A stretch of 64,000 nucleotides of DNA. Origin: Mytilus galloprovincialis. Its lineage: Eukaryota > Mollusca > Bivalvia > Mytilida > Mytilidae. The translations under genes and the position numbers were made by a program. The notes below the pieces were generated by a model, which worked only from the letters and a program-made list of their open reading frames with translations, did not search any database and was not told the DNA's origin. Shown in pieces: positions 1-64,000 of this stretch. Within the stretch, counting starts at the first letter, position 1, and every line of letters begins with the position of its first letter. The stretch is taken from positions 49,968,872 through 50,032,871 of the forward strand of contig NC_134844.1 of the NCBI RefSeq assembly GCF_965363235.1, given 5' to 3'.

Positions 1-640
1 AAATCCAGGCTTAGAATAAGATGTATGTTGTTCAATTCGATTACGGACCTGCGAATTCGCGGATATGGTCTTGTCTCGATAACGATCCCCATAACATTAT
101 TTTGACTCCTTACTTATGCTCTTTCGACTTAAAGTATTAATTTTAAATTGTAGATTTTTCTTTTAAATTCCACCTAGTAGGAACATACTAGTTTTTAAAA
201 AGTTTATCTTTTCAATAAATGCAAAATATAAAGAAAATAAATCAGGATACTGTTATTTCATGTGATGTCAAATTTGTTAAAATCGCCTTTTCTTAATTCG
301 TAACTAAGAATGATCATAACCAGAGCTGTGTGTTAAAATGAATTCTCCACTTTTGTGAATTTATATTGTTATTAAAGTTAACAGCTTATAATTAGTTGCC
401 TCTTGGTTGATTTTATACATTATATTTTAAGTAACAGTGACTGGTCATTTCATTTTGTATTGGGTTTTTTTTTTCGATTCGTTCCAATTTTCTTTCCTTT
501 CGCCCTTTACAGGTATCCCTCTCTTCACCTCTTTTAGTTTTTATCATTTAGTGAAATCAACTTCACAAATATATCATATAATATATTCATATAACAAAAG
601 ACACGTTTAAAACTATTGACTTGTCTCATTAGGTCCTATT
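1..640. other. AT-rich DNA, nothing recognised
   Basis: No frame, repeat or splice-site set that I can support. Confidence 0.5.
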
Positions 641-648
641 TAATAAAG

Positions 649-936
649 AGTTACGACCATCACAATTTTAAGTTACGACCATCCTGAACATTTTTGTTTT
701 TTTAGTTACGACCATCATGCTCGAATTATTGAATGATCATTTTACGAAAATTGAAATGTTTTTATGTATCAAATTTTGTTTCAATATCAACGCACTGATG
801 ATTAGTATGTATGAGACAAGCGGTTTTACTGAAACATTTTTTTACTGCACGAAAATCGGAAAAGAAAAATGTATCCCTAGAGTTGTCTCCCATCTTCAGA
901 TGGTCGTAACTTTAAGTTACCACCATCCGCTTACCA
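649..936. repeat. Small foldback of GTTACGACCATC motifs
   Basis: GTTACGACCATC occurs three times on the left (650-716). On the right GATGGTCGTAAC TTTAA GTTACCACCATC makes a short hairpin (about 899-927). It is a probable miniature inverted-repeat element. Confidence 0.4.
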
Positions 937-1370
937 CCAGTGAGTACGGGTATCAACAATGAACAAACGCTCTACAACATAGCCAGCTATAAAAGGTATT
1001 GAAATGACAAATTTAAACAATTCAAGCGAGAAAAATAACGGGACTAATTTATGTACGAAAAAAAGGACAAATGATTTATTAATATTAATAAATAGGGAAT
1101 AAATTCCACAACGGCTTGCCATTGGCGAAAACCAAAGATTAATGTACATACAATGCAAATTATAAACTCTAAAGGTTGTAAGATTATCGAAGAGACATTG
1201 TATTCAAAGTCCGACAAAACTTTATGTAGTGGTTAAAAGGGCATGTTAAAATCTTGATGAACGAAATCCTTCATTTTTTTATTGGCGTTCTAAATGGTGG
1301 GATTAAATTCGACGCCTCTTTCGGGGACTGTGCCTAGCAATTTTGCACGTAATAAAAGAGCACACGAAAC

Positions 1371-1488
<118 letters not shown>

Positions 1489-2350
1489 GAAGCCGTTTGC
1501 AAGGCGAAATTTATCTCATCAATCTCTCTTTCCCCAGACCTGGTAGTTCTAATTTCAAGTTGCTTATCCTGATCGACATTCTCTGTAGATCAAAATTATT
1601 CAAAAAGGGTATATTGTCCCAAAAATGTGTAAAATACTTGTCACTGGACATTTAGAAAACGACGACATATTTTAGCATAATAAAGTTTACCAATTCCAGT
1701 AACTCATTTTGTCCCTTACTCTAACTACAGCTGAGGTACAACCATGTACAAATGTTGATGAAAGTATTTTACGACCTGGACTACCTATCTTGTTCGGTCG
1801 AGAGATTACATTTTTACATGCTGACATGCATACTTATACAAACTATTATATTTTGTCACATCGAGTGTTTTTTTTTAAGTAAATACAATATGGACATCAA
1901 TTAATAAACGGGATGACTTTTTTATATTCTGGGGGCACCAAGATGATTTTTCTGACACAGAATATTCCTTTCGTCTGTTGCTTAATTAGATTTCTGTTCG
2001 ATTTTGCACAGAAGAAGAAGAAAATATTTTATTTCCAATTATGGGCCGCAAAGGACATCAACATTACAACGTCAATAATTTTCATAACACAATCATTACA
2101 ACGTCAATAATTTTCATAACACAATACAAACAATGACATAAAAAAAAGAATAAAAAAATGAGAACTATTTAAGTTCTTAAAGAATATGCAAATAAAGAAT
2201 CTATAATATGTTGTTTTTTTTTTTAAATACTAAAAGTGTGGTTGATATTGATAACAAATTTTAAACAAGTATCCCAAAAAGAAAAAAAGATATCCATATA
2301 CTATGTATAGTACATAATAAATTGAATCAATTATTAAAACATATAATAAC

Positions 2351-2582
2351 GAGGGCCCTCATGGGGTTTTTGATTATGTGATTACTTGGCCGTTTTTTTA
2401 ATGATTATTTGATTATTAAGCCAAATATTTCATGATTATTTGATTACCTAGGACTGTATTTTTAGTTTATGATTATTTGATTACTAAAGATAAGCAAATA
2501 TTTAATGATTATGTGATTATATTGGCAAAAAAATGGTGATTATGTGATTACTAGGACCCCCCCCCCCCCCATGAGGGGCCTC
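2351..2582. mobile_element. 232-bp small inverted-repeat element with TGATTATNTGATTA ladder
   Basis: The ends GAGGGCCCTCATGGGG and CCCCATGAGGGGCCTC are near-perfect inverted repeats. The interior repeats TGATTATGTGATTAC-like words about seven times, all on the same strand, and contains a run of C. No clear target duplication. Confidence 0.55.
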
Positions 2583-2589
2583 AGTAACT

Positions 2590-3960
2590 AGTCAAAAAGA
2601 AAGTAGAAGTTAAGGATGTCTATGACTCATCCTGTGTCAGCAGCAAATACATGTAGGAAAATATTATGGTTTCCTAAAGGCAGCTGACACCAGGGGGCGA
2701 TACCTTATGGATCATAGGCATGTAAAATGTGAGAAAATGTCTCTTTCCTACCTGTATCAAAACAAACAAGGAGGCATCATAGGCAACTTGAATGCAGTTG
2801 AAACCAGGGGACGATGCCTCAAGGATATAAGAGAACTTTGAATAAATAATATGTCTTAACAATTAATTCTTTTTTCCTTTTAATCGAAGCATGTTTGTGA
2901 TATTCAGATGAATATATATATGTCCAATAAAATGTATATATATACACTCATAGATTTCCTTTAACTAATCATGCACAATCATTTCCTACATTTGGAAGAA
3001 TATCCAATCAAATTGGAAGTCATATTTGTGGAGTATTAATTATAAAAAAAATAACATTGGCATGTTTGTCTAAGTCCAGTGGCAAATATTTCATATATGT
3101 TCAGGACCCTTACAACTTAGCAATGGCTATAATAGGTAGGTCCTTCAATAGAGATCAACCGGGATGATAGCCGTAAAGTTTGGAATTCTATTGAAAACAG
3201 ATGGTATATATAGTTGGGACGGATAATTGGCCTTGACTCCCTACTTGTGTCCAGTGATTTTCGTTTGTTGCTTTAGCTTCTGTCATGATAGTAATGAATG
3301 TAGATGTTTTAGATAACTATGTGAATCTTATCTTTTAGGCCTATTTACTCTTTATTCCACCAAGGGATATGATTGGTTTTCTTATCTTTTGGTGTTTTAA
3401 TTTCTTTCAACATTCCAACATTTAACTGTATCTAGAGATGATGGAGATATATTATATCGAAGTTCGCAAAAGTGCAAGAGTCTTTATGTTTCAATACAAA
3501 AATGACTGAAATACATACAAATGCATAAAATATAAAACTGTATACAAAGACGGAAAAATTACACAGAAAAAGATACAAAATAGAAAAAAAAACTTAAACT
3601 GAGTTGACGTATCGCTATAGATAAGACAAATCTATAGATGCAACATACTAGCAGATGATATGCAGTATTCCTTAATTATCGATTTGTAATTGTTATCTAA
3701 ACTGTCCTTTTGAATATTGACTCTCGTTTTTGCGTTTAAAGAAGCATAACAGCTAATGAACGTTCATGTAAGTATATTTAGTATTATCTAAATAAATATT
3801 TAATCGTTAGTATACTCATTTTGTAAATTCAAAAAGTTAAGACATATTTACAGGAGACATTGAGCTAACGGTCAATAATGATTTGTTTCATTTTTGCAAG
3901 AGTAATAAAGGGAAAAAACGTTCACTTTATCGCCGCGCGAATTCTAAAATATTTTTTTTT
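2590..3960. other. AT-rich intergenic DNA
   Basis: Two CAG(C/T)TGA(A/C)ACCAGGGG(G/A)CGAT words near 2681 and 2799 show a short direct repeat of about 118 bp spacing. Otherwise nothing. Confidence 0.4.
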
Positions 3961-4725
3961 AAATGCTGTCATCGGAGGAGCGCAGGACATTTTAGCGAAA
4001 TATTTTGAAGTACTTGTGAACTTTTGAGCGCAGACATTAGAGTCAATTTTAGGGCCGGACAAATCCGTTCACCTGTATTTTCGATAGAACATTTTAGCGA
4101 AATTTACCTGGTTGAATAATACTTACTAAGCTTCGGGCAGAAGTTTGGACAATCTAGACAAGATACAGAGAAAGAACAGTTCCTAATGCAATTCAACAGT
4201 ATTGTACATGGGGTTTATCCAGAGCCCATTACGTACGTTCTCTAGGATATAAATTATAAATTGGATTAATGTAAAGCTATTGCAAGTCTAGTAATACTAG
4301 CATCATGTGATCAATATTTTGTTATATAATTACAATAAAATACTTATATATATGTATGTATACGGAGTCTTCCGAATAAGATTGTTTGCTATCGGCATTC
4401 GGATTGATGTTGGAATACGTGGATGTTAGGTGTCACTTTTAAACAAAGGCAAGAACGAACTTTTAACATTTCAATTTATTAAATATTTTAGACATTTAGT
4501 GCTGTATTGGGCATCATATATTCATATTGTGCTTGTTTTTTTAATCTATTATATATTATTATAATAGGTTAAAAATATTTCGCTAAAATGGGCATTAACA
4601 ATTTTAACTTTCGCTAAAATTGGTTAAAAATCAGGCGCTAAAATGGGTTCTACTTTGGCGCTAAAACGTCCGATTCTTTTCGCTCAAATATCCTACCAGT
4701 GCGCTAAAATGTCCTCCGCAGCATT
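3961..4725. mobile_element. Possible MITE with TTTTAGCG/CGCTAAAA motifs at both sides
   Basis: AGGACATTTTAGCG near 3983 and its reverse complement CGCTAAAATGTCCT near 4702 form inverted ends, with ATGCTG outside both. ATTTTAGCG recurs on the left and CGCTAAAAT five times on the right, in opposite orientation. The middle is AT-rich and has no frame. Confidence 0.45.
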
Positions 4726-4936
4726 GGAGTACATTCAATTTGGTTAAAAAAAGTAAAGCGATGCCTATATATGTAGGAAAAAATAAAGGGTGATTTATGG
4801 TACATTTACTAAAGTTAAATGGGAGCTCTTATTCCACTGTTCAGAAGTAGATAGAAAGTTGTTCTGACACAACGTGCTTTATTTACCCTGCAACATGTAT
4901 TAGTTAAAAGAAATAAATTTGCGTTGCTGTCTGTCA

Positions 4937-4939
<3 letters not shown>

Positions 4940-4975
<36 letters not shown>
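4940..4975. repeat. (TA)n microsatellite, short
   Basis: About 17 TA units in AT-rich flanking DNA. Confidence 0.85.
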
Positions 4976-4979
<4 letters not shown>

Positions 4980-6400
4980 ATCTCATTTAATTTAGCTAAG
5001 ATCAGGTCATTACTTTTCTTCTTAGTTAAATACGTTTGTGCTTATCATTACAGTCAGTACTGTGGTCCTTCAGTTGTTTACATCCTTGGACTTTGACGAT
5101 AACTGTCTCATAGGCACTTATATCATTTTTATATTCTGATATTCGGCCAGCATATTATACGTGAACATCTATAATATATGCAAATGAAACTCGTTAAATT
5201 GTGGTTATATAAATTGGATTTTTATGTCTTGAGAATATTCACTACAAAGGTAAGACATTATCAATATTATTGTATTTTGGTGGGTCATTTTTGTAAACAT
5301 TTTTGATTGAAAAACGCTATAATGCTAACTCTTAGTTGATTGTTTTTTTTTTTTCTTCTTTAAATTAGTTGTTAGGATGCATTACCATTGAAGTTTAACT
5401 AATTCCCACTTTTATTTAATACATGTTTCATGAAATAAGTCAATTTGAAGTTTAAGTGAGCTACATTGAATATAAATGGTACTTGTGCAATTGCACGTGA
5501 TCATGTACATGTACAAGGCTTTGATTGATTTTATAAAAGGTTCTTCTGGATCCGCAACTTCCAATAATCAAACAGTTACTGATTTGCATATAGTGATTTT
5601 TACAACTCTAAAAAGGTAAACATATGTATTAATATCAATTCGCATGAGGTCAACTTCTATTCGACGCAGGTATAGTGATGTTTGAAAAAAAAATTTAAAA
5701 AAAAATAATTCAGTGACCCTAAAAATTTTAAATCATAAAAGATTATAATTTTGAAGCAATAAGTAATATAAAAAAAATGTGAATTTGTTATTTTAAAGAT
5801 ATATAAATACATAGCCACGTCCTAAGAGATAGGTGAATTAAGGAACAGTTTCCTCACTAGGGCAATTTTCAGTCTTAATGTAAATTCATTGAAAAACAGA
5901 TTCGTGTGTGTATTAAAAGCATGGGTCTTATCAGCGGGCATTGTAAATATTTCTCGTATACAAGATGGCTCAAATATTGGTAAACTTTATGGTCTCGACT
6001 GGCATCCCATCATATGCTGAAACTTCAAAATATACATGTTCTTCCCATTTTAAACTGCTTGGACACGCTACTGCTTTTCATTTCCGTTTTATACATTTAT
6101 AAACTCCTATGTTTGTTGTTGTTTTAATTCCATCTACGTAGTATATACGTTCTGATCTAGTTCTGCTATGTTTAAACCGTTCACAATTTTATAAACAAAA
6201 ATTCCATAAGTCGGCCCAACTACGAACTTCATCAGAAATTACATACATTTTGAATGCGTAATAGTCAATAACATGCATGCTAATTTCCTTCGTCGTATGT
6301 CAGTTAATTACCATATTAATACTAAACAACACCTGTTACATTTGTATCTTCCAAGTCAAGACCATTGAACTTCTGTGCACTTGACATCTTTATTTTTTTA
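4976..6400. other. AT-rich intergenic DNA, nothing recognised
   Basis: Short A and T tracts only. Confidence 0.5.
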
Positions 6401-6688
6401 CTACAAGATGTTCAGTGAATGCAACAAGTGTTTCTGCACTAACCTCCAACTTGAATGTATTTCGTCAAGGTCAAAGATGTCATTACTTGAGGGTCCGAAC
6501 TGCAGTTTATAACTTTTAAAAGAGGGACGAAGGATACCAGAGTGAGAGTCAAACTCATGAATAAACTGACAAAGCCATGGCTTAAAATAAAAAGACAAAC
6601 AGACAAATAATAGTATTATAGAAGACACAACATACAAAGTAGGATTTATCTCTCCCCAAGACAAGATACTTGTATCTACGTTCGCCAT
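6401..6688 (-). CDS. Possible first exon of a small single-pass membrane protein
   Basis: An open frame of 95 residues starts MANVDTSILSWGE and has one strong hydrophobic segment (about residues 17-36, YVVSSIILLFVCLSFYF) followed by polar sequence with DIFDLDEIHSSW. Just after the TGG codon, AG|GTTAGT could be a splice donor (near 6438), so the last 14 residues may be intron. I do not recognise the family and found no partner exon. It may be a chance frame. Confidence 0.3.
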   Translation of the reverse strand: MANVDTSILSWGEINPTLYVVSSIILLFVCLSFYFKPWLCQFIHEFDSHSGILRPSFKSYKLQFGPSSNDIFDLDEIHSSWRLVQKHLLHSLNIL

Positions 6689-7554
6689 TCTTATTTAAAA
6701 TTTAAATGAAACACATTAAAGTAATTATACCAACTCTTTCAATTTGTCTTTTATTTTGGAATTGGGAATACTTGTGTAAAGTATACAAAAGTAAAATTTG
6801 TTAATACTATTGTAAGATGAGAGAGTCTTAGATTGTTTGTTCTTTAAAAGATCTAATTCACGCCACCTCTCATGTCTTGTTGAAGTTCGAAATTACCACT
6901 TGATTTTCAAGAAAAATAACGTGTAGATAAAGTCAAGTTGAACCGATTATTTCAGCAAATTGCATCTAGAGAATGTTCACTTTAAGTACTAATTACCAGT
7001 GATTTTTAAGCAAATAACACCTAATCAAAGACCTCTTGGTCTACGTGTACGAAACAACAATTGATTTTCGACCGGATAACGTCTAAGGAAAGTCATTTTC
7101 AAGTACGAAATTACCATCCACTTTCAAGCCATTAACATGCAAAGACAGGCCTGTTCGAATATAGCATTCGCGTTACATCTGTTTAGATGTAAATAAAGTT
7201 TTGTACGAAGTCAAAAATACACATGATGGTCATATTTCGATGGTCTCCATTTCCATTTTCTTTATTTTTGTCATTTTTCTCTAATCTTCATCTCTTTTAA
7301 TCATTATTCTCTATATAATGTTTCAGCAATGCATTTATTCTGTTGTTTTTTGGGGTTTTTTTTATCTTTTGGCTTATTTTTCTTGTTTTTGCTTTTTTTG
7401 TTGTTAGAATCTGCCAATTACTCTGTATTGTGTAAAACCCTCATCAGACCCTTCTACATGAAAGCAAAGGAAACGAAGAGGAAAAAAACTCTTTACCTTC
7501 ATAGTTTGCATAAAGCGCGGGAGTTGACCAGCTGTCAATATTTGATATGAATAA

Positions 7555-9185
7555 AATTGAGAATGGAAATGGGGAATGTGCTAAAGAGACAACAACCCGA
7601 CCATAGAGCAGACAACAGTAGAAGGTCACCAACAGGTCTTCAATGCAACGAGAAATTCTCGCACCCGGAGGCGTCCTTCAGCTGGCCCCTAAACAAATAT
7701 ATACTGGTTCAGTGATAATGAACACCATACTAAACTCCAAATTGTACACAAGAAACTAAAAGTTAAAATGATACAAGTCTAACAAAGGCCAGGGCTCCTG
7801 ACTTGGGACAGGCGCAAAAATGCGGCGGGGTTAAACATGTTTGTGAGATCTCAACCCTCCCCCTATACCTCTAGCCAATGCAGAAAAGTAAACGCATAAC
7901 AATACGCACATTAAAATTCATTTCAAGAGAAGTCCGAGTCTGATGTCAGAAGATGTAACCAAAGAAAATAAACAAAATGGAAATAATACATAAATAACAT
8001 CAGACTACTAGCAGTTAACTGACATGCCAGCTCCGGACCTCAATTAAACTGATTAAAAAATTATGTCTTCATCATATGAATATCAGGCACAATCCTCCCC
8101 GTGAGGGGTTTAGTATTATACCATCATAACATATATGAGAAGAACATAACCCGTGTCATGCCAACAACTGGTTTATTAAGAATAAATGTGTTTAGTTCCG
8201 ATGCAAAGACCCTATAAGTGAATCAATATTAACGCCAAGATATGCAATTTCTAATGACCTGACAACAGTATCGTAACTATATCCCTTCTTAATAAGTCTA
8301 TTTAAAGGTTTTGTTAGATTCTGAGGTAAATACTGACATTTTTGTGCTTTATAAAGAATATTTCCATAAAATATTGGATGTGAAATACCTGAACGTATAA
8401 GAAGTCTGCATGTTGAGCTATATTTACGAATGATGTCCTTATACCGATGATAAAATTTAGTAAATGTTTTGACTAGTTTGTGATATCAAAAACTCTGGTG
8501 TAATAATTTTTCAGTAATACATAAATTTCTCTCGTTAAAATCTAAAACATTGTTACATACACGAACGAATCGTACAAGTTGAGATATAGAAACTCCGTAA
8601 GATGGTGACAAGGGAACGTCACCATCTAAAAATGGATAATTAATGATAGGAAATGAGAAATCATCTCTTTTATCATAAATTTTAGTATTAAGCTTTCCGT
8701 TAATGATATATATATCAAGATCGAGGAAAGGACAGTGGTCATTGTTAGTATTAGCTTTATTTAAAGTAAGTTCAACAGGATAAATTTCTTTAGTATACAT
8801 ACTGAAGTCGTCATTATTGAGAGCTAAAATATCATCCAAATATCTAAAAGTATTTAAATTATTAAATTTGTGTATCAGATGTTGCTGATTTTTTGTCATA
8901 AATTGTAACTCATAGCAATACAAAAACAGGTCCGCAATAAGTGGTGCACAGTTAGTCCCCATTGGAATTCCGATAACCTGACGATATACGGAACCTCCAA
9001 AGCGAACAAAAATGTTATCTAGTAAAAATTCAAGAGCAGATATAGTATCAAAGCATGTCCAATTGACATATTTTTTTATGTTTATTGCTACTAAAAAATG
9101 ACCCAAAAGAGTTTGAACATATATATTCACATTCTGACTTTTTAAATGCCCATTTAATTAGGTGTGTGAATTTTTTCTTAATGAA
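7555..9185 (-). mobile_element. Penelope-like retroelement, 5'-truncated copy A
   Basis: Minus-strand reverse transcriptase sequence (main frame 9130-8486) with IGIPMGTNCAPLIADLFLY, the FRYLDDILALNN catalytic block, HCPFLDLDIYI and KIYDKRDDFSFPI. This series is typical of Penelope-like elements. From about 8480 down to 7555 runs a 0.9-kb 3' tail that also occurs alone elsewhere in the window. The 5' side stops near 9185, compared with copy B at 36-37.4 kb. No GIY-YIG endonuclease is seen; in some clades it is N-terminal and would have been lost here. The frame is interrupted within the region homologous to copy B, so the copy is dead. Confidence 0.72.
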
Positions 9186-9189
9186 AATT

Positions 9190-12100
9190 CATATTTGATA
9201 TTTTTAATGCATCATGGCCTACAAGAATTAAACGATTTAATGTTAAATTGAACCATAATATTATGTGATTGCTATCAAATTTTTTGAAATGTATATTAAT
9301 CGGAGATCGAGTAGTAATAAAGAGTTGCAAGACACCAATTTGGATAATAAAAACAAAATTTGAAAGACATCTACAGAAAAAGAAAAAAAAAAAGAGCAAT
9401 ATAAAACTGTTTATATAAAAATATGATAACAAAAACTACACGAAAAATCGTAGTGATCGCAAGTGCTCCGAAAGAGTTAGCAATTCCTGTTATATATATA
9501 TATAATTATATAGTTGGCTTTATACTTTTACTAATTTCATATTTTACAATAGTTCTTCTGACGACATTGCTTTATTTCATCTGACTGTTTTGATATATTT
9601 TACGAGTGCTTTTGAAAACTTTCTATAAATGTTCTTTTGCCAACAAATTATTCATTTCATCCGACGTTTCTGGTGTATACTATTCGGTGATTGGCGTATT
9701 TACTCATTCAACATTTGATCAAGGGTTGTTTATTGTTTCTAATTGGAGTACTCAAATTGACTTATCTAGTCTCAAACGTTTTGGAAGGAAAATATATTTA
9801 AATAATTTAAATTTCATCAGCAATACAATCAACTTAATTATGGTTGATATGCTCAGAGAGTTTGGTTACCACGTTATCAATCTTTTCAATATCTAAAATA
9901 ATTATGTTTGATATGCTCAGAGAGTTTGGTTAGCACGTTATCAATCTTTTCAATATCTTAAATAATTTATACCATTGCTTATAGCTTATAATCGTTATAA
10001 AAAAGCAATGAATACACTTCTGAATGCAAACTTCAAATATCTAGAAAATGCAATCACAGATATAATATGTAATATGCCAAAATCAATGGTAAATACGTTA
10101 ATAGCATATCAATAAACTCATTACAGATACCCGGATTGACGCACATTTCGTCTACAAAAGACTTATCAGTGAAACTCATTTAAAAAAAATCGAATAGGCC
10201 AAATAGAGTACAAAGTTGAAGAACATTGCGGACAAAAATATCTCAAAAGTTTTGCCAAATTCAGCTGAGGTAATCTATTCCTGAGGAAGAAAAGCCTAAG
10301 TATTTAGTATCAAAGAAAGTTAATAGTTAATTCATAATCTTGACCATATCAATGGTAATTCAGGTCAACACAAAAGTACTGACTACTTCACATTCTAAAT
10401 TGCTTTTGAATCTGCTTTTTAAAATTAACAAATTTTCCCTTGCGTTTAGACACCAAAACAAAACCGCATAAAATATATCTAACATCATTGGACAGAGGGC
10501 AATTATACTCTATATGCAAAAACAGCTATCGTTATTTAGTTTAACCTTTAATTATTGACTAAATCTAAAGTTGAAGGCCGTGTGGTGACCTATACTTGTT
10601 AATTTTTGTGTTTCTTGTGGAGAGTTGTCTCATTGGCAAGCATACCACATCTTCTTTTTTTATATTTATTGTTATACAGAATATAGCCTCCTATGTAATC
10701 ATATTTTCTCCAGATGTCTTTGACAAAGAATGAAATTCAATGTTGGCCTCCACTTTCTTCAGATGTGTTTTGTCGAAAATTGTATTTTGCCCTTTAGATA
10801 TTTGTTGTCAAAGACTAGCGATTGCATTTCTGTAAATATTGGCAACGCAACTTCCCATAAGAACTCCTTTTACGGCTAAAACATGTACCACTTTTACTAT
10901 GACGTTTTGAAAAAAAATCTTATCCTAGAATTGAAAGATCATATGCACCACAATTTTTTTCAAAGGTCAAAATATAGGGCGACATAGTTTCAATGTTTAT
11001 ATGTCCTGAACTTCTCAGAATTTAAACTAACACTAAATTGTCTTAACTACCCCTACCTCGAATGAAAGTTTACCACAGATTTCAATGTAAACAATATGCA
11101 CATGTAAATGTACTGGTAACATTCCCAAGTTATGTCTCTGTGAGATGGAACACAGTGAGCATACTTGGGAACCAGGATGTAAACAAAATTAATTTTCTAT
11201 GAATATTCAAGATCTCCCGAAAGAGGCGTGTTTTGAGAAACAGCTGTATTTACAAAGTTCAACCTATACAGACATTTATTCAAATAGAAAACTATCTAAA
11301 ATCAATTTTTCTCACATTAATACTAATTTATTAGAATTATAGCCTTAAAGAAATCACTGCGTATACTCTAAGTTTTTCTTTATTGTACATTTTATACCCC
11401 CCTTTGATTTTATCACCTGTTTCGTTTTTTTTTTAAATTTGAAAACAAGACTTTTATTATTGCCAGCTTACCCTATTTTCATATTTTGTGATAAAAAATG
11501 CCTAGATCCTGTTTAAAACTGTTTTGATAACATATTGAAAACATATCAGAATACTATAAATGTAATGTTTAGCAGTCAATCATTACAACATTCAAGATTA
11601 TATAAAGTATCCATTCCAATATCTGTCTCCAGTCCATATCTTACTGTATGCCTATATGTCAATTAAAGTACACATTTTCTGCCTCAAATGGTTAATTATG
11701 AATTCTTGTCACAACAGTATCATCTGTAACCATATATCTGACACAATTTAGCTATTATATGAACTAGAAATGTTGAAACAAAGCCAAATTTGCAATAGTT
11801 GTATGTATGCAGATACCAGTCTGAAATAAAAAAAAAATCACTTAAAATGTTATAGAGATGACTGCTAACATCTTTTTTTTTTTTGCATAACTTCCAAGCA
11901 TGGTTATTGTTTTCTATATCAAGAACTTTAAAATCATAAAATCATAGCATTTACAACTTTAAATTATTTTTTTTATGACCCAGGGGGTAGGAAATTTTCT
12001 CTGTTTTTTGCCCCTGGGGCCTCAAATTTCTAAATCATTCTGCTGTTTCTAGCAATTTGGAATATTTAGTGCATATTCAGGATAGAACAAACTATTGTTT

Positions 12101-12880
12101 AACTTAGTTTTGTTGAGATATTTTTTTTTCTAGCTTGTATTTATTATGCTGTGGTGATAAAAAATCAGATCTAGGTGTTGCGGCTTACTTTTAGGTTATC
12201 GAAAGGATAAAAACTCCCAATAAATAATAATCAGGAAGGATCTATGAGTTTTCATGACTGCAAAGGGTAAATATAAGCACTTCTTAACGATTTAACTTAC
12301 AAATTGAATTAATTTTGTATCCAGGACTTTAAGTAAACTATGCATACTGTAAACTGTGAATTTATGCTGAGCCATCATATTTAAGGCCCATGATTCGATC
12401 AATCTTCATTAAATATTTACAAAACTTCATATTTGAGTTAATTTCTTTAAAATCTGTGAAATAAAGCAAATTTGGTTACATTCTGAATGTTCCCCTTTTA
12501 CACCCTAGAGCTGTTAAGACAACACATCTTGTATTTTAAATACTTTCAAATTGATGATATTTCAATTTACAGTCACCAGCTGTTTTATTTAATTGGAGTT
12601 TAATGTTCATTGCTATCGTGCTCTGTATGGTTTACTCATTAAGACTTTGAACACCAGTGCCACATTTACTGCAACAAAGGCACATTTCGTCAAAAATTTT
12701 CTTAAATGAGACAAAAATATTCTAAAATGTAAAAGTGTAAACAAACATCAAAGAGATGATTGTTTAGGAATAAACTACATTAAAACACATTTGGTATGTA
12801 TAAGGCTGTCTTGATTTACCAAAAAAAAAGGAAAATACAATTAAATATATGTTTAAAATAATGTTTTCCAATTTTGTAGG
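9190..12880. other. Upstream region of the ankyrin/SOCS gene
   Basis: Apart from the family A piece at 10565-10662 and a near-duplicate of about 70 bp (9838-9895 and 9901-9960, both with GTTTGATATGCTCAGAGAG or GGTTGATATGCTCAGAGAG), no structure was found. A promoter and 5' UTR exon should lie somewhere here. Confidence 0.4.
10565..10662 (-). repeat. Dispersed repeat family A, short reverse piece
   Basis: GTGACCTATACTTGTTAATT to GGCAAGCATACCACATCTTC is the reverse of the family A head. Confidence 0.5.
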
Positions 12881-12925
12881 AAATAGGAATACTATCATCA
12901 TCATGATTAGCAAGGAATAACGAAA

Positions 12926-14137
12926 ATGTCGGTTAAGGATCTCCATTTTGCTATTCAAAAGCATGATGTAGAACATGTGAGGAGAATACTCAAGAATGAC
13001 CCTGATGTCAATTGCACGTACTGTCAAGAAACAGCACTAACAAGAGCAGTACGTGGTAGGCTAGATAAAATAGTAAATATTCTCTTAGAATATCCACACA
13101 CTGATATAAATATTGGTAATCAGTTTGACCGTACACCTTTGTACTTCGCTTCATTAAATGGTCAAGTTAAACTCGTTGTCAACTTGTTGGAAAGAGGAAG
13201 TGAGGTCAATTGTTTAGATGTAGCTGGTGTTACGCCTCTTGGAGCGTCAGCATATTACGATCATTGGCAAATAGCGGGTATTTTATTACGAGCAAGTGGT
13301 AAAGTGAATATGCCAAGCAAAAATGGAGAATCGCCATTGTATCGGGCTTGTTATTATCTCTCTGTTAATGTCGTAAAAGTTTTGTTAATCCACGGATGCA
13401 ACGTAAACCTAAAAACAACAGAGGGAAAAACGGCTCTCATGGCAGCAGTTATTACACCGGACGAAAACAATAATACCTCAAAATCTACGCGACTTGAAAT
13501 TTTAAAACTGCTTTTACAAAATGGAGCTGACATTGACGCACATGATAAACGATTATTCACTGCACTTCATTATGCCGCTGAAGGAAACAAACTAGATGTA
13601 TGTTCCCTCTTAATGAAACATGGATGCAATTTGTACACTATCAATAATGAAAACATGTCGGCGTTTGGTATAGCTATATCCGAGGCAAAGCAATATTTTC
13701 AATTAGCGATATTATTCTACATTAATGGCTTTCATTTGAAAGAATTTAATGCAAATATAATAAAATCTCTTCTGTTTAAGAACACGTTTATACAATCAGC
13801 TAGTTTAGACAGAATGGTCTTACTGTCTTTAGTATTAGACGATTTCATTGCTTGCGAAAAATCCACGAGGAATCTACGGAGCATTTTGAAAAATGGCGAC
13901 TTTGACATGATTGAATCAACATGTCTGAATATGATCAGGGCAGTATACCATTCAAATGTTCCAAGAACTCTAAAAAACCGATGTCGATGGATAATTCGCT
14001 ATCATTTGCGACTACCCTTTCTACATAGTTTGACAGAACTTGAAATTCCAAAGGACCTTCAGAAATATTTAATATATAATTTAGATGAGCATCAATATTC
14101 AAACATACATAATACTTTGAACAAAAATACCAACTAA
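12926..14137 (+). CDS. Ankyrin-repeat protein with C-terminal SOCS box (ASB-type)
   Basis: A single coding exon of 403 residues. About seven ankyrin repeats fill residues 4-260; the 'TPL..A...G....v..LL..G..vn' signature is seen as DRTPLYFASLNGQVKLVVNL, ESPLYRACYY and FTALHYAAEGNKLDVCSLLM. A less regular helical part follows. Residues about 350-390 form a SOCS box: LKNRCRWIIRYHLR, a hydrophobic stretch, then LEIPKDLQKYLIYNL (BC-box and LPxP-like half; here EIPKDL). ASB proteins bring substrates through ankyrin repeats to Elongin B/C and Cullin 5 for ubiquitination. ATG 12926 is the first in frame, with AAA before it. A TTTTGTAG acceptor near 12880 suggests that the 5' UTR is spliced. The exact ASB subtype is not assignable by eye. 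Confidence 0.85.
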   Translation: MSVKDLHFAIQKHDVEHVRRILKNDPDVNCTYCQETALTRAVRGRLDKIVNILLEYPHTDINIGNQFDRTPLYFASLNGQVKLVVNLLERGSEVNCLDVAGVTPLGASAYYDHWQIAGILLRASGKVNMPSKNGESPLYRACYYLSVNVVKVLLIHGCNVNLKTTEGKTALMAAVITPDENNNTSKSTRLEILKLLLQNGADIDAHDKRLFTALHYAAEGNKLDVCSLLMKHGCNLYTINNENMSAFGIAISEAKQYFQLAILFYINGFHLKEFNANIIKSLLFKNTFIQSASLDRMVLLSLVLDDFIACEKSTRNLRSILKNGDFDMIESTCLNMIRAVYHSNVPRTLKNRCRWIIRYHLRLPFLHSLTELEIPKDLQKYLIYNLDEHQYSNIHNTLNKNTN

Positions 14138-14225
14138 GCAAAAATACTACTGTAACATGAATAATATTTATATATGAAATGTGAATTGAATAACGAGCAA
14201 ACAATTCCCCGGTTTTGGAAACCAA

Positions 14226-14231
14226 AATAAA
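14226..14231 (+). terminator. Candidate poly(A) signal of the ankyrin/SOCS gene
   Basis: AATAAA lies 89 nt after the stop codon of the ankyrin/SOCS-box gene, a usual position. Confidence 0.45.
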
Positions 14232-15114
14232 AGTTCATTTCCCATAGAATAACGTTTCAGACACTAGTAAATCCGGACATCAATGTTCATGACACACAAC
14301 TCTAAAATAACTGTCATATAGTCAATACAGTCATGCATCAAAAACATTAGAAGCTATATTCACAAAACCTAAGAGAGCATCAAAACCTAAATGGCTATGA
14401 CAATCATCTCAGACTTCTTCTATCTTTATATATATAAATGAATATATTACATACATCGGTACAATGGAAACACCGGACTTGCACCTATATATATACACAA
14501 TAGGCAAATGTATAGTATGAGTTGCTAGCCACGAGGTTTCATGGTTATGTTAAATGAGTTAAAGTTAAGAATTTGTCTGTTTAGGTTCGAATCCCTGAAT
14601 TCTCATTGTTTAGTATTCAGTTTTTGTTCTTGTTTTGTATGTTATTGTGGATATGTTGTGTGATAAAAGCGAGTTTGGTCGTTAATTATCGGATTATTGT
14701 TGGCTATTTCACATATTCGTCCATTTTTTGTTTTATAAAATTAAATTAATGTATTATGATTTCATCTGTTTTACTTCATAATTTTACAAATGTGTATACG
14801 CAAATTCCTATGATAGAAAATCGGGATTTTCATAGAATAAGATTTTTTGTTAGAAATTTCGTAAACGTACTTATTATATGCACTATATATGTGACCCGCC
14901 ATGACATTTGCAGGCTTATGGAGGTAGAACGTCATTGTTAGAAAAATTATAAACATGATAAACATCGAGATTCAATGAAATACGTATTTGTGAAGAAGAG
15001 ATAAACACTTTCGTTGGCTTCTTTTTTGCGGACGCCGAACTATACATTTTTACAAGTTTTGAAGAAGTTTTACTTTATCGTTTGAAGTGAAAAATATTTG
15101 AATCTACATTTTAA

Positions 15115-15640
15115 ATTGATACAAAAAAAAAAATCAAATTTCTGCTTTATAGATTTCCTTTCATAAATGAAGTCTGAAATATATCCATAATAAATGCACC
15201 GTATCAAATGCATATCAGAGTACACCTACTTATAAACTGTTACGCGTCGCTTACTATGTATAGAGACATGCATAATAAATCTAAATTTAAAAAAAAAAGG
15301 AATTCTTAAAGCTTACTTTGATAAATTTTAAACTAACTTCATTTCAACAAGTTTAAATTAAATGTTCTAAAATAGAGCTACAAAAAAACAAATAATTCTC
15401 TGCTCTAAAGTTTTTCTTTCATAAATGAAGTCTGAAATATATCCATATAAATAAATGCACCGTATCAAATTAATATATGAGAACACCTACTTATAAACTG
15501 TTACGCGTCGAATACTATGTTTAGAGACATGCATAATAAATCTAAATTAAAAAAAAAGGAATTCTTAAAGCTTACTTTGACAAATTTCAAACTAACTTCA
15601 TTTCAACAAGTTTAAATTACATGTTCTAAAATAGAGCTGA
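15115..15640 (+). repeat. Two tandem copies of an about 265-bp unit
   Basis: CATAAATGAAGTCTGAAATA, TATAAACTGTTACGCGTCG and GGAATTCTTAAAGCTTACTT occur in the same order near 15160-15340 and 15420-15590. The copies differ by scattered substitutions and short indels. Confidence 0.75.
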
Positions 15641-15857
15641 GAATTGTTTGCATTGTAGTAAATTTAAGTCTTTGAAATTTTATTCAAATACGCTATTGAA
15701 CATCACTAAAAGCCAATAAATACAATAATTTTGTGTTTTATAAATTAGTGGCTTCAATAAATAAAAGTCGTCATAGAACAGTCTCATTTTCATACCGGTA
15801 TTTGAAATGTACGGAAGCATATTAGCGCCACACATTTTATTTTTTTTTCTTCCTATG

Positions 15858-16036
15858 TTTGCGTTATAACGCAAACCTTTGCGAAATAACACAAACCTTT
15901 GCGTTAAATGCAAACCTTTGCGATATAACGCAAACCTTTGCGATATAACGCAAACCTTTGCGTTACAACGCAAACCTTTGCGAAATAACGCAAACCTTTG
16001 CGATATATAACGCAAACCTTTGCGTTATAACGCAAA
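15858..16036. repeat. Array of an 18-bp palindrome, left block
   Basis: About nine units of TTTGCGTTATAACGCAAA spaced by CC. The unit is a perfect palindrome; several copies vary at the centre (GATA, AAAT). The open frame across it is a by-product of the array. Confidence 0.8.
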
Positions 16037-16196
16037 CATTTGTTTTATCTTATTTCTTATTTAAGATTCAAAGGAAACAGTAGTTATTAATGGAGGAGGC
16101 TGTATATATTAAAATTTATCACCTTTGTAGTCATTGGAAAGTAAAATGCTTGAATAATTAGATCATATCAATGACTAAAAATGAGCAGAAAAATAT

Positions 16197-16345
16197 AAGA
16201 AGATGTGGTATGAGTGCCAATAAGAAATCTCTCCATCTAAGTCACTATTCGTTAAAGTAAACCATCATAGGCCGAATTACGGTCTTCAACACGGAGCATT
16301 GGCTCACACTGAACAACAAACTATAAAGGTCCCCAAAAACGATAT
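16197..16345 (+). repeat. Dispersed repeat family A, 5' part
   Basis: AGAAGATGTGGTATGAGTGCC opens it, followed by CTCTCCATCTAAGTCACTAT and CTTCAACACGGAGCATTGGC. Confidence 0.5.
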
Positions 16346-17022
16346 TCATGTTGCTACTAGTATATATATTACAAAGAAAATTGAGTAAATTGAGGTTATA
16401 CCTAAGAAAAAAATCAACCCTGCTAATATAGCTATAACCGAATATAAATATACTTCCAAAGTAAGCTCTCGTTTGAGAACTGTGTAAAGTAGGTTAGATT
16501 CAAACAAGCTACTCTTTGGCAATAAATGTATAGAATGAAGATGTTTTATTAATAAAATTATGTTCTCTCTATTCAAATTGCTACCCAAGCATCTTAAAAA
16601 TACTTCATTATATTGAAAAGAAAATTCAATGACTTTCTATCAAAGAATCTTGATCATATTCTGAGATTTAAACAAAAATGTTTCCTTATTAATAAATCAT
16701 TTTAAAGTAGAAAGATCATTTTGTCTTTTTGACTTGGAGGTTTCAGAATTGTATGACATTATTTTTGATCTTTCAATTCAAATATGACTATATACTAAAC
16801 TATATCTATTTTCTTGTTAAATTATATACTTTTCTGATGTACAAATCAGTCTTAATTTATGTATAATTGCACTTCAAGTATTTCATTATTCCTATGCATA
16901 TTTATTATAATGATTTGGCCTTGTATTTATGTTTCTTTTTTCTATCTACTAGTAAATCACATCCGAAATGAATGACAGACGGACATATATACAAAACTGA
17001 ATGTATAATTGAAATCAAGATA

Positions 17023-17153
17023 TTTGCGTTATAACGCAAAGGTTTGCTTTATAACGCAAAGGTTTGCGTTATAGTTTGCGTTATAGCGCAAAGGTTTGCA
17101 TTATAAGGCAAAGGTTTGCGTTAAAACGCAAAGATTTGCGTTATAACGCAAAC
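17023..17153. repeat. Array of the same 18-bp palindrome, right block
   Basis: About six to seven units of the same palindrome, here spaced by GG, i.e. the reverse complement of the left block. Outside each block lie inverted sequences TACGGAAGCrTATTAGCG (15810 and 17200), so the blocks are subterminal parts of one inverted-repeat element. Confidence 0.75.
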
Positions 17154-17400
17154 ACAGGAAGAAAAATAAAAAAAATGTGTGACGCTAATACGCTTCCGTA
17201 GTACTGACTCGTTTCAAATATGTCATTATATTAACATGACAGAGAGTTTTGTTTCGGAATATTCTAGATAAATATACAAAAATCAAATTTTAGACAATGT
17301 ACCCTCCTAAGCCTGGAAATGGCATATACTTAACGGCAATTTCTCACAATGACGTTCTACCTCCATAAGCCTGGATATGTCGTGGCTGGTCACATATATG

Positions 17401-17460
17401 TTCTGTGTCGGGTTGTTGTCCCTTTGACATATTCTCCATTTCCATTTTTAATTTTAATAG
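17401..17460 (+). repeat. Short fragment of the Penelope-like tail end
   Basis: CGGGTTGTTGTCCCTTTGAC and the following CCATTTCCATTTTTAATTTT match the last 60 bp of the tail family. It abuts the right end of the inverted-repeat element ending near 17399. Confidence 0.4.
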
Positions 17461-17715
17461 AAATAAGTTCGAATATATTTTATTTTGTTAAAACGGATAA
17501 TATGCAGATGCCTGATACTAGTAATATGAAGATCTTAAAGGGCAGCCGTGTTGTGTTATAATATATTTTATTTTTTTAACTATTTTATTGTGATATTTAA
17601 TTTATTGTAATGGATCGTTTGACACGATAGCATGGTTTTTTAAACTCACTCACAATATCTTCTAATTACGAACAGGCGTTAATTTTAAAAAGACATTAAC
17701 ACAATAGTTTAAGTT

Positions 17716-17816
17716 ATAGATACAATGGATAAGCGTTGATTCATTAAAAACAAACCATTCGCCCTCCTGGGTCATGGTTTCTTTTTCAAGAATCAACGCT
17801 TATCCATTGTATCTAT
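17716..17816. repeat. Hairpin element 1 (101 bp)
   Basis: The stem ATAGATACAATGGATAAGCG continues to GTTGATTC and AAACCAT, and returns in reverse at 17770-17816. The loop is around TCGCCCTCCTGGGTC. The stem pairs with few mismatches over about 40 bp. Confidence 0.75.
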
Positions 17817-18159
17817 ATCACATATAATATATAAATTTGCTTTTTATGATGTCGTTGGCTAAAAAAGTGATAAAATGAAAATTGCTGCCATAGAGAACAT
17901 CAGCAATCTGATAAAATTTAGTATGCCTTCACATTTTTACAATATGTATGAGAAAGTAAAGCAAATATTACATATGCCTATACTAATCTGAACTGAGATC
18001 GTCCTTTGGTTGCTCTTTTTTCAATTTTAGTCATTGACTCCACCAGAAACCAAAGAGTGATTCTTTGATTAATGACGGCAGATCATTGTTCTAATCAAAG
18101 AAGTACTAACGTACTGTTTACTATAATGGTTCGGTGTTTTGATTTCTGGTAAATTACTT

Positions 18160-18400
18160 AGGCAGATTTAGATTACTTGCTCAGACTGCTAGCAGTGACT
18201 GCAGTTGTGTATACCCTTCTGGAGATCACTTTAGTGTTTGGTGTAGTTCGTGTTGCCCGGTTTTTTAGTTTTCTATTTTGTGTTTTGTGTATAATTATTT
18301 GTCTGTTCGTCTTTTTCTTTTTTAGCCTGGCGCTGTCAATTTATTTTCAATTTATGAGTTTGAATGTCTCTCTGGTATCTTTCGCCCTTCTTTTAAACAG
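18160..18400 (+). repeat. Dispersed repeat family C (mussel-type)
   Basis: The block from CAGACTGCTAGCAGTGACTG to GTCTCTCTGGTATCTTTCGC is a sequence I recall as repetitive in mussels. Only one copy is in the window, so the repeat status rests on memory. Confidence 0.35.
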
Positions 18401-18749
18401 AAGTCATGTTAACTCACAACTGCTGTACATTTAACTTTTTACCTTAGCGACTTTTACTTTTTCGAATGGCGGAAACTCGCTGTACAGCCTCCCGAATGTC
18501 CAACATTATTTTTAAATCGTATATTTTCCATTTTGTGATACAAATATATTAATGGGTAAAGATGATTTGTTATTCTAATTTATATATATTCAAATCAAAG
18601 CTCCAGAAGAGTTAGAAGTTCCTGTTATATGTATGGATTTATCGTTTTACGTATTTCATATTTTTACAATACTCCTTCTGATGACATTGCTTAACTCGTG
18701 ATGGCGTTCGTAAAACGTATAAGAGTTTATTTCAACTTCAGCATTTGAA

Positions 18750-19320
18750 ACTCTTAGTTCCATAGCATCCTTGTTAGCATCAACCCTCTATCATGGAAAT
18801 CATGATAGGAAATACTAGCCCGGGAATATCGTATCAATTTGGAGATATATACTCCGTATGCAGGCGCTGCTTGAATGTTACTTCATATAAATGGGAAGTT
18901 CACAATTAGGAAGCTGAAATCATCTCTTTTGTCGCAAAGTTTTGTTTTCAACGGACCCTCATTGTAAATTTCTATATGTAAGTAACATATGAGGCAGACT
19001 TAACTGTATATGCTGTATGTTTCTTTATCTCTAGTTCGATGGGATAGATGCGTTCAACATAGTCACCAAATTTTGAATTATTTAGTTGGAGAACATTAAC
19101 TATATAGCGGAAAGTAAAATTAAGGGATATTGCTAACTTCTTATCTTTCTTCATAAGAAGTTTCTGTATAAAGTCAGCCTCATAATAATAAAAGAATAAG
19201 TCGGGAAGAAGAAGGGCATAATTGGTTTCCACAGGAATACAGACAGTCTGTTGAAAAACACGTCTTCCAAACGTAACTAATATTTTGTCAATGAAGAAAT
19301 AAACCATCTTTGAGAGAATG
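18750..19320 (-). mobile_element. Decayed Penelope-like RT of a second subfamily
   Basis: The frame at 19307-18972 reads FGRRVFQQTVCIP, DLFFYYYEADFIQKLLMKK and ERIYPIELEIK, which align with the same RT blocks as copies A and B. The wording differs (YYYEADFIQKLL versus YCYELQFMTK), so it derives from another subfamily. The catalytic Y-x-D-D block is no longer intact. Adjacent sequence down to about 18750 looks like more of the same element. Confidence 0.6.
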
Positions 19321-19329
19321 TTATGTTTG

Positions 19330-20040
19330 AATCAGAGTGATTCTTTACAAAATACGAGTTATCCCTCTCATAGTCATTATCTTATAAATATATTCCCTTA
19401 AACAAATTTAAGTCAAATATTAGAGATCCTCATTACATAGTCTAAGTACAGTTTCTTTTTAATTTCAAATTTTGCGCTTCAAACTAAAAAAAAAACCCAC
19501 TAAAAATACTACACCTGTCAGATTTTCTGTTTATAAGTTTTTTAATCATACTTATTACAGTTATTGACAAAATTAATTAAAGTAAAGAGCTTTACAGAAT
19601 AAATAAACATACAAATGTATATATAGATTCTATCATGATTTTAATAAGTATTCAAAGTTGGTTCGTTGGTGACATAATTTCCTTACTTGATTTTGAGTTA
19701 TATGAAGTTGTAAGTGATACAAAAAGATTGGAACATTTTTGATTGACACCTGATATAATCCCTTGTTTTTTTCAGGTTTGTGGTACTCAGTCTTTAGTTT
19801 TCTATTTTGTATTTTAGACAGTTTGTTATTGTCAGTTCTTCTTTCATTCATGAAGTCCACTATCTCTTTGGATTCTTCTGCTATTCTTCAAGGATGTTTT
19901 AAAAAACTCAAATAGTTAGTACACATTCTTTCACGATTCTTTTCAGGAATGCGAAACAAAATTGGTACCTTATAATTCGCAAAAAAGGAATATCAAATGG
20001 TTATGAATATTCCAGAGAAAGCAAAAGTATTGTCTTCTCG
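19330..20040. other. Intergenic DNA between Penelope-like remnants
   Basis: The 75-residue minus frame at 19860-19633 (MNERRTDNNKLSKIQNRK) may be upstream sequence of the decayed element at 18.75-19.32 kb, but it matches no motif I know. Confidence 0.3.
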
Positions 20041-20044
20041 TATA

Positions 20045-20500
20045 TTTTATGATGGTATGATACTTATAAACCCCTAACTGGAGGGATTGTACTTGATTTT
20101 CATATGATGAAGAAATAATCCTTCAATCAGTTTATTGAGGTCGGCAGGAGCCGGCATATTGCTATGTGTTTCTTTATTCTATATTGACTAGAGGTATAGG
20201 GGAGGGTTGAGATCTCACAAAACATGTTTAACCCTGTCGCATTTTTGCTCCCATCCTTTGTTAGTCTTGTAAAGTTTTTTAATTTAAGTTTATTTCTATG
20301 TTTTGGAGTTAAGTGTGACGTCCATTTTCACGGAACTAGTATACAACTTTATGTAGGGGCCAGCTGAGGACCACCTCCACGAGCGTGATTTTCTTGCTGG
20401 TTGCGTTGTAGAGCCATTGGTTGCCTTCGGCTGTTTCTGTTCTGTGGTCGGGTTGTTGTCTCTTTGAAATATTCCCAATTTCCATTCTCAATTTTATTAA
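20045..20500 (+). mobile_element. Penelope-like 3' tail, solo copy (plus orientation)
   Basis: The stretch matches in reverse the 3' tail of copy A (7.56-8.11 kb). Shared blocks include AGGTATAGGGGAGGGTTGAG, GGGGCCAGCTGAGG and CGGGTTGTTGTCTCTTTG, with an end in ATTCTCAATTTTATT. No RT frame is attached, so it is a severely 5'-truncated insertion or a nonautonomous derivative. Confidence 0.6.
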
Positions 20501-20759
20501 GACTAAACTACAGCAATACAGTTTAAGAAGACTTTGCGAATGGTTATGTAGAACATTTTTGTTCAGAGAAACGACATTTATTCATTTTGTAAAACAGTTC
20601 TCTTTTTTTACAAAAATACGTTTTTATGCCCTTTGTAGCTTGCTGTTCAGCGTGAGTCAATGCTTTGCGTTGAAGACCATACCATTATAGTTTACAAATT
20701 GTTTTTTTTATTTGATTGAGAGTTGTCTAATTGGCATTCATATCACATTTTCGTATATC

Positions 20760-21516
20760 TGTGTAAAGCAAGTTGTTATTTTATGTTTTGTTAAAATTAT
20801 GAATGTTAAACATATGATTTCCCTCAGATATTTTTTCACTATATTGGACTATTTTGACAAACGGTGTAATTTGGTTGCGGAATAGTATATTTCAAAACAT
20901 GATGAAACTTATATCATCAAACGATCCAAATATATTAGAGGCGGAAGATACAAAAAGAACATCTTAATGTCGATCGATCATTAGGCGACAGGAAAATGAG
21001 AGGTCGTTGGAATCTTAGTGATCTTTTTTTATTGGCTCCGTGTAGAAGTCCTCTCTGTGACTTCGCCATGAAAAAAACCAATTATGCATATTTTTTTTTG
21101 CTATGCATTTACTGATTTTGAGTCAAGTATGACTACCCAATACCTTTTCGAGTAAACAGAGGAAAAACAAGGACTCCTGCATATTGAGCGATTATTGTAT
21201 CGTTATTGGTAAAACCATTACAGTTGCCGTCGTAGATCATGCACCTTTGTAAGATAGTAGTGGACAAATTTCGTCATATAATTGTGTTAACTGCTATGGT
21301 ATTGTTAGTTTTTGCCCCTCATTTCTCTTTCACTCGGATTAAATGCTTATTACAATATTTTTAAGGACACGAGCTAGACAACTTGCATCCCTTCATAGTT
21401 GTAAAGAAGTACAGTAATTGATTCAGGTTCATTATAAGGGCCAGCTTTCTTGACCTTGGGCCACCACCACCACTTTTATATTGCTTCTGATATGCACTTC
21501 CTAATGAAATATAGCA
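20760..21516. other. Intergenic DNA downstream of the CARD/NB-ARC gene
   Basis: Nothing recognised. Confidence 0.4.
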
Positions 21517-21701
21517 TTTATTAAAGATGATTAAAATGAAAGCATAAAATAAAGCAATTATACTGATGATACATGTAGGTCTCCGGAAAGTAAGTCATTA
21601 TATTTAACATTGTGGTTAAAAAATACACGTTGTATCGTCTTATTTGTTTTCCAAGTGTTTAATTTGTAACAAACTTTTTAAGAAACTCTAATTCATTTAT
21701 T
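21517..21701 (-). terminator. Candidate polyadenylation signals of the CARD/NB-ARC gene
   Basis: On the minus strand AATAAA occurs at 21701-21696 and again at 21522-21517, about 140 and 320 nt past the stop codon. In AT-rich DNA such hexamers are common, so either may be chance. Confidence 0.35.
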
Positions 21702-21841
21702 TTAATTTGTCAAGCATACATAGTACTTGTTCAATCGTCTGTGATTAAAGTCTTACATTTCATCGTTTTACGTTCAAGATATTCAATGTCAATAGCATGG
21801 CAATATCCTTTCTATTGTTCTTAATCAACGATAGGATTGAA

Positions 21842-21931
21842 TCACTTTGTCATAAAGAACCACACACCAGCAAACACAGATGAAATCAGAAATAATATTC
21901 CGAGTAGATTAATGGCAACCTTTCTTCTAGT
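21842..21931 (-). CDS. Exon 8: C-terminal transmembrane tail and stop
   Basis: A TTTCCATTTCAG acceptor is followed in phase 0 by TRRKVAINLLG, a run of about 20 hydrophobic residues ending near VFAGVWFF, then MTK and TGA. The basic TRRK before the helix and the three-residue tail after it fit a C-tail anchor, with the bulk of the protein in the cytosol. The exon is too short to have been called as an open frame and was found by reading beyond the donor of exon 7. Confidence 0.72.
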   Translation of the reverse strand, partial: TRRKVAINLLGILFLISSVFAGVWFFMTK

Positions 21932-24900
21932 CTGAAATGGAAAGCAGATATAATTTGAATTTTAAAGAAATTTATCAATGTATTTATAAAACTTTTCAGA
22001 ATAAAAGCATAAAAAATTATCAAGTATACCACACGTATAATGTATTAAACCATTCGTTCGTTTACACAAGACTCACCAGTGATGCTCGAATAAAACAAAT
22101 TGGAAAGTCAAATCAAATGCGAATTTGAACAGCGTTGAAACTCGAATAAAAAACTACAATCATGGCAAGAAAGTAACCACTTGATAATATGTAGGACATT
22201 TCAGTATTGTTTTCAACACTAGTGTAATTTTAAGTTTAAGTTTTAAAAAAGAAACTAAATCTGATATAAACATGTTTGTTTAATTTTTGTTCAATAGGTG
22301 ATTTTTTTTCGTTGAATAAATAACAAAGGTTAACTTTAAATCACCAGCCTAGTAGTCAGCACTTGTGTGTTGACATGATATATCATTGATATGTTCATAA
22401 TTTCGCTACATTTACTGTTTATATCAAGATATACTATTCGAAGTTCTTACTACCACCAGGTAAAGATTACAATTGTCTAAGCCTTTTTTTTTGTACAACC
22501 TTTCGGAATTTATGCGTTATAAAGCTCTTTATTTTCTTTTTTGATTTGCACTGTTCTTATTCCAGCGTCACCGATGAGTCTTCTGAAGACGAAGCACGAG
22601 TGTTGCATAGTCAGCACTTTTTATATGACATTAAAATGTTAATTTTTCTGTAAATTCAGCTATAAAAGGCCTCGAAATGATAAAGGTAAAACAATTCAAA
22701 CGGGAAAACTAACGGCATTTTTTATGTACAAAAAGGTTAACGAGAAACAAAAGTTATATACATCAACAAACGACATCCACTGAAATACAAGCTCCTCACT
22801 TACGACAGGTACTTCCATAATGTTGCGGGTTCAAACTACAAATGTAGGTAATATGTGTGACATCACCGAAAGAGAAATACGACGGGAAACATTAGTGGAA
22901 TATAAACTACTGTCCCACCCTAAGCGCCTGCGTTCATCAATATATCTTGGATTTGTTCTTGGTGTTCTAAATTAAGTATAATGTGAAGAATTTATGAGGC
23001 GTTTGTAATTAGTCTTGTTGTTTTCTGTTTTCTTTTTGGTTTTGCATTGCGCCGTTTGTATATACACACCTTTATTTTTCTGTATATAATGCATAGATAA
23101 CATTCATTAATAACCAAACTCACCTTTGATTTTGTTCTATCTTCAATCTTAATCAAGTTGTCTCCAATTGTTTGTTTACGTTTTTGTTGGACACACCTCT
23201 CCCTCATTTCAACAGAAATTTTCCGTGCATCGTTGAGATCTTCTAAATTGCCAAATTTCAAGCAAAAATGAATATATTGTTGATAAAGATTGAAATGGTA
23301 TTGAAATGGTATTGGGTAGTCAGAAGTATACCACCAAATGTTGAGTTCAAATGCTTTTTTGTACTTTTGTTTAGCTTGATCAATGTTGTTTTTCGTGGGA
23401 AAGAGGAGATATGTTTCAGCAATTTCAAGGTAAATCATCATACAGATTAGCCAATCTTCTCTCATAGTGATAGCTATTTCATTTAAGGTTTGTGCTTGCA
23501 AAATAGCTTTTTCAAGGCACTTTTCACTTTTTCCTTCCCGCCATTCAATAAAGCAGCACTTTAAAAGAGCGCGATTGATCATGCATTTATGATAGAGAGT
23601 AAATTTTGGCGCCATTTTTAAAGCACCATAGGTGTAGAACAAAGTTGATGAACCCTCTCCTTGCATTTCCTTTAGCATTTGTATGATCTTGTGCAGATTT
23701 TTAGTTGAAACAGTTCTCTCTGATCTCAAAAATCTAATAATGCCATCGCGATGTTCTACTAAAGCAGCAATAGGTAGGTAGTTTTTATAACTTTTTTTGA
23801 AATAACACTGCAACCGAACTGCGAGATTATACGCAAATTGACTGTCAGTCAGACTATCCATTTTTGTTTCATTGTTGCCATATTCAGTGACCATGCTATT
23901 TGTCGATTCCATCCACCACTTATTTTTACTACTTTCATGCATAATACTTATAAGTAAATCAACAAGGAAAGTTTCCTTGATACTTTTAAAAGGAGCAAAT
24001 ATTTTTTCCATATTTCCCCTTTTTTTAGTTGTGTATGAAGTCAATTTGAAGTGTTTTATTTCATTCTTGTTTATCTCCCCATTAGCATATTTTTCAAAGA
24101 GTTCCATTTCTCTTGAACTCCTGAATTTGTTTGCTAAAAATGTTTGCACAAAATCTTTTGTCATTTTTTGTTCACTTTCTTTTACTAATCTATGAAATAT
24201 ATCCTCTGTATCCTTTTGTAGAACGGAACAACCCTTTAGATAAAGCACGGGATCTGTGGAAGTGAATGGATAAACAGAAATTTTTGGTTGAAATTTTATT
24301 AAATCGAAAATAATATTTTTGGCTCGTTCTAGGTAGTCATATGATGATAATTCTGCATTTCCATACATCCGAAATGTTACTCCTATTGCACAACATAAAA
24401 AACTTTTATATATTCTCATTTGAAAAACATTTGTATCTAAATAAGAATGAAACTTTTCTAAGAGAAGAGTAGCATGACTTAAGTAGCAGACATTTCGTTT
24501 GATAGATTCAATTAAACGAAGATCTAAATCCATAATGAAACAGTAGTGTTTCAAAAGATAAGATACTTCTTGTTTAATTTGTTCTTTTGTTTTATTTTTT
24601 CTAATCGCCAAACAAGTCATACTATGTATCGATATACTCCGTCGCTCACCATAACCCTTAACTACTGCAACAGAATACTTCCTTAAAGTAATAATAAGGT
24701 TATTTATTTCAGCTTCTTTTTCTCCTTCTGATAAAAAATCTGGTAGTAAACTTTTAAGAAGCATCACCGATATGTTATCGTACACAAAATACGGTGCATA
24801 GCTCAGCACACACTGTACCTTTTTTGTGAGATCATTTTGTAGTCTTTGAAGTATTAAATTAAACGGCTGAAAAACCAAGTCAGCTCCTAAAATATGTTCG

Positions 24901-27900
24901 GATATTTCATCATTTTCTAAAAGATGTATATAATTTTCTATAGATGTTTGGGTATTTTCTATATAAGTAGCTGCAAAAGAAAGCGCTAACGGCAAACAAT
25001 CTAGTTTTTTGGCTAATGTTGTGACGTCCTCTCTGCTATATTCTGCAAACTCAAAGAACGAAAAAGCTTCAGTTTCCGTCATTCTATTCATTTTCATGCC
25101 GTACTTTCTGTATTGAGTGATCATAAATCTTTTGTTTGACGTACCTATGACATAAATGTTTTTTGTTTGAATTACTTTTTTCAATATCAAATCTATAACG
25201 GGTTCTTCTGGTGACTCAATATCATCTAATATAATAAGGTGATTCGTGTCGTTCATGTCAGACATTCTGACAAAGACCGTTTTGATCATATCATGGAATG
25301 GCGAATAAATACCCCTTTCCTTGCACATTTCTCCACTATCGATTTTGAGATTTGTCATCAAAATAGATAATGACATAGTCATACTTTGCATAGAACTACA
25401 TGGAATTCGCCAGATTGTAGCAGAGGGAAACGTTGCAGAAAATTGATTGGCATATGCAAATGAGGACTGTGACTTTCCTGAACCATTTGGACCTAAAATA
25501 TTAAAGATTTATTATAACACAAAAATGTTCTCACTGATTGTAACATTTTTTTTAATTCTCCTAGTTTATTAAAAAACAATTAAGGAAAAGAACACGTATA
25601 AGAAATCTATATTTTTATCTTATATCATCAATATCGTAGTTAATTTTTATGCCGTTATTTGTTTTAGGTACATCGAAGAAGTGGCGGTCCTGCTTTTGCG
25701 TCCAAATATTTTATCACGTAAATAGACCATATACATTGTTGAACAAATGTCGGATAAAAATGTTTGCCCACTTTTTCATAACTGTAATACATGGAAAATA
25801 TCCTCTTTTGTAAATTGTGCTGAAAAATTACTTAGTCCCCAGTTTAAAAATTCGGGACAGATTCGTCAAACAATTTCAGAATTGCTGATGCACAGGTTCA
25901 ACATGTGCCCAATCTATCCATGACGTGTCAGGTACATGGTGTTAAAGCTAACGGAAGTGTTGAAAAACATATAAGTTGATAATGACTAAATATCAAGGAC
26001 AAAAAATAATTGGGACAATTCCTTTAAACCATTCTATGATAGCAGCTCACCAACTTCAACGTGAATGCAATTTTTCTGTGAAGTTTTATCGCTCTAGATT
26101 GAAAATTGTAAGAGGAGTTGATTACCTAAAACTGGTACCATCCTTTGAAAAATCTGCTTAGGAAAAGTATGGAAATATGTGGGAAAATCCTTTACAAATT
26201 TTATAAACACAGCGGCACAACTTGAACGTTTGTGCAATCTTATTTCAGAGATCTGGGTTGATAATTGAATAATTGATTATACAAAAAATTTAGACTGTCT
26301 AACAATTCGCCCAACATTTCAAACTATAGACCGGTTTTGGACTTCGTCACCCCGACATAAAAATGTCACAAATATTGACATAATAGATATATAAATATAT
26401 TGATAAACCTAGTTTGTGCTTTGTTTTGTTATGAGACGTAAGACTCTTGTGGGCTCTTTAAAAGGATTTAAAATGCACATACAAATGTGGATAAATAATC
26501 TCAGGCAATGGAACTGTGCAATTCAGTGTAAAATCAGTCGAGTAGATCAGTCTTCCTGTTGGAAAATCAGTAGCTTTTCACCTTCTGAAATAGCGCCATT
26601 TTTATTTGCAACTAAAACTCCCATTTAAATGTTATTCAATAATGAATTCAGCGTTATTATCAACTCTCTGGTGTGTATCATTGCTATGTAGAATTTCGTT
26701 TATTTCTTTTTCCATTTTGTTATGAAGGGCTAAGATAATTACCTTCGACAAGGACTATGCGGTTCTTCTCAATTTTTTCAACCATTTCCCGAAACTGAAT
26801 AGTTTCCTTGAAATTATCAACGACTTTCATACATGTTATGTCAAAATGTTCTAAAATAAAAAAATAAAAAAATAAAACTACAAATTAATGCTTAACTTCG
26901 AAAAAGGTTTTTCTTTCATCAATTATAACATATACCATTAGAAACAATTATAGGTCAATAACACTTTTAACATAAACATTTAATTAAAATTTCAAAAATT
27001 TAAACGATTTTAATGTTGAGTTATTGAAAGTATTTTTATGGCTGTACATAAAAATAAGTTACGGATATTCATATAGTTCTTTAATATTTAGAATCAAACT
27101 AGAGTATTACAAAAATGAGTCGACATAGATGATATAGACGTTTGCTAGCATCCCAATCTTATTCAGTACTTGCTTGAATACCAATGCTTGTTCTGCGAGT
27201 AAAGCCGTAAGCATTTAGTGTTTTACTCTCCGGAAGTTTTAGATGCGATCAGCATACTACTCTACAACATTATGGACTTTAGGAAAATAGATCCGGATCG
27301 GAAACGATCACTGTACGAAGTTTGCATTCAGTTGTAACATAATGCCAACGTTATTAACAAAAAAGTTTGGGCTTGGAATCACAGTGTTGTTTACGATTAT
27401 GATCAAACTGTTCTTATTCTTATTTTTCAGTTGTTACTTTCATAAACCCATAGCTAGTGCAAGAACAGCAACGAATTAAAAATTCAACAACTTACAAATT
27501 CCTACAGATTACAAAAGTGCATGAATCAGATTAAAAAGAACTACGTGCAGTGTCCTAGATAAAAAAATATATATATAAAAAGTAAAATCACAAAAATACT
27601 GAACTCAGAGGAAAATCAATTCGGAAAGTCCATAATCACATGGCAAAATCAAATAACAAAATGCATCAAAAACGAATGGACAAGAACTGTCATATTCCTG
27701 ACTTGGTACAGGCATTTTCAAATGTAGAAAATGGTGGATTGAACCTGGTTTTATAGCTAGCTAAATATTTCCTACATCCACAAAAATTGTTACCCACAAA
27801 AATAAATGAAACGCAGTTATTGATCTGAATAAATGTTCCGACCGTGTACATTTGTCCCGTTAAGGTATGTTACAACTAATGCGAAAACAGGCAGGAAGAA

Positions 27901-30900
27901 CATATACGTTGTCCGTTTTTCTTCGACTTATGGGTTTAATTATCCCTCTAGTATACATGTATATGTATGCATGTAACTCAGTGGTTGTCATTCCTTCCTT
28001 TCTATATTTATTTTTTTTTTCTTTTCGACATTGAAATAGACGTTTGCTTTCTCGTTTGAAATATTACTTGGTCATGTCGTGGCCTTTTATGGTTTAGAAT
28101 GCGGTATGGATTTTGTTGATTATTGAAGGCAATACGGTAACTAATCGTTACTTACATTTATGTCACATGGTCTTTGGCATTAATATTCTCGTTTTCAATT
28201 TAAATCTTCTTATAATCATTTTATTCAAAAATATGTAACAAAATTAAGGTTGTGAAGTTTTTGGTGGGATATGCAAATCATTCTATCAAGACAATTTATA
28301 ATCATAGCTGAATCAGGTTTTTTTCGAGAGCAATCATTTCATAAAAACATTGATGAATGTTCTCAGTAATGAAGCGATGAAAGCCGATCAAGTAAGTTTA
28401 AATGAACACACTAACATGCAATGTTCCGCAAATAATTATAAAAACAACATGACTTATTTCAAGAATCTTCGTATTGTGATGGCTTTAAATCTTCCCTCTA
28501 TGTTTTTTTATTCAGAAGACTAAAATCCGAGAATTTAAGAACCAACGACAAACAAATTCTGCTCAAACCACGAAAATTGATACCCACATATATAAGTACT
28601 TCCACAGTAAGTTCTTTGATTGGTGTCACAAAGTGTATATACTTATACTTATACATCCATGGATATGCATGGCTTCCTTTGTAAATGAATATCAATTTGT
28701 GTCTTTTTTAACTGCATATCATAACAAAGCAACTGCAATCTAATTAAAATTAAATTCATGTAATGAAAACGTTCTGATATTCGCGACAAATCAGAACGGG
28801 AGCAATTAATGGGTTTTTTTTTATTTCGGTTTTATCTTTTTGTTTTAGTCTTTGAGATAGTTTTGTGTAAATTCTGTTTCATATGATTTTATATAATATT
28901 AATTTTAGGGGTGAACGAGTTGTTCCTATTGGACTAGCGACTATCTGTTTAAATATATGTAGGACTCAAATCTATGGCGGGTTCCAAATCTATGGCAGAT
29001 TCCTAATCTATGGCAAATGTGACGTTGCAAACGCCAAACAACTCAAATCTATGGCAGATTTTTGTTTTCTCCATATCAATGGCAGATCTTTAAATTGCGT
29101 CACAATGGAATAACGCAATATTACATGGTAGCTGCCACAAACGATTGCGAAGCTCATAGATTTGAACACGATTCCAGATGAAGGTATTATCCTGGACAAC
29201 AATTTGCGGATGATTTAAAGGAAATGTGACCTATTATTCGGAAGAGGGTCAAAATGTGCTGTATCAGCCAAAACCCGCGATGTACAAGCTAGGGCACCAC
29301 TTTTTTCAGAACCGGATTATAAAAAAAGGAGTTATAGTAAATGTTTTACTATCTGCAGCTGGCAAAGTTTATAAAGTGAAAGATAAAATTAACGGATATC
29401 TATTTGATTTAAATTGTCAACAAATAAAAATGGAGTATTAACGATAAAATAAGTTTTAGTTGAAAATTCAAACTGTTAATTTTTATTTTTTTTAACTTTT
29501 TTTTGTTAAGGGACTTACTAGTTGGTCTAAGGAATGGGTAAAATATAGGTACCATGATTATATATATTTTTTTAATTTTTACGGGGCACAACATTTCAAG
29601 CCTGAAGTCTGTTTTACAAAAAAAAATTGGTTACCATCACGATTTGGTTGACCATCATTTCACAAATGTTTATAGACATGTCGTACATTTCCACTGGTTT
29701 CAGACAAGTCATTGATCATATATGTACTGTATTGTTTTCCATTAGCTCAAAATTTGCCATAGATTTGGAAACAACAAAAATCCGCCATAGATTAGGAAAA
29801 TACAAAACTTGCCATAGATTAGGATTGTAAAAATCTGCCATAGATTTGGGATGGCATGACGTCACATTTGCCATAGATTAGGAATCTGCCATAGATTTGG
29901 AACCACCATAGATTTGAATCCTACATATATATCTTCCGAAAATGTAAACAAAATCAAGCATTTTTGATGATATCACCTTAAGTGTATTTGTTTCTGCGGT
30001 TCTTCACAAAATAATATTTTTTCGTGACCTTAATCAAGGTATCTACAATGCCCATTTATGTAGAAAAGCATGACCTAACCACATGCATATTAAGTTACCA
30101 GTATCGAAAGGATGTAAGACCATGATAATTGTTCATAATATGTAACAGTATACATGTAGCAATACATATTCAGATATGTCAATGTCAGTACTGATAAAGA
30201 CACAAATTATGCTTTGTTTCTTTAAACTACGAAAAAAATTAAAGATAAAATATGAGTGAGGGCATTCATTCAATCAGCTTCCATTTTACCAATTACTTCA
30301 TTTGCATTTTATCAAAACTTTTATTGTTAACGACTACGTACGTAAATTGTAATTTAGATTTTCTCTGATCATTTTCATTTTTCTCCTATCTATAATTGGA
30401 AAAAGGAGGGGAATATTTGTAAATACTATCACAGTAAACATACCTTCCTTTGATATATAATCCACATCTGTCGTTGAATCTGTTTGAAAATCATCAACAG
30501 AAACAAAACGTTGTATAGCAGTGTACGATGATGTTTGAATGAATTGTTTTACATGACCCCGGTACTCATCGTCTGGTCCAATATTGTTGTCCTCCATTAT
30601 CTTTATCAAGTCACAACCTGTTGTTATCTTGTCATAATCACTTTTTGATACTGTTGACTTCACGTCTATTATAACTTTCTGAACTGATGCTACGAAATAA
30701 AGGCAATTAAATAATAAAATTGAAAACGCAAATGGGGAATATGCCAAAGAGACAAGAACCCGACCAAAGAGCAGATAACAGCCGAAGGTCACCAATGGGT
30801 CTTCAACGCAGCGAGAAAATCCCGCACCCGGAGGTGGGCCTCAGCTGGCCCCTAAATAAAAATGTGTACTAGTTCAGTGAAAATTGACGTAATACTAAAC

Positions 30901-33900
30901 TCTAAAACATATAAATGAACTAAAATTAAAAAAAACCATACAAGACTAACAAAGGCCAGAGGCTCCTGACTTGGGACAGGCGCAAAAATGCGGCGGGGTA
31001 AAACATGCTTTGAGAGATCTCAGCCCTCCCCCTATACCTCTAGCCAATGTAGAATAAAGAAACACACAATACGCAGAGTAAAACTCAGTTTAAAAGAATT
31101 CCGAGTCCGATGTCAGAATAGGTAACAAAAGAAACTAAGCAAAATGACAATGATACATAAATTAACAAAGGACTACTGGCAGTTACTAACATGCCAGCTC
31201 CATCTTTGTAATTGTAATGCTAAATGAAATCCAATTTTGAATGCATATCTTGAGTTTAGTTCTTGCATCACCCATCCTTACCAATGAATTCTTAAACTGA
31301 TGACAATATGGTATAGCTTTTTAAATGTACTAAATTTTCGGTATCAACCGTAAGAGTAAACTATTAAATTGATAATCATTCGGAAATTTAAAAAAAAAAC
31401 ACGGTATATGCACTTCAACTAGATTTTCGAAAGTTCATAGTTCAATAAACAAATGGTGTTAATCTGCATGCAAAACATGAAATAAATTTCAAACCTTTAT
31501 TCTTTTCTACTACAGAGATTTTGAATACTATTATATCGGCATCAACAGTTTCGTTTTTGCTCCTTTTTTTCTATTTGTTACTTGTACAAAAAAGAGCAAA
31601 ACAACCATTGTATTAGAAACATACAGTTTCGCAAATAAAGGTTTGAAGCGTACATTTGTCCGACGAACGTGTCTTTCAACAACTAAAACAGACGAAAAGG
31701 CTTTTTTTATAGCAACAAATGACATCTCTCAAAATGTTGAACATCAAACGTGTATCAGTGAAAAGTTAGAAACATTTTTTTTTATTGAAAAAGCTACGGC
31801 TGTATATTTAAACAGTTTTATTTGTAACAAGATTGATAGTTCATTTTGAACAATCCACAAAGAACTACACAAAAACTAAAGATTGAACAATTCAGGATAA
31901 AAGGGGAGTAACTGGAGATTTGATTATTAGTAATTTCAGCCGTTTTATGATATCAAATGAATAAAGAATATTTTTAAATTATATAAAACCTATCATATCC
32001 TACCTAACTTACCCTATGTCTGACTTTAAAGTTAATAATGATATAAGGCTTTGTTTGATATGATTGTTTAAGATTCATACACAATATACCTTAGTAATTT
32101 TGTGTCAGATTATACATTTATAAATAAAAAATATTCATCTTAAGTTTGTAGTGTAAAAAATGTAAGGAAGCTACCGATGGATTGATACCGTAATCGTAAT
32201 CATATTAACTCCATACACATATATTGGCTGGAGTATTGCAACATAGAAATTGAAACTTTACACTGAAAAAAGTACCTTGAGTGTCAAACACGATTATCAT
32301 AATAATCAAATGACCTGAAATATATTTACATATAAGCCAACAAAGGTTCAGGACGTGACCACACATAGTAGTCCAAAAGGAGCTTGCAAATTAGGGTTCC
32401 TTGAGGGTTAATAACGCTTAATTATGAAGTCCGTAACTGAATGATGGAGTTGAGTCAACAATACAATCTTGTCACCATTCATCTTTACTAAATTATTTCT
32501 TCGTGTTTCGTCACCTCCTTATGGGCTATATTGTATGAACAATACATGTTTCTGCATTTTTACTCTGAAAGTGAAAAACGTTTTATTCTGATGAATGAAG
32601 GATTTCTGAATGGTAAAAGTTCTGTCGCATCTATAATTCAGTGTGTCATACGAAAAAATATATTTACCTTTGATTTGCTTGTTTTTATGTATTCTCTTTC
32701 TTGCACAGATTCCTTTAATTAAAGCATGCAAATGGTGAATGAATTATTTTTTATTTGATAATCATATAGTAAATATTTAGGAAGAGTATGTCTCTCGCCA
32801 GAAACAACAAAAAGAAGGTATATACCAATCAATGAAAAAGCAAACCACAAATGTAGAACACATAGTCAAATAATTTTAAACAAAGTACAGTCGTTGTACA
32901 TTCAATTGTTTCGGAATAAACCTGTTTATATGCAATTCCTTTACCACAAACCTGTCGGTTTTATTGACATTTGCAACAAAACAAAACAGAGCAAAGCAAA
33001 TGGAAAACGATGTTCAGCATCTTAAATCCATAAATGTTATTTCAAATATTACACAATTACCTATTCGTAATAGATGTCTATCCTTTTCTGTTACTTCTGT
33101 TTGCATGATTTTTTCAGCCAGATCTTCATGAACACAGTCATCCTTTAGTGAATCAAGAAAGTTCTGGTATCCGTCTTTAAATTTGAACATAAGTGTACGT
33201 AAAAGTTTCCTATTTGTTTCTCGTGGTGTACGACAGGCTTTTAGTTCCTCCATGTGTTCAGGACTCAAAACATCAAACTCTACAAGCTTATCTATGGGTT
33301 CTATACTATCAAGATCGTCAACTATAATTTTGTAACATTTTTGCAAACGAACGGAATCATCCTTGATATCTGCAATGAAGAAATGAAGATAACTAATAAA
33401 ATTAAATATCAAAAACACCCTCATGTATTACAAACGTCGACTTCCAAATCCTTAAAATCAAAATAACATTACAACAAAACTCTTAACTTTTCCTACATCT
33501 TAATGTTTTTGTCTTCTTTATAACCATTGGATGTCTTTTGAGATGTTGGGTTATTCTTTTATTATATTATTACCTATGAATATAATTACGTGTACTAAAT
33601 TACATCGCTAGGCTACTTGAATATTTCTGAATTCTACATAATCCTTACGGGCACTCAACAGTGAAATACAGAACTGTCGCAAAATATATTCAATAGATAT
33701 GACAACTGCTGTTTTTTTAAGTGTGTTAAAAAATTAAAACAAAACGCTTTTCTGGATTTACCTTCATCGGGAACGCTCAAATCAGAATATTTGTTTATAA
33801 TCCAGTTTTATCCTGATTGTGTATATGTAAATATTAATGCCTATGAATGTAACTTTAACACGCTGATTAGTGTTATAAAAATAGTTATTTTTTTTACATT

Positions 33901-36900
33901 CACGCAATATTTCACTAAACAAAATAGCTTCATTAGGAGCGTGCAGTCATCCAGGTACAAATCGGATGCTGTTTAAGAAATTTTTGCAGCTAATTGTACA
34001 TTGCGATTATTAAATCTAAACAAATAATTGTGTAAGTTAAATAGTATGAAAATCAAGATTTATTCCTTTTGTGTTTGATAAAACTATTTTACATCTCTCT
34101 CATTCAGTCTATATATTATGTACATGTATGTGTGTGTGTAGTCAGTAATCTGTACTCACACAAGTTATAACAAACCGTTATTAAATTTACTTTTGAAATA
34201 TTTAGAAACAGTTCAGAAACACCGCGCTGAAGTACGTCCATTATTCATAGTTAATTATTCAAAATTCATTAATGAATAATGAAATAGTTCACTATTCACT
34301 ATTCAATGTTAAAAAATGAATAATGAATAATGCAATAGTTTATGTTTCATCAATCAAATTGAAGCGATGAATAGTGAAATAAAAATTAAAAAATTTGACT
34401 GTGACACTATAGCTATATCCCGTATTTCTAATTTCGTCCTTTTGGTGTTATCTAAAAAATATTCCCTTTAATATCAGAAAATAGAATAAAAACTCTTTAG
34501 ATTTATAATTTTATTTATTTGTTTAGTTTCGGAGGATAAACTAGATGGTTTTCCTAACTACTGTTAACAGAAATTCCTTGGTTCATTGTATGGACGACCT
34601 GAACATCTGAATACCAAAACATATATTTAGAAATTAAAATACTCTACGTCGACTTTTTTTTATTTTCACTGGACCTTTGTTGTTCTTCATGCTGTGATTA
34701 TAATAACAACAAGTCGATTGTGCAGCAATGACCATTAGAGGTGTTACGGAGGACCTAAAAGCCAGAATACGCGTGAAAATTAGGAATAGTCAATTTTGGA
34801 TAATGAAATGGATATTTTGAATAATGGAATGGACTGCTCCGAATTACAGATTCATTTGAAAGCTTAGTAAGAAAGGAACAGTAGTATGATTATGAGAGTT
34901 CTGTAACACCCACATTTTGAAGGGGAATTTCAGATGCGACCGGACCCAAAACATCCGAACTCACGCTCGTTGACGAGGATGTGAGGGGAAAACGTGGGGG
35001 GTTGGGGTCGAGGGAAAATGTGTTTTTGTGGAAGAAAGAAACACACACACAAACAAATAAAAATTCACAGATAGAATAAACATAATGGATTTTAAGATTA
35101 CAAATATATCTGATCAGAGAGAAAATACGGCGCAAGAGGTAGAAATTCTGAAAAAAATGGCCGCTGTTAAGGCCATGCAAGAATAGCGCTGCAATGATGA
35201 GGAAATTCTCAAATGGCGAGAAGTAGGTCAGAACTGGACTGGATTGTCAAAGACATTAAAGATGTTGACACGAAGTTAAGGTCCGCAAAATTATAACCTT
35301 GTGCTAGAAGTGGAAAACTATTCGCACATGGGATTTGAGAGATTAAACAAGCAGCTGACTACCGTCTGGGCAAAGAGAGAGACCGATAGAAATGTGCAAA
35401 TCGTGAGCTATGGGATTAAAAAATCCAGACGCACCGGGTACGTTTCACGACTTTTTTTAAATTTGTTTAAGGATTGTAGGATCGATAGTGTTATGATATG
35501 TTTTGTAGGCCCGAAAACTGGGTCTAAAAACAAGTGAATTGGGAATGGTGGTTTTTGGGTGACCTTAATTGATATTTTTATTGTTAGGATAAAGACATGG
35601 ATCCAATAGTGAACATGGAGTAAGTAGTTGAAAACGTCAAATCCCTGAGAGGTATAGCCAAAATAATCACCTTCGAGGGTACTCCCAGTTGAGGAACGAT
35701 CAGTTGGTTGAGAGTTGATAGAAACGAAGACCAATCTTAAATTTCAGCGTGGTCCCAAACCTCACACGAGGAAGGAGATTATCACCTAGGCAAAACAACT
35801 TGGGTTGAAAGGGGTTAGTAGGCTGTCGATAGATCGACTGCTAAAGAAGGTGCAGGAAAAGATTTTGGAAGATAGGAAAGCCATTGGGGATAAAATTGAG
35901 GTACATTCGCCGAAGAAAGCCTTTAAAGATGTATATACTACCTGGAAGATGACACCCATTATTGACATGGATGTGCAGACATACCTCTAACCAATGTAGT
36001 AAAGTAAACGCATAACAATACGCAAATTAAAATTCAGTTCAAGAGAAATCCGAGTCTGATGTCAGAAGATGTAACCAAAGAAAATAAACAAAATGACAAT
36101 AATACATAAATAACAACAGACTACTAGCAGTTAACTGACATGCCAGCTCCAGACTTCAACTAAACTGACTGAAAGATTATGATTTCATCATATGAACATC
36201 AGGCACAATCCTTCCCGTTAGGGATTTAGTATCATACCATCATAACATATATGAGAAGAACATAACCCGTGTCATGCCAACAACTGTTTTTAGAATAAAT
36301 GTGTTTAGTTCCGATGCAAAGACCTTATCAGTGACTCAATATTAACGCCAAAATATGCAATCTTTAATGACTTGACAACAGTATCGTAATTATATCCCTT
36401 CTTAATAAGTCTATTCAAAGGTTTTGTAAGTTTCTGAGGTGAATACTGACACCTTTGTGCTTTATAAAGAATATTACCATAAAAAATTGGATGTGAAATA
36501 CCTGAACGTATTAAAAGTCTGCATGTTGAGCTATATTTACGAATAATGTCTTTATACCGATGATAAAATTTAGTAAAAGTTTTGACTAGTTTGTGATATC
36601 GAAAACCCTGGTGTAATAATTTTTCAGTAATACATAAATTTCTCTCGTTAAAATCTAAAACATTGTTACATACACGAGCGAATCGTACAAGTTGAGATAT
36701 ATAAACACCGTAAGATGGTGACAAGGGAACGTCACCATCTAAAAACGGATAATTAACGATAGGAAATGAAAAATCATCCCTTTTATCATAAATTTTAGTA
36801 TTCAGCTTTCCATTAGTGATATAGATATCAAGATCGAGAAAAGGGCAGTGGTCATTGTTAGTATTAGCTTTATTTAAAGTAAGTTCAACAGGATAAATTT

Positions 36901-39900
36901 CATTAATATACATACTGAAGTCGTCATTATTGAGAGCCAAAATATCATCCAAATATCTAAAAGTATTATTAAATTTGTTTATCAGATGTTGTTTCGATGG
37001 GTCTTTGCTTATTTTTGTCATAAATTGTAACTCATAACAATACAAAAACAGGTCCGCAATAAGTGGTGCACAGTTAGTCCCCATTGGAATTCCGATAATC
37101 TGACGATATACGGAATCCTCAAAGCGAACAAAAATGTTATCTAGTAAAAAATCAAGGGCATATATAGTATCAAAGCATGTCCAATTAACATAGTTTTTTT
37201 GTTTATTGCTACTAAAAAATGACCTAAAAGAGTTTGAACATATATATTCACATTCTGATTTTTTGAATGCCCATTTAATTAGGTGTGTGAATTTTTTCTT
37301 AATGAGAATGTGAGGCAATGTGGTATACAGGGTAGAAAAATCAAAACTTTGAACAGATTCAAAATCACCAATATAAGCATGCAATTTATCAAGTACTTCC
37401 AACGAGTTCTTGACACTCTAAAAGTAATTTATTCCACTATTTTCGAAGGCCTTATTTGAACAATTTATTATCAGGTTTTTAATTGTACCAAGTGTGCTGG
37501 TAAGAAACTACTACGACAATAAAGATCAGCTGCAGCAACCCATGTCCAATTTCAGCGAGGATGTGTCAAAATGTTTCTCTACAATGGTTTTAGACCCGAT
37601 TTTTAGGCCTAAAAAACATTTCCTAACACTTCCAATCATACCGTCCTTATAAAAAATATATAAAAGTCGTGGTAATCATACCCTGGATCTTTTCATCCCA
37701 TAGCTCACTATTTGCACAGCTCCATCGATCGGTCTCTCTCTCTTTGCCCAGACGGTGGTCAGCTGTTTGTTTAGTCTTTCACATCCCCAAGTGCGGATAG
37801 TTTTCCCTTTCTAGCACAAGGTAATAATTTTTGTGTCAACATCTTTAATGTCTTTGACAATCCAGGGTGAGTCCTCACCTACTTCTCGCCATTTGAGAGT
37901 TTCCTCGTCAGTATTTTCCAAAATTTCTACATGTTGCGCCATATTCTCTCTCTGATCAGACATATTTGTAATCTTACAATCCATTGTGTTAATTCTGTCT
38001 GTGTTTTTTTTGTGTGTTTTCTTTCTTCCACAAAGATACATTTTCCCTCGACCCCATCCCCCCTACTTTTTCCCCTTCAACCCCAACCATCCACGTTTTC
38101 CCCTCACAACCTCGTCAACGAGCGTGCAAGATTTTCTGATATTTAGGTCCGGTCCCAGCAGAAATTCCCCTCAAAATGTTCACGCGTATTTCGATATTTA
38201 AGTCCTTCGTTACTCCGCGGAACATATTAACTATATACTTTTTGTTCCTCTCTTTATAAGCTTTCGAATGAGGTATAAGGTAGATCTTAAATTAAGGGCT
38301 GAAGGGTCCAAGCAGTCCATTCCATTATTCAAAATATCCATTTCATTATTCAAAATAGACTATTTTTTTTATTTTCACGCGTATTTTGGCATTTGGGTCC
38401 TCTGTAACCCCTCTAATGGTCATTGCGGCACATATTGTTTATTCTCAGTTTATTCCTCTATTAATAAGCTTTGATTTGGTGTAAAAATCTTTCCTTAATT
38501 AGGATCTAACGGGTTGCACCAGTCCATTCCATTATTCAAAATAAGCTATTTTTCAATGGTGAAGTGTACTAGTATTCCGATATTTAAGACCTTGATTACT
38601 CCTCTAATATGCGTTGCGGAACATTTTGACTATAAACATTTTGTTCCTCTCTTAATAGGCTTTTAAATGAGGTATACAATATATCTGTTATTAGGGGTTA
38701 AAGGGTCACATCAGTCTATTTCATTTTTTTTAAAACATCTATTTCATTATTCAAAATTGGCGATTTCTTAATTTTTAAGCGTAATTTGACATTTAGGTCC
38801 TCCGTAACCCCTTTAATGGTCATTGCGGCACATATTGTTTATTCTCAGTTTATTCTTCTTTCAATAAGCGTTGATTTGGTGTATACATTTTTCCTTAATT
38901 AGGATCCAACGGGTTGCAACAGTCCATTCCATTATTCAAAATAAGCTATTTTTCAATGGTGAAGCGTATTCCGATATTTAAGATCTTCGTTACATCTCTA
39001 GATCTAATATGCGTTGCGGAACATTTTGACTATAAACATTTTGTTCCTCTCTTAAAAGGGTTTTAAATGAGGTATAAAGTATCTCTGTAATTAGGGGCTA
39101 AAGGGTCACATTAGTCCATTTCATTATTAAAAATATTCTTTCATTATTCAAAATTGGCTATATTTTCTTCAATTTCATGGGTATTTTGGCATTTAGGTCC
39201 TCCGAAACCCCTCTAATTGTCATTGCGGCACATATTGTTAATTCTAAGTTTATTCTTCTATCAATAAGCGTTAACTTGGTGTATATGTGTTTCCTTTACA
39301 TAGGAGCTGAAGGGTTACACCAGTTTATTCCATTATTCAAAATAAGCTATTTCTTAATGTTAACGCGTAATTCAAAATTTACGTTCTTCGTAACTCCTCT
39401 AATATGCGCTGCGGAACATATTGACTTGATACCTTTTGTTCCTCTCTTAATAAGCTTTCGAATGAGGTATACATTTTATCTGTAATTAGGGGCAAAAGGG
39501 TCACATCAGTCCATTCCATTATTCAAAATTGGCTATTTCTTAATTTTGACGCGTATTTAGGAATTTAGGTCCTCTGTAACCCCTGTAATTGTCATTGCGG
39601 CACATATTGTTTATTCTCAGTTTATTCCTCTATCAACAAGCTTTGATTTGATGTATAAATCTTTCCTTAATTAGGATCTAACGGGTTGCACCAGTCCATT
39701 CCATTATTCAAAATAAGCTATTTCTTTATGGTGAAGCGTATTCCGATATTTAAGTCCTTCGTTACTCCTCTTCTATGCGTTGCGGAACATTTTGACTATA
39801 TATATTTTGTGCCTCTATTTATAAGTTTTCGAATGAGGTATAAAGTATATCTGTAGTTAGGGGCTAAAGGGTCACATAAGTTAATTTCATTATTCAAAAT

Positions 39901-42900
39901 ATTCATTTCATTATTCAAAATTGGCTATTTCTTAATTTTCACGCGTATTTTGGCATTTAAGTCCTACGAAACCCTTGTAATGGTCATTGCGGCACATATT
40001 GTTTATTTTCAGTTTATTCTTTAATCAATAAGCTTTGATTTGGTGTATAAATTTTTCCTTTACATAGGTGCTGAAGGGTTGCAGCAGTCCATTCCATTAT
40101 TAAAAATAAGCTATTTCTTATTGTTCACGCGTATTTCAATATTTCGGTCCTTCGTAACTCCTCTAATATGCGTTGCGGAACATATTGACCATATATCTAT
40201 TTTTAATCTCTTAATAAGCTTTCGAATGAGGTATAAGGTATGTCTGTAATTAGAGGCTGAATGGTCACAAAAGTGCATTTCATTATTCAAAATATCTATT
40301 TCATTATTCAAAATTGGTTATTTCTTAATTTTCACGCGTATTTGGCATTTAGGTCCTCCGTAACATCTCTAAAGGTCATTGCGGCACATATTGTGTATAC
40401 TCAGTTTATTCTGCTATCTGGGTTTATAAATATTTCCTAATTAGGGGTTGACGTGTTGCAGCAGCCATTCCGTTATTCAAAATAAGCTATTTTTTAATGT
40501 TAATTTCGATATTTATGTCCTTCGTTACTCCCTTAATATGCGTTGCGGAACATATAGCCTGCCTATATACCTTTTGTTTCTCTCTAAATAAGCTTTCGAC
40601 TGAGGTTTTATTTATATCTATAATTAGGAGTTGAAGGGTCAGAGAAGTCCATTCCATTATTCAAAATATCCATTTCATTATTCAAAATTGGCTATTTCTA
40701 AATTTTCACGCGTATTTTGGCATTTAGGTCCTCCGTAACACCTCTAATGGGCATTGCTGCACAATCGACTTATTGTTATTATAATCACAGGATGAAAAAT
40801 AACAAAGGTCCAGTGAAAATAAAAAAAAGACGACGTACATTATTTTAATTTCTATATATATGTTCTGGTATTCAGGTCGTCCAAACATTGAACCAAGGAA
40901 TTTCTGTTAAAAGTAGTTAGGAAAACCATCTAGTTTATCCTCCGAAACTAAATAAATAAATAAAATTATCAATCTAAAGGGTTTTTATTCTATTTTCTGA
41001 TATCAATTTAAATATTTGTTAGATAACACCAAAATGACGAATTTAGAAATACGGGATATAGCTATATTATAGTGTCACAGTCAATGTTTTTGTTTTTTTT
41101 ATTTCGCTATTCACCGCTTCAAGTTGAATAATGAAACATAAACTATTTCATTATTCATTATTTATTTTTAACATTGAATAGTGAATAGTGAACTATTTCA
41201 TTATTCATTATTGAATTTTGAATAAAGACTATGAATAATGGACGTACTTCAGCGCGGTTTCAGAAACTAGAGTCTCAACTTCATCCGCCAAAGTAGATCT
41301 TAGATGGATTTTGATATTTTGTTTGTGTCCAGTTTGCTCAAAAAGCTCACCTCGGATAAAAGTATTTATACATCTTTGGCTTTCAATTTTTTTTTTAGTT
41401 TCCTGATGGCGGATCTTTCAGAAAAAGCAGAAAATAATAAAAACATCGCACAGATTAAAAAATTTACTGAGTTTGCCTTGAATGTAAAACTTTTTACCTA
41501 CCATCTGAGTGTTTGACAGGTGGCAAATTTATTTCCTGTTCTACAAAGCCGTTTTTCTCCAATATCGACTGTATTTCTGTGTTTTTGACGTCTATTGATG
41601 CTTGCTGAAGTGGCGCTAATGAATTGTATGGTCTTTCAAATAATATGTCATAAAGTATACTATTCTTTTCAATTCTCGTATTGGCTTGCATAATATCTTC
41701 TCCATCATCGATGGTCAAAACGCAACTAGAAATAAGGTGGTCAACGATGCTCGGATCAAAATCTGTATGAAATATAATGTCGTTCAATATGTTGTAAATG
41801 CCATCCTTGCAGTCATCTAAAATATAATGTTAATCTACATATAACTGACTATATCAAAATACATTGCAAGTGTGAATTTAAAGTGTCTACAAACGACAGA
41901 TACTGTTACTGGGATGTACAATACCTCGTGATGTGTAAGACGTGTTTCCAATAAATGAATAAATAGGTGTTTACCTTTTTGTTGAGCTTATTTCTCAAAA
42001 CCGAGACATAGCGATTCTAGATTCTGTCGTCGTCGGCGTCGTCATCGATGATAGCGTCGGCGGATTCAACATTTAGGTTCAGACTATGGTTTAAACACCA
42101 ATTACTTTGCCAAACCTACATGGAGAGTTATGGAATCTGGACAGAATTTTCAAATTGATAATGACCAAAAGACAGTATTCAGAGCAAAAGTTTGAAAATA
42201 TCTATTTCTATTTTCCGTTCTTTACTGATATAAGGATTGAGTTTTTTTACAGTCAATATTAAGATTAGGTTTAAGGTTAAAGTTTTACAGTCATCAATAA
42301 CATTGTCAAACCTTCATTCTTATTGATGAAAGGAGTAGGTCCGGTAAGGGCCGATTATGGCCTCAAATTTCAAGTTCATCTGATGAAAGATTTTTGACAC
42401 TTTTTAAACACTTATTACAAGTGTCTATTTCAGTTGAATCAATAAGTTTATGTGAAAGATTTTTACTGATTTAGTCATTAAAAACGCTCCGATTCAAGCT
42501 TAAATATGAAAATTATATCAAATATGCCAAAAATGTCACTTTTCAGATGGTTTTGTCAAAAATGAAAGTGGCCGCATCCGTGTTCATCCTCAACCTTTAT
42601 ATATGTTATGTATTATCATCAAATATAACTTACATTTCAATATTAAGAATGAACACAAACCCAGCCACTTTCATTTAAGACGGAATCCGTCAAAAACTTA
42701 ACTAAAATGCTAAAATTGTGAAGATTTCAGTAATTTAGCATGAGTTAATGATGCTAGTTCCAGATATATGTGCATTGTTTTGTCAACAATAGCCCATCTT
42801 TATGTAGCAGAAGCATTCTACTTTCCAATGATAACTAACAATTTACATTTTAACAATTTTGTAAAACTACTATATTTTGGGGCCAAAAAGGGGTCTAACT

Positions 42901-45900
42901 GAACCTACTACTTTGGACAGAAGCTTGTTTATGACTAAAAGACTGTATCCAGAACCAAGTTAAAAAAATAGTTATTTTAATTTTTGCGTATTTTACTGAT
43001 AAATGGACTTATTTATTTATTACAGTTAACAAATACAAACAGTCTGGGGTTGAGGTTTGTTATTCATCAATTACTTTGTCACACCTTCATAGAGTTTCAT
43101 GAAAATTTGGCAGACGTTTTAGTGATTTGAAATAAGCCTTTGAAAATATATTTTCTCATTATTGGTTTTTTAGAGCGACTGGTTTTATACATTTAACATG
43201 TATAGACAGTCTGTTAACAATTCTGTTTTACATGATAAATTTGTTAACCTTTATAGATTGTTTTGAAACTTGGACAGAAGCTTATTGTCAAGACCAAGAA
43301 ATAGCACCTAATGCGGCGTTCACATAGTGCCGATTATGGCTCCCGTTTGAGATCAGATAGCACTAAGACACGAAAAGTTAAAAAGTCGGATAACTATCAT
43401 CATTGATCTGGAATCTCCTAACATTGTCTTAACGAAGTCGTATATGTTCGTAACATATTCCAACGGATCGGGAATGGTCTGTAGAGGTCGGTCAAGCGGT
43501 CAAGCTGGATGATTGAGTCCAGATTGCATCCACATCTTGCCGAATGCAAACCGTCTTTGTCAAAACCGTTCCGAAATAGTCCAGTTATCAATACGACATT
43601 TGGCAATGAAACCCACGTCAGAGTCCCGACAGTTACAGAACACAATACGACGGCGTCCAGGTAAAGCCGTGTGAAATGCGGTACTGCAGACTGTGATAGG
43701 CATCACCTGATCATCTCAAATATTGCGAAAGCTTTCTAACGGTTATATTCAGTCACCGTCAGTTCACTGTCTGATCAATGTCTTATTCCTGTTGGATCAC
43801 ATTCGGTCGAATCGGGACGCTGTTGGGACAGATTCAGTCGATTAGTATCATGCGAAAAATATAAAAACGAGATTATCGGGACAAATTCGGTTGGAAACGG
43901 CTGAATTTGAACGACTCCTGAACAATATCGTATTGTTGTCACGATTCAATAAACATTTTTACAAGTTTTTATATAAGTTTAAATTTCCAGCCACAATTCA
44001 AAGGATCTTGATCAGACTTTTGACAAACTTTCATCGGGAATGGTTCTGTCAAAGACGGCATGTAAAAATCGTGAATATAAACGTTTAAATTGTTTTTAAA
44101 ATCTGTATCTACTGATGAAAAGACTCACTTGTTTAAGTCAACATTGTACTTTTATAATGACAGCAGAAATCCCAGGTGAGAAACAGCATAGTGTTCTGTG
44201 GAACCCCTAACGAATTTTGGAAATATCTGCTGATTCAAATTGGATATATAATTACTTTTGTTTATTTCTCTAAACTGTTAAAATATCAAGAAGGTTTGAG
44301 TAAGAAACTAAGGTCCATTAGTTGACCATTTAATTTTCAGTGGGATGGGGATTTATTGCTGATAGAATATCCATTCTTACACAAGCTGTTAGTACGGCTC
44401 ATTTATTCAGCGCGATAATTATTTTCACTTTTTGAACACACCCTTTTCTTGCAAAGTCATGCATTTTGTAGGACAACATTTTAATTTCAATCATGTCGTG
44501 GAAAAGGTTATTTTTACATTTGAAACCAGTCCAAACTATTCATTTCCGACATCACCGCTTGTGTGACTAGGGAATAGAAGTATGGTCACTCAGATCTTCT
44601 TCCGATCTATCGTAAAACCCTTGCCAAAGGAGGCCGTCCGTTTGGCTGTACGTGATGTACACGTAATCATTTTCATCTCGGATGACCTCAATTACAGGGC
44701 CTACCTATTGTATTTATTGCAAATTTGTTCTTGTCCGGAAAATGCATGAAAAAATTGCCTCTCCAGACGTTTATCAACCGACAATAAATCAATCAATCAT
44801 TTTCAAAAGCCTTTGTTCACCTATTGTATAAGCAAACGTTATCGTGACATCTTTTAAGAATTCTCAAAGGTCTCCAAATCAATAGAACGGTTTTCTTAAG
44901 GTATCGTACATTAATCTTCGTGGGATAAACCATATTTTTATTACTTTAAGAAAAAAAATATAAAATTGTTCATTAACATCCAGGAATTTGTTGTAAAATC
45001 CACCCCCACACTTAATTTTCAAGAAACCAAACATTTTTCTCACTCCCCTCCCGGTTTATATGTATTTTCTTCTTAAAAACAATTTAAATTTAAACAATTT
45101 ATCCCCCCCCCCCCTTTTCCTAAAAATAAGATAGAAACATTTAAAAAAATGATTTAGTCTACGCCTTACTGATTCAAAAGTTTACAGATTTTTTTTTAAG
45201 TCTCTTCTATGTAATGTTTATTTAAATAACGTGAACATGTTTTTACTGCATGGCGCGTACAATTTTCATGTACAGGCAATTAAAACCGATGTGCAGATGA
45301 GAACAAATTCAAAACCAGTGTTAATTCTTTACATGAAACTAATTGTAATTAATAGTTATCCCACAAGGACGCGGTGTGTCAGTGTAAGATCACCCCGATG
45401 GCCGGAGGCCAGAGGATGATCTAACACTGACACACCAAGTCCGAGTGGGATAACTATTTTACATCCCAGCTGTTTCAGATTAGACGAATAAAACATTTAC
45501 AATTCATAAAATCTAGTTTAGAACGCCACACAACCATTAAAATATACTTTATGTATTACTATATGATGTATACCCTTTATGACCCCCGAACACGATGTGT
45601 AGATTTCAAACAATGTCAACTCGCCCCACTTGCCAATCGGCACATACTATATCGCCACTTTACACAAAAATCGCCCACTCTTGTTTATCGACTCGCCCTA
45701 CTTTTAAAAAAGTGTAAAATCAAATTGAACAATCAGTCTGACAACTCAATTATTAACGAAAAAGGTTTAAATCCCAATGAGTAAAGGTCTGCCAACTCGC
45801 CCCACTTATAAAAAGATCTTGCTTCCTTTGAGTATGTTAAATAACTGTTAGTTCGTATCCAGTCGTCCTGGTGTAGTGGTATGTGTCGTGGCTTAATATG

Positions 45901-48174
45901 CTTAAGGTCTTGAGTTCGAATCCCATTATATACACTGGATTTTTTCTACGTGAATTACGATAGATAGTCTTCTCCGTATAATTAATTAAGTTTTATAGTG
46001 GATTTGACATTCCCGCCAAAATGTTACAGAACAAAGGAAAGCATGCATAACAAAGAAACTCAAACTGGGGTGATCTGGTAGGGGTGATCCGGCTCAGATC
46101 ATCCCTGTTAGAACAAAGGAGCTGGGACGAAACGGTATTACAGTTCGTAGCGTTTGGTGTGAACACGGCCTAACATAGTATTAAATATCATTATTATCAT
46201 TTTATGGCATTTCTTTGTATTCATTTAAAAAATCAAATACCAAAAATAAGTGACATTGATTTGAAAAATTTCATAGCCTTTTGTATTTATGTTGAACATT
46301 ATTTCGCATTATACATACGTGCATGCCAGGGTGAATGAAATATGTAAAACTTGTATATTGTGTTTGACTTGTATGAACAGACGATGTTTTAAAACATAGT
46401 AGTTTAACCATTTCGAAACACTCAATATCGCTTAAGTTGTTAGATGGGTTCGTGCTACTTAGTCTTCATTTTTGTATTGTGTTTACAGACTGTGTTTGAG
46501 GGGACGAGATACTATTTGTTTTTCTCCGACATTGTCCCCTATGAATAAAATGCCTCTTATAATAATAAAATACAACAACAACAACAACAACAAAAACAAA
46601 AACAGTAACTAAAATAATGTTTTTAATTGAATGGGTCTTACCTTTTAACAATCCAACAGCATAACTATCTTCTAAAGTCCTTAAAAAAAATATATGACAA
46701 GTATAAGGTAAATGTTATTATAGTAAGATGTCATTGCCTCAAGAAATTTAAAGTGATACTGAAAGATAAAAACAAGTTTCATATGAATCCATCAATGACA
46801 TAATGTGTGTATGGGAAAATAAAATTGTTTCTTGTAATTATAAACAAGCGGAATTTACTGAAGTCAACCTCGAATCCTGTCCAATTGACATTAGGGAGCT
46901 ACCATTTGATTTTTATGGGGGGGGGGCTAGGATGAAATTTGAAAAAAATAGGCAGGACAGGAGTTTTGAGTAAAAAAAAAGGCAGGATGAGACACTTGCA
47001 AAAAAAAAAAGTCAGGACGACAATTTAGGTAAAAAAAAGTCAGGATAAACTAAAAAAAAAAAAGGCAGGACCGAACAGAGTGAAAAATAAAAAGGCAGGA
47101 CAGAGATTACAGCTAAAAAAAAATGCAGGACAAAATTTTTCATCCTAGCCCCCCCATAAAAATCAAATGGTAGCTCCCTAGTCCCTTTACATAGAGTATT
47201 ATTCTAAGTATATCTAATGGATAATTTAGACACGAGGACGTGTTCAATGATGACAAAGTACTGTTTCTATGAAACACACAAAATATATTGATTTATTCTT
47301 ACATATGCAGATTGGTTTACAGCCGAATGCAGAATTATAAGGAAGAACGAATGAAATCGACACTACATACGTTTTACTGTCAAAATCACTAATTGGTTGA
47401 CCAATACGATAAGATATTAAATAGTGGTAAAAAGTTAAAAAAAAAAAATAACGAACTCCGAAGAAAATTCTATACGGAAAGTCAATAAGCAAATCGCAAA
47501 ATCAAAAGCTCAAACACATCAAAGGAATGGATAACAACTGTCATATTCCTAACTTGGTATATGGATTGTCTTATGTGAAAAATGGTGTATAAAACCTGGT
47601 ATTGATCTTACTTGTATGACAGTCGTATAAAACTCCATTATATTGACAACGATGTGTGAACAAAACAAACAGACATAATACGTGAAAATGCCCCCCTCCT
47701 TTTTCCCCCAGTAAAAAAAGGGTACACCAGTCAACATTGTGTTATAAAAAAAACATTGTGTTATAAACTACTGTCACCTTTTTTATGAATATTTATCTCA
47801 AACAGTATACTAAAATACTACAGGAAACAAAATCTACCATTCTTTGACAGCCGTTTTATTATTGATAGTAGTTGTCAGAGTTTTTACTGCTGTTGCCTTT
47901 ATTCATGCATGTGCACTTTTTATTTCTTCCTGAGGATGTTGATTTGCAAGTCATTACCGGTTTAACTAATCCATGTTTTTTATTATAAAAAAAATATTTC
48001 CCTTTAATGGTGTTGGCTTCATATCAATGCTTATAGGTACAATTTAAGAAAAAATATTATATAGAGATTGAGCTTACACGTTTCGAAAACGTTCGGCTTC
48101 TTTCTTTTGAGCTTTGTCATTTTTAACCACTTTTCCACGTCCCACTAGAAGTTGCGTCTGTTCCATCATCTCAT
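21842..48174 (-). CDS. CARD-CARD-DEDlike-NB-ARC-TPRlike-TM protein, 8-exon gene (Apaf-1/NOD-type STAND sensor)
   Basis: Proposed coding exons, in order of translation: 48174-48078, 46679-46642, 41816-41502, 33369-33061, 30689-30444, 26850-26743, 25492-23124, 21931-21842. All inner borders have AG acceptors and GT donors. Intron phases run 2,1,1,1,1,1,0 and the coding sum from ATG 48169 is 3567 nt, exactly 1189 codons with the stop. Residues: 1-43 charged N-terminus; about 45-130 CARD; about 155-240 CARD; about 255-320 DED-like death fold; about 350-670 NB-ARC with Walker A GPNGSGKS (370-377), Walker B LIILDD (455-460), a GTSNKR sensor (about 485) and CLPLAL (535-540); then a winged helix, a helical TPR-like region, and a TM helix at about 1167-1186. 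The family (Apaf-1, NOD, NLR) senses a signal, oligomerises on ATP and recruits caspases or adaptors through CARDs. The membrane tail suggests an organelle or plasma-membrane site. The ligand is unknown and further 5' exons are possible. The exon join is inferred from phase and domain order, not from transcripts. Confidence 0.72.
22660..22935 (+). repeat. Dispersed repeat family A, partial copy in intron 7
   Basis: CAGCTATAAAAGGCCTCGAA, CAATTCAAACGGGAAAACTA and CAAACGACATCCACTG match the middle and end of family A. Confidence 0.5.
23124..25492 (-). CDS. Exon 7: NB-ARC ATPase, winged helix and TPR-like helical region
   Basis: A 2369-nt exon. The open frame runs from the acceptor at 25493 past the first in-frame ATG (25391) to a stop at 22992. 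A strong AAG|GTGAGT donor after 23124 and the phase-0 match to exon 8 indicate splicing before that stop. Order: rest of the P-loop (PNGSGKSQ), Walker B LIILDD, IYVIGTSNKR, a hydrophobic CLPLALSF motif, a winged-helix region ending SISIHSMTCLAI (the MHD position, where HSM replaces MHD), then about 490 residues of amphipathic helices. The segment from about LYTYGALKMAPKFTLYHK to the end looks like two to four degenerate TPRs. No LRR or WD40 repeats are seen, unlike NLRs or Apaf-1. Confidence 0.87.
26743..26850 (-). CDS. Exon 6: lead-in to the NB-ARC P-loop
   Basis: A 108-nt exon with a TATTTTAG acceptor and a GTAATT donor. It ends IEKNRIVLVEG, the beta-strand that leads into a Walker A loop. 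The last base G joins GT of exon 7 to give the first glycine of GPNGSGKS. FKETIQFREMVEKI resembles the helix that precedes NB-ARC P-loops ('F.GR..el..l'). The split P-loop makes the junction between exons 6 and 7 very secure. Confidence 0.82.
27590..27770 (+). repeat. Dispersed repeat family B, copy 1
   Basis: GGAAAGTCCATAATCACATG, AACGAATGGACAAGAACTGT and CATTCCTGACTTGG-type words (here CATATTCCTGACTTGGTAC) match the copy at 47450-47640 in order. It lies in intron 5. Confidence 0.5.
28961..29928. mobile_element. Nonautonomous element with ATCTATGGC-repeat termini (about 0.97 kb)
   Basis: The left end and the reverse complement of the right end share about 65 bp built from repeats of AAATCTATGGCAGATTCC and related words. 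Roughly a dozen copies of ATCTATGGC/GCCATAGAT occur in 28961-29095 and 29750-29920, in opposite orientations at the two sides. Both ends can be read as flanked by TA, but the flanks are themselves ATATAT-like, so the exact border and duplication are uncertain. It lies in intron 5 of the CARD/NB-ARC gene. No transposase was found inside. Confidence 0.65.
30444..30689 (-). CDS. Exon 5: third death-fold exon, DED-like
   Basis: A 246-nt phase 1-1 exon with a TTCGTAG acceptor and a GTATGT donor. The 82 residues read as four or five helices: SVQKVIIDVKSTVSKSDY, then CDLIKIMEDNNIGPDDEY, HVKQFIQTSSYTAIQRFV and an acidic tail. The 'dLi..Le..ni.p.d......l..i' pattern resembles the C-terminal half of a death effector domain. 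It is short for a full DED (about 80) and lacks a clear RxDL motif, so it could be a divergent CARD or an unrelated helical linker. The 3' end of a Penelope-like tail repeat lies about 20 bp upstream of its acceptor. Confidence 0.62.
30705..31205 (-). mobile_element. Penelope-like 3' tail, solo copy inside intron 4
   Basis: The same tail sequence as at 7.56-8.11 kb and 20.0-20.5 kb, in the gene's own orientation. Its 3' end (read minus: TTTTCAATTTTATT) stops about 20 nt before the acceptor of exon 5 and so lies in the polypyrimidine/branch region. Confidence 0.65.
31210..33060. other. Intron 4 sequence without recognised elements
   Basis: Only short chance frames on both strands near 31.5-31.85 and 32.5-32.7 kb; none shows a family signature or splice support. 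Confidence 0.4.
33061..33369 (-). CDS. Exon 4: second CARD domain
   Basis: A 309-nt phase 1-1 exon with a TTGCAG acceptor and a GTAATT donor. The 103 residues match the CARD pattern well: LVEFDVLSPEHMEELKACR (helices 2-3), then NRKLLRTLMFKFKDGYQNF and FLDSLKDDCVHEDLAEKI, the classic 'LL..L......F...L....H..LA' layout. It is the clearer of the two CARDs. The two CARD exons differ strongly in sequence, so they are not a recent duplication. Confidence 0.8.
35082..35540 (+). pseudogene. Relic frame of unknown element protein, left arm
   Basis: The partner of the relic in the right arm. After MDFKITNISDQREN and EEILKWREVG, a second stretch (35301-35537) reads MGFERLNKQLTTVWAKRE and IVSYGIKKSRRTG. 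The right arm keeps the same segment in reverse near 37690-37790. No known domain is recognised; a DNA-binding protein of the element is one possibility. Confidence 0.4.
35985..37440 (-). mobile_element. Penelope-like retroelement copy B, nested in a 7-kb inverted-repeat element
   Basis: The longest RT frame (37402-36305, 365 residues) covers motif A (FDFSTLYTTLPH), IGIPMGTNCAPL, FRYLDDILALNN (catalytic DD present), the thumb and a C-terminal region to LIRSLHRN. It is close to copy A over its whole shared length. Its 3' tail is cut near 35985, and the 5' end near 37440 passes into sequence of the host element. It is therefore truncated at both ends. It lies between the two inverted arms of the element at 34221-41258, inside an intron of the CARD/NB-ARC gene. 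Confidence 0.75.
37811..38041 (-). pseudogene. Relic frame of unknown element protein, right arm
   Basis: Minus-strand sequence MDCKITNMSDQREN, then EETLKWREVGEDSPWI and DIKDVDTKI. The left arm at about 35082-35280 (+) carries the matching MDFKITNISDQREN and EEILKWREVG. I do not recognise the family. Its presence in both inverted arms shows that the arms are an inverted duplication including coding DNA. Both copies are interrupted. Confidence 0.4.
38170..40765. repeat. Dimeric satellite, about 395-bp period, in the right arm of the 7-kb element
   Basis: Two related half-units alternate. One contains GCGTTGCGGAACAT (near 38605, 39011, 39408, 39777, 40168, 40544); the other contains CATTGCGGCACATATTG (near 38421, 38821, 39223, 39593, 39987, 40378). 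Both halves end in TCCATTCCATTATTCAAAAT-like sequence. About six and a half dimers are present. The left arm has only one partial unit (about 34735-34880). Confidence 0.85.
41502..41816 (-). CDS. Exon 3: first CARD domain
   Basis: A 315-nt phase 1-1 exon with a TTTTAG acceptor and a GTAGGT donor. It encodes about 105 residues with the helical spacing of a caspase recruitment domain: an initial helix around KDGIYNILNDI, then IVDHLISSCVLTIDDGEDIM, a central ILYDILFER helix and IQSILEKNGF at the end. CARDs pair with other CARDs in adaptors or caspases. It lies upstream of the second CARD exon, across an 8.1-kb intron filled by a transposon. Confidence 0.72.
41990..44100. other. Old repeat-like DNA in intron 2 without genes
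   Basis: Words such as GTCAAACCTTCAT, TTTGGACAGAAGCTT and TGACCAAAAGACAGTAT recur (42110-42190, 42300, 42910-42960, 43250-43300), showing degenerate internal repetition around the MITE at 42337. The 43.3-44.1 kb part is richer in GC (TCGGTCGAATCGGGAC-like) and different in style; nothing recognisable. Confidence 0.4.
42337..42918. mobile_element. MITE-like element with AGTAGGTyCrGT ends
   Basis: The left AGTAGGTCCGGTAAGGGCC and the reverse complement of the right AGTAGGTTCAGTTAGACCCC form imperfect inverted ends. The flanks on both sides belong to one older repeat (ACCTTCATT... and TTGGACAGAAGCTTG), matching an intact piece near 43250-43300, which shows an insertion into it. No frame inside. 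Confidence 0.45.
44600..44810 (+). repeat. SINE-like repeat with (CAAT)n tail
   Basis: GCATGAAAAAATTGCCTCTC, CCAGACGTTTATCAACCGAC and a tail AATAAATCAATCAATCA form a unit that I recall as widespread in molluscs. No protein frame. The family name is uncertain. Confidence 0.45.
45351..45458. repeat. Hairpin element 2 (108 bp)
   Basis: The arm AATAGTTATCCCAC, then GTGTGTCAGTGT and AGATCA, is matched in reverse at 45410-45458. The loop contains GGCCGGAGGCC. About 45 bp per arm with a few mismatches. It lies in intron 2 of the CARD/NB-ARC gene. Confidence 0.75.
45600..45815 (+). repeat. Region with repeated ACTCGCCCCACTT words
   Basis: CAACTCGCCCCACTT occurs near 45620 and 45790, with further ATCGCC and CTCGCC variants between. 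Short diverged tandem-like repeat of unknown nature. Confidence 0.4.
45862..45944 (+). tRNA. tRNA-like sequence, probably a pseudogene or SINE head
   Basis: TGGTGTAGTGG fits a pol III A box and GAGTTCGAATCC a near-consensus B box, about 45 bp apart. The sequence ends CACTGGATTTTTT, with a pol III terminator. CCAGT at the start can pair with ACTGG at the end, but the T stem has mismatches and I cannot place a clear anticodon. It is therefore probably not a working tRNA. Confidence 0.35.
46572..46592. repeat. (ACA)n microsatellite
   Basis: About seven AAC units just downstream (minus sense) of micro-exon 2. Confidence 0.7.
46642..46679 (-). CDS. Exon 2 (38-nt micro-exon) of the CARD/NB-ARC gene
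   Basis: The 38-nt exon lies between a T-rich TTAAG acceptor and a GTAAGA donor. It takes the two overhanging bases from exon 1, reads VTLEDSYAVGLLK and leaves one base for exon 3. The fit to both phases (2 in, 1 out) is the main support; a stretch this short could match by chance. Confidence 0.5.
46894..47178. mobile_element. 285-bp MITE with TA duplication and G-rich terminal repeat
   Basis: GGGAGCTACCATTTGATTTT opens the element and its reverse complement closes it; TA flanks both ends (46892-46893, 47179-47180). The inverted match runs on through a run of G and CTAGGATGAAA. The interior is a ladder of about six A-tract plus GGCAGGAC units. It lies in intron 1 of the CARD/NB-ARC gene. Confidence 0.72.
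47450..47640 (+). repeat. Dispersed repeat family B, copy 2
   Basis: CGAACTCCGAAGAAAATTCT, GGAAAGTCAATAAGCAAATC and CTGTCATATTCCTAACTTGG parallel the copy at 27590-27770. It lies in intron 1. Confidence 0.5.
48078..48174 (-). CDS. Exon 1 of the CARD/NB-ARC gene: charged N-terminus with candidate start
   Basis: Read on the minus strand, a long T-tract and CAG precede the exon, and it ends at a GTAAGC donor. Two adjacent ATG codons lie near its 5' end (48169 and 48166); the second has A at -3 and G at +4, a good animal start context. The peptide begins MMEQTQLLVGRGKVV and is lysine-rich. I do not recognise a domain. Because an acceptor precedes the ATGs, at least one more upstream exon exists, either 5' UTR or coding. 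Confidence 0.5.
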
Positions 48175-48283
48175 CTGAAAAAAATAATAACTATATATAT
48201 ATATATATAAATATACTAAACAACTAAATGAATTTGAAAATACATTGAAGGTATAAAAAGTCATGAGAATTCCAAATGCAATA

Positions 48284-48425
48284 AGGTTCTATCCGGGCAC
48301 TCTTGTTCTAAACCTTGGTTCCATCTGGGTTTTTTTTTGTTCTGAACCTTGGTTCTATCCGGCTCTTCGGTTCGAAGCCATGGTAACTGGTTCAACATCC
48401 CGGTTGTTTGGTTATAACAACCATA
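48284..48425 (+). repeat. Degenerate tandem of ACCTTGGTTCyATCyGG words
   Basis: Three diverged copies of AACCTTGGTTC plus ATCCGG/ATCTGG-like text over 140 bp, upstream of exon 1 on the minus strand. Confidence 0.45.
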
Positions 48426-49205
48426 CTTCTTGATTCCATCTTTAAAGTTAGTTCTATTCTAGATCATTCTAATTTTCCCGTTGATCTTGGAGAAAATAAC
48501 CGCAAGAATCCGAATAAAGAGATGAAGTAGGTCAAAGACGCTAAGAGCATTTTATATCATTAAACATTTCAGCATCGACGGTAAAGGAAGCTGTAAGGTA
48601 TTTATCTTCTCATTTTAATTATTTTGATTAGGAAACTAGATAAAAACAAAGCATCGTATAGATTTTAAAAATAAACCGAAATATACAGTATATCAAACAT
48701 CCTTTTATTTTAATTCAGTCTTTCTGTTTTCATTTATTTTCTTTTACTCATCCCTTGTTTCCGTAATATTTCTAGAAGTTTTAAAACCACCCACTTAGGT
48801 CATGTCGTTCAATTTGCCAACGATATGTGCATCTAGCCATTTGACCAGTTGACGACGTGCATACATGTATATATTTGATTGCACATTTATTTTCAAGTTT
48901 GACTGAATTTTATTTAATTGACTTTGTAGATCTTTGTAATAATGTCAGATTTGATAGATATACATATGATGTATATACATGCAAACAATAATTTTGTTCA
49001 AAACAGAATGTTAAAAGACATATAAAAAGAAAGTGATGATCAATGTTAGTTTGTAAGCTTTAATAAGTTGAAAAAATAAGCTATAAAATATTACAAAATT
49101 GATATGTATTGTCAAATTTGATACTCCTTGTGAAGGGCATGCATAAAATCATTCGGTCCAAAACAAATAAATCAAAATTAAGATTAAATAATTTTATGAT
49201 AAAAT

Positions 49206-49206
<1 letters not shown>

Positions 49207-49241
<35 letters not shown>
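49207..49241. repeat. (TG)n microsatellite
   Basis: About 17 uninterrupted TG units. Confidence 0.9.
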
Positions 49242-49243
<2 letters not shown>

Positions 49244-49432
49244 TTCATGACAATGCTAGTGGGATGAGTATCACCAGCACAATAGTAAGAACGTCTGTGT
49301 TGGCGCCAGGGTGGAGGAGCATAAAGTGTAACCCTAGTCCGTCCGTCCGTTCCGAACATCCTAAAAAAATGAGTGCCGTTCTCCTAATTTTAGTTTGCCT
49401 CAACCAAATACTACAATACTTATACACAATAT

Positions 49433-49715
49433 AAAAATGAAGATGTGACATGAGTGCCAATGAGAACTTTCCATGGACAAGAGACCAACTGACACAGAAG
49501 TTAACAACTAAAGGTCACAGTAGGCCTTCAACAATGAGCAAAGTCTATACAGCATTGTCAGCTATAATTAACGAAAAACAAATATTTAACACATAAATAA
49601 ACGACAACCACTAAATTACAGGCTCCTGGCTTGCCACAGACACATACATACCGAATATGGCGGGTTTGAACATATTAGCGGGATCCTCACCATCCTCCTG
49701 ACCTGGGATAATGCT
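49433..49715 (+). repeat. Dispersed SINE-like repeat family A, long copy
   Basis: It starts GAAGATGTGACATGAGTGCC and runs through GTAGGCCTTCAACAATGAGC, AAACGACAACCACTAAATTA and GGCTCCTGGCTTGCCACAGA. The reverse of this series appears at 51065-51383, and pieces occur at 960-1115, 10565-10662, 16197-16345, 20650-20755, 22660-22935, 28075-28155 and 52882-52925. Confidence 0.6.
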
Positions 49716-50090
49716 TATAACCACACAACACAAAATCAAATGTCAGTTATCATGTCCCTTTAAAAGCATAGAATATGCTGAATTTTTCGTTTCCGTTCTC
49801 TTAAATAAGTTTGACTCAATCAAATATTATAAACCTTATACGCAATGCTTATTACTCCATAACACAGACCTATCAAATTTGATATTGGGTGGCGTCACTT
49901 TTCATGAGTTATTTATAATTAGACGTAAGAATGTGTGGTACGAGTACCAATGATACAAATGTCAACACGGAGCCTTGAGATAGGAAACATGCTAAAGCTT
50001 ATGGACGTCAAGTTGGTTACGTATTCCTTATTCCTTATTCGTTACTTGTTACTTATTCCTTATTCGTTACTTATTCCTTATTCCTTTCCT

Positions 50091-51060
50091 AAGAACACAT
50101 TGTTACCACCAGAGACATGAACACAATTGAAAATCCTTTTCTAAAAGATGCAACGTATAAGAAACGTATTAAAAGCGAATAAAGAACAAATAAGTAACAG
50201 GGTATTAACCTAGCGCTGGAACGGGTACATACGCGCTAATGGGTTATTTCATCTCTAAGAACACATTGTTACCACCAGAGACATGAACACAATTGAAAAT
50301 CGATTTATTTCAATGTGCAACGTATACCTCGCGTATTAAAAGCGAATAAGGAACGAATAAGTAACAGGGTATTATCCGAGCGCTGGAACGGGAACATACG
50401 CGCTAATAGGGTTATTTCATCTCTAAGAACACATTGTTACCATGAGAGACATGAACACAATTGAAAAACATTTTCTAAAAGGTGTAACGTATAACAAACG
50501 TATTATAAGCGAATAAGTAACGAATAAGTAACAGGGTATTAACCGAGCGCTGGAACGGGTACATACGCGCTTATAGGGTTATTTCATCTCTAAGAACACA
50601 TTGTTACCACCAGAGACATGAGCACAATTGAAAATCGATTTATTTCAATGTGCAACGTATACCTCGCGTATCAAAAGCGAATAAGGAACGAATAAGTAAC
50701 AGTGTATCATCCGAGCGCTGGAACGGGTACATACGCACTAATAGGGTTGTTTCATCTCTAAGAACACATTGTTACCACCAGAGACATGAACACAATTGAA
50801 AATCCTTTTCTAAAAGGTGCAACGTATAACAAACGTATTATAAGCGAATAAGTAACGAATAAGTAACAGGGTATTTACCAAGCGCTGGAACGGGTACATT
50901 CGCGCTAATAGGGTTATATCACCTCTGAGAATCCAACTCTACCACCAGAGACAAGAAAACAATTGAAAATCATTTTTTAAAAGGTGCAACGTATAATACA
51001 CGTATTAAGTGACTAATGGAACGAATTAAAAAAGGTATTAGTCTAGCTCCGAAACGATGA
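50091..51060 (+). repeat. Tandem array, 167-168 bp period, six units, alternating types
   Basis: AAGAACACATTGTTACCA starts units at 50091, 50257, 50425, 50592 and 50760; a diverged sixth starts near 50928. Units 1, 3 and 5 carry TTTTCTAAAAGrTG; units 2 and 4 carry CGATTTATTTCAATGTG and CCTCGCGTAT. This makes an AB higher-order repeat of about 335 bp. Confidence 0.85.
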
Positions 51061-51064
51061 ACTC

Positions 51065-51383
51065 TTGCTAACATGTTTAACCCCGCCACATTCTGTAAGT
51101 ATGTGCCTGTCTCAAGTCAAGAGCCTTAAATTTAGTGGTTGTCGTTTGTTTTTGAGTTACATATTTGTTTTTCGTTTATTATTTTTTTGTATATGAAATA
51201 AGGCCGTTAGTTTTGTTGTTTGAATTGTTTTACATTGTCATGTCTGGGCCTTTTATAGCTGACTATGCGGTATGGGCTTTGCTCATTGTTGAAGGCCGTA
51301 CCGTGACCTATAGTTGTTAATTTCTGTGTCATTTTTGGTCTATTGTGGGGAGTTGTCCCTTTGGCAATCATACCACATCTTCT
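51065..51383 (-). repeat. Dispersed repeat family A, nearly full copy in reverse
   Basis: It runs from TTAACCCCGCCACATTCTG to TTGGCAATCATACCACATCT; its reverse complement matches the copy at 49433-49715 in order. It lies inside the inverted-repeat element at 49985-51885. Confidence 0.6.
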
Positions 51384-51629
51384 GTTTATACAAGCGCTAA
51401 AACGATGATTTCACCCCTTCGAACCAAGAACCATCTTCAAGCATACGAATGTAAAGCAGTTAAAAGGTAGCACGTATAAAAATCAAATAAGGAACAAATA
51501 AGTATCGAACATAAAGTAACAGGATTGGTTGAGCACAATCACATATAAATAGGTCATAAAAAGATCATTTTACCTCAACAAATTTAGAACTATCACCAGA
51601 GATAAGAATATAAACAATTAAAAATGGGG

Positions 51630-51870
51630 AAGGATATTAAAAAACCGAATAAGTAACGAATAAGGAATAAGAAATAAGTAACGAATAGGTAACGAATAAG
51701 GAATAAGGCATAAGTAACGAATAAGGAACAAGGAATAAGTAACGAATAGGTAACGAATAAGGAATGAGGAATAAGTAACAAATACGTAACGAATAAGGAA
51801 TAAGGAATGGTAACGAATAAGTAACGAATAAGGAATAAGGAATAAGTAACGAATAAGGAATAAGTAACCA
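51630..51870. repeat. Simple array of GTAACGAATAAGGAATAA words
   Basis: Dense repetition of AATAAGGAATAAGTAACG with variable order. Its reverse complement forms the shorter block at 50015-50090. Confidence 0.7.
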
Positions 51871-51889
51871 ACTTGACGTTCATTTGTTT

Positions 51890-52480
51890 CCGTTCTTTAA
51901 CTTTAGTTTGCCTCAACCAAATGTTTTGAAACTTATACACAATGCTTAAGGTCACAAAACGGTAAACATTACGTAAGTCCTGCATCTATATGTGGAAGTT
52001 TACTCATGTGTTTTCACAAGCAGGGGCTTCTGTGGCCCAGAGACATATTCTACATTTATTTCAGTAAACAACTTATTTATTACTTCCACTGCATTCTACT
52101 TTTAATAGAATTAACCTGCATATTTTTTTCAGGATCTCGGTTCAGTTTGGTAGCAGACAGTGGTATTTCAAGTTACATGTTACAAGCATAACAAAGTGTT
52201 TCACTAGATTGAGTTCTCTGTCAAAGTGTACTTTAAAGTTTCTTTGCACTGAGTTAAGTTTATTGATATGCGTATATCTTCTGTGTGAATTTTTACGATG
52301 TAAAAACAGACTATCCATATCTACATGTCCATGAAATGAAATCTAAGGTTTAAATGATTGAAACATTTTGCATTATCTATCACAACTGGCAGCACATGGT
52401 ACTACTGAAGCAGTAAATGTTCTCTCTAATTTTTCACGGAAATGAAAGGATTTAGTTTTCATTTGAACCAAACATTATTA
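51890..52480. other. Dispersed repeat piece and unique DNA
   Basis: TTTAGTTTGCCTCAACCAAA with ACTTATACACAAT words at 51899-51946 also occurs at 49388-49430 and, diverged, at 49800-49850. It is a dispersed repeat of unknown type. The remainder is featureless. Confidence 0.4.
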
Positions 52481-52484
52481 AAAA

Positions 52485-52720
52485 TTCAGAATGAAAATGT
52501 GGAATGTGTTAAAGAGACAGTAACATGACAAAAGAGCAGAAAGCAGTTGAAGGCCACCAATGGGTCTTCAACAAAGCGAGAAAATCCCTTGCCCGGAGGC
52601 GGGCTTCAGATGGCCCCTAAACAAAATGTGTACTAGTTCAAACTCCAAAACATAAAACTGGACTTACAATTAAAAACATACAAGACTAACAAAAACCAGA
52701 GACTTCTGACTTAACGTCAA
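52485..52720 (-). mobile_element. Penelope-like 3' tail, short solo copy
   Basis: The region from GAAAATGTGGAATGTG to the ACATACAAGACTAACAAA block matches the outer 240 bp of the tail described at 7.56-8.11 kb, more diverged. Confidence 0.5.
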
Positions 52721-52724
52721 GGTA

Positions 52725-53200
52725 ATCATACCAAGAGACACACTCAATATGCATAGGTCAAGAGTCAAAAAGTCATAGTCTGGTCAAAAGTTCCTTGTCA
52801 AAAAACACAAAGCAGATTTTGAGGAAAGGGTCATCGTGGTACACAAAACTAACAAATATATCTATATATCTAATATAGATGTAAGAAGATGTGGTATGAG
52901 TGCCAATCAGAAAATTCTCCATTTAATTCAAACAAAATATACAAGTTGTACATTGAGGGTAATGGTCAAGCTCTCATGAAGTTTCTCGTGCCACTAGACT
53001 CACCATCTTATGACAATAAATCAGTATGCCACATATTCAGAAGTAAGGTCAATTGAAGTTATATTTTGAGGTCAAGGTAATATACCAAGGAACACACTGT
53101 ATAATGATGACACACCCAACATGCATAGGTCAAGAGTCAAAAAGTCAAAGTCTGGTCAAGAGTTACACAGCAGTCCTGCACGAAAGTTCATCATGGTACA
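52725..53200 (+). repeat. Two diverged direct repeats (about 130 bp, 360 bp apart)
   Basis: GTCAAGGTAATCATACCAAG / GTCAAGGTAATATACCAAGG, followed in both by CATGCATAGGTCAAGAGTC or ATGCATAGGTCAAGAGTC, AAAAAGTCA and a CATGGTACA-like end. Confidence 0.55.
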
Positions 53201-53605
53201 TGTAACAATGTCTTATGTCATGATGCACTACACATGCCAAATACAGAAAATCTAGGTCAGAGACAGAAACTCAAGACATATAACTAAACTCAATGGAACG
53301 GTACTTGCATTGCAGGTCACTACAATTGTCTTCAACATAGAACATAAACTCTCGCAACACTGCAAAGTGAAAACCGTCTTTCACAAAAGTTTGAGTAGAA
53401 TTCTTTGCAACGGTTATCTTACTACTGTTAAATTAAAACGGTAAGATTAGACATATTAAAACACTTAACACTAGGGTTTACGATTAATTTCTAACCTAAC
53501 CATGTGATAGTATTATGGTAAACTGATGGAAACACATGATAGTTTCCAATCATAGTATTTTTAAGAACTTTTTTTTAAAATAACATTTTATATTGAGAGT
53601 ACGAA

Positions 53606-54862
53606 CAGGGCCGTAACTACATTGAGGCAAATGAGGCAAATGCCTCATGTTTGAAATTTCAAAAAAAAAAAAAAAAATCTGAAACAAAAGATTGTCTTCA
53701 TATCAAATTGTTTTCACTAAAAGTGTCATGCAAGAGGCAAGTTCTCTTCACTCTCTGGTGTCGCCCCTGCATGTTTTTCGTGGTCCATGTTTCTATTTTA
53801 CTTTTAGTTTTCATAGTTGATGGTCTATTGTTTGTACTTTTGTGTTCCGCGTTTGTCTTTTTTTCATTTATTGTCCAATACTTAATGACTATAGTCTGAG
53901 TGATGATCCTCATTTGTAAACGTCAGGTTTTGTAATGCCTATGTCCACCGATGTCCAGACATTGTGCAGGAAAATATTTTAAGACTATACGATGCTAGTG
54001 ATGACTGCCTGGACCCAGAAAAAAAATGGTCGTTTCTGCTTGTAGAATTGCACTTGATTTCAAAGAATCCAAAACTGTTTTTTTGTAGATAAAACTAGAT
54101 AGCTGACATGGTTTAAATTAAAGTAAGGTCACCAATACCCTGGTATCAAATAATTTGAAAAAATCAACAATCATTATGTATTGCCATATGACCTTTGACA
54201 TTGAAGGGTTCAACTTGCATTAAGTCGTGTTCAGACCTAACAGAAAATAAAGGAATATGGAGTAAACGTGCAAGGGGCCTTGTCGTACACAAAGTCAATG
54301 CACAGAAAAAATACAAATGATCAATGGTCAAAGTTTTTATTCCTGTTCTTAATAGTTGTTGGAGGGTATTCAACAATAAAAGAATCATTAATACCGTGAG
54401 CACGGTCAAGATGGTCCCTAGTGTCGATTTAAGCTGTACTAGTACTTAAAGTATAATGCTGCCCTGTCACTATATTTTAATCTCATCATAAAAATTCACC
54501 AAAGTCTAAGCTCAGTACAAGACAAGAACAGACAGACAGTTCCGGTATTAATGATTATGAAAATTACAATTTTTGCTTCCTCCTACATATCGGTCTTTTA
54601 ATGTTGTCCCTAAAACCTAAAAGTCATAAATTACAATGAATCAATGTGTTTGCTTTGAGACCAGAATATTGTCGAAAGAATAGCTAAAAATTAATTATGT
54701 TTCATTGAAGAAAGAGTCCGGGAAACGCTCAGAATGCACGATTTTGCGTTATTTTCCTCAGAGCTTCTGGGGGTCCTAGACCCCTCTCCAATAATTTTTC
54801 ACCTCGCTACGCTCGGCGTATATATTTTGCCTCACTATTAAAAGAGGCTAGTTACGGCCCTG
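53606..54862. mobile_element. hAT-like nonautonomous DNA transposon, 1257 bp
   Basis: It starts CAGGGCCGTAACTA and ends with the exact reverse complement TAGTTACGGCCCTG. ACGAA occurs directly on both sides (53601-53605 and 54863-54867). CAGGG(C/G)CGTAACTA ends are typical of hAT elements; a 5-bp duplication fits some hAT subgroups, while 8 bp is the norm. Near the right end GCTACGCTCGGCG-type sequence and GGGGTCCTAGACCCCTC form small palindromes. No transposase frame remains. Confidence 0.7.
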
Positions 54863-56216
54863 ACGAAGTAGTTTTAAACTCAAAATATCTATTTCAGTCC
54901 AGCTAATTGACCTTGATAAAAATACAGTAGAAACTGAAGCTTAACCATGACATTTTAAAACAAAGTATATGAAATAAACTTATCGCACTCTTTCCAATAT
55001 AACAAAAACATTAAATATGGTCAATAACATTTTATTAACGATTATACCAATTTGTTTTCTGCACCAGATGCACATTTCGACAATAAATGTCACTTCAGTG
55101 ATGTTTTATATAAATATTATTTTATTCTGGTATCACCTAAGTTGAACAAAGGTATACAGAAAAACATATTAATTTACATTACATTGCAGTGTACATTTGT
55201 TGAGGAAGCATTAAATATGAGTTATTTTACAACGGTATGATCAGTATACAATGTAGCCAACAGGGAGAACATCAGAGAGAATCCAGTTTGTCACTTATAA
55301 TTCTAATAAATTGGCACAATTTTCGAAGTTAAGATTTCTGTTTTTAGTTCATAATAGCATTAAATTTTAAAACATTACAGTTCGTTAGGTATTTCTTGTC
55401 AATAAGTAGTGTTCTATCTGTCAGGAGACTGCTGCATTCCATTACATAGTGGTATTCGTCACCTATTACAACTCTGCACAACGGACACTTTCTCTGTTCT
55501 CGGTGAATGTTTTGCCATCTACCATTTTCAATCGGCAGTTTATGGTTCATTGTCCTAAACCGCGACATTGTTATTACATCTTTATCATCAAGTAAGTTCA
55601 GGTAGTGTTCGAAATTGTGTGATGTCTTGTATAGGCGATAATTCAGGGTTTTAGGCGAATCGTTTACCTATCCTGACCATGACTGTGTAAACTGATCTTC
55701 TAGTCTTTGTTTAATTATCGATTTAATGTTAGGTGATGTGTTTTGGAATGACCATAAGTAAGATCCACAATTGTCTAGAATACTTTTCATTTTGTCTAAC
55801 GATCGCGGTCGAAATGTTGTTTCTTGTGCCAACTTGAAAAAGTATCTAAACATTACAGGAGCGAGCTTAATTTACTATCTTTACCTGTAATTAACTTTGT
55901 CCAATAAGATACAATTCTAGTTTTTATATCTATTTCTAGGGGATACCGACCCAGTGCTCCATAAATGAAGTCGTTTTGAGTAGATGGCTTCAGATGTAAA
56001 AGTAGCTTACAAAATTTAGTTTGAACTCTTTCTAGTATATCTATGTTTTCGTAACCCTATATTTCGCATCCATATAGCAGAATAGGTTTTACCTGAAAAT
56101 AATTCCCAAGTAGTTAAAAGTTTTTTACAGTTTCAATATGATGATTGTTGTATCGGAAAACATGAGGGTTTGACGTTTTTCCTTTTGAAAAAATTAAGAT
56201 CTTAGTTTTAGCAACA

Positions 56217-56969
56217 TTACTCGCATCTTCCAGGTTTCGCAATACTTTTTCTAAATTTGTTAAGTGCATGTTGCAGTTGGTCAGGTGATTCTGCCACGAT
56301 TACAGTGTCATCTGCGTAGAGAATTATGAATAATTTCATTAAAGTTCCAAGTTTTCCTTCTATCTCTTTACTTATTGTGTTCAAACCTAAAACATTTTCC
56401 GAGATGAGATAGTCTTCTAGGTCATTCAAGTATAAAGAAAATAAAAACGGTGACAGATTTTCTCCTTGTCTGACACCGATTTCACAAGCGAACGGTTCAC
56501 AAATTTGTCTATTATAGCTCAAGCTGAATTTAATATTCTGGTACATGCTAAAAATAGTATTTAACATTTTCCCCTTTATATTTTTGTTCAACTTTTTAAA
56601 CCATAAAAAATTACGATTAACCGTATCGAAGGCCTTTTCAAAGTCTACAAATGCGCAAAATAGTTTCTTTTTTTGAGTGTTGTAAAACTTCAATTAGAGA
56701 GTTCAGGAGAAAGGCGCAATCAATTGTTGAGTATTTTTCTCGGAAACCATTTTGATTTTCTTTAAGAAGAGATGTTTGTTCTGAGATTTTTTTAGGCTTT
56801 CATTTAAAACCGCTGTAAAGACTTTTCCGAAACAGCTCACAATAGTTATTGGTCTGTAATTTTTGGGGTTGCGATTGTCACCTTTGTTCTTGTAGACAGG
56901 TTTTATCATTCCTTGGACCCATTGTTTTTGGATTTTTCCAGAGTCGAAAACTAGGTTGAATATTTTCAC
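56217..56969 (-). pseudogene. LINE reverse transcriptase region
   Basis: VKPVYKNKGDNRNPKNYRP-like sequence (56969-56703; here IKPVYKNKGDNRNP), then FVDFEKAFDTVNR (motif A), GVRQGENLSPFLFSLYLNDL (motif B) and LYADDTVIVAE (motif C with the catalytic DD). Frames change near 56700. The C-terminal CPLCRVVIGDEYHYVMEC knuckle is at 55480-55400. Confidence 0.75.
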
Positions 56970-57816
56970 ATATATGGCTATGAGAACATGAGCGGATGTT
57001 TTTAAATTTTCATTAATCAGTTAGTCTTCGGCGCATGCTTTGTTATCTTTCAGATTTTTCAGCGCTTTAAGAATTTCATGTTTTGTAATTCTGCTATTTA
57101 ACTCATCGTTTATTTCTTCTAGGGCAATATTACTTTCAATTTGTTGTTCTTCTGTATCATCTCGCTGATCACTGTTTAACTTTTTTGAAATATAAGACCA
57201 ATTTGTCGAAATCAATCTTAGGTTAAGCTGTACTTTTGTTTTCATTAAGAAGTCGCCAAAATTCCTTAGCATCCGTTTGCTTTAGATCATCCATTTTCTT
57301 TCGGAAATCGCTTCTGTATTTCTTATGAGCTTTGTTCATTGTATTTTATATCTATTCTCGGTATCTGAAACAAGTGCCCTGTTGAACAGTGACTTATTTT
57401 TATTTCGTTTCATCTTACGGAATTCTGACCTAGCGGCTTTGCAGTCATGGTCAAACCATGGTTTATTTTTTCTATTTTCTGACTTCTTTCCTGCACTGAC
57501 TTTAAACCCAAAAGTTTTTCCCGCTGAATTAATTAGCACTTTGCCTATTTTACTGATTATCATATCTACTGTTTCTTGCGTCGCTACTGTTGAGCCATCA
57601 ATTTCAGAATTAATATTTTCTATTTCTGTAATGTTCAAGCATTCTAAGAATTTGTGTGATTTTTCATTAGTCCAATTATCTATTTTTTGTTCATTTGTTC
57701 TAGTATCATCGCTACATTTGGTGCTATTTCATCCTCGGACACGGTTCTTGTGATAAATCACCAACAAGTAAACATGTTGAAAACCTATGTGATAGTACAA
57801 AGAATTTCATCTCAGT

Positions 57817-58200
57817 TTAGTTTATTGCATCAATGGATGAATATGAAGTATATTCAGGGGGGATGTAAATATTTCCCAAAAGACTGTCTTCTGATCTATT
57901 TATTATTTTCGATATTTTACACCACAAAACAAATTTACTTTCAGTTTTGATATATTCAATATTATCTTTGAGATGATTTTTGTACGCTACAGCTAAACCC
58001 CCCGACCTCCTTTTGACAATTTTATTTCTGTTTTTATAAATCAATATCCTTGTACTTGTATATCGTCGATATCGTCTAGTTTTGTTTCTACAATGCCAGC
58101 AATATCCGTTTTATACAGCAGTTCCGTAAATTCAGGATATTTGAGTTTTGATTTAATTCCACAACAATTAATACAAGTAAGATTTAAATAATTTAACTGA
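57817..58200 (-). pseudogene. LINE apurinic-type endonuclease region
   Basis: Minus-strand reading gives NCCGIKSKLKYPEF and DIAGIVETKLDDID (the early endonuclease motifs, with the E of ETK), a stop, then RRSGGLAVAYKNHL and NIYIPPEYTSY in another frame. These match the first half of an APE endonuclease domain. The catalytic SDH end is not visible as one frame. Confidence 0.6.
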
Positions 58201-58235
58201 TCATTCTGATTTTTCGAGGACTCTCTCGACCCGTC

Positions 58236-59206
58236 CTACATCGGCGTGGTTATGGTTTCCTCATTAATGGCGTCATTGTTTCCATATTCCTGTCGGGACC
58301 TTTTAAAAGGGCGCTCATTTACAGTTTTGTTTCTATACGAATTTTGTTGGGCTTGACGTAGTAGAACATCCCTATATTCAGGGCCGTTTGGTTTTGTGTC
58401 GAGTGATACGTACGGTTTCCCATTGATATATAATTTATCTCTTACCTGTTTTACTTTTTTACCCTCATTCTTGGCCTTCTTCATTACAGGGTAGAGTTCT
58501 TTTCGTTTTCTTTCAATTTCAATCGGGACATGTTCGCTTATCCCAAATTGTTTCCCTTTCAACTTGAATGTATTTTTAAGTACATCTTAAAGCTCATCTC
58601 TGTGATAAATTTGGCTACAATAGGACGGGCTCCGTTTAGTCCGGGTTTTCCACATCTATGAACGCTAACGAGATTTACTTTATATGGTATTTCAAGTTCG
58701 TTTAATAAAAAGTTCTGAATTTTCAATTGACACGATTCTTCCCGCTGAAACGCTAAGCCGGGGAATACTAGATTATCGCTCATGCTTCTGCGTTTAAGAT
58801 CTAACACTTCGGCTTTTAATTCCTTAATGGCTATGTTTGAGAATGTTCCATTATCCTCCCCTATCGTCTCCATCCTGTCTTTTATCTGAGATATCTTTTC
58901 AGCATTTGTTAAATGTTTGTCAACCATAGTACGAACGATCTGACCCATTTTCAACACTTTCTTCAACTTTCCTATTGCGTTCTTGAATTTCGACAATTGT
59001 TTCCTCATTTGTCTGTACTCTTGTAGACAAATTGACAGGCCTTCCTTTATACCATCGATTTTCTGTACTTCTTTCTCTATTTTCTCGATCCTATCCGTTA
59101 GAACTCGTAGCGACTTCAGGATTTCCATAAGGATAACTCTAGCATCTTTGTCATATAAGAGGTTTCCCGATAGTTTATCGTCGGTTTGTTGGGTATATGC
59201 AGCCAT
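58236..59206 (-). pseudogene. LINE ORF1 protein (Transposase_22-like)
   Basis: The N-terminal heptad-rich region (about residues 20-130, e.g. RVLTDRIEKIEKEVQKIDG) predicts a coiled-coil trimer stalk. It is followed by RSMSDNLVFPGLAF, VHRCGKPG and ARPIVAKF of the RNA-binding domain. The frame then shifts near 58560, after which FGISEHVPIEIERKRKELYP and RDKLYINGKPY of the C-terminal domain continue in the next frame to about 58236. One frameshift thus separates two otherwise open parts. The product of intact copies binds the element RNA. Confidence 0.72.
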
Positions 59207-59717
59207 TTTTACGGTGCTTTGGTTATCCGATTGTTCTCAATTGTTCCGACGTTTAGTGACGTTATCACTGTAGATACAAATTCCTTCTTGTATTGCCTAA
59301 GTTTTTTTTAGAAAACGATTTGAAGAGAATATGGCCAAATGAATCACATTAAGATCAGAGCTAGTATCAAACGAAATCTTCTTAACGTTTTAAATCGTAT
59401 ACTTGTTCGGCTGATTATAGTCATTCTTGTAGCGATTTTGTTCAAGAGCAAATTTTGCGTGCTGATTCCTCAACAACGTACCGGAATATATACCTTAATC
59501 TAAAATAAGTTTAAATTTTCGTAACAGCACAATTTAATAGCACAATATCTGTATTTTCATGCAAGTACCGATTATCTAAATGGCAAAGATACAAATTGAA
59601 TGTAACCTTTATACAGTGAAAAGAGTCTTTTTTTCGATAGTACATGTTTATAAGTTATTTTATTATACTTCTTGTCAAAATGCCAGATTTTGATTGGCTA
59701 ATACGAGGGTGTTAATT

Positions 59718-59920
59718 TACTCTATTACCCTTCATGGAGACGCTTGATCAAATGTGCGCTTTATTAAATACGACTCTATCCTATGGCAAATACTCTATTA
59801 CCCTTCACGGGATGCTTGATCAAGTTTGCGCTTTATTAAATACGACTCTATCCTATGACAAATACTCTATTACCCTTCGCGGAGACGCTTGTTCAAGTGT
59901 GCGCTTTATTAAATACGGAT
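59718..59920 (+). repeat. Three tandem units of about 72 bp
   Basis: TACTCTATTACCCTTC starts units at 59718, 59791 and 59863; each continues GCGCTTTATTAAATACG. Units differ by a few bases. Confidence 0.8.
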
Positions 59921-60007
59921 GGTTGTTATGTACAAGACGTCATAGTTCATTACTTTGAATTTGAAATTTAATCGACAGTAATAACAGAACATTCAGTATA
60001 ATTAATT

Positions 60008-60150
60008 AAATAGCACATATCTGAGAGGGTGATAGAGCAGATTGTTACCCCTCGAAAAGACATTGTCAACCTTGGCTTCGCCTCAGTTGACAATGTTTTC
60101 TCGGGGTAACAATCTGCTCTATCACCCTCTCAGCTACATGTATGTGTTAT
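60008..60150. repeat. Hairpin element 3 (about 143 bp)
   Basis: The core arm CTGAGAGGGTGATAGAGCAG, then ATTGTTACCCC and ACATTGTCAAC, runs 60021-60070 and returns in reverse at 60084-60133. The loop is CTTGGCTTCGCCTCAG. A weaker match (AAATAxCACATA) extends both arms. Confidence 0.8.
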
Positions 60151-60236
60151 TTATATAGTGTCATATTAAACTATAATTTATATGCATAAGTGAATATTTA
60201 TTAAGTCTACCTGTTAAATGAATACGCGGAAATGTA

Positions 60237-61575
60237 GTGATAATGTGTGAAAGGAGATTAAATGAGGATCTACAAACATTAAATGATTGGTCAAAACAAT
60301 GGCTTGTAGATTTTAATCCTCAGAAAACAGAATATATGGTTTTTAATTTCCGTAAGGATGCACAGCCTATTTATTTGAAATTTAATGGAGAATTGATTAA
60401 AAAGGTTGATGACCATAAACATTTGGGTGTTACTTTTTCTGGTAATTGTAAGTGGTCAGTACATATAGATAACATTTGCTGTAGTGCCGCTAAACAAATT
60501 TTTGTTCTGAGAAAATTGAAATATATTCTTAACAGAAACAATCTTAATAAGATATATCTTGCATACATACTTCCACTTTTAGAATATGCATGTGAGCTAT
60601 GGGATGGATGTTGTGTTAGAGATTCTGAAAAAATTGAGCGCTTGCAGTTTGAGGCAGCCAGAATTATAACTGGACTTCCGCAATTTGCAAGTATAGAATC
60701 CCTACTTTTTGAAACTGGATGGGAAACTTTGAGTTCTAGAAGAAATAGACGTAAATTATGTTTATTGCATAAAATACACAACAATAATGTTCCAGAATAT
60801 CTTATGGATTGTATCTCGAATTATACAGATGATAATTATTATAATACTAGAAACCGTTCTCACTATAGAGTACCAAGATGTAGATTGGACATATTTTCTA
60901 AATCTTTTTTCCCTTCTTCAATTCGAACATGGAATTTATTACCATTAGATATTAGATCCATACAATCATCTCCAAATTTCAAAAACACTATCCGGAGAAA
61001 TGATATTTCTTTTTTGGTACCTAAATATTATTTCATTGGAAACAGGATAGAAAATATACTACATACAAAATTACGACACAGATGTAGTCCTTTAAAAGCT
61101 GATTTATACAGAGTTAATTTAGTAAATGACCCAAGTTGTGAATGTGGGTGTCCATTAGAAGATTCGATTCATTTTTTCTTAGAATGTCCACTCTACATAA
61201 ACTTTAGAAATCAGCTCTTTAAAAACATTCAACACTTAGCTGATATATCTATAGAACATATTTTATTTGGAACAGACGAAATTACTGTTGAACAAAACAC
61301 AATCCTTTTCAGAAATGTACATAGTTATATACGCCATACAAAAAGATTCTTTGATTAATATTGCTGTATCTTAAAATGTACTCGTATCCAACTGTTATAC
61401 TGTTTAAACATAATATAAAATTGTATATATTTTTCATATTGTACTGAAATATTTAATTGCTGTCATCTTGAAATTTTGTATATTGTACTTATATGGAGAG
61501 GATTTTCTTAAGTTGTTATAACTTGTATCCAATCCTATTGTATATTTAGACAATAAAATATGTTTAAACTAATGT
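60237..61575 (+). mobile_element. 3' half of a second LINE (5'-truncated)
   Basis: The 1.1-kb open frame to 61358 starts within the RT just after where the Y-x-D-D block would be: RRLNEDLQTLNDWSKQWLVDFNP, QKTEYMVFNF, HLGVTFSGNCKWSVHI, then LPLLEYACELWDGC and a final CECGCPLEDSIHFFLECP knuckle. These are thumb and C-terminal features of Jockey/CR1-type LINEs. The frame is intact for about 370 residues, suggesting a rather young insertion. The first in-frame codon used is GTG, which only marks the truncation. A 3' UTR with AATAAA at 61552 follows. Confidence 0.75.
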
Positions 61576-61579
61576 GTGA

Positions 61580-62270
61580 AAACTTAATAAACCGCAAAAT
61601 TGAAATAATCGTTAATTACAATAAAAGGCACTCATGGGTATATGTAAATAATTTAGGCACATGATTCAATAAATTGTAGATTCAAGTAACGTTTGTTTTC
61701 TTGTCAATCAACTTTGATGTCAAAGTCAAAATTGGAATCATTCCATTTAAAAACTTTTTATAGAAAACCTTCAATTGATCGTCTTTCCCAAAACTCGAAT
61801 TATAATAGGATTAACATATTATCAAGTCAAAGTAGAATTTAACCGAAAGTTTACTTAATCACTTACAAATTTTCTATCACACTCGATACTTAACCTTACT
61901 AAATGATAATATACATGGTGTTTTCCTGTTTTCGGAGATTTCATGATAGACATCTTAAAAACTCACAATAGTAGTTTATGGTTACGAGATTTTGTCAGTT
62001 TCCGTATCATCTCATCTTTTATGTTTATATCGAGTAACATTTTATAAACTTTCCGGTTTCCTATTTTCTGAGATATAATGATAAATTCTTAGTTTTGACT
62101 AAAAAAACTAATTTTGAAACATGAAGTTTGTCAGATTCCAAAAATCTATATTAAATAAACACGACTGTACAGGCAGGGCCAAATACTCTCCTTGGATATG
62201 AGATGTGCTAATGCTTAAACAAATGCATACCAAATATCATAAATTTCTTTAACTGGCATAATCACAACTG
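61580..62270. other. AT-rich DNA, nothing recognised
   Basis: No frame or repeat found between the LINE fragment and the MITE at 62273. Confidence 0.4.
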
Positions 62271-62272
62271 TA

Positions 62273-62740
62273 GGTGTCAGACCACCAATTAAAAATCCCT
62301 ATCTGTTCAACCAAATTTGGCAATTTTCACAGCTTTCTAAATATTTTACCTTAATTTTAACTTCATAGAAACCAGGTATATCCTGAATTGTACATGTATC
62401 AGCTTTCTACGTGCCAATTTTCACTATACCTTTAAAACCTTCTAACAAAATAACTGACCTCCGAACAGAGGTACTCCAAAAATAACCCCTGGTTTTCTGG
62501 AAATCTTAAATTAGTATACTATGGAGCGCATTAATCCTCAATTTTTAATGCAAACTCATAGACAAGTAAATTTTGGCTCAAAATGGTCTAGATATATTTT
62601 TCTTTCACCAAAAGTTTCATTTCTGCAAATTTGTCGGTTAGTTTAAGTAAACAAGGACATCAAAAGCACTATTTTGTGTCAGAGTAGGGCTACTTTTACA
62701 TACGTTCTAAATTGGAGGGAGTAGTTGGTGGTCTGACACC
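62273..62740. mobile_element. 468-bp MITE with TA duplication
   Basis: The left end GGTGTCAGACCACCAA and the right end TTGGTGGTCTGACACC are exact inverted repeats, each next to TA. The interior is AT-rich without an open frame. The TA duplication suggests Tc1/mariner-type mobilisation, which is inference only. Confidence 0.65.
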
Positions 62741-62742
62741 TA

Positions 62743-63589
62743 AAGAGCAAAAAAAGTTGATCAGAAATCTTTTGTTTTGTTTATTCTTAATCTTTAGTCA
62801 ATTTGTAGTTAAAAACATCCTTTCTGAGCATAATGCGACTCATATTACAAATTTCAAAGCTCAATTTAAACTGACTGTAATGTAAGCCTTTGATAGAAAA
62901 TACTTGAAAATCTCATTTTGGACTAGAGGAACATAAACTTTCAATATCAAGATCAGTTTTTATTGATTTATCCTTGTTTGTTCTACTGCTTTAAAGACTT
63001 TCCACAATTTTTACAATGAGTTCAACAAAAAATCCAAGGTATTGAAGAGTCAAGGAATATTGACCCCCCCCCCTTTTTTACACCTGGTGTCAGTAATGGG
63101 ACTATTTACTGATCAAAAGTGCAGTCATGGTCATTTAACTGTTTTATTTACTATCAGTCAATAAAATTTAAGGTTTAAAACTTTCATTTGGAATAAAAAA
63201 TGAGATTTTTGTGCGTTTATGCAGTGTTTATATCAGGCTATGTTATCTGCCATATACATGGTATGCCGCAATGATATAAGGGGTAAAAATCAAATAATTT
63301 CATTAAATCTTCATGACAACAATTTTTTGGGGGTAGTAATCAACCTATGTTTTGATGTTTAACACCACAGAAACAACTTACTGTGCATTTATAACAAAAT
63401 TATTACATTTTTTATATGAAAGCATATTGTCAGGGTGTGAAAATCTAAAAATAGCACAAGTTCAGGTTTAAGGCTCTAAATTTGCAATATGTGATTTTTT
63501 GCACCAAAAAAAGATTAAAATAAGGCTACTATTATTTCAAATGATCAGTTAAGACCAAAAAATCAATTGTTTTTTTTAATTTTGGGTTT
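62743..63589. other. AT-rich DNA, nothing recognised
   Basis: A run of C followed by T near 63066 is the only notable composition feature. Confidence 0.4.
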
Positions 63590-64000
63590 CACCGCATTTC
63601 TTAAAATAAGATTAAACAAATTAACATATACATCAATCATACTGTCAAGAGAATTTGCAACATATTCATTGATTATTTTATCTTCACCTGGCGATTTGTT
63701 ATTTTTCGCCTTTTTGATAGCTTTAATAATTTAGTCATTGGTAATTACACCATTCAGTGTCTCATTTACAAGATTTGAGTTCAAATCATTCCTGATGACA
63801 AACTTGTCTTCAATTCTTTAAAAAAATCAAATAAAGTTTCAATAGATATATTGCTTTTTTCTCTTTGTCTACCTTTGTTAAATAATTTCCAAAATTCCTT
63901 GGGATTTTTGGATTTTAATTTTTTCATATTATCACTTATTTCTCTATTATACTTCTTAATGTTTTCGTCCATTAGTTTTATAATAATATTCACCGTGTCG
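63590..64000 (-). mobile_element. Fragment of a third LINE (endonuclease-RT linker), cut by the window edge
   Basis: The minus-strand frame 63993-63781 has MKKLKSKNPKEFWKLFNKG; farther down, LNGVITND, a stop, then IIKAIKKAKNNKSPGED. This is the usual linker before LINE RTs ('NP..FWK..N', 'EI..a...lK..KSpG.D'). It stops near 63590, so the RT part is missing here. Confidence 0.6.

Follow-up and report, generated by a model that had tools for sequence, protein, structure and literature searches.

A candidate DED-STAND receptor gene with an apparently borrowed tandem CARD in Mytilus galloprovincialis

STAND proteins oligomerise through nucleotide exchange, which clusters their N-terminal death folds. 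Apaf-1 and CED-4 have a CARD-NB-ARC arrangement, whereas MAVS is a tail-anchored CARD signalling protein that is not known to have an NTPase. The candidate protein analyzed here is encoded in a 64,000-nt stretch of Mytilus galloprovincialis DNA (hereafter, the window; contig NC_134844.1 of assembly GCF_965363235.1). It resembles Apaf-1 and CED-4 in that a CARD precedes an NB-ARC-type STAND switch, but differs from both in having two CARDs, a partial DED, and a predicted C-terminal membrane helix. Neither the C-terminal WD40 repeats of Apaf-1 nor the NACHT and LRR domains of NLR proteins (NACHT-LRR) were matched by Pfam in the window protein or in fragments of its family. MAVS provides an analogy for what CARD signalling from a tail-anchored protein might look like.

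Two groups of proteins described elsewhere share other parts of the design. The profile of bacterial FxSxx AP-ATPases with TPRs (NF040586; accessible part of PMC7159879) matches the NTPase and the region following it in 13 of 14 members of the window family. However, the score of the window protein is 63 bits compared to an equivalog cut-off of 300, no TPR was detected in the window family, and the death folds and membrane tail lie outside of the matched stretch. Placozoan NB-ARC proteins, which carry CARD or death-like domains and WD40 or TPR, likewise combine a death fold and NB-ARC without LRR, but neither a membrane tail nor a CARD-CARD-DED order is mentioned in the accessible part of that paper (PMC6321704). 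Within the same mussel genome, CARD-CARD-nSTAND3 receptors have the same CARD pair in the same order, with phase-1 borders where these are readable; the window gene differs from them in having no above-cut-off nSTAND3 domain and no ankyrins. A CARD-CARD-DED-STAND-membrane protein was not encountered in the accessible parts of a mainly open-access literature (PMC8195603, PMC6321704, PMC7159879, PMC7831173, PMC2575513, PMC11508797, and PMC8260672).

Exon structure of the candidate gene

The window contains no N bases and was compared to its own genome assembly (1.38 Gb in 331 contigs). Eight minus-strand exons with AG/GT borders and agreeing phases (Table 1) were found where the first-pass annotation had placed them. 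Joined, they run from an ATG at 48169 to a stop codon at 21842 and give 3567 nt, a length divisible by three as that annotation had claimed, and 1188 amino acids with no internal stop. The joined sequence also confirms a P-loop split across the exon 6/exon 7 junction. Only the proposed start at 48174 had to be moved: because the ATG AGA at this position runs directly into TGA, reading has to begin at 48169. The 30-aa sequence of exon 1 matched itself alone in the whole assembly. Scanning the DNA ahead of eight related CARD exons (1.5 kb each at seven and 2.6 kb at one) for single ATG start exons, rather than for pairs of the exon 1 + exon 2 type, gave candidates that were short and did not resemble one another.

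Table 1 Features of the candidate gene and adjoining repeats in the window.
Feature	Position	Strand	Basis or remark
Exon 1 (proposed, unverified start exon)	48078..48169	-	Splice borders and open frame; ATG 48169; acceptor AG just before 48174
Exon 2 (proposed, unverified), 38 nt	46642..46679	-	Splice borders and phase only
Exon 3, first CARD, both borders in phase 1	41502..41816	-	Pfam CARD 0.0041; genome relatives
Exon 4, second CARD, phase-1 donor (TAG, then GTAATT)	33061..33369	-	Pfam CARD 1.1e-9; genome relatives
Exon 5, DED from helix 2 onward	30444..30689	-	Profile of six paralogous DED exons
Exon 6, linker reaching the P-loop start	26743..26850	-	Counterparts in paralogs
Exon 7, STAND NTPase with winged-helix region and a long, helical C-terminal part	23124..25492	-	NCBIfam NF040586; genome relatives
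Exon 8, predicted C-terminal membrane helix and stop	21842..21931	-	Hydropathy; comparable paralog exons
Repeat-bounded element of ~7 kb between exons 3 and 4	34255..41225		Inverted repeats I1, I2, I7, I11, I13
Dispersed repeat D7	30716..30861		Ends 26 nt before exon 5; second copy 52481-52626

The STAND body and its paralogs

Exon 7 matched NCBIfam NF040586 (FxSxx_TPR, a bacterial AP-ATPase/TPR model) over residues 2–314 (E = 1.9e-17). Walker A (GPNGSGKS) and Walker B (LIILDD) motifs are present in the window protein. GLPL and MHD are motif names of NB-ARC/AP-ATPase-type STAND NTPases, and in an alignment inspected by eye, P167 of the GLPL-like CLPLALS and H289 at the MHD-like position are invariant in all 14 rows. 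The NB-ARC domain of the first-pass annotation finds support in the NF040586 match and the motifs but not in Pfam NB-ARC, which is absent from the window protein and was detected in 2 of the 14 family members, and the NF040586 score itself is below cut-off. Exon 7 alone matched no Pfam family at 0.1, and the gene was not among the matches listed for a Pfam NB-ARC search of the assembly. Profile search of the PDB gave a plant NB-ARC protein as the best match (E = 0.23), PDB sequence searches returned nothing significant, and a single-sequence AlphaFold2 model of exon 7 (mean pLDDT 39.6) was unusable for fold comparison. TPR-like helices, which had also been proposed, gained no support from Pfam: none of seven C-terminal fragments of the exon 7 family had a Pfam TPR match. 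A STAND-type switch fronted by death folds is supported at the level of sequence.

To describe the family, exon 7 was searched in the assembly, giving 20 rows that consist of itself, 16 other large matches, and three fragments. Upstream DNA was read at six of these relatives (C14, C8, C2, C10, C13d, and C13a). All six have a DED exon upstream, recognized by Pfam in C14 (E = 1.2e-8; 35.5 bits, cut-off 35.9), by tblastn in C8, C2, C10, and C13d, and by eye in C13a. A linker exon like exon 6 was found in five (C14, C8, C2, and C10 by tblastn, C13a by eye) and was not seen in C13d. An ATG exon that encodes DED helix 1 and ends in phase 1 lies ~350–1950 nt further upstream in five (C8, C14, C2, C13d, and C13a); none was seen in the 1.76 kb read upstream of C10. 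Judging from these gene structures, the usual front end in the exon 7 family is a DED opened by its own ATG exon. The window gene shares the order of DED, linker, and NTPase exon with the family, and differs in that no ATG exon encoding DED helix 1 was found in the window. In the tree of the family, the window copy groups with C14 as its sister (support 94/96, just under the 95 mark), and C10 belongs to the same clade as the window copy, C14, and C8. The family also includes a tandem cluster of six relatives at C13:45.19-45.39 Mb (L013 and L016-L020). The aligned C13 copies (L013, L016, L017, and L018) have GTWKS at Walker A and no DD in Walker B, and may therefore be inactive partners or decoys.

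The C-terminus of exon 8 had been described as a membrane anchor, and a single helix at the very end of the protein is probable, as predicted from hydropathy (mean 2.35 over 19 residues). Membrane-helix exons entered in phase 0 also follow the exon 7 counterparts of C14 (3.1, plus a second, weaker candidate) and C8 (3.08). Tail exons were thus found in three of the seven loci scanned, with none within ~1.4 kb at the other four and none over ~4.9 kb at C13d by the criteria of that scan; laxer criteria yielded weak tail candidates only, in C13d, C2, and C10. Control points passed a strict test (≤45 residues, hydropathy ≥2.3, a cut set once the window value was known) in 14 of 207 cases and a lax test in 96 of 207; taken alone, exon 8 is therefore weak evidence. 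In the clade formed by the window copy, C14, C8, and C10, three of the four lines are likely to carry a membrane tail.

The CARD exons and their possible junction with exon 5

Pfam CARD matched the full protein in two stretches (E = 2.6e-12), in agreement with the tandem CARD of the first-pass annotation. On its own, exon 4 matches well, whereas exon 3 is below the Pfam cut-off but has many relatives in the genome. At least 45 other matches of exon 3 and at least 117 of exon 4 were found in the assembly, and among the 46 exon 3 matches listed (including that of the window), 32 are followed on the same strand, at a distance of at most 10 kb, by an exon 4-like CARD. In six of seven relatives, the first CARD can be read with both its acceptor and its donor in phase 1. 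PADLOC gave a single weak match, that of PDC-S05 to exon 3 (0.0066). Following the CARD pair downstream, we found an nSTAND3 domain (Pfam 6.8e-24) and ankyrins at C7:61.89, an nSTAND3 domain assigned by position at C10:78.07, and a P-loop open reading frame, identified as an ORF without a domain scan, at C12:43.26. The nSTAND3 exon of C7 can be entered in phase 1, and the exon 4 donor of the window is likewise in phase 1. By sequence, the two CARD exons of the window belong to a large CARD-CARD-nSTAND3 family, with ankyrins in one locus read, and the pair looks imported from it. A first pass over the genome gave 682 nSTAND3 candidates, and all 22 that were scored were above cut-off.

No nSTAND3 remnant accompanies the CARD pair in the window, where a 1064-residue nSTAND3-ankyrin query matched only a plus-strand ankyrin gene. 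The full protein reaches 16.9 bits with Pfam nSTAND3 (cut-off 27.2), over the P-loop part only; there is neither an above-cut-off nSTAND3 nor an ankyrin in the same gene. Downstream of the CARDs, exon 5 had been called a DED-like fold. Despite the lack of a Pfam match, this holds: with a profile built from six paralogous DED exons, exon 5 scored 16.6 bits (E = 2.4e-4) and ranked best among 578 window ORFs and 200 shuffles, the best shuffle reaching 4.7 bits. Exon 5 is weakly conserved, and plain searches found no relatives of it. The exon 4 donor and the exon 5 acceptor are both in phase 1. We consider it rather probable that the eight exons form one chimeric receptor gene, in which a DED-STAND body (exons 5–8) would be spliced to a tandem CARD front, mainly because the CARD pair has no nSTAND3, the DED has no helix-1 exon that could be recognised, and the phases match. 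The description of a STAND protein with death folds is therefore retained with a corrected front end, given that the usual state of the family is an ATG-begun DED and that the CARD pair looks imported.

The alternative of two adjacent genes, one encoding CARD-CARD (exons 3–4, with or without exons 1–2) and ending after exon 4, the other a DED-STAND-membrane protein (exons 5–8) whose diverged start exon was missed, is less probable, but deserves real weight because four of the six exon 4 relatives checked (L030, L031, L033, and L034) read from the CARD into a stop with no strong donor; the CARD may therefore be C-terminal there. Window exon 4 itself stays open for 15 codons beyond its donor before reaching a stop. 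The paralogs fit two genes as well: all five with at least 4.4 kb of upstream DNA read begin at an ATG DED exon. No CARD was detected upstream of the six exon 7 relatives by tblastn with exons 3 and 4 at E < 0.05 (the lowest value was 0.057, in C10; the C14 stretch spans 37 kb), and among the matches listed, none of exons 3 and 4 was closer than ~1.7 Mb to another exon 7 relative, as read off the lists. Against this alternative, exon 4 retains a good phase-1 donor, like the internal CARD of L032; L035 also has a phase-1 donor, but its phase-2 donor is stronger. Also against it, no helix-1 exon was found in the 2.4 kb between exons 4 and 5, where no open segment scored above -1.2 with a matrix built from the five known helix-1 exons (6.2–20.2 for each when left out). 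Over the window, the best scores of this matrix were 5.9 on the minus strand (at 12.7 kb) and 8.7 on the plus strand; the matrix would overlook a start exon that had diverged strongly, because the lowest known score (6.2) is no better than the plus-strand background. A possible start for helix 1 near 32415 was rejected, as it had a weak donor and scored -3.6, which placed it at rank 40 of 1289.

A possible front-end swap and its consequences

Under the favoured reading of a single chimeric gene, exons 5–8 would derive from a small STAND NTPase family whose members open with a DED, have a long helical region towards the C-terminus, and, in at least some cases, finish with a membrane helix. The DED start exon would have been lost or become unrecognisable in the window copy, with a tandem-CARD module of the CARD-CARD-nSTAND3 family supplying the front; if part of this gene, the CARDs are, by comparison of the paralogs, a derived feature acquired in the lineage of the window copy. 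This apparent pairing of a DED-STAND receptor with a borrowed tandem CARD is apparently the only one among the assembly matches listed. The tail may insert into and hold the protein on an intracellular membrane, where the protein would rest in a closed, nucleotide-bound form. The NTPase could then be opened by a cue acting on the helical region and would oligomerise and cluster the CARDs, and these might nucleate adaptors or caspases that carry a CARD; the front swap would thereby replace DED partners of the receptor by CARD partners. A more ambitious version is offered tentatively, as a proposal somewhat more apt to fail than to hold: a membrane-tailed DED-STAND family in which a single exon-shuffling event, tandem CARD for DED start, turned one member into a MAVS-like membrane CARD platform with an NTPase switch. 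If true, this would be a clear example of a receptor rewired through the swap of a phase-1 exon module, and one genome would show the donor family, the recipient family, and the unswapped state together. The known CARD platforms would gain one with a membrane-seated NTPase switch, and the swapped front could alter what an immune or cell-death switch triggers.

It is improbable that the locus is a decaying or unexpressed chimera, its exons still open when joined, its start lost, and the gene out of use. The window branch is about twice as long as that of its sister C14 (0.9 vs. 0.47), and decay would also suit the weak conservation of exon 5 and an exon 1 with no relatives. On the other hand, exon 7 is open over 789 codons with LPLA and the winged-helix histidine in place, Walker A and the DD of Walker B are kept, and the splice borders are intact. 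An in-frame stop was found in one of the 16 relatives (L020), thus decay is visible where it occurred. Least probable by far is an ordinary Apaf-1 or NOD-type gene, which would account for a CARD ahead of a STAND NTPase but not for the missing WD40, LRR, and NACHT matches or for an NTPase that matches the bacterial FxSxx_TPR model.

The window contains several other elements. The ends of the ~7-kb element consist of several inverted-repeat blocks that are 75–98% complementary, and it includes an ORF of 370 aa (36305-37417) that is reverse transcriptase-like by eye, with no Pfam match at 0.001. Diverged repeat arrays occupy 38204-40786 and 50074-51042, with spacings of ~186–400 nt and 167 nt, respectively. 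An intact 408-aa ORF on the plus strand (12911-14137) encodes ankyrin repeats and a SOCS box (Pfam Ank_2, 2e-49; SOCS_box, 3.8e-6), and a reverse transcriptase fragment (RVT_1, 4e-20) lies on the minus strand at 56217-56693.
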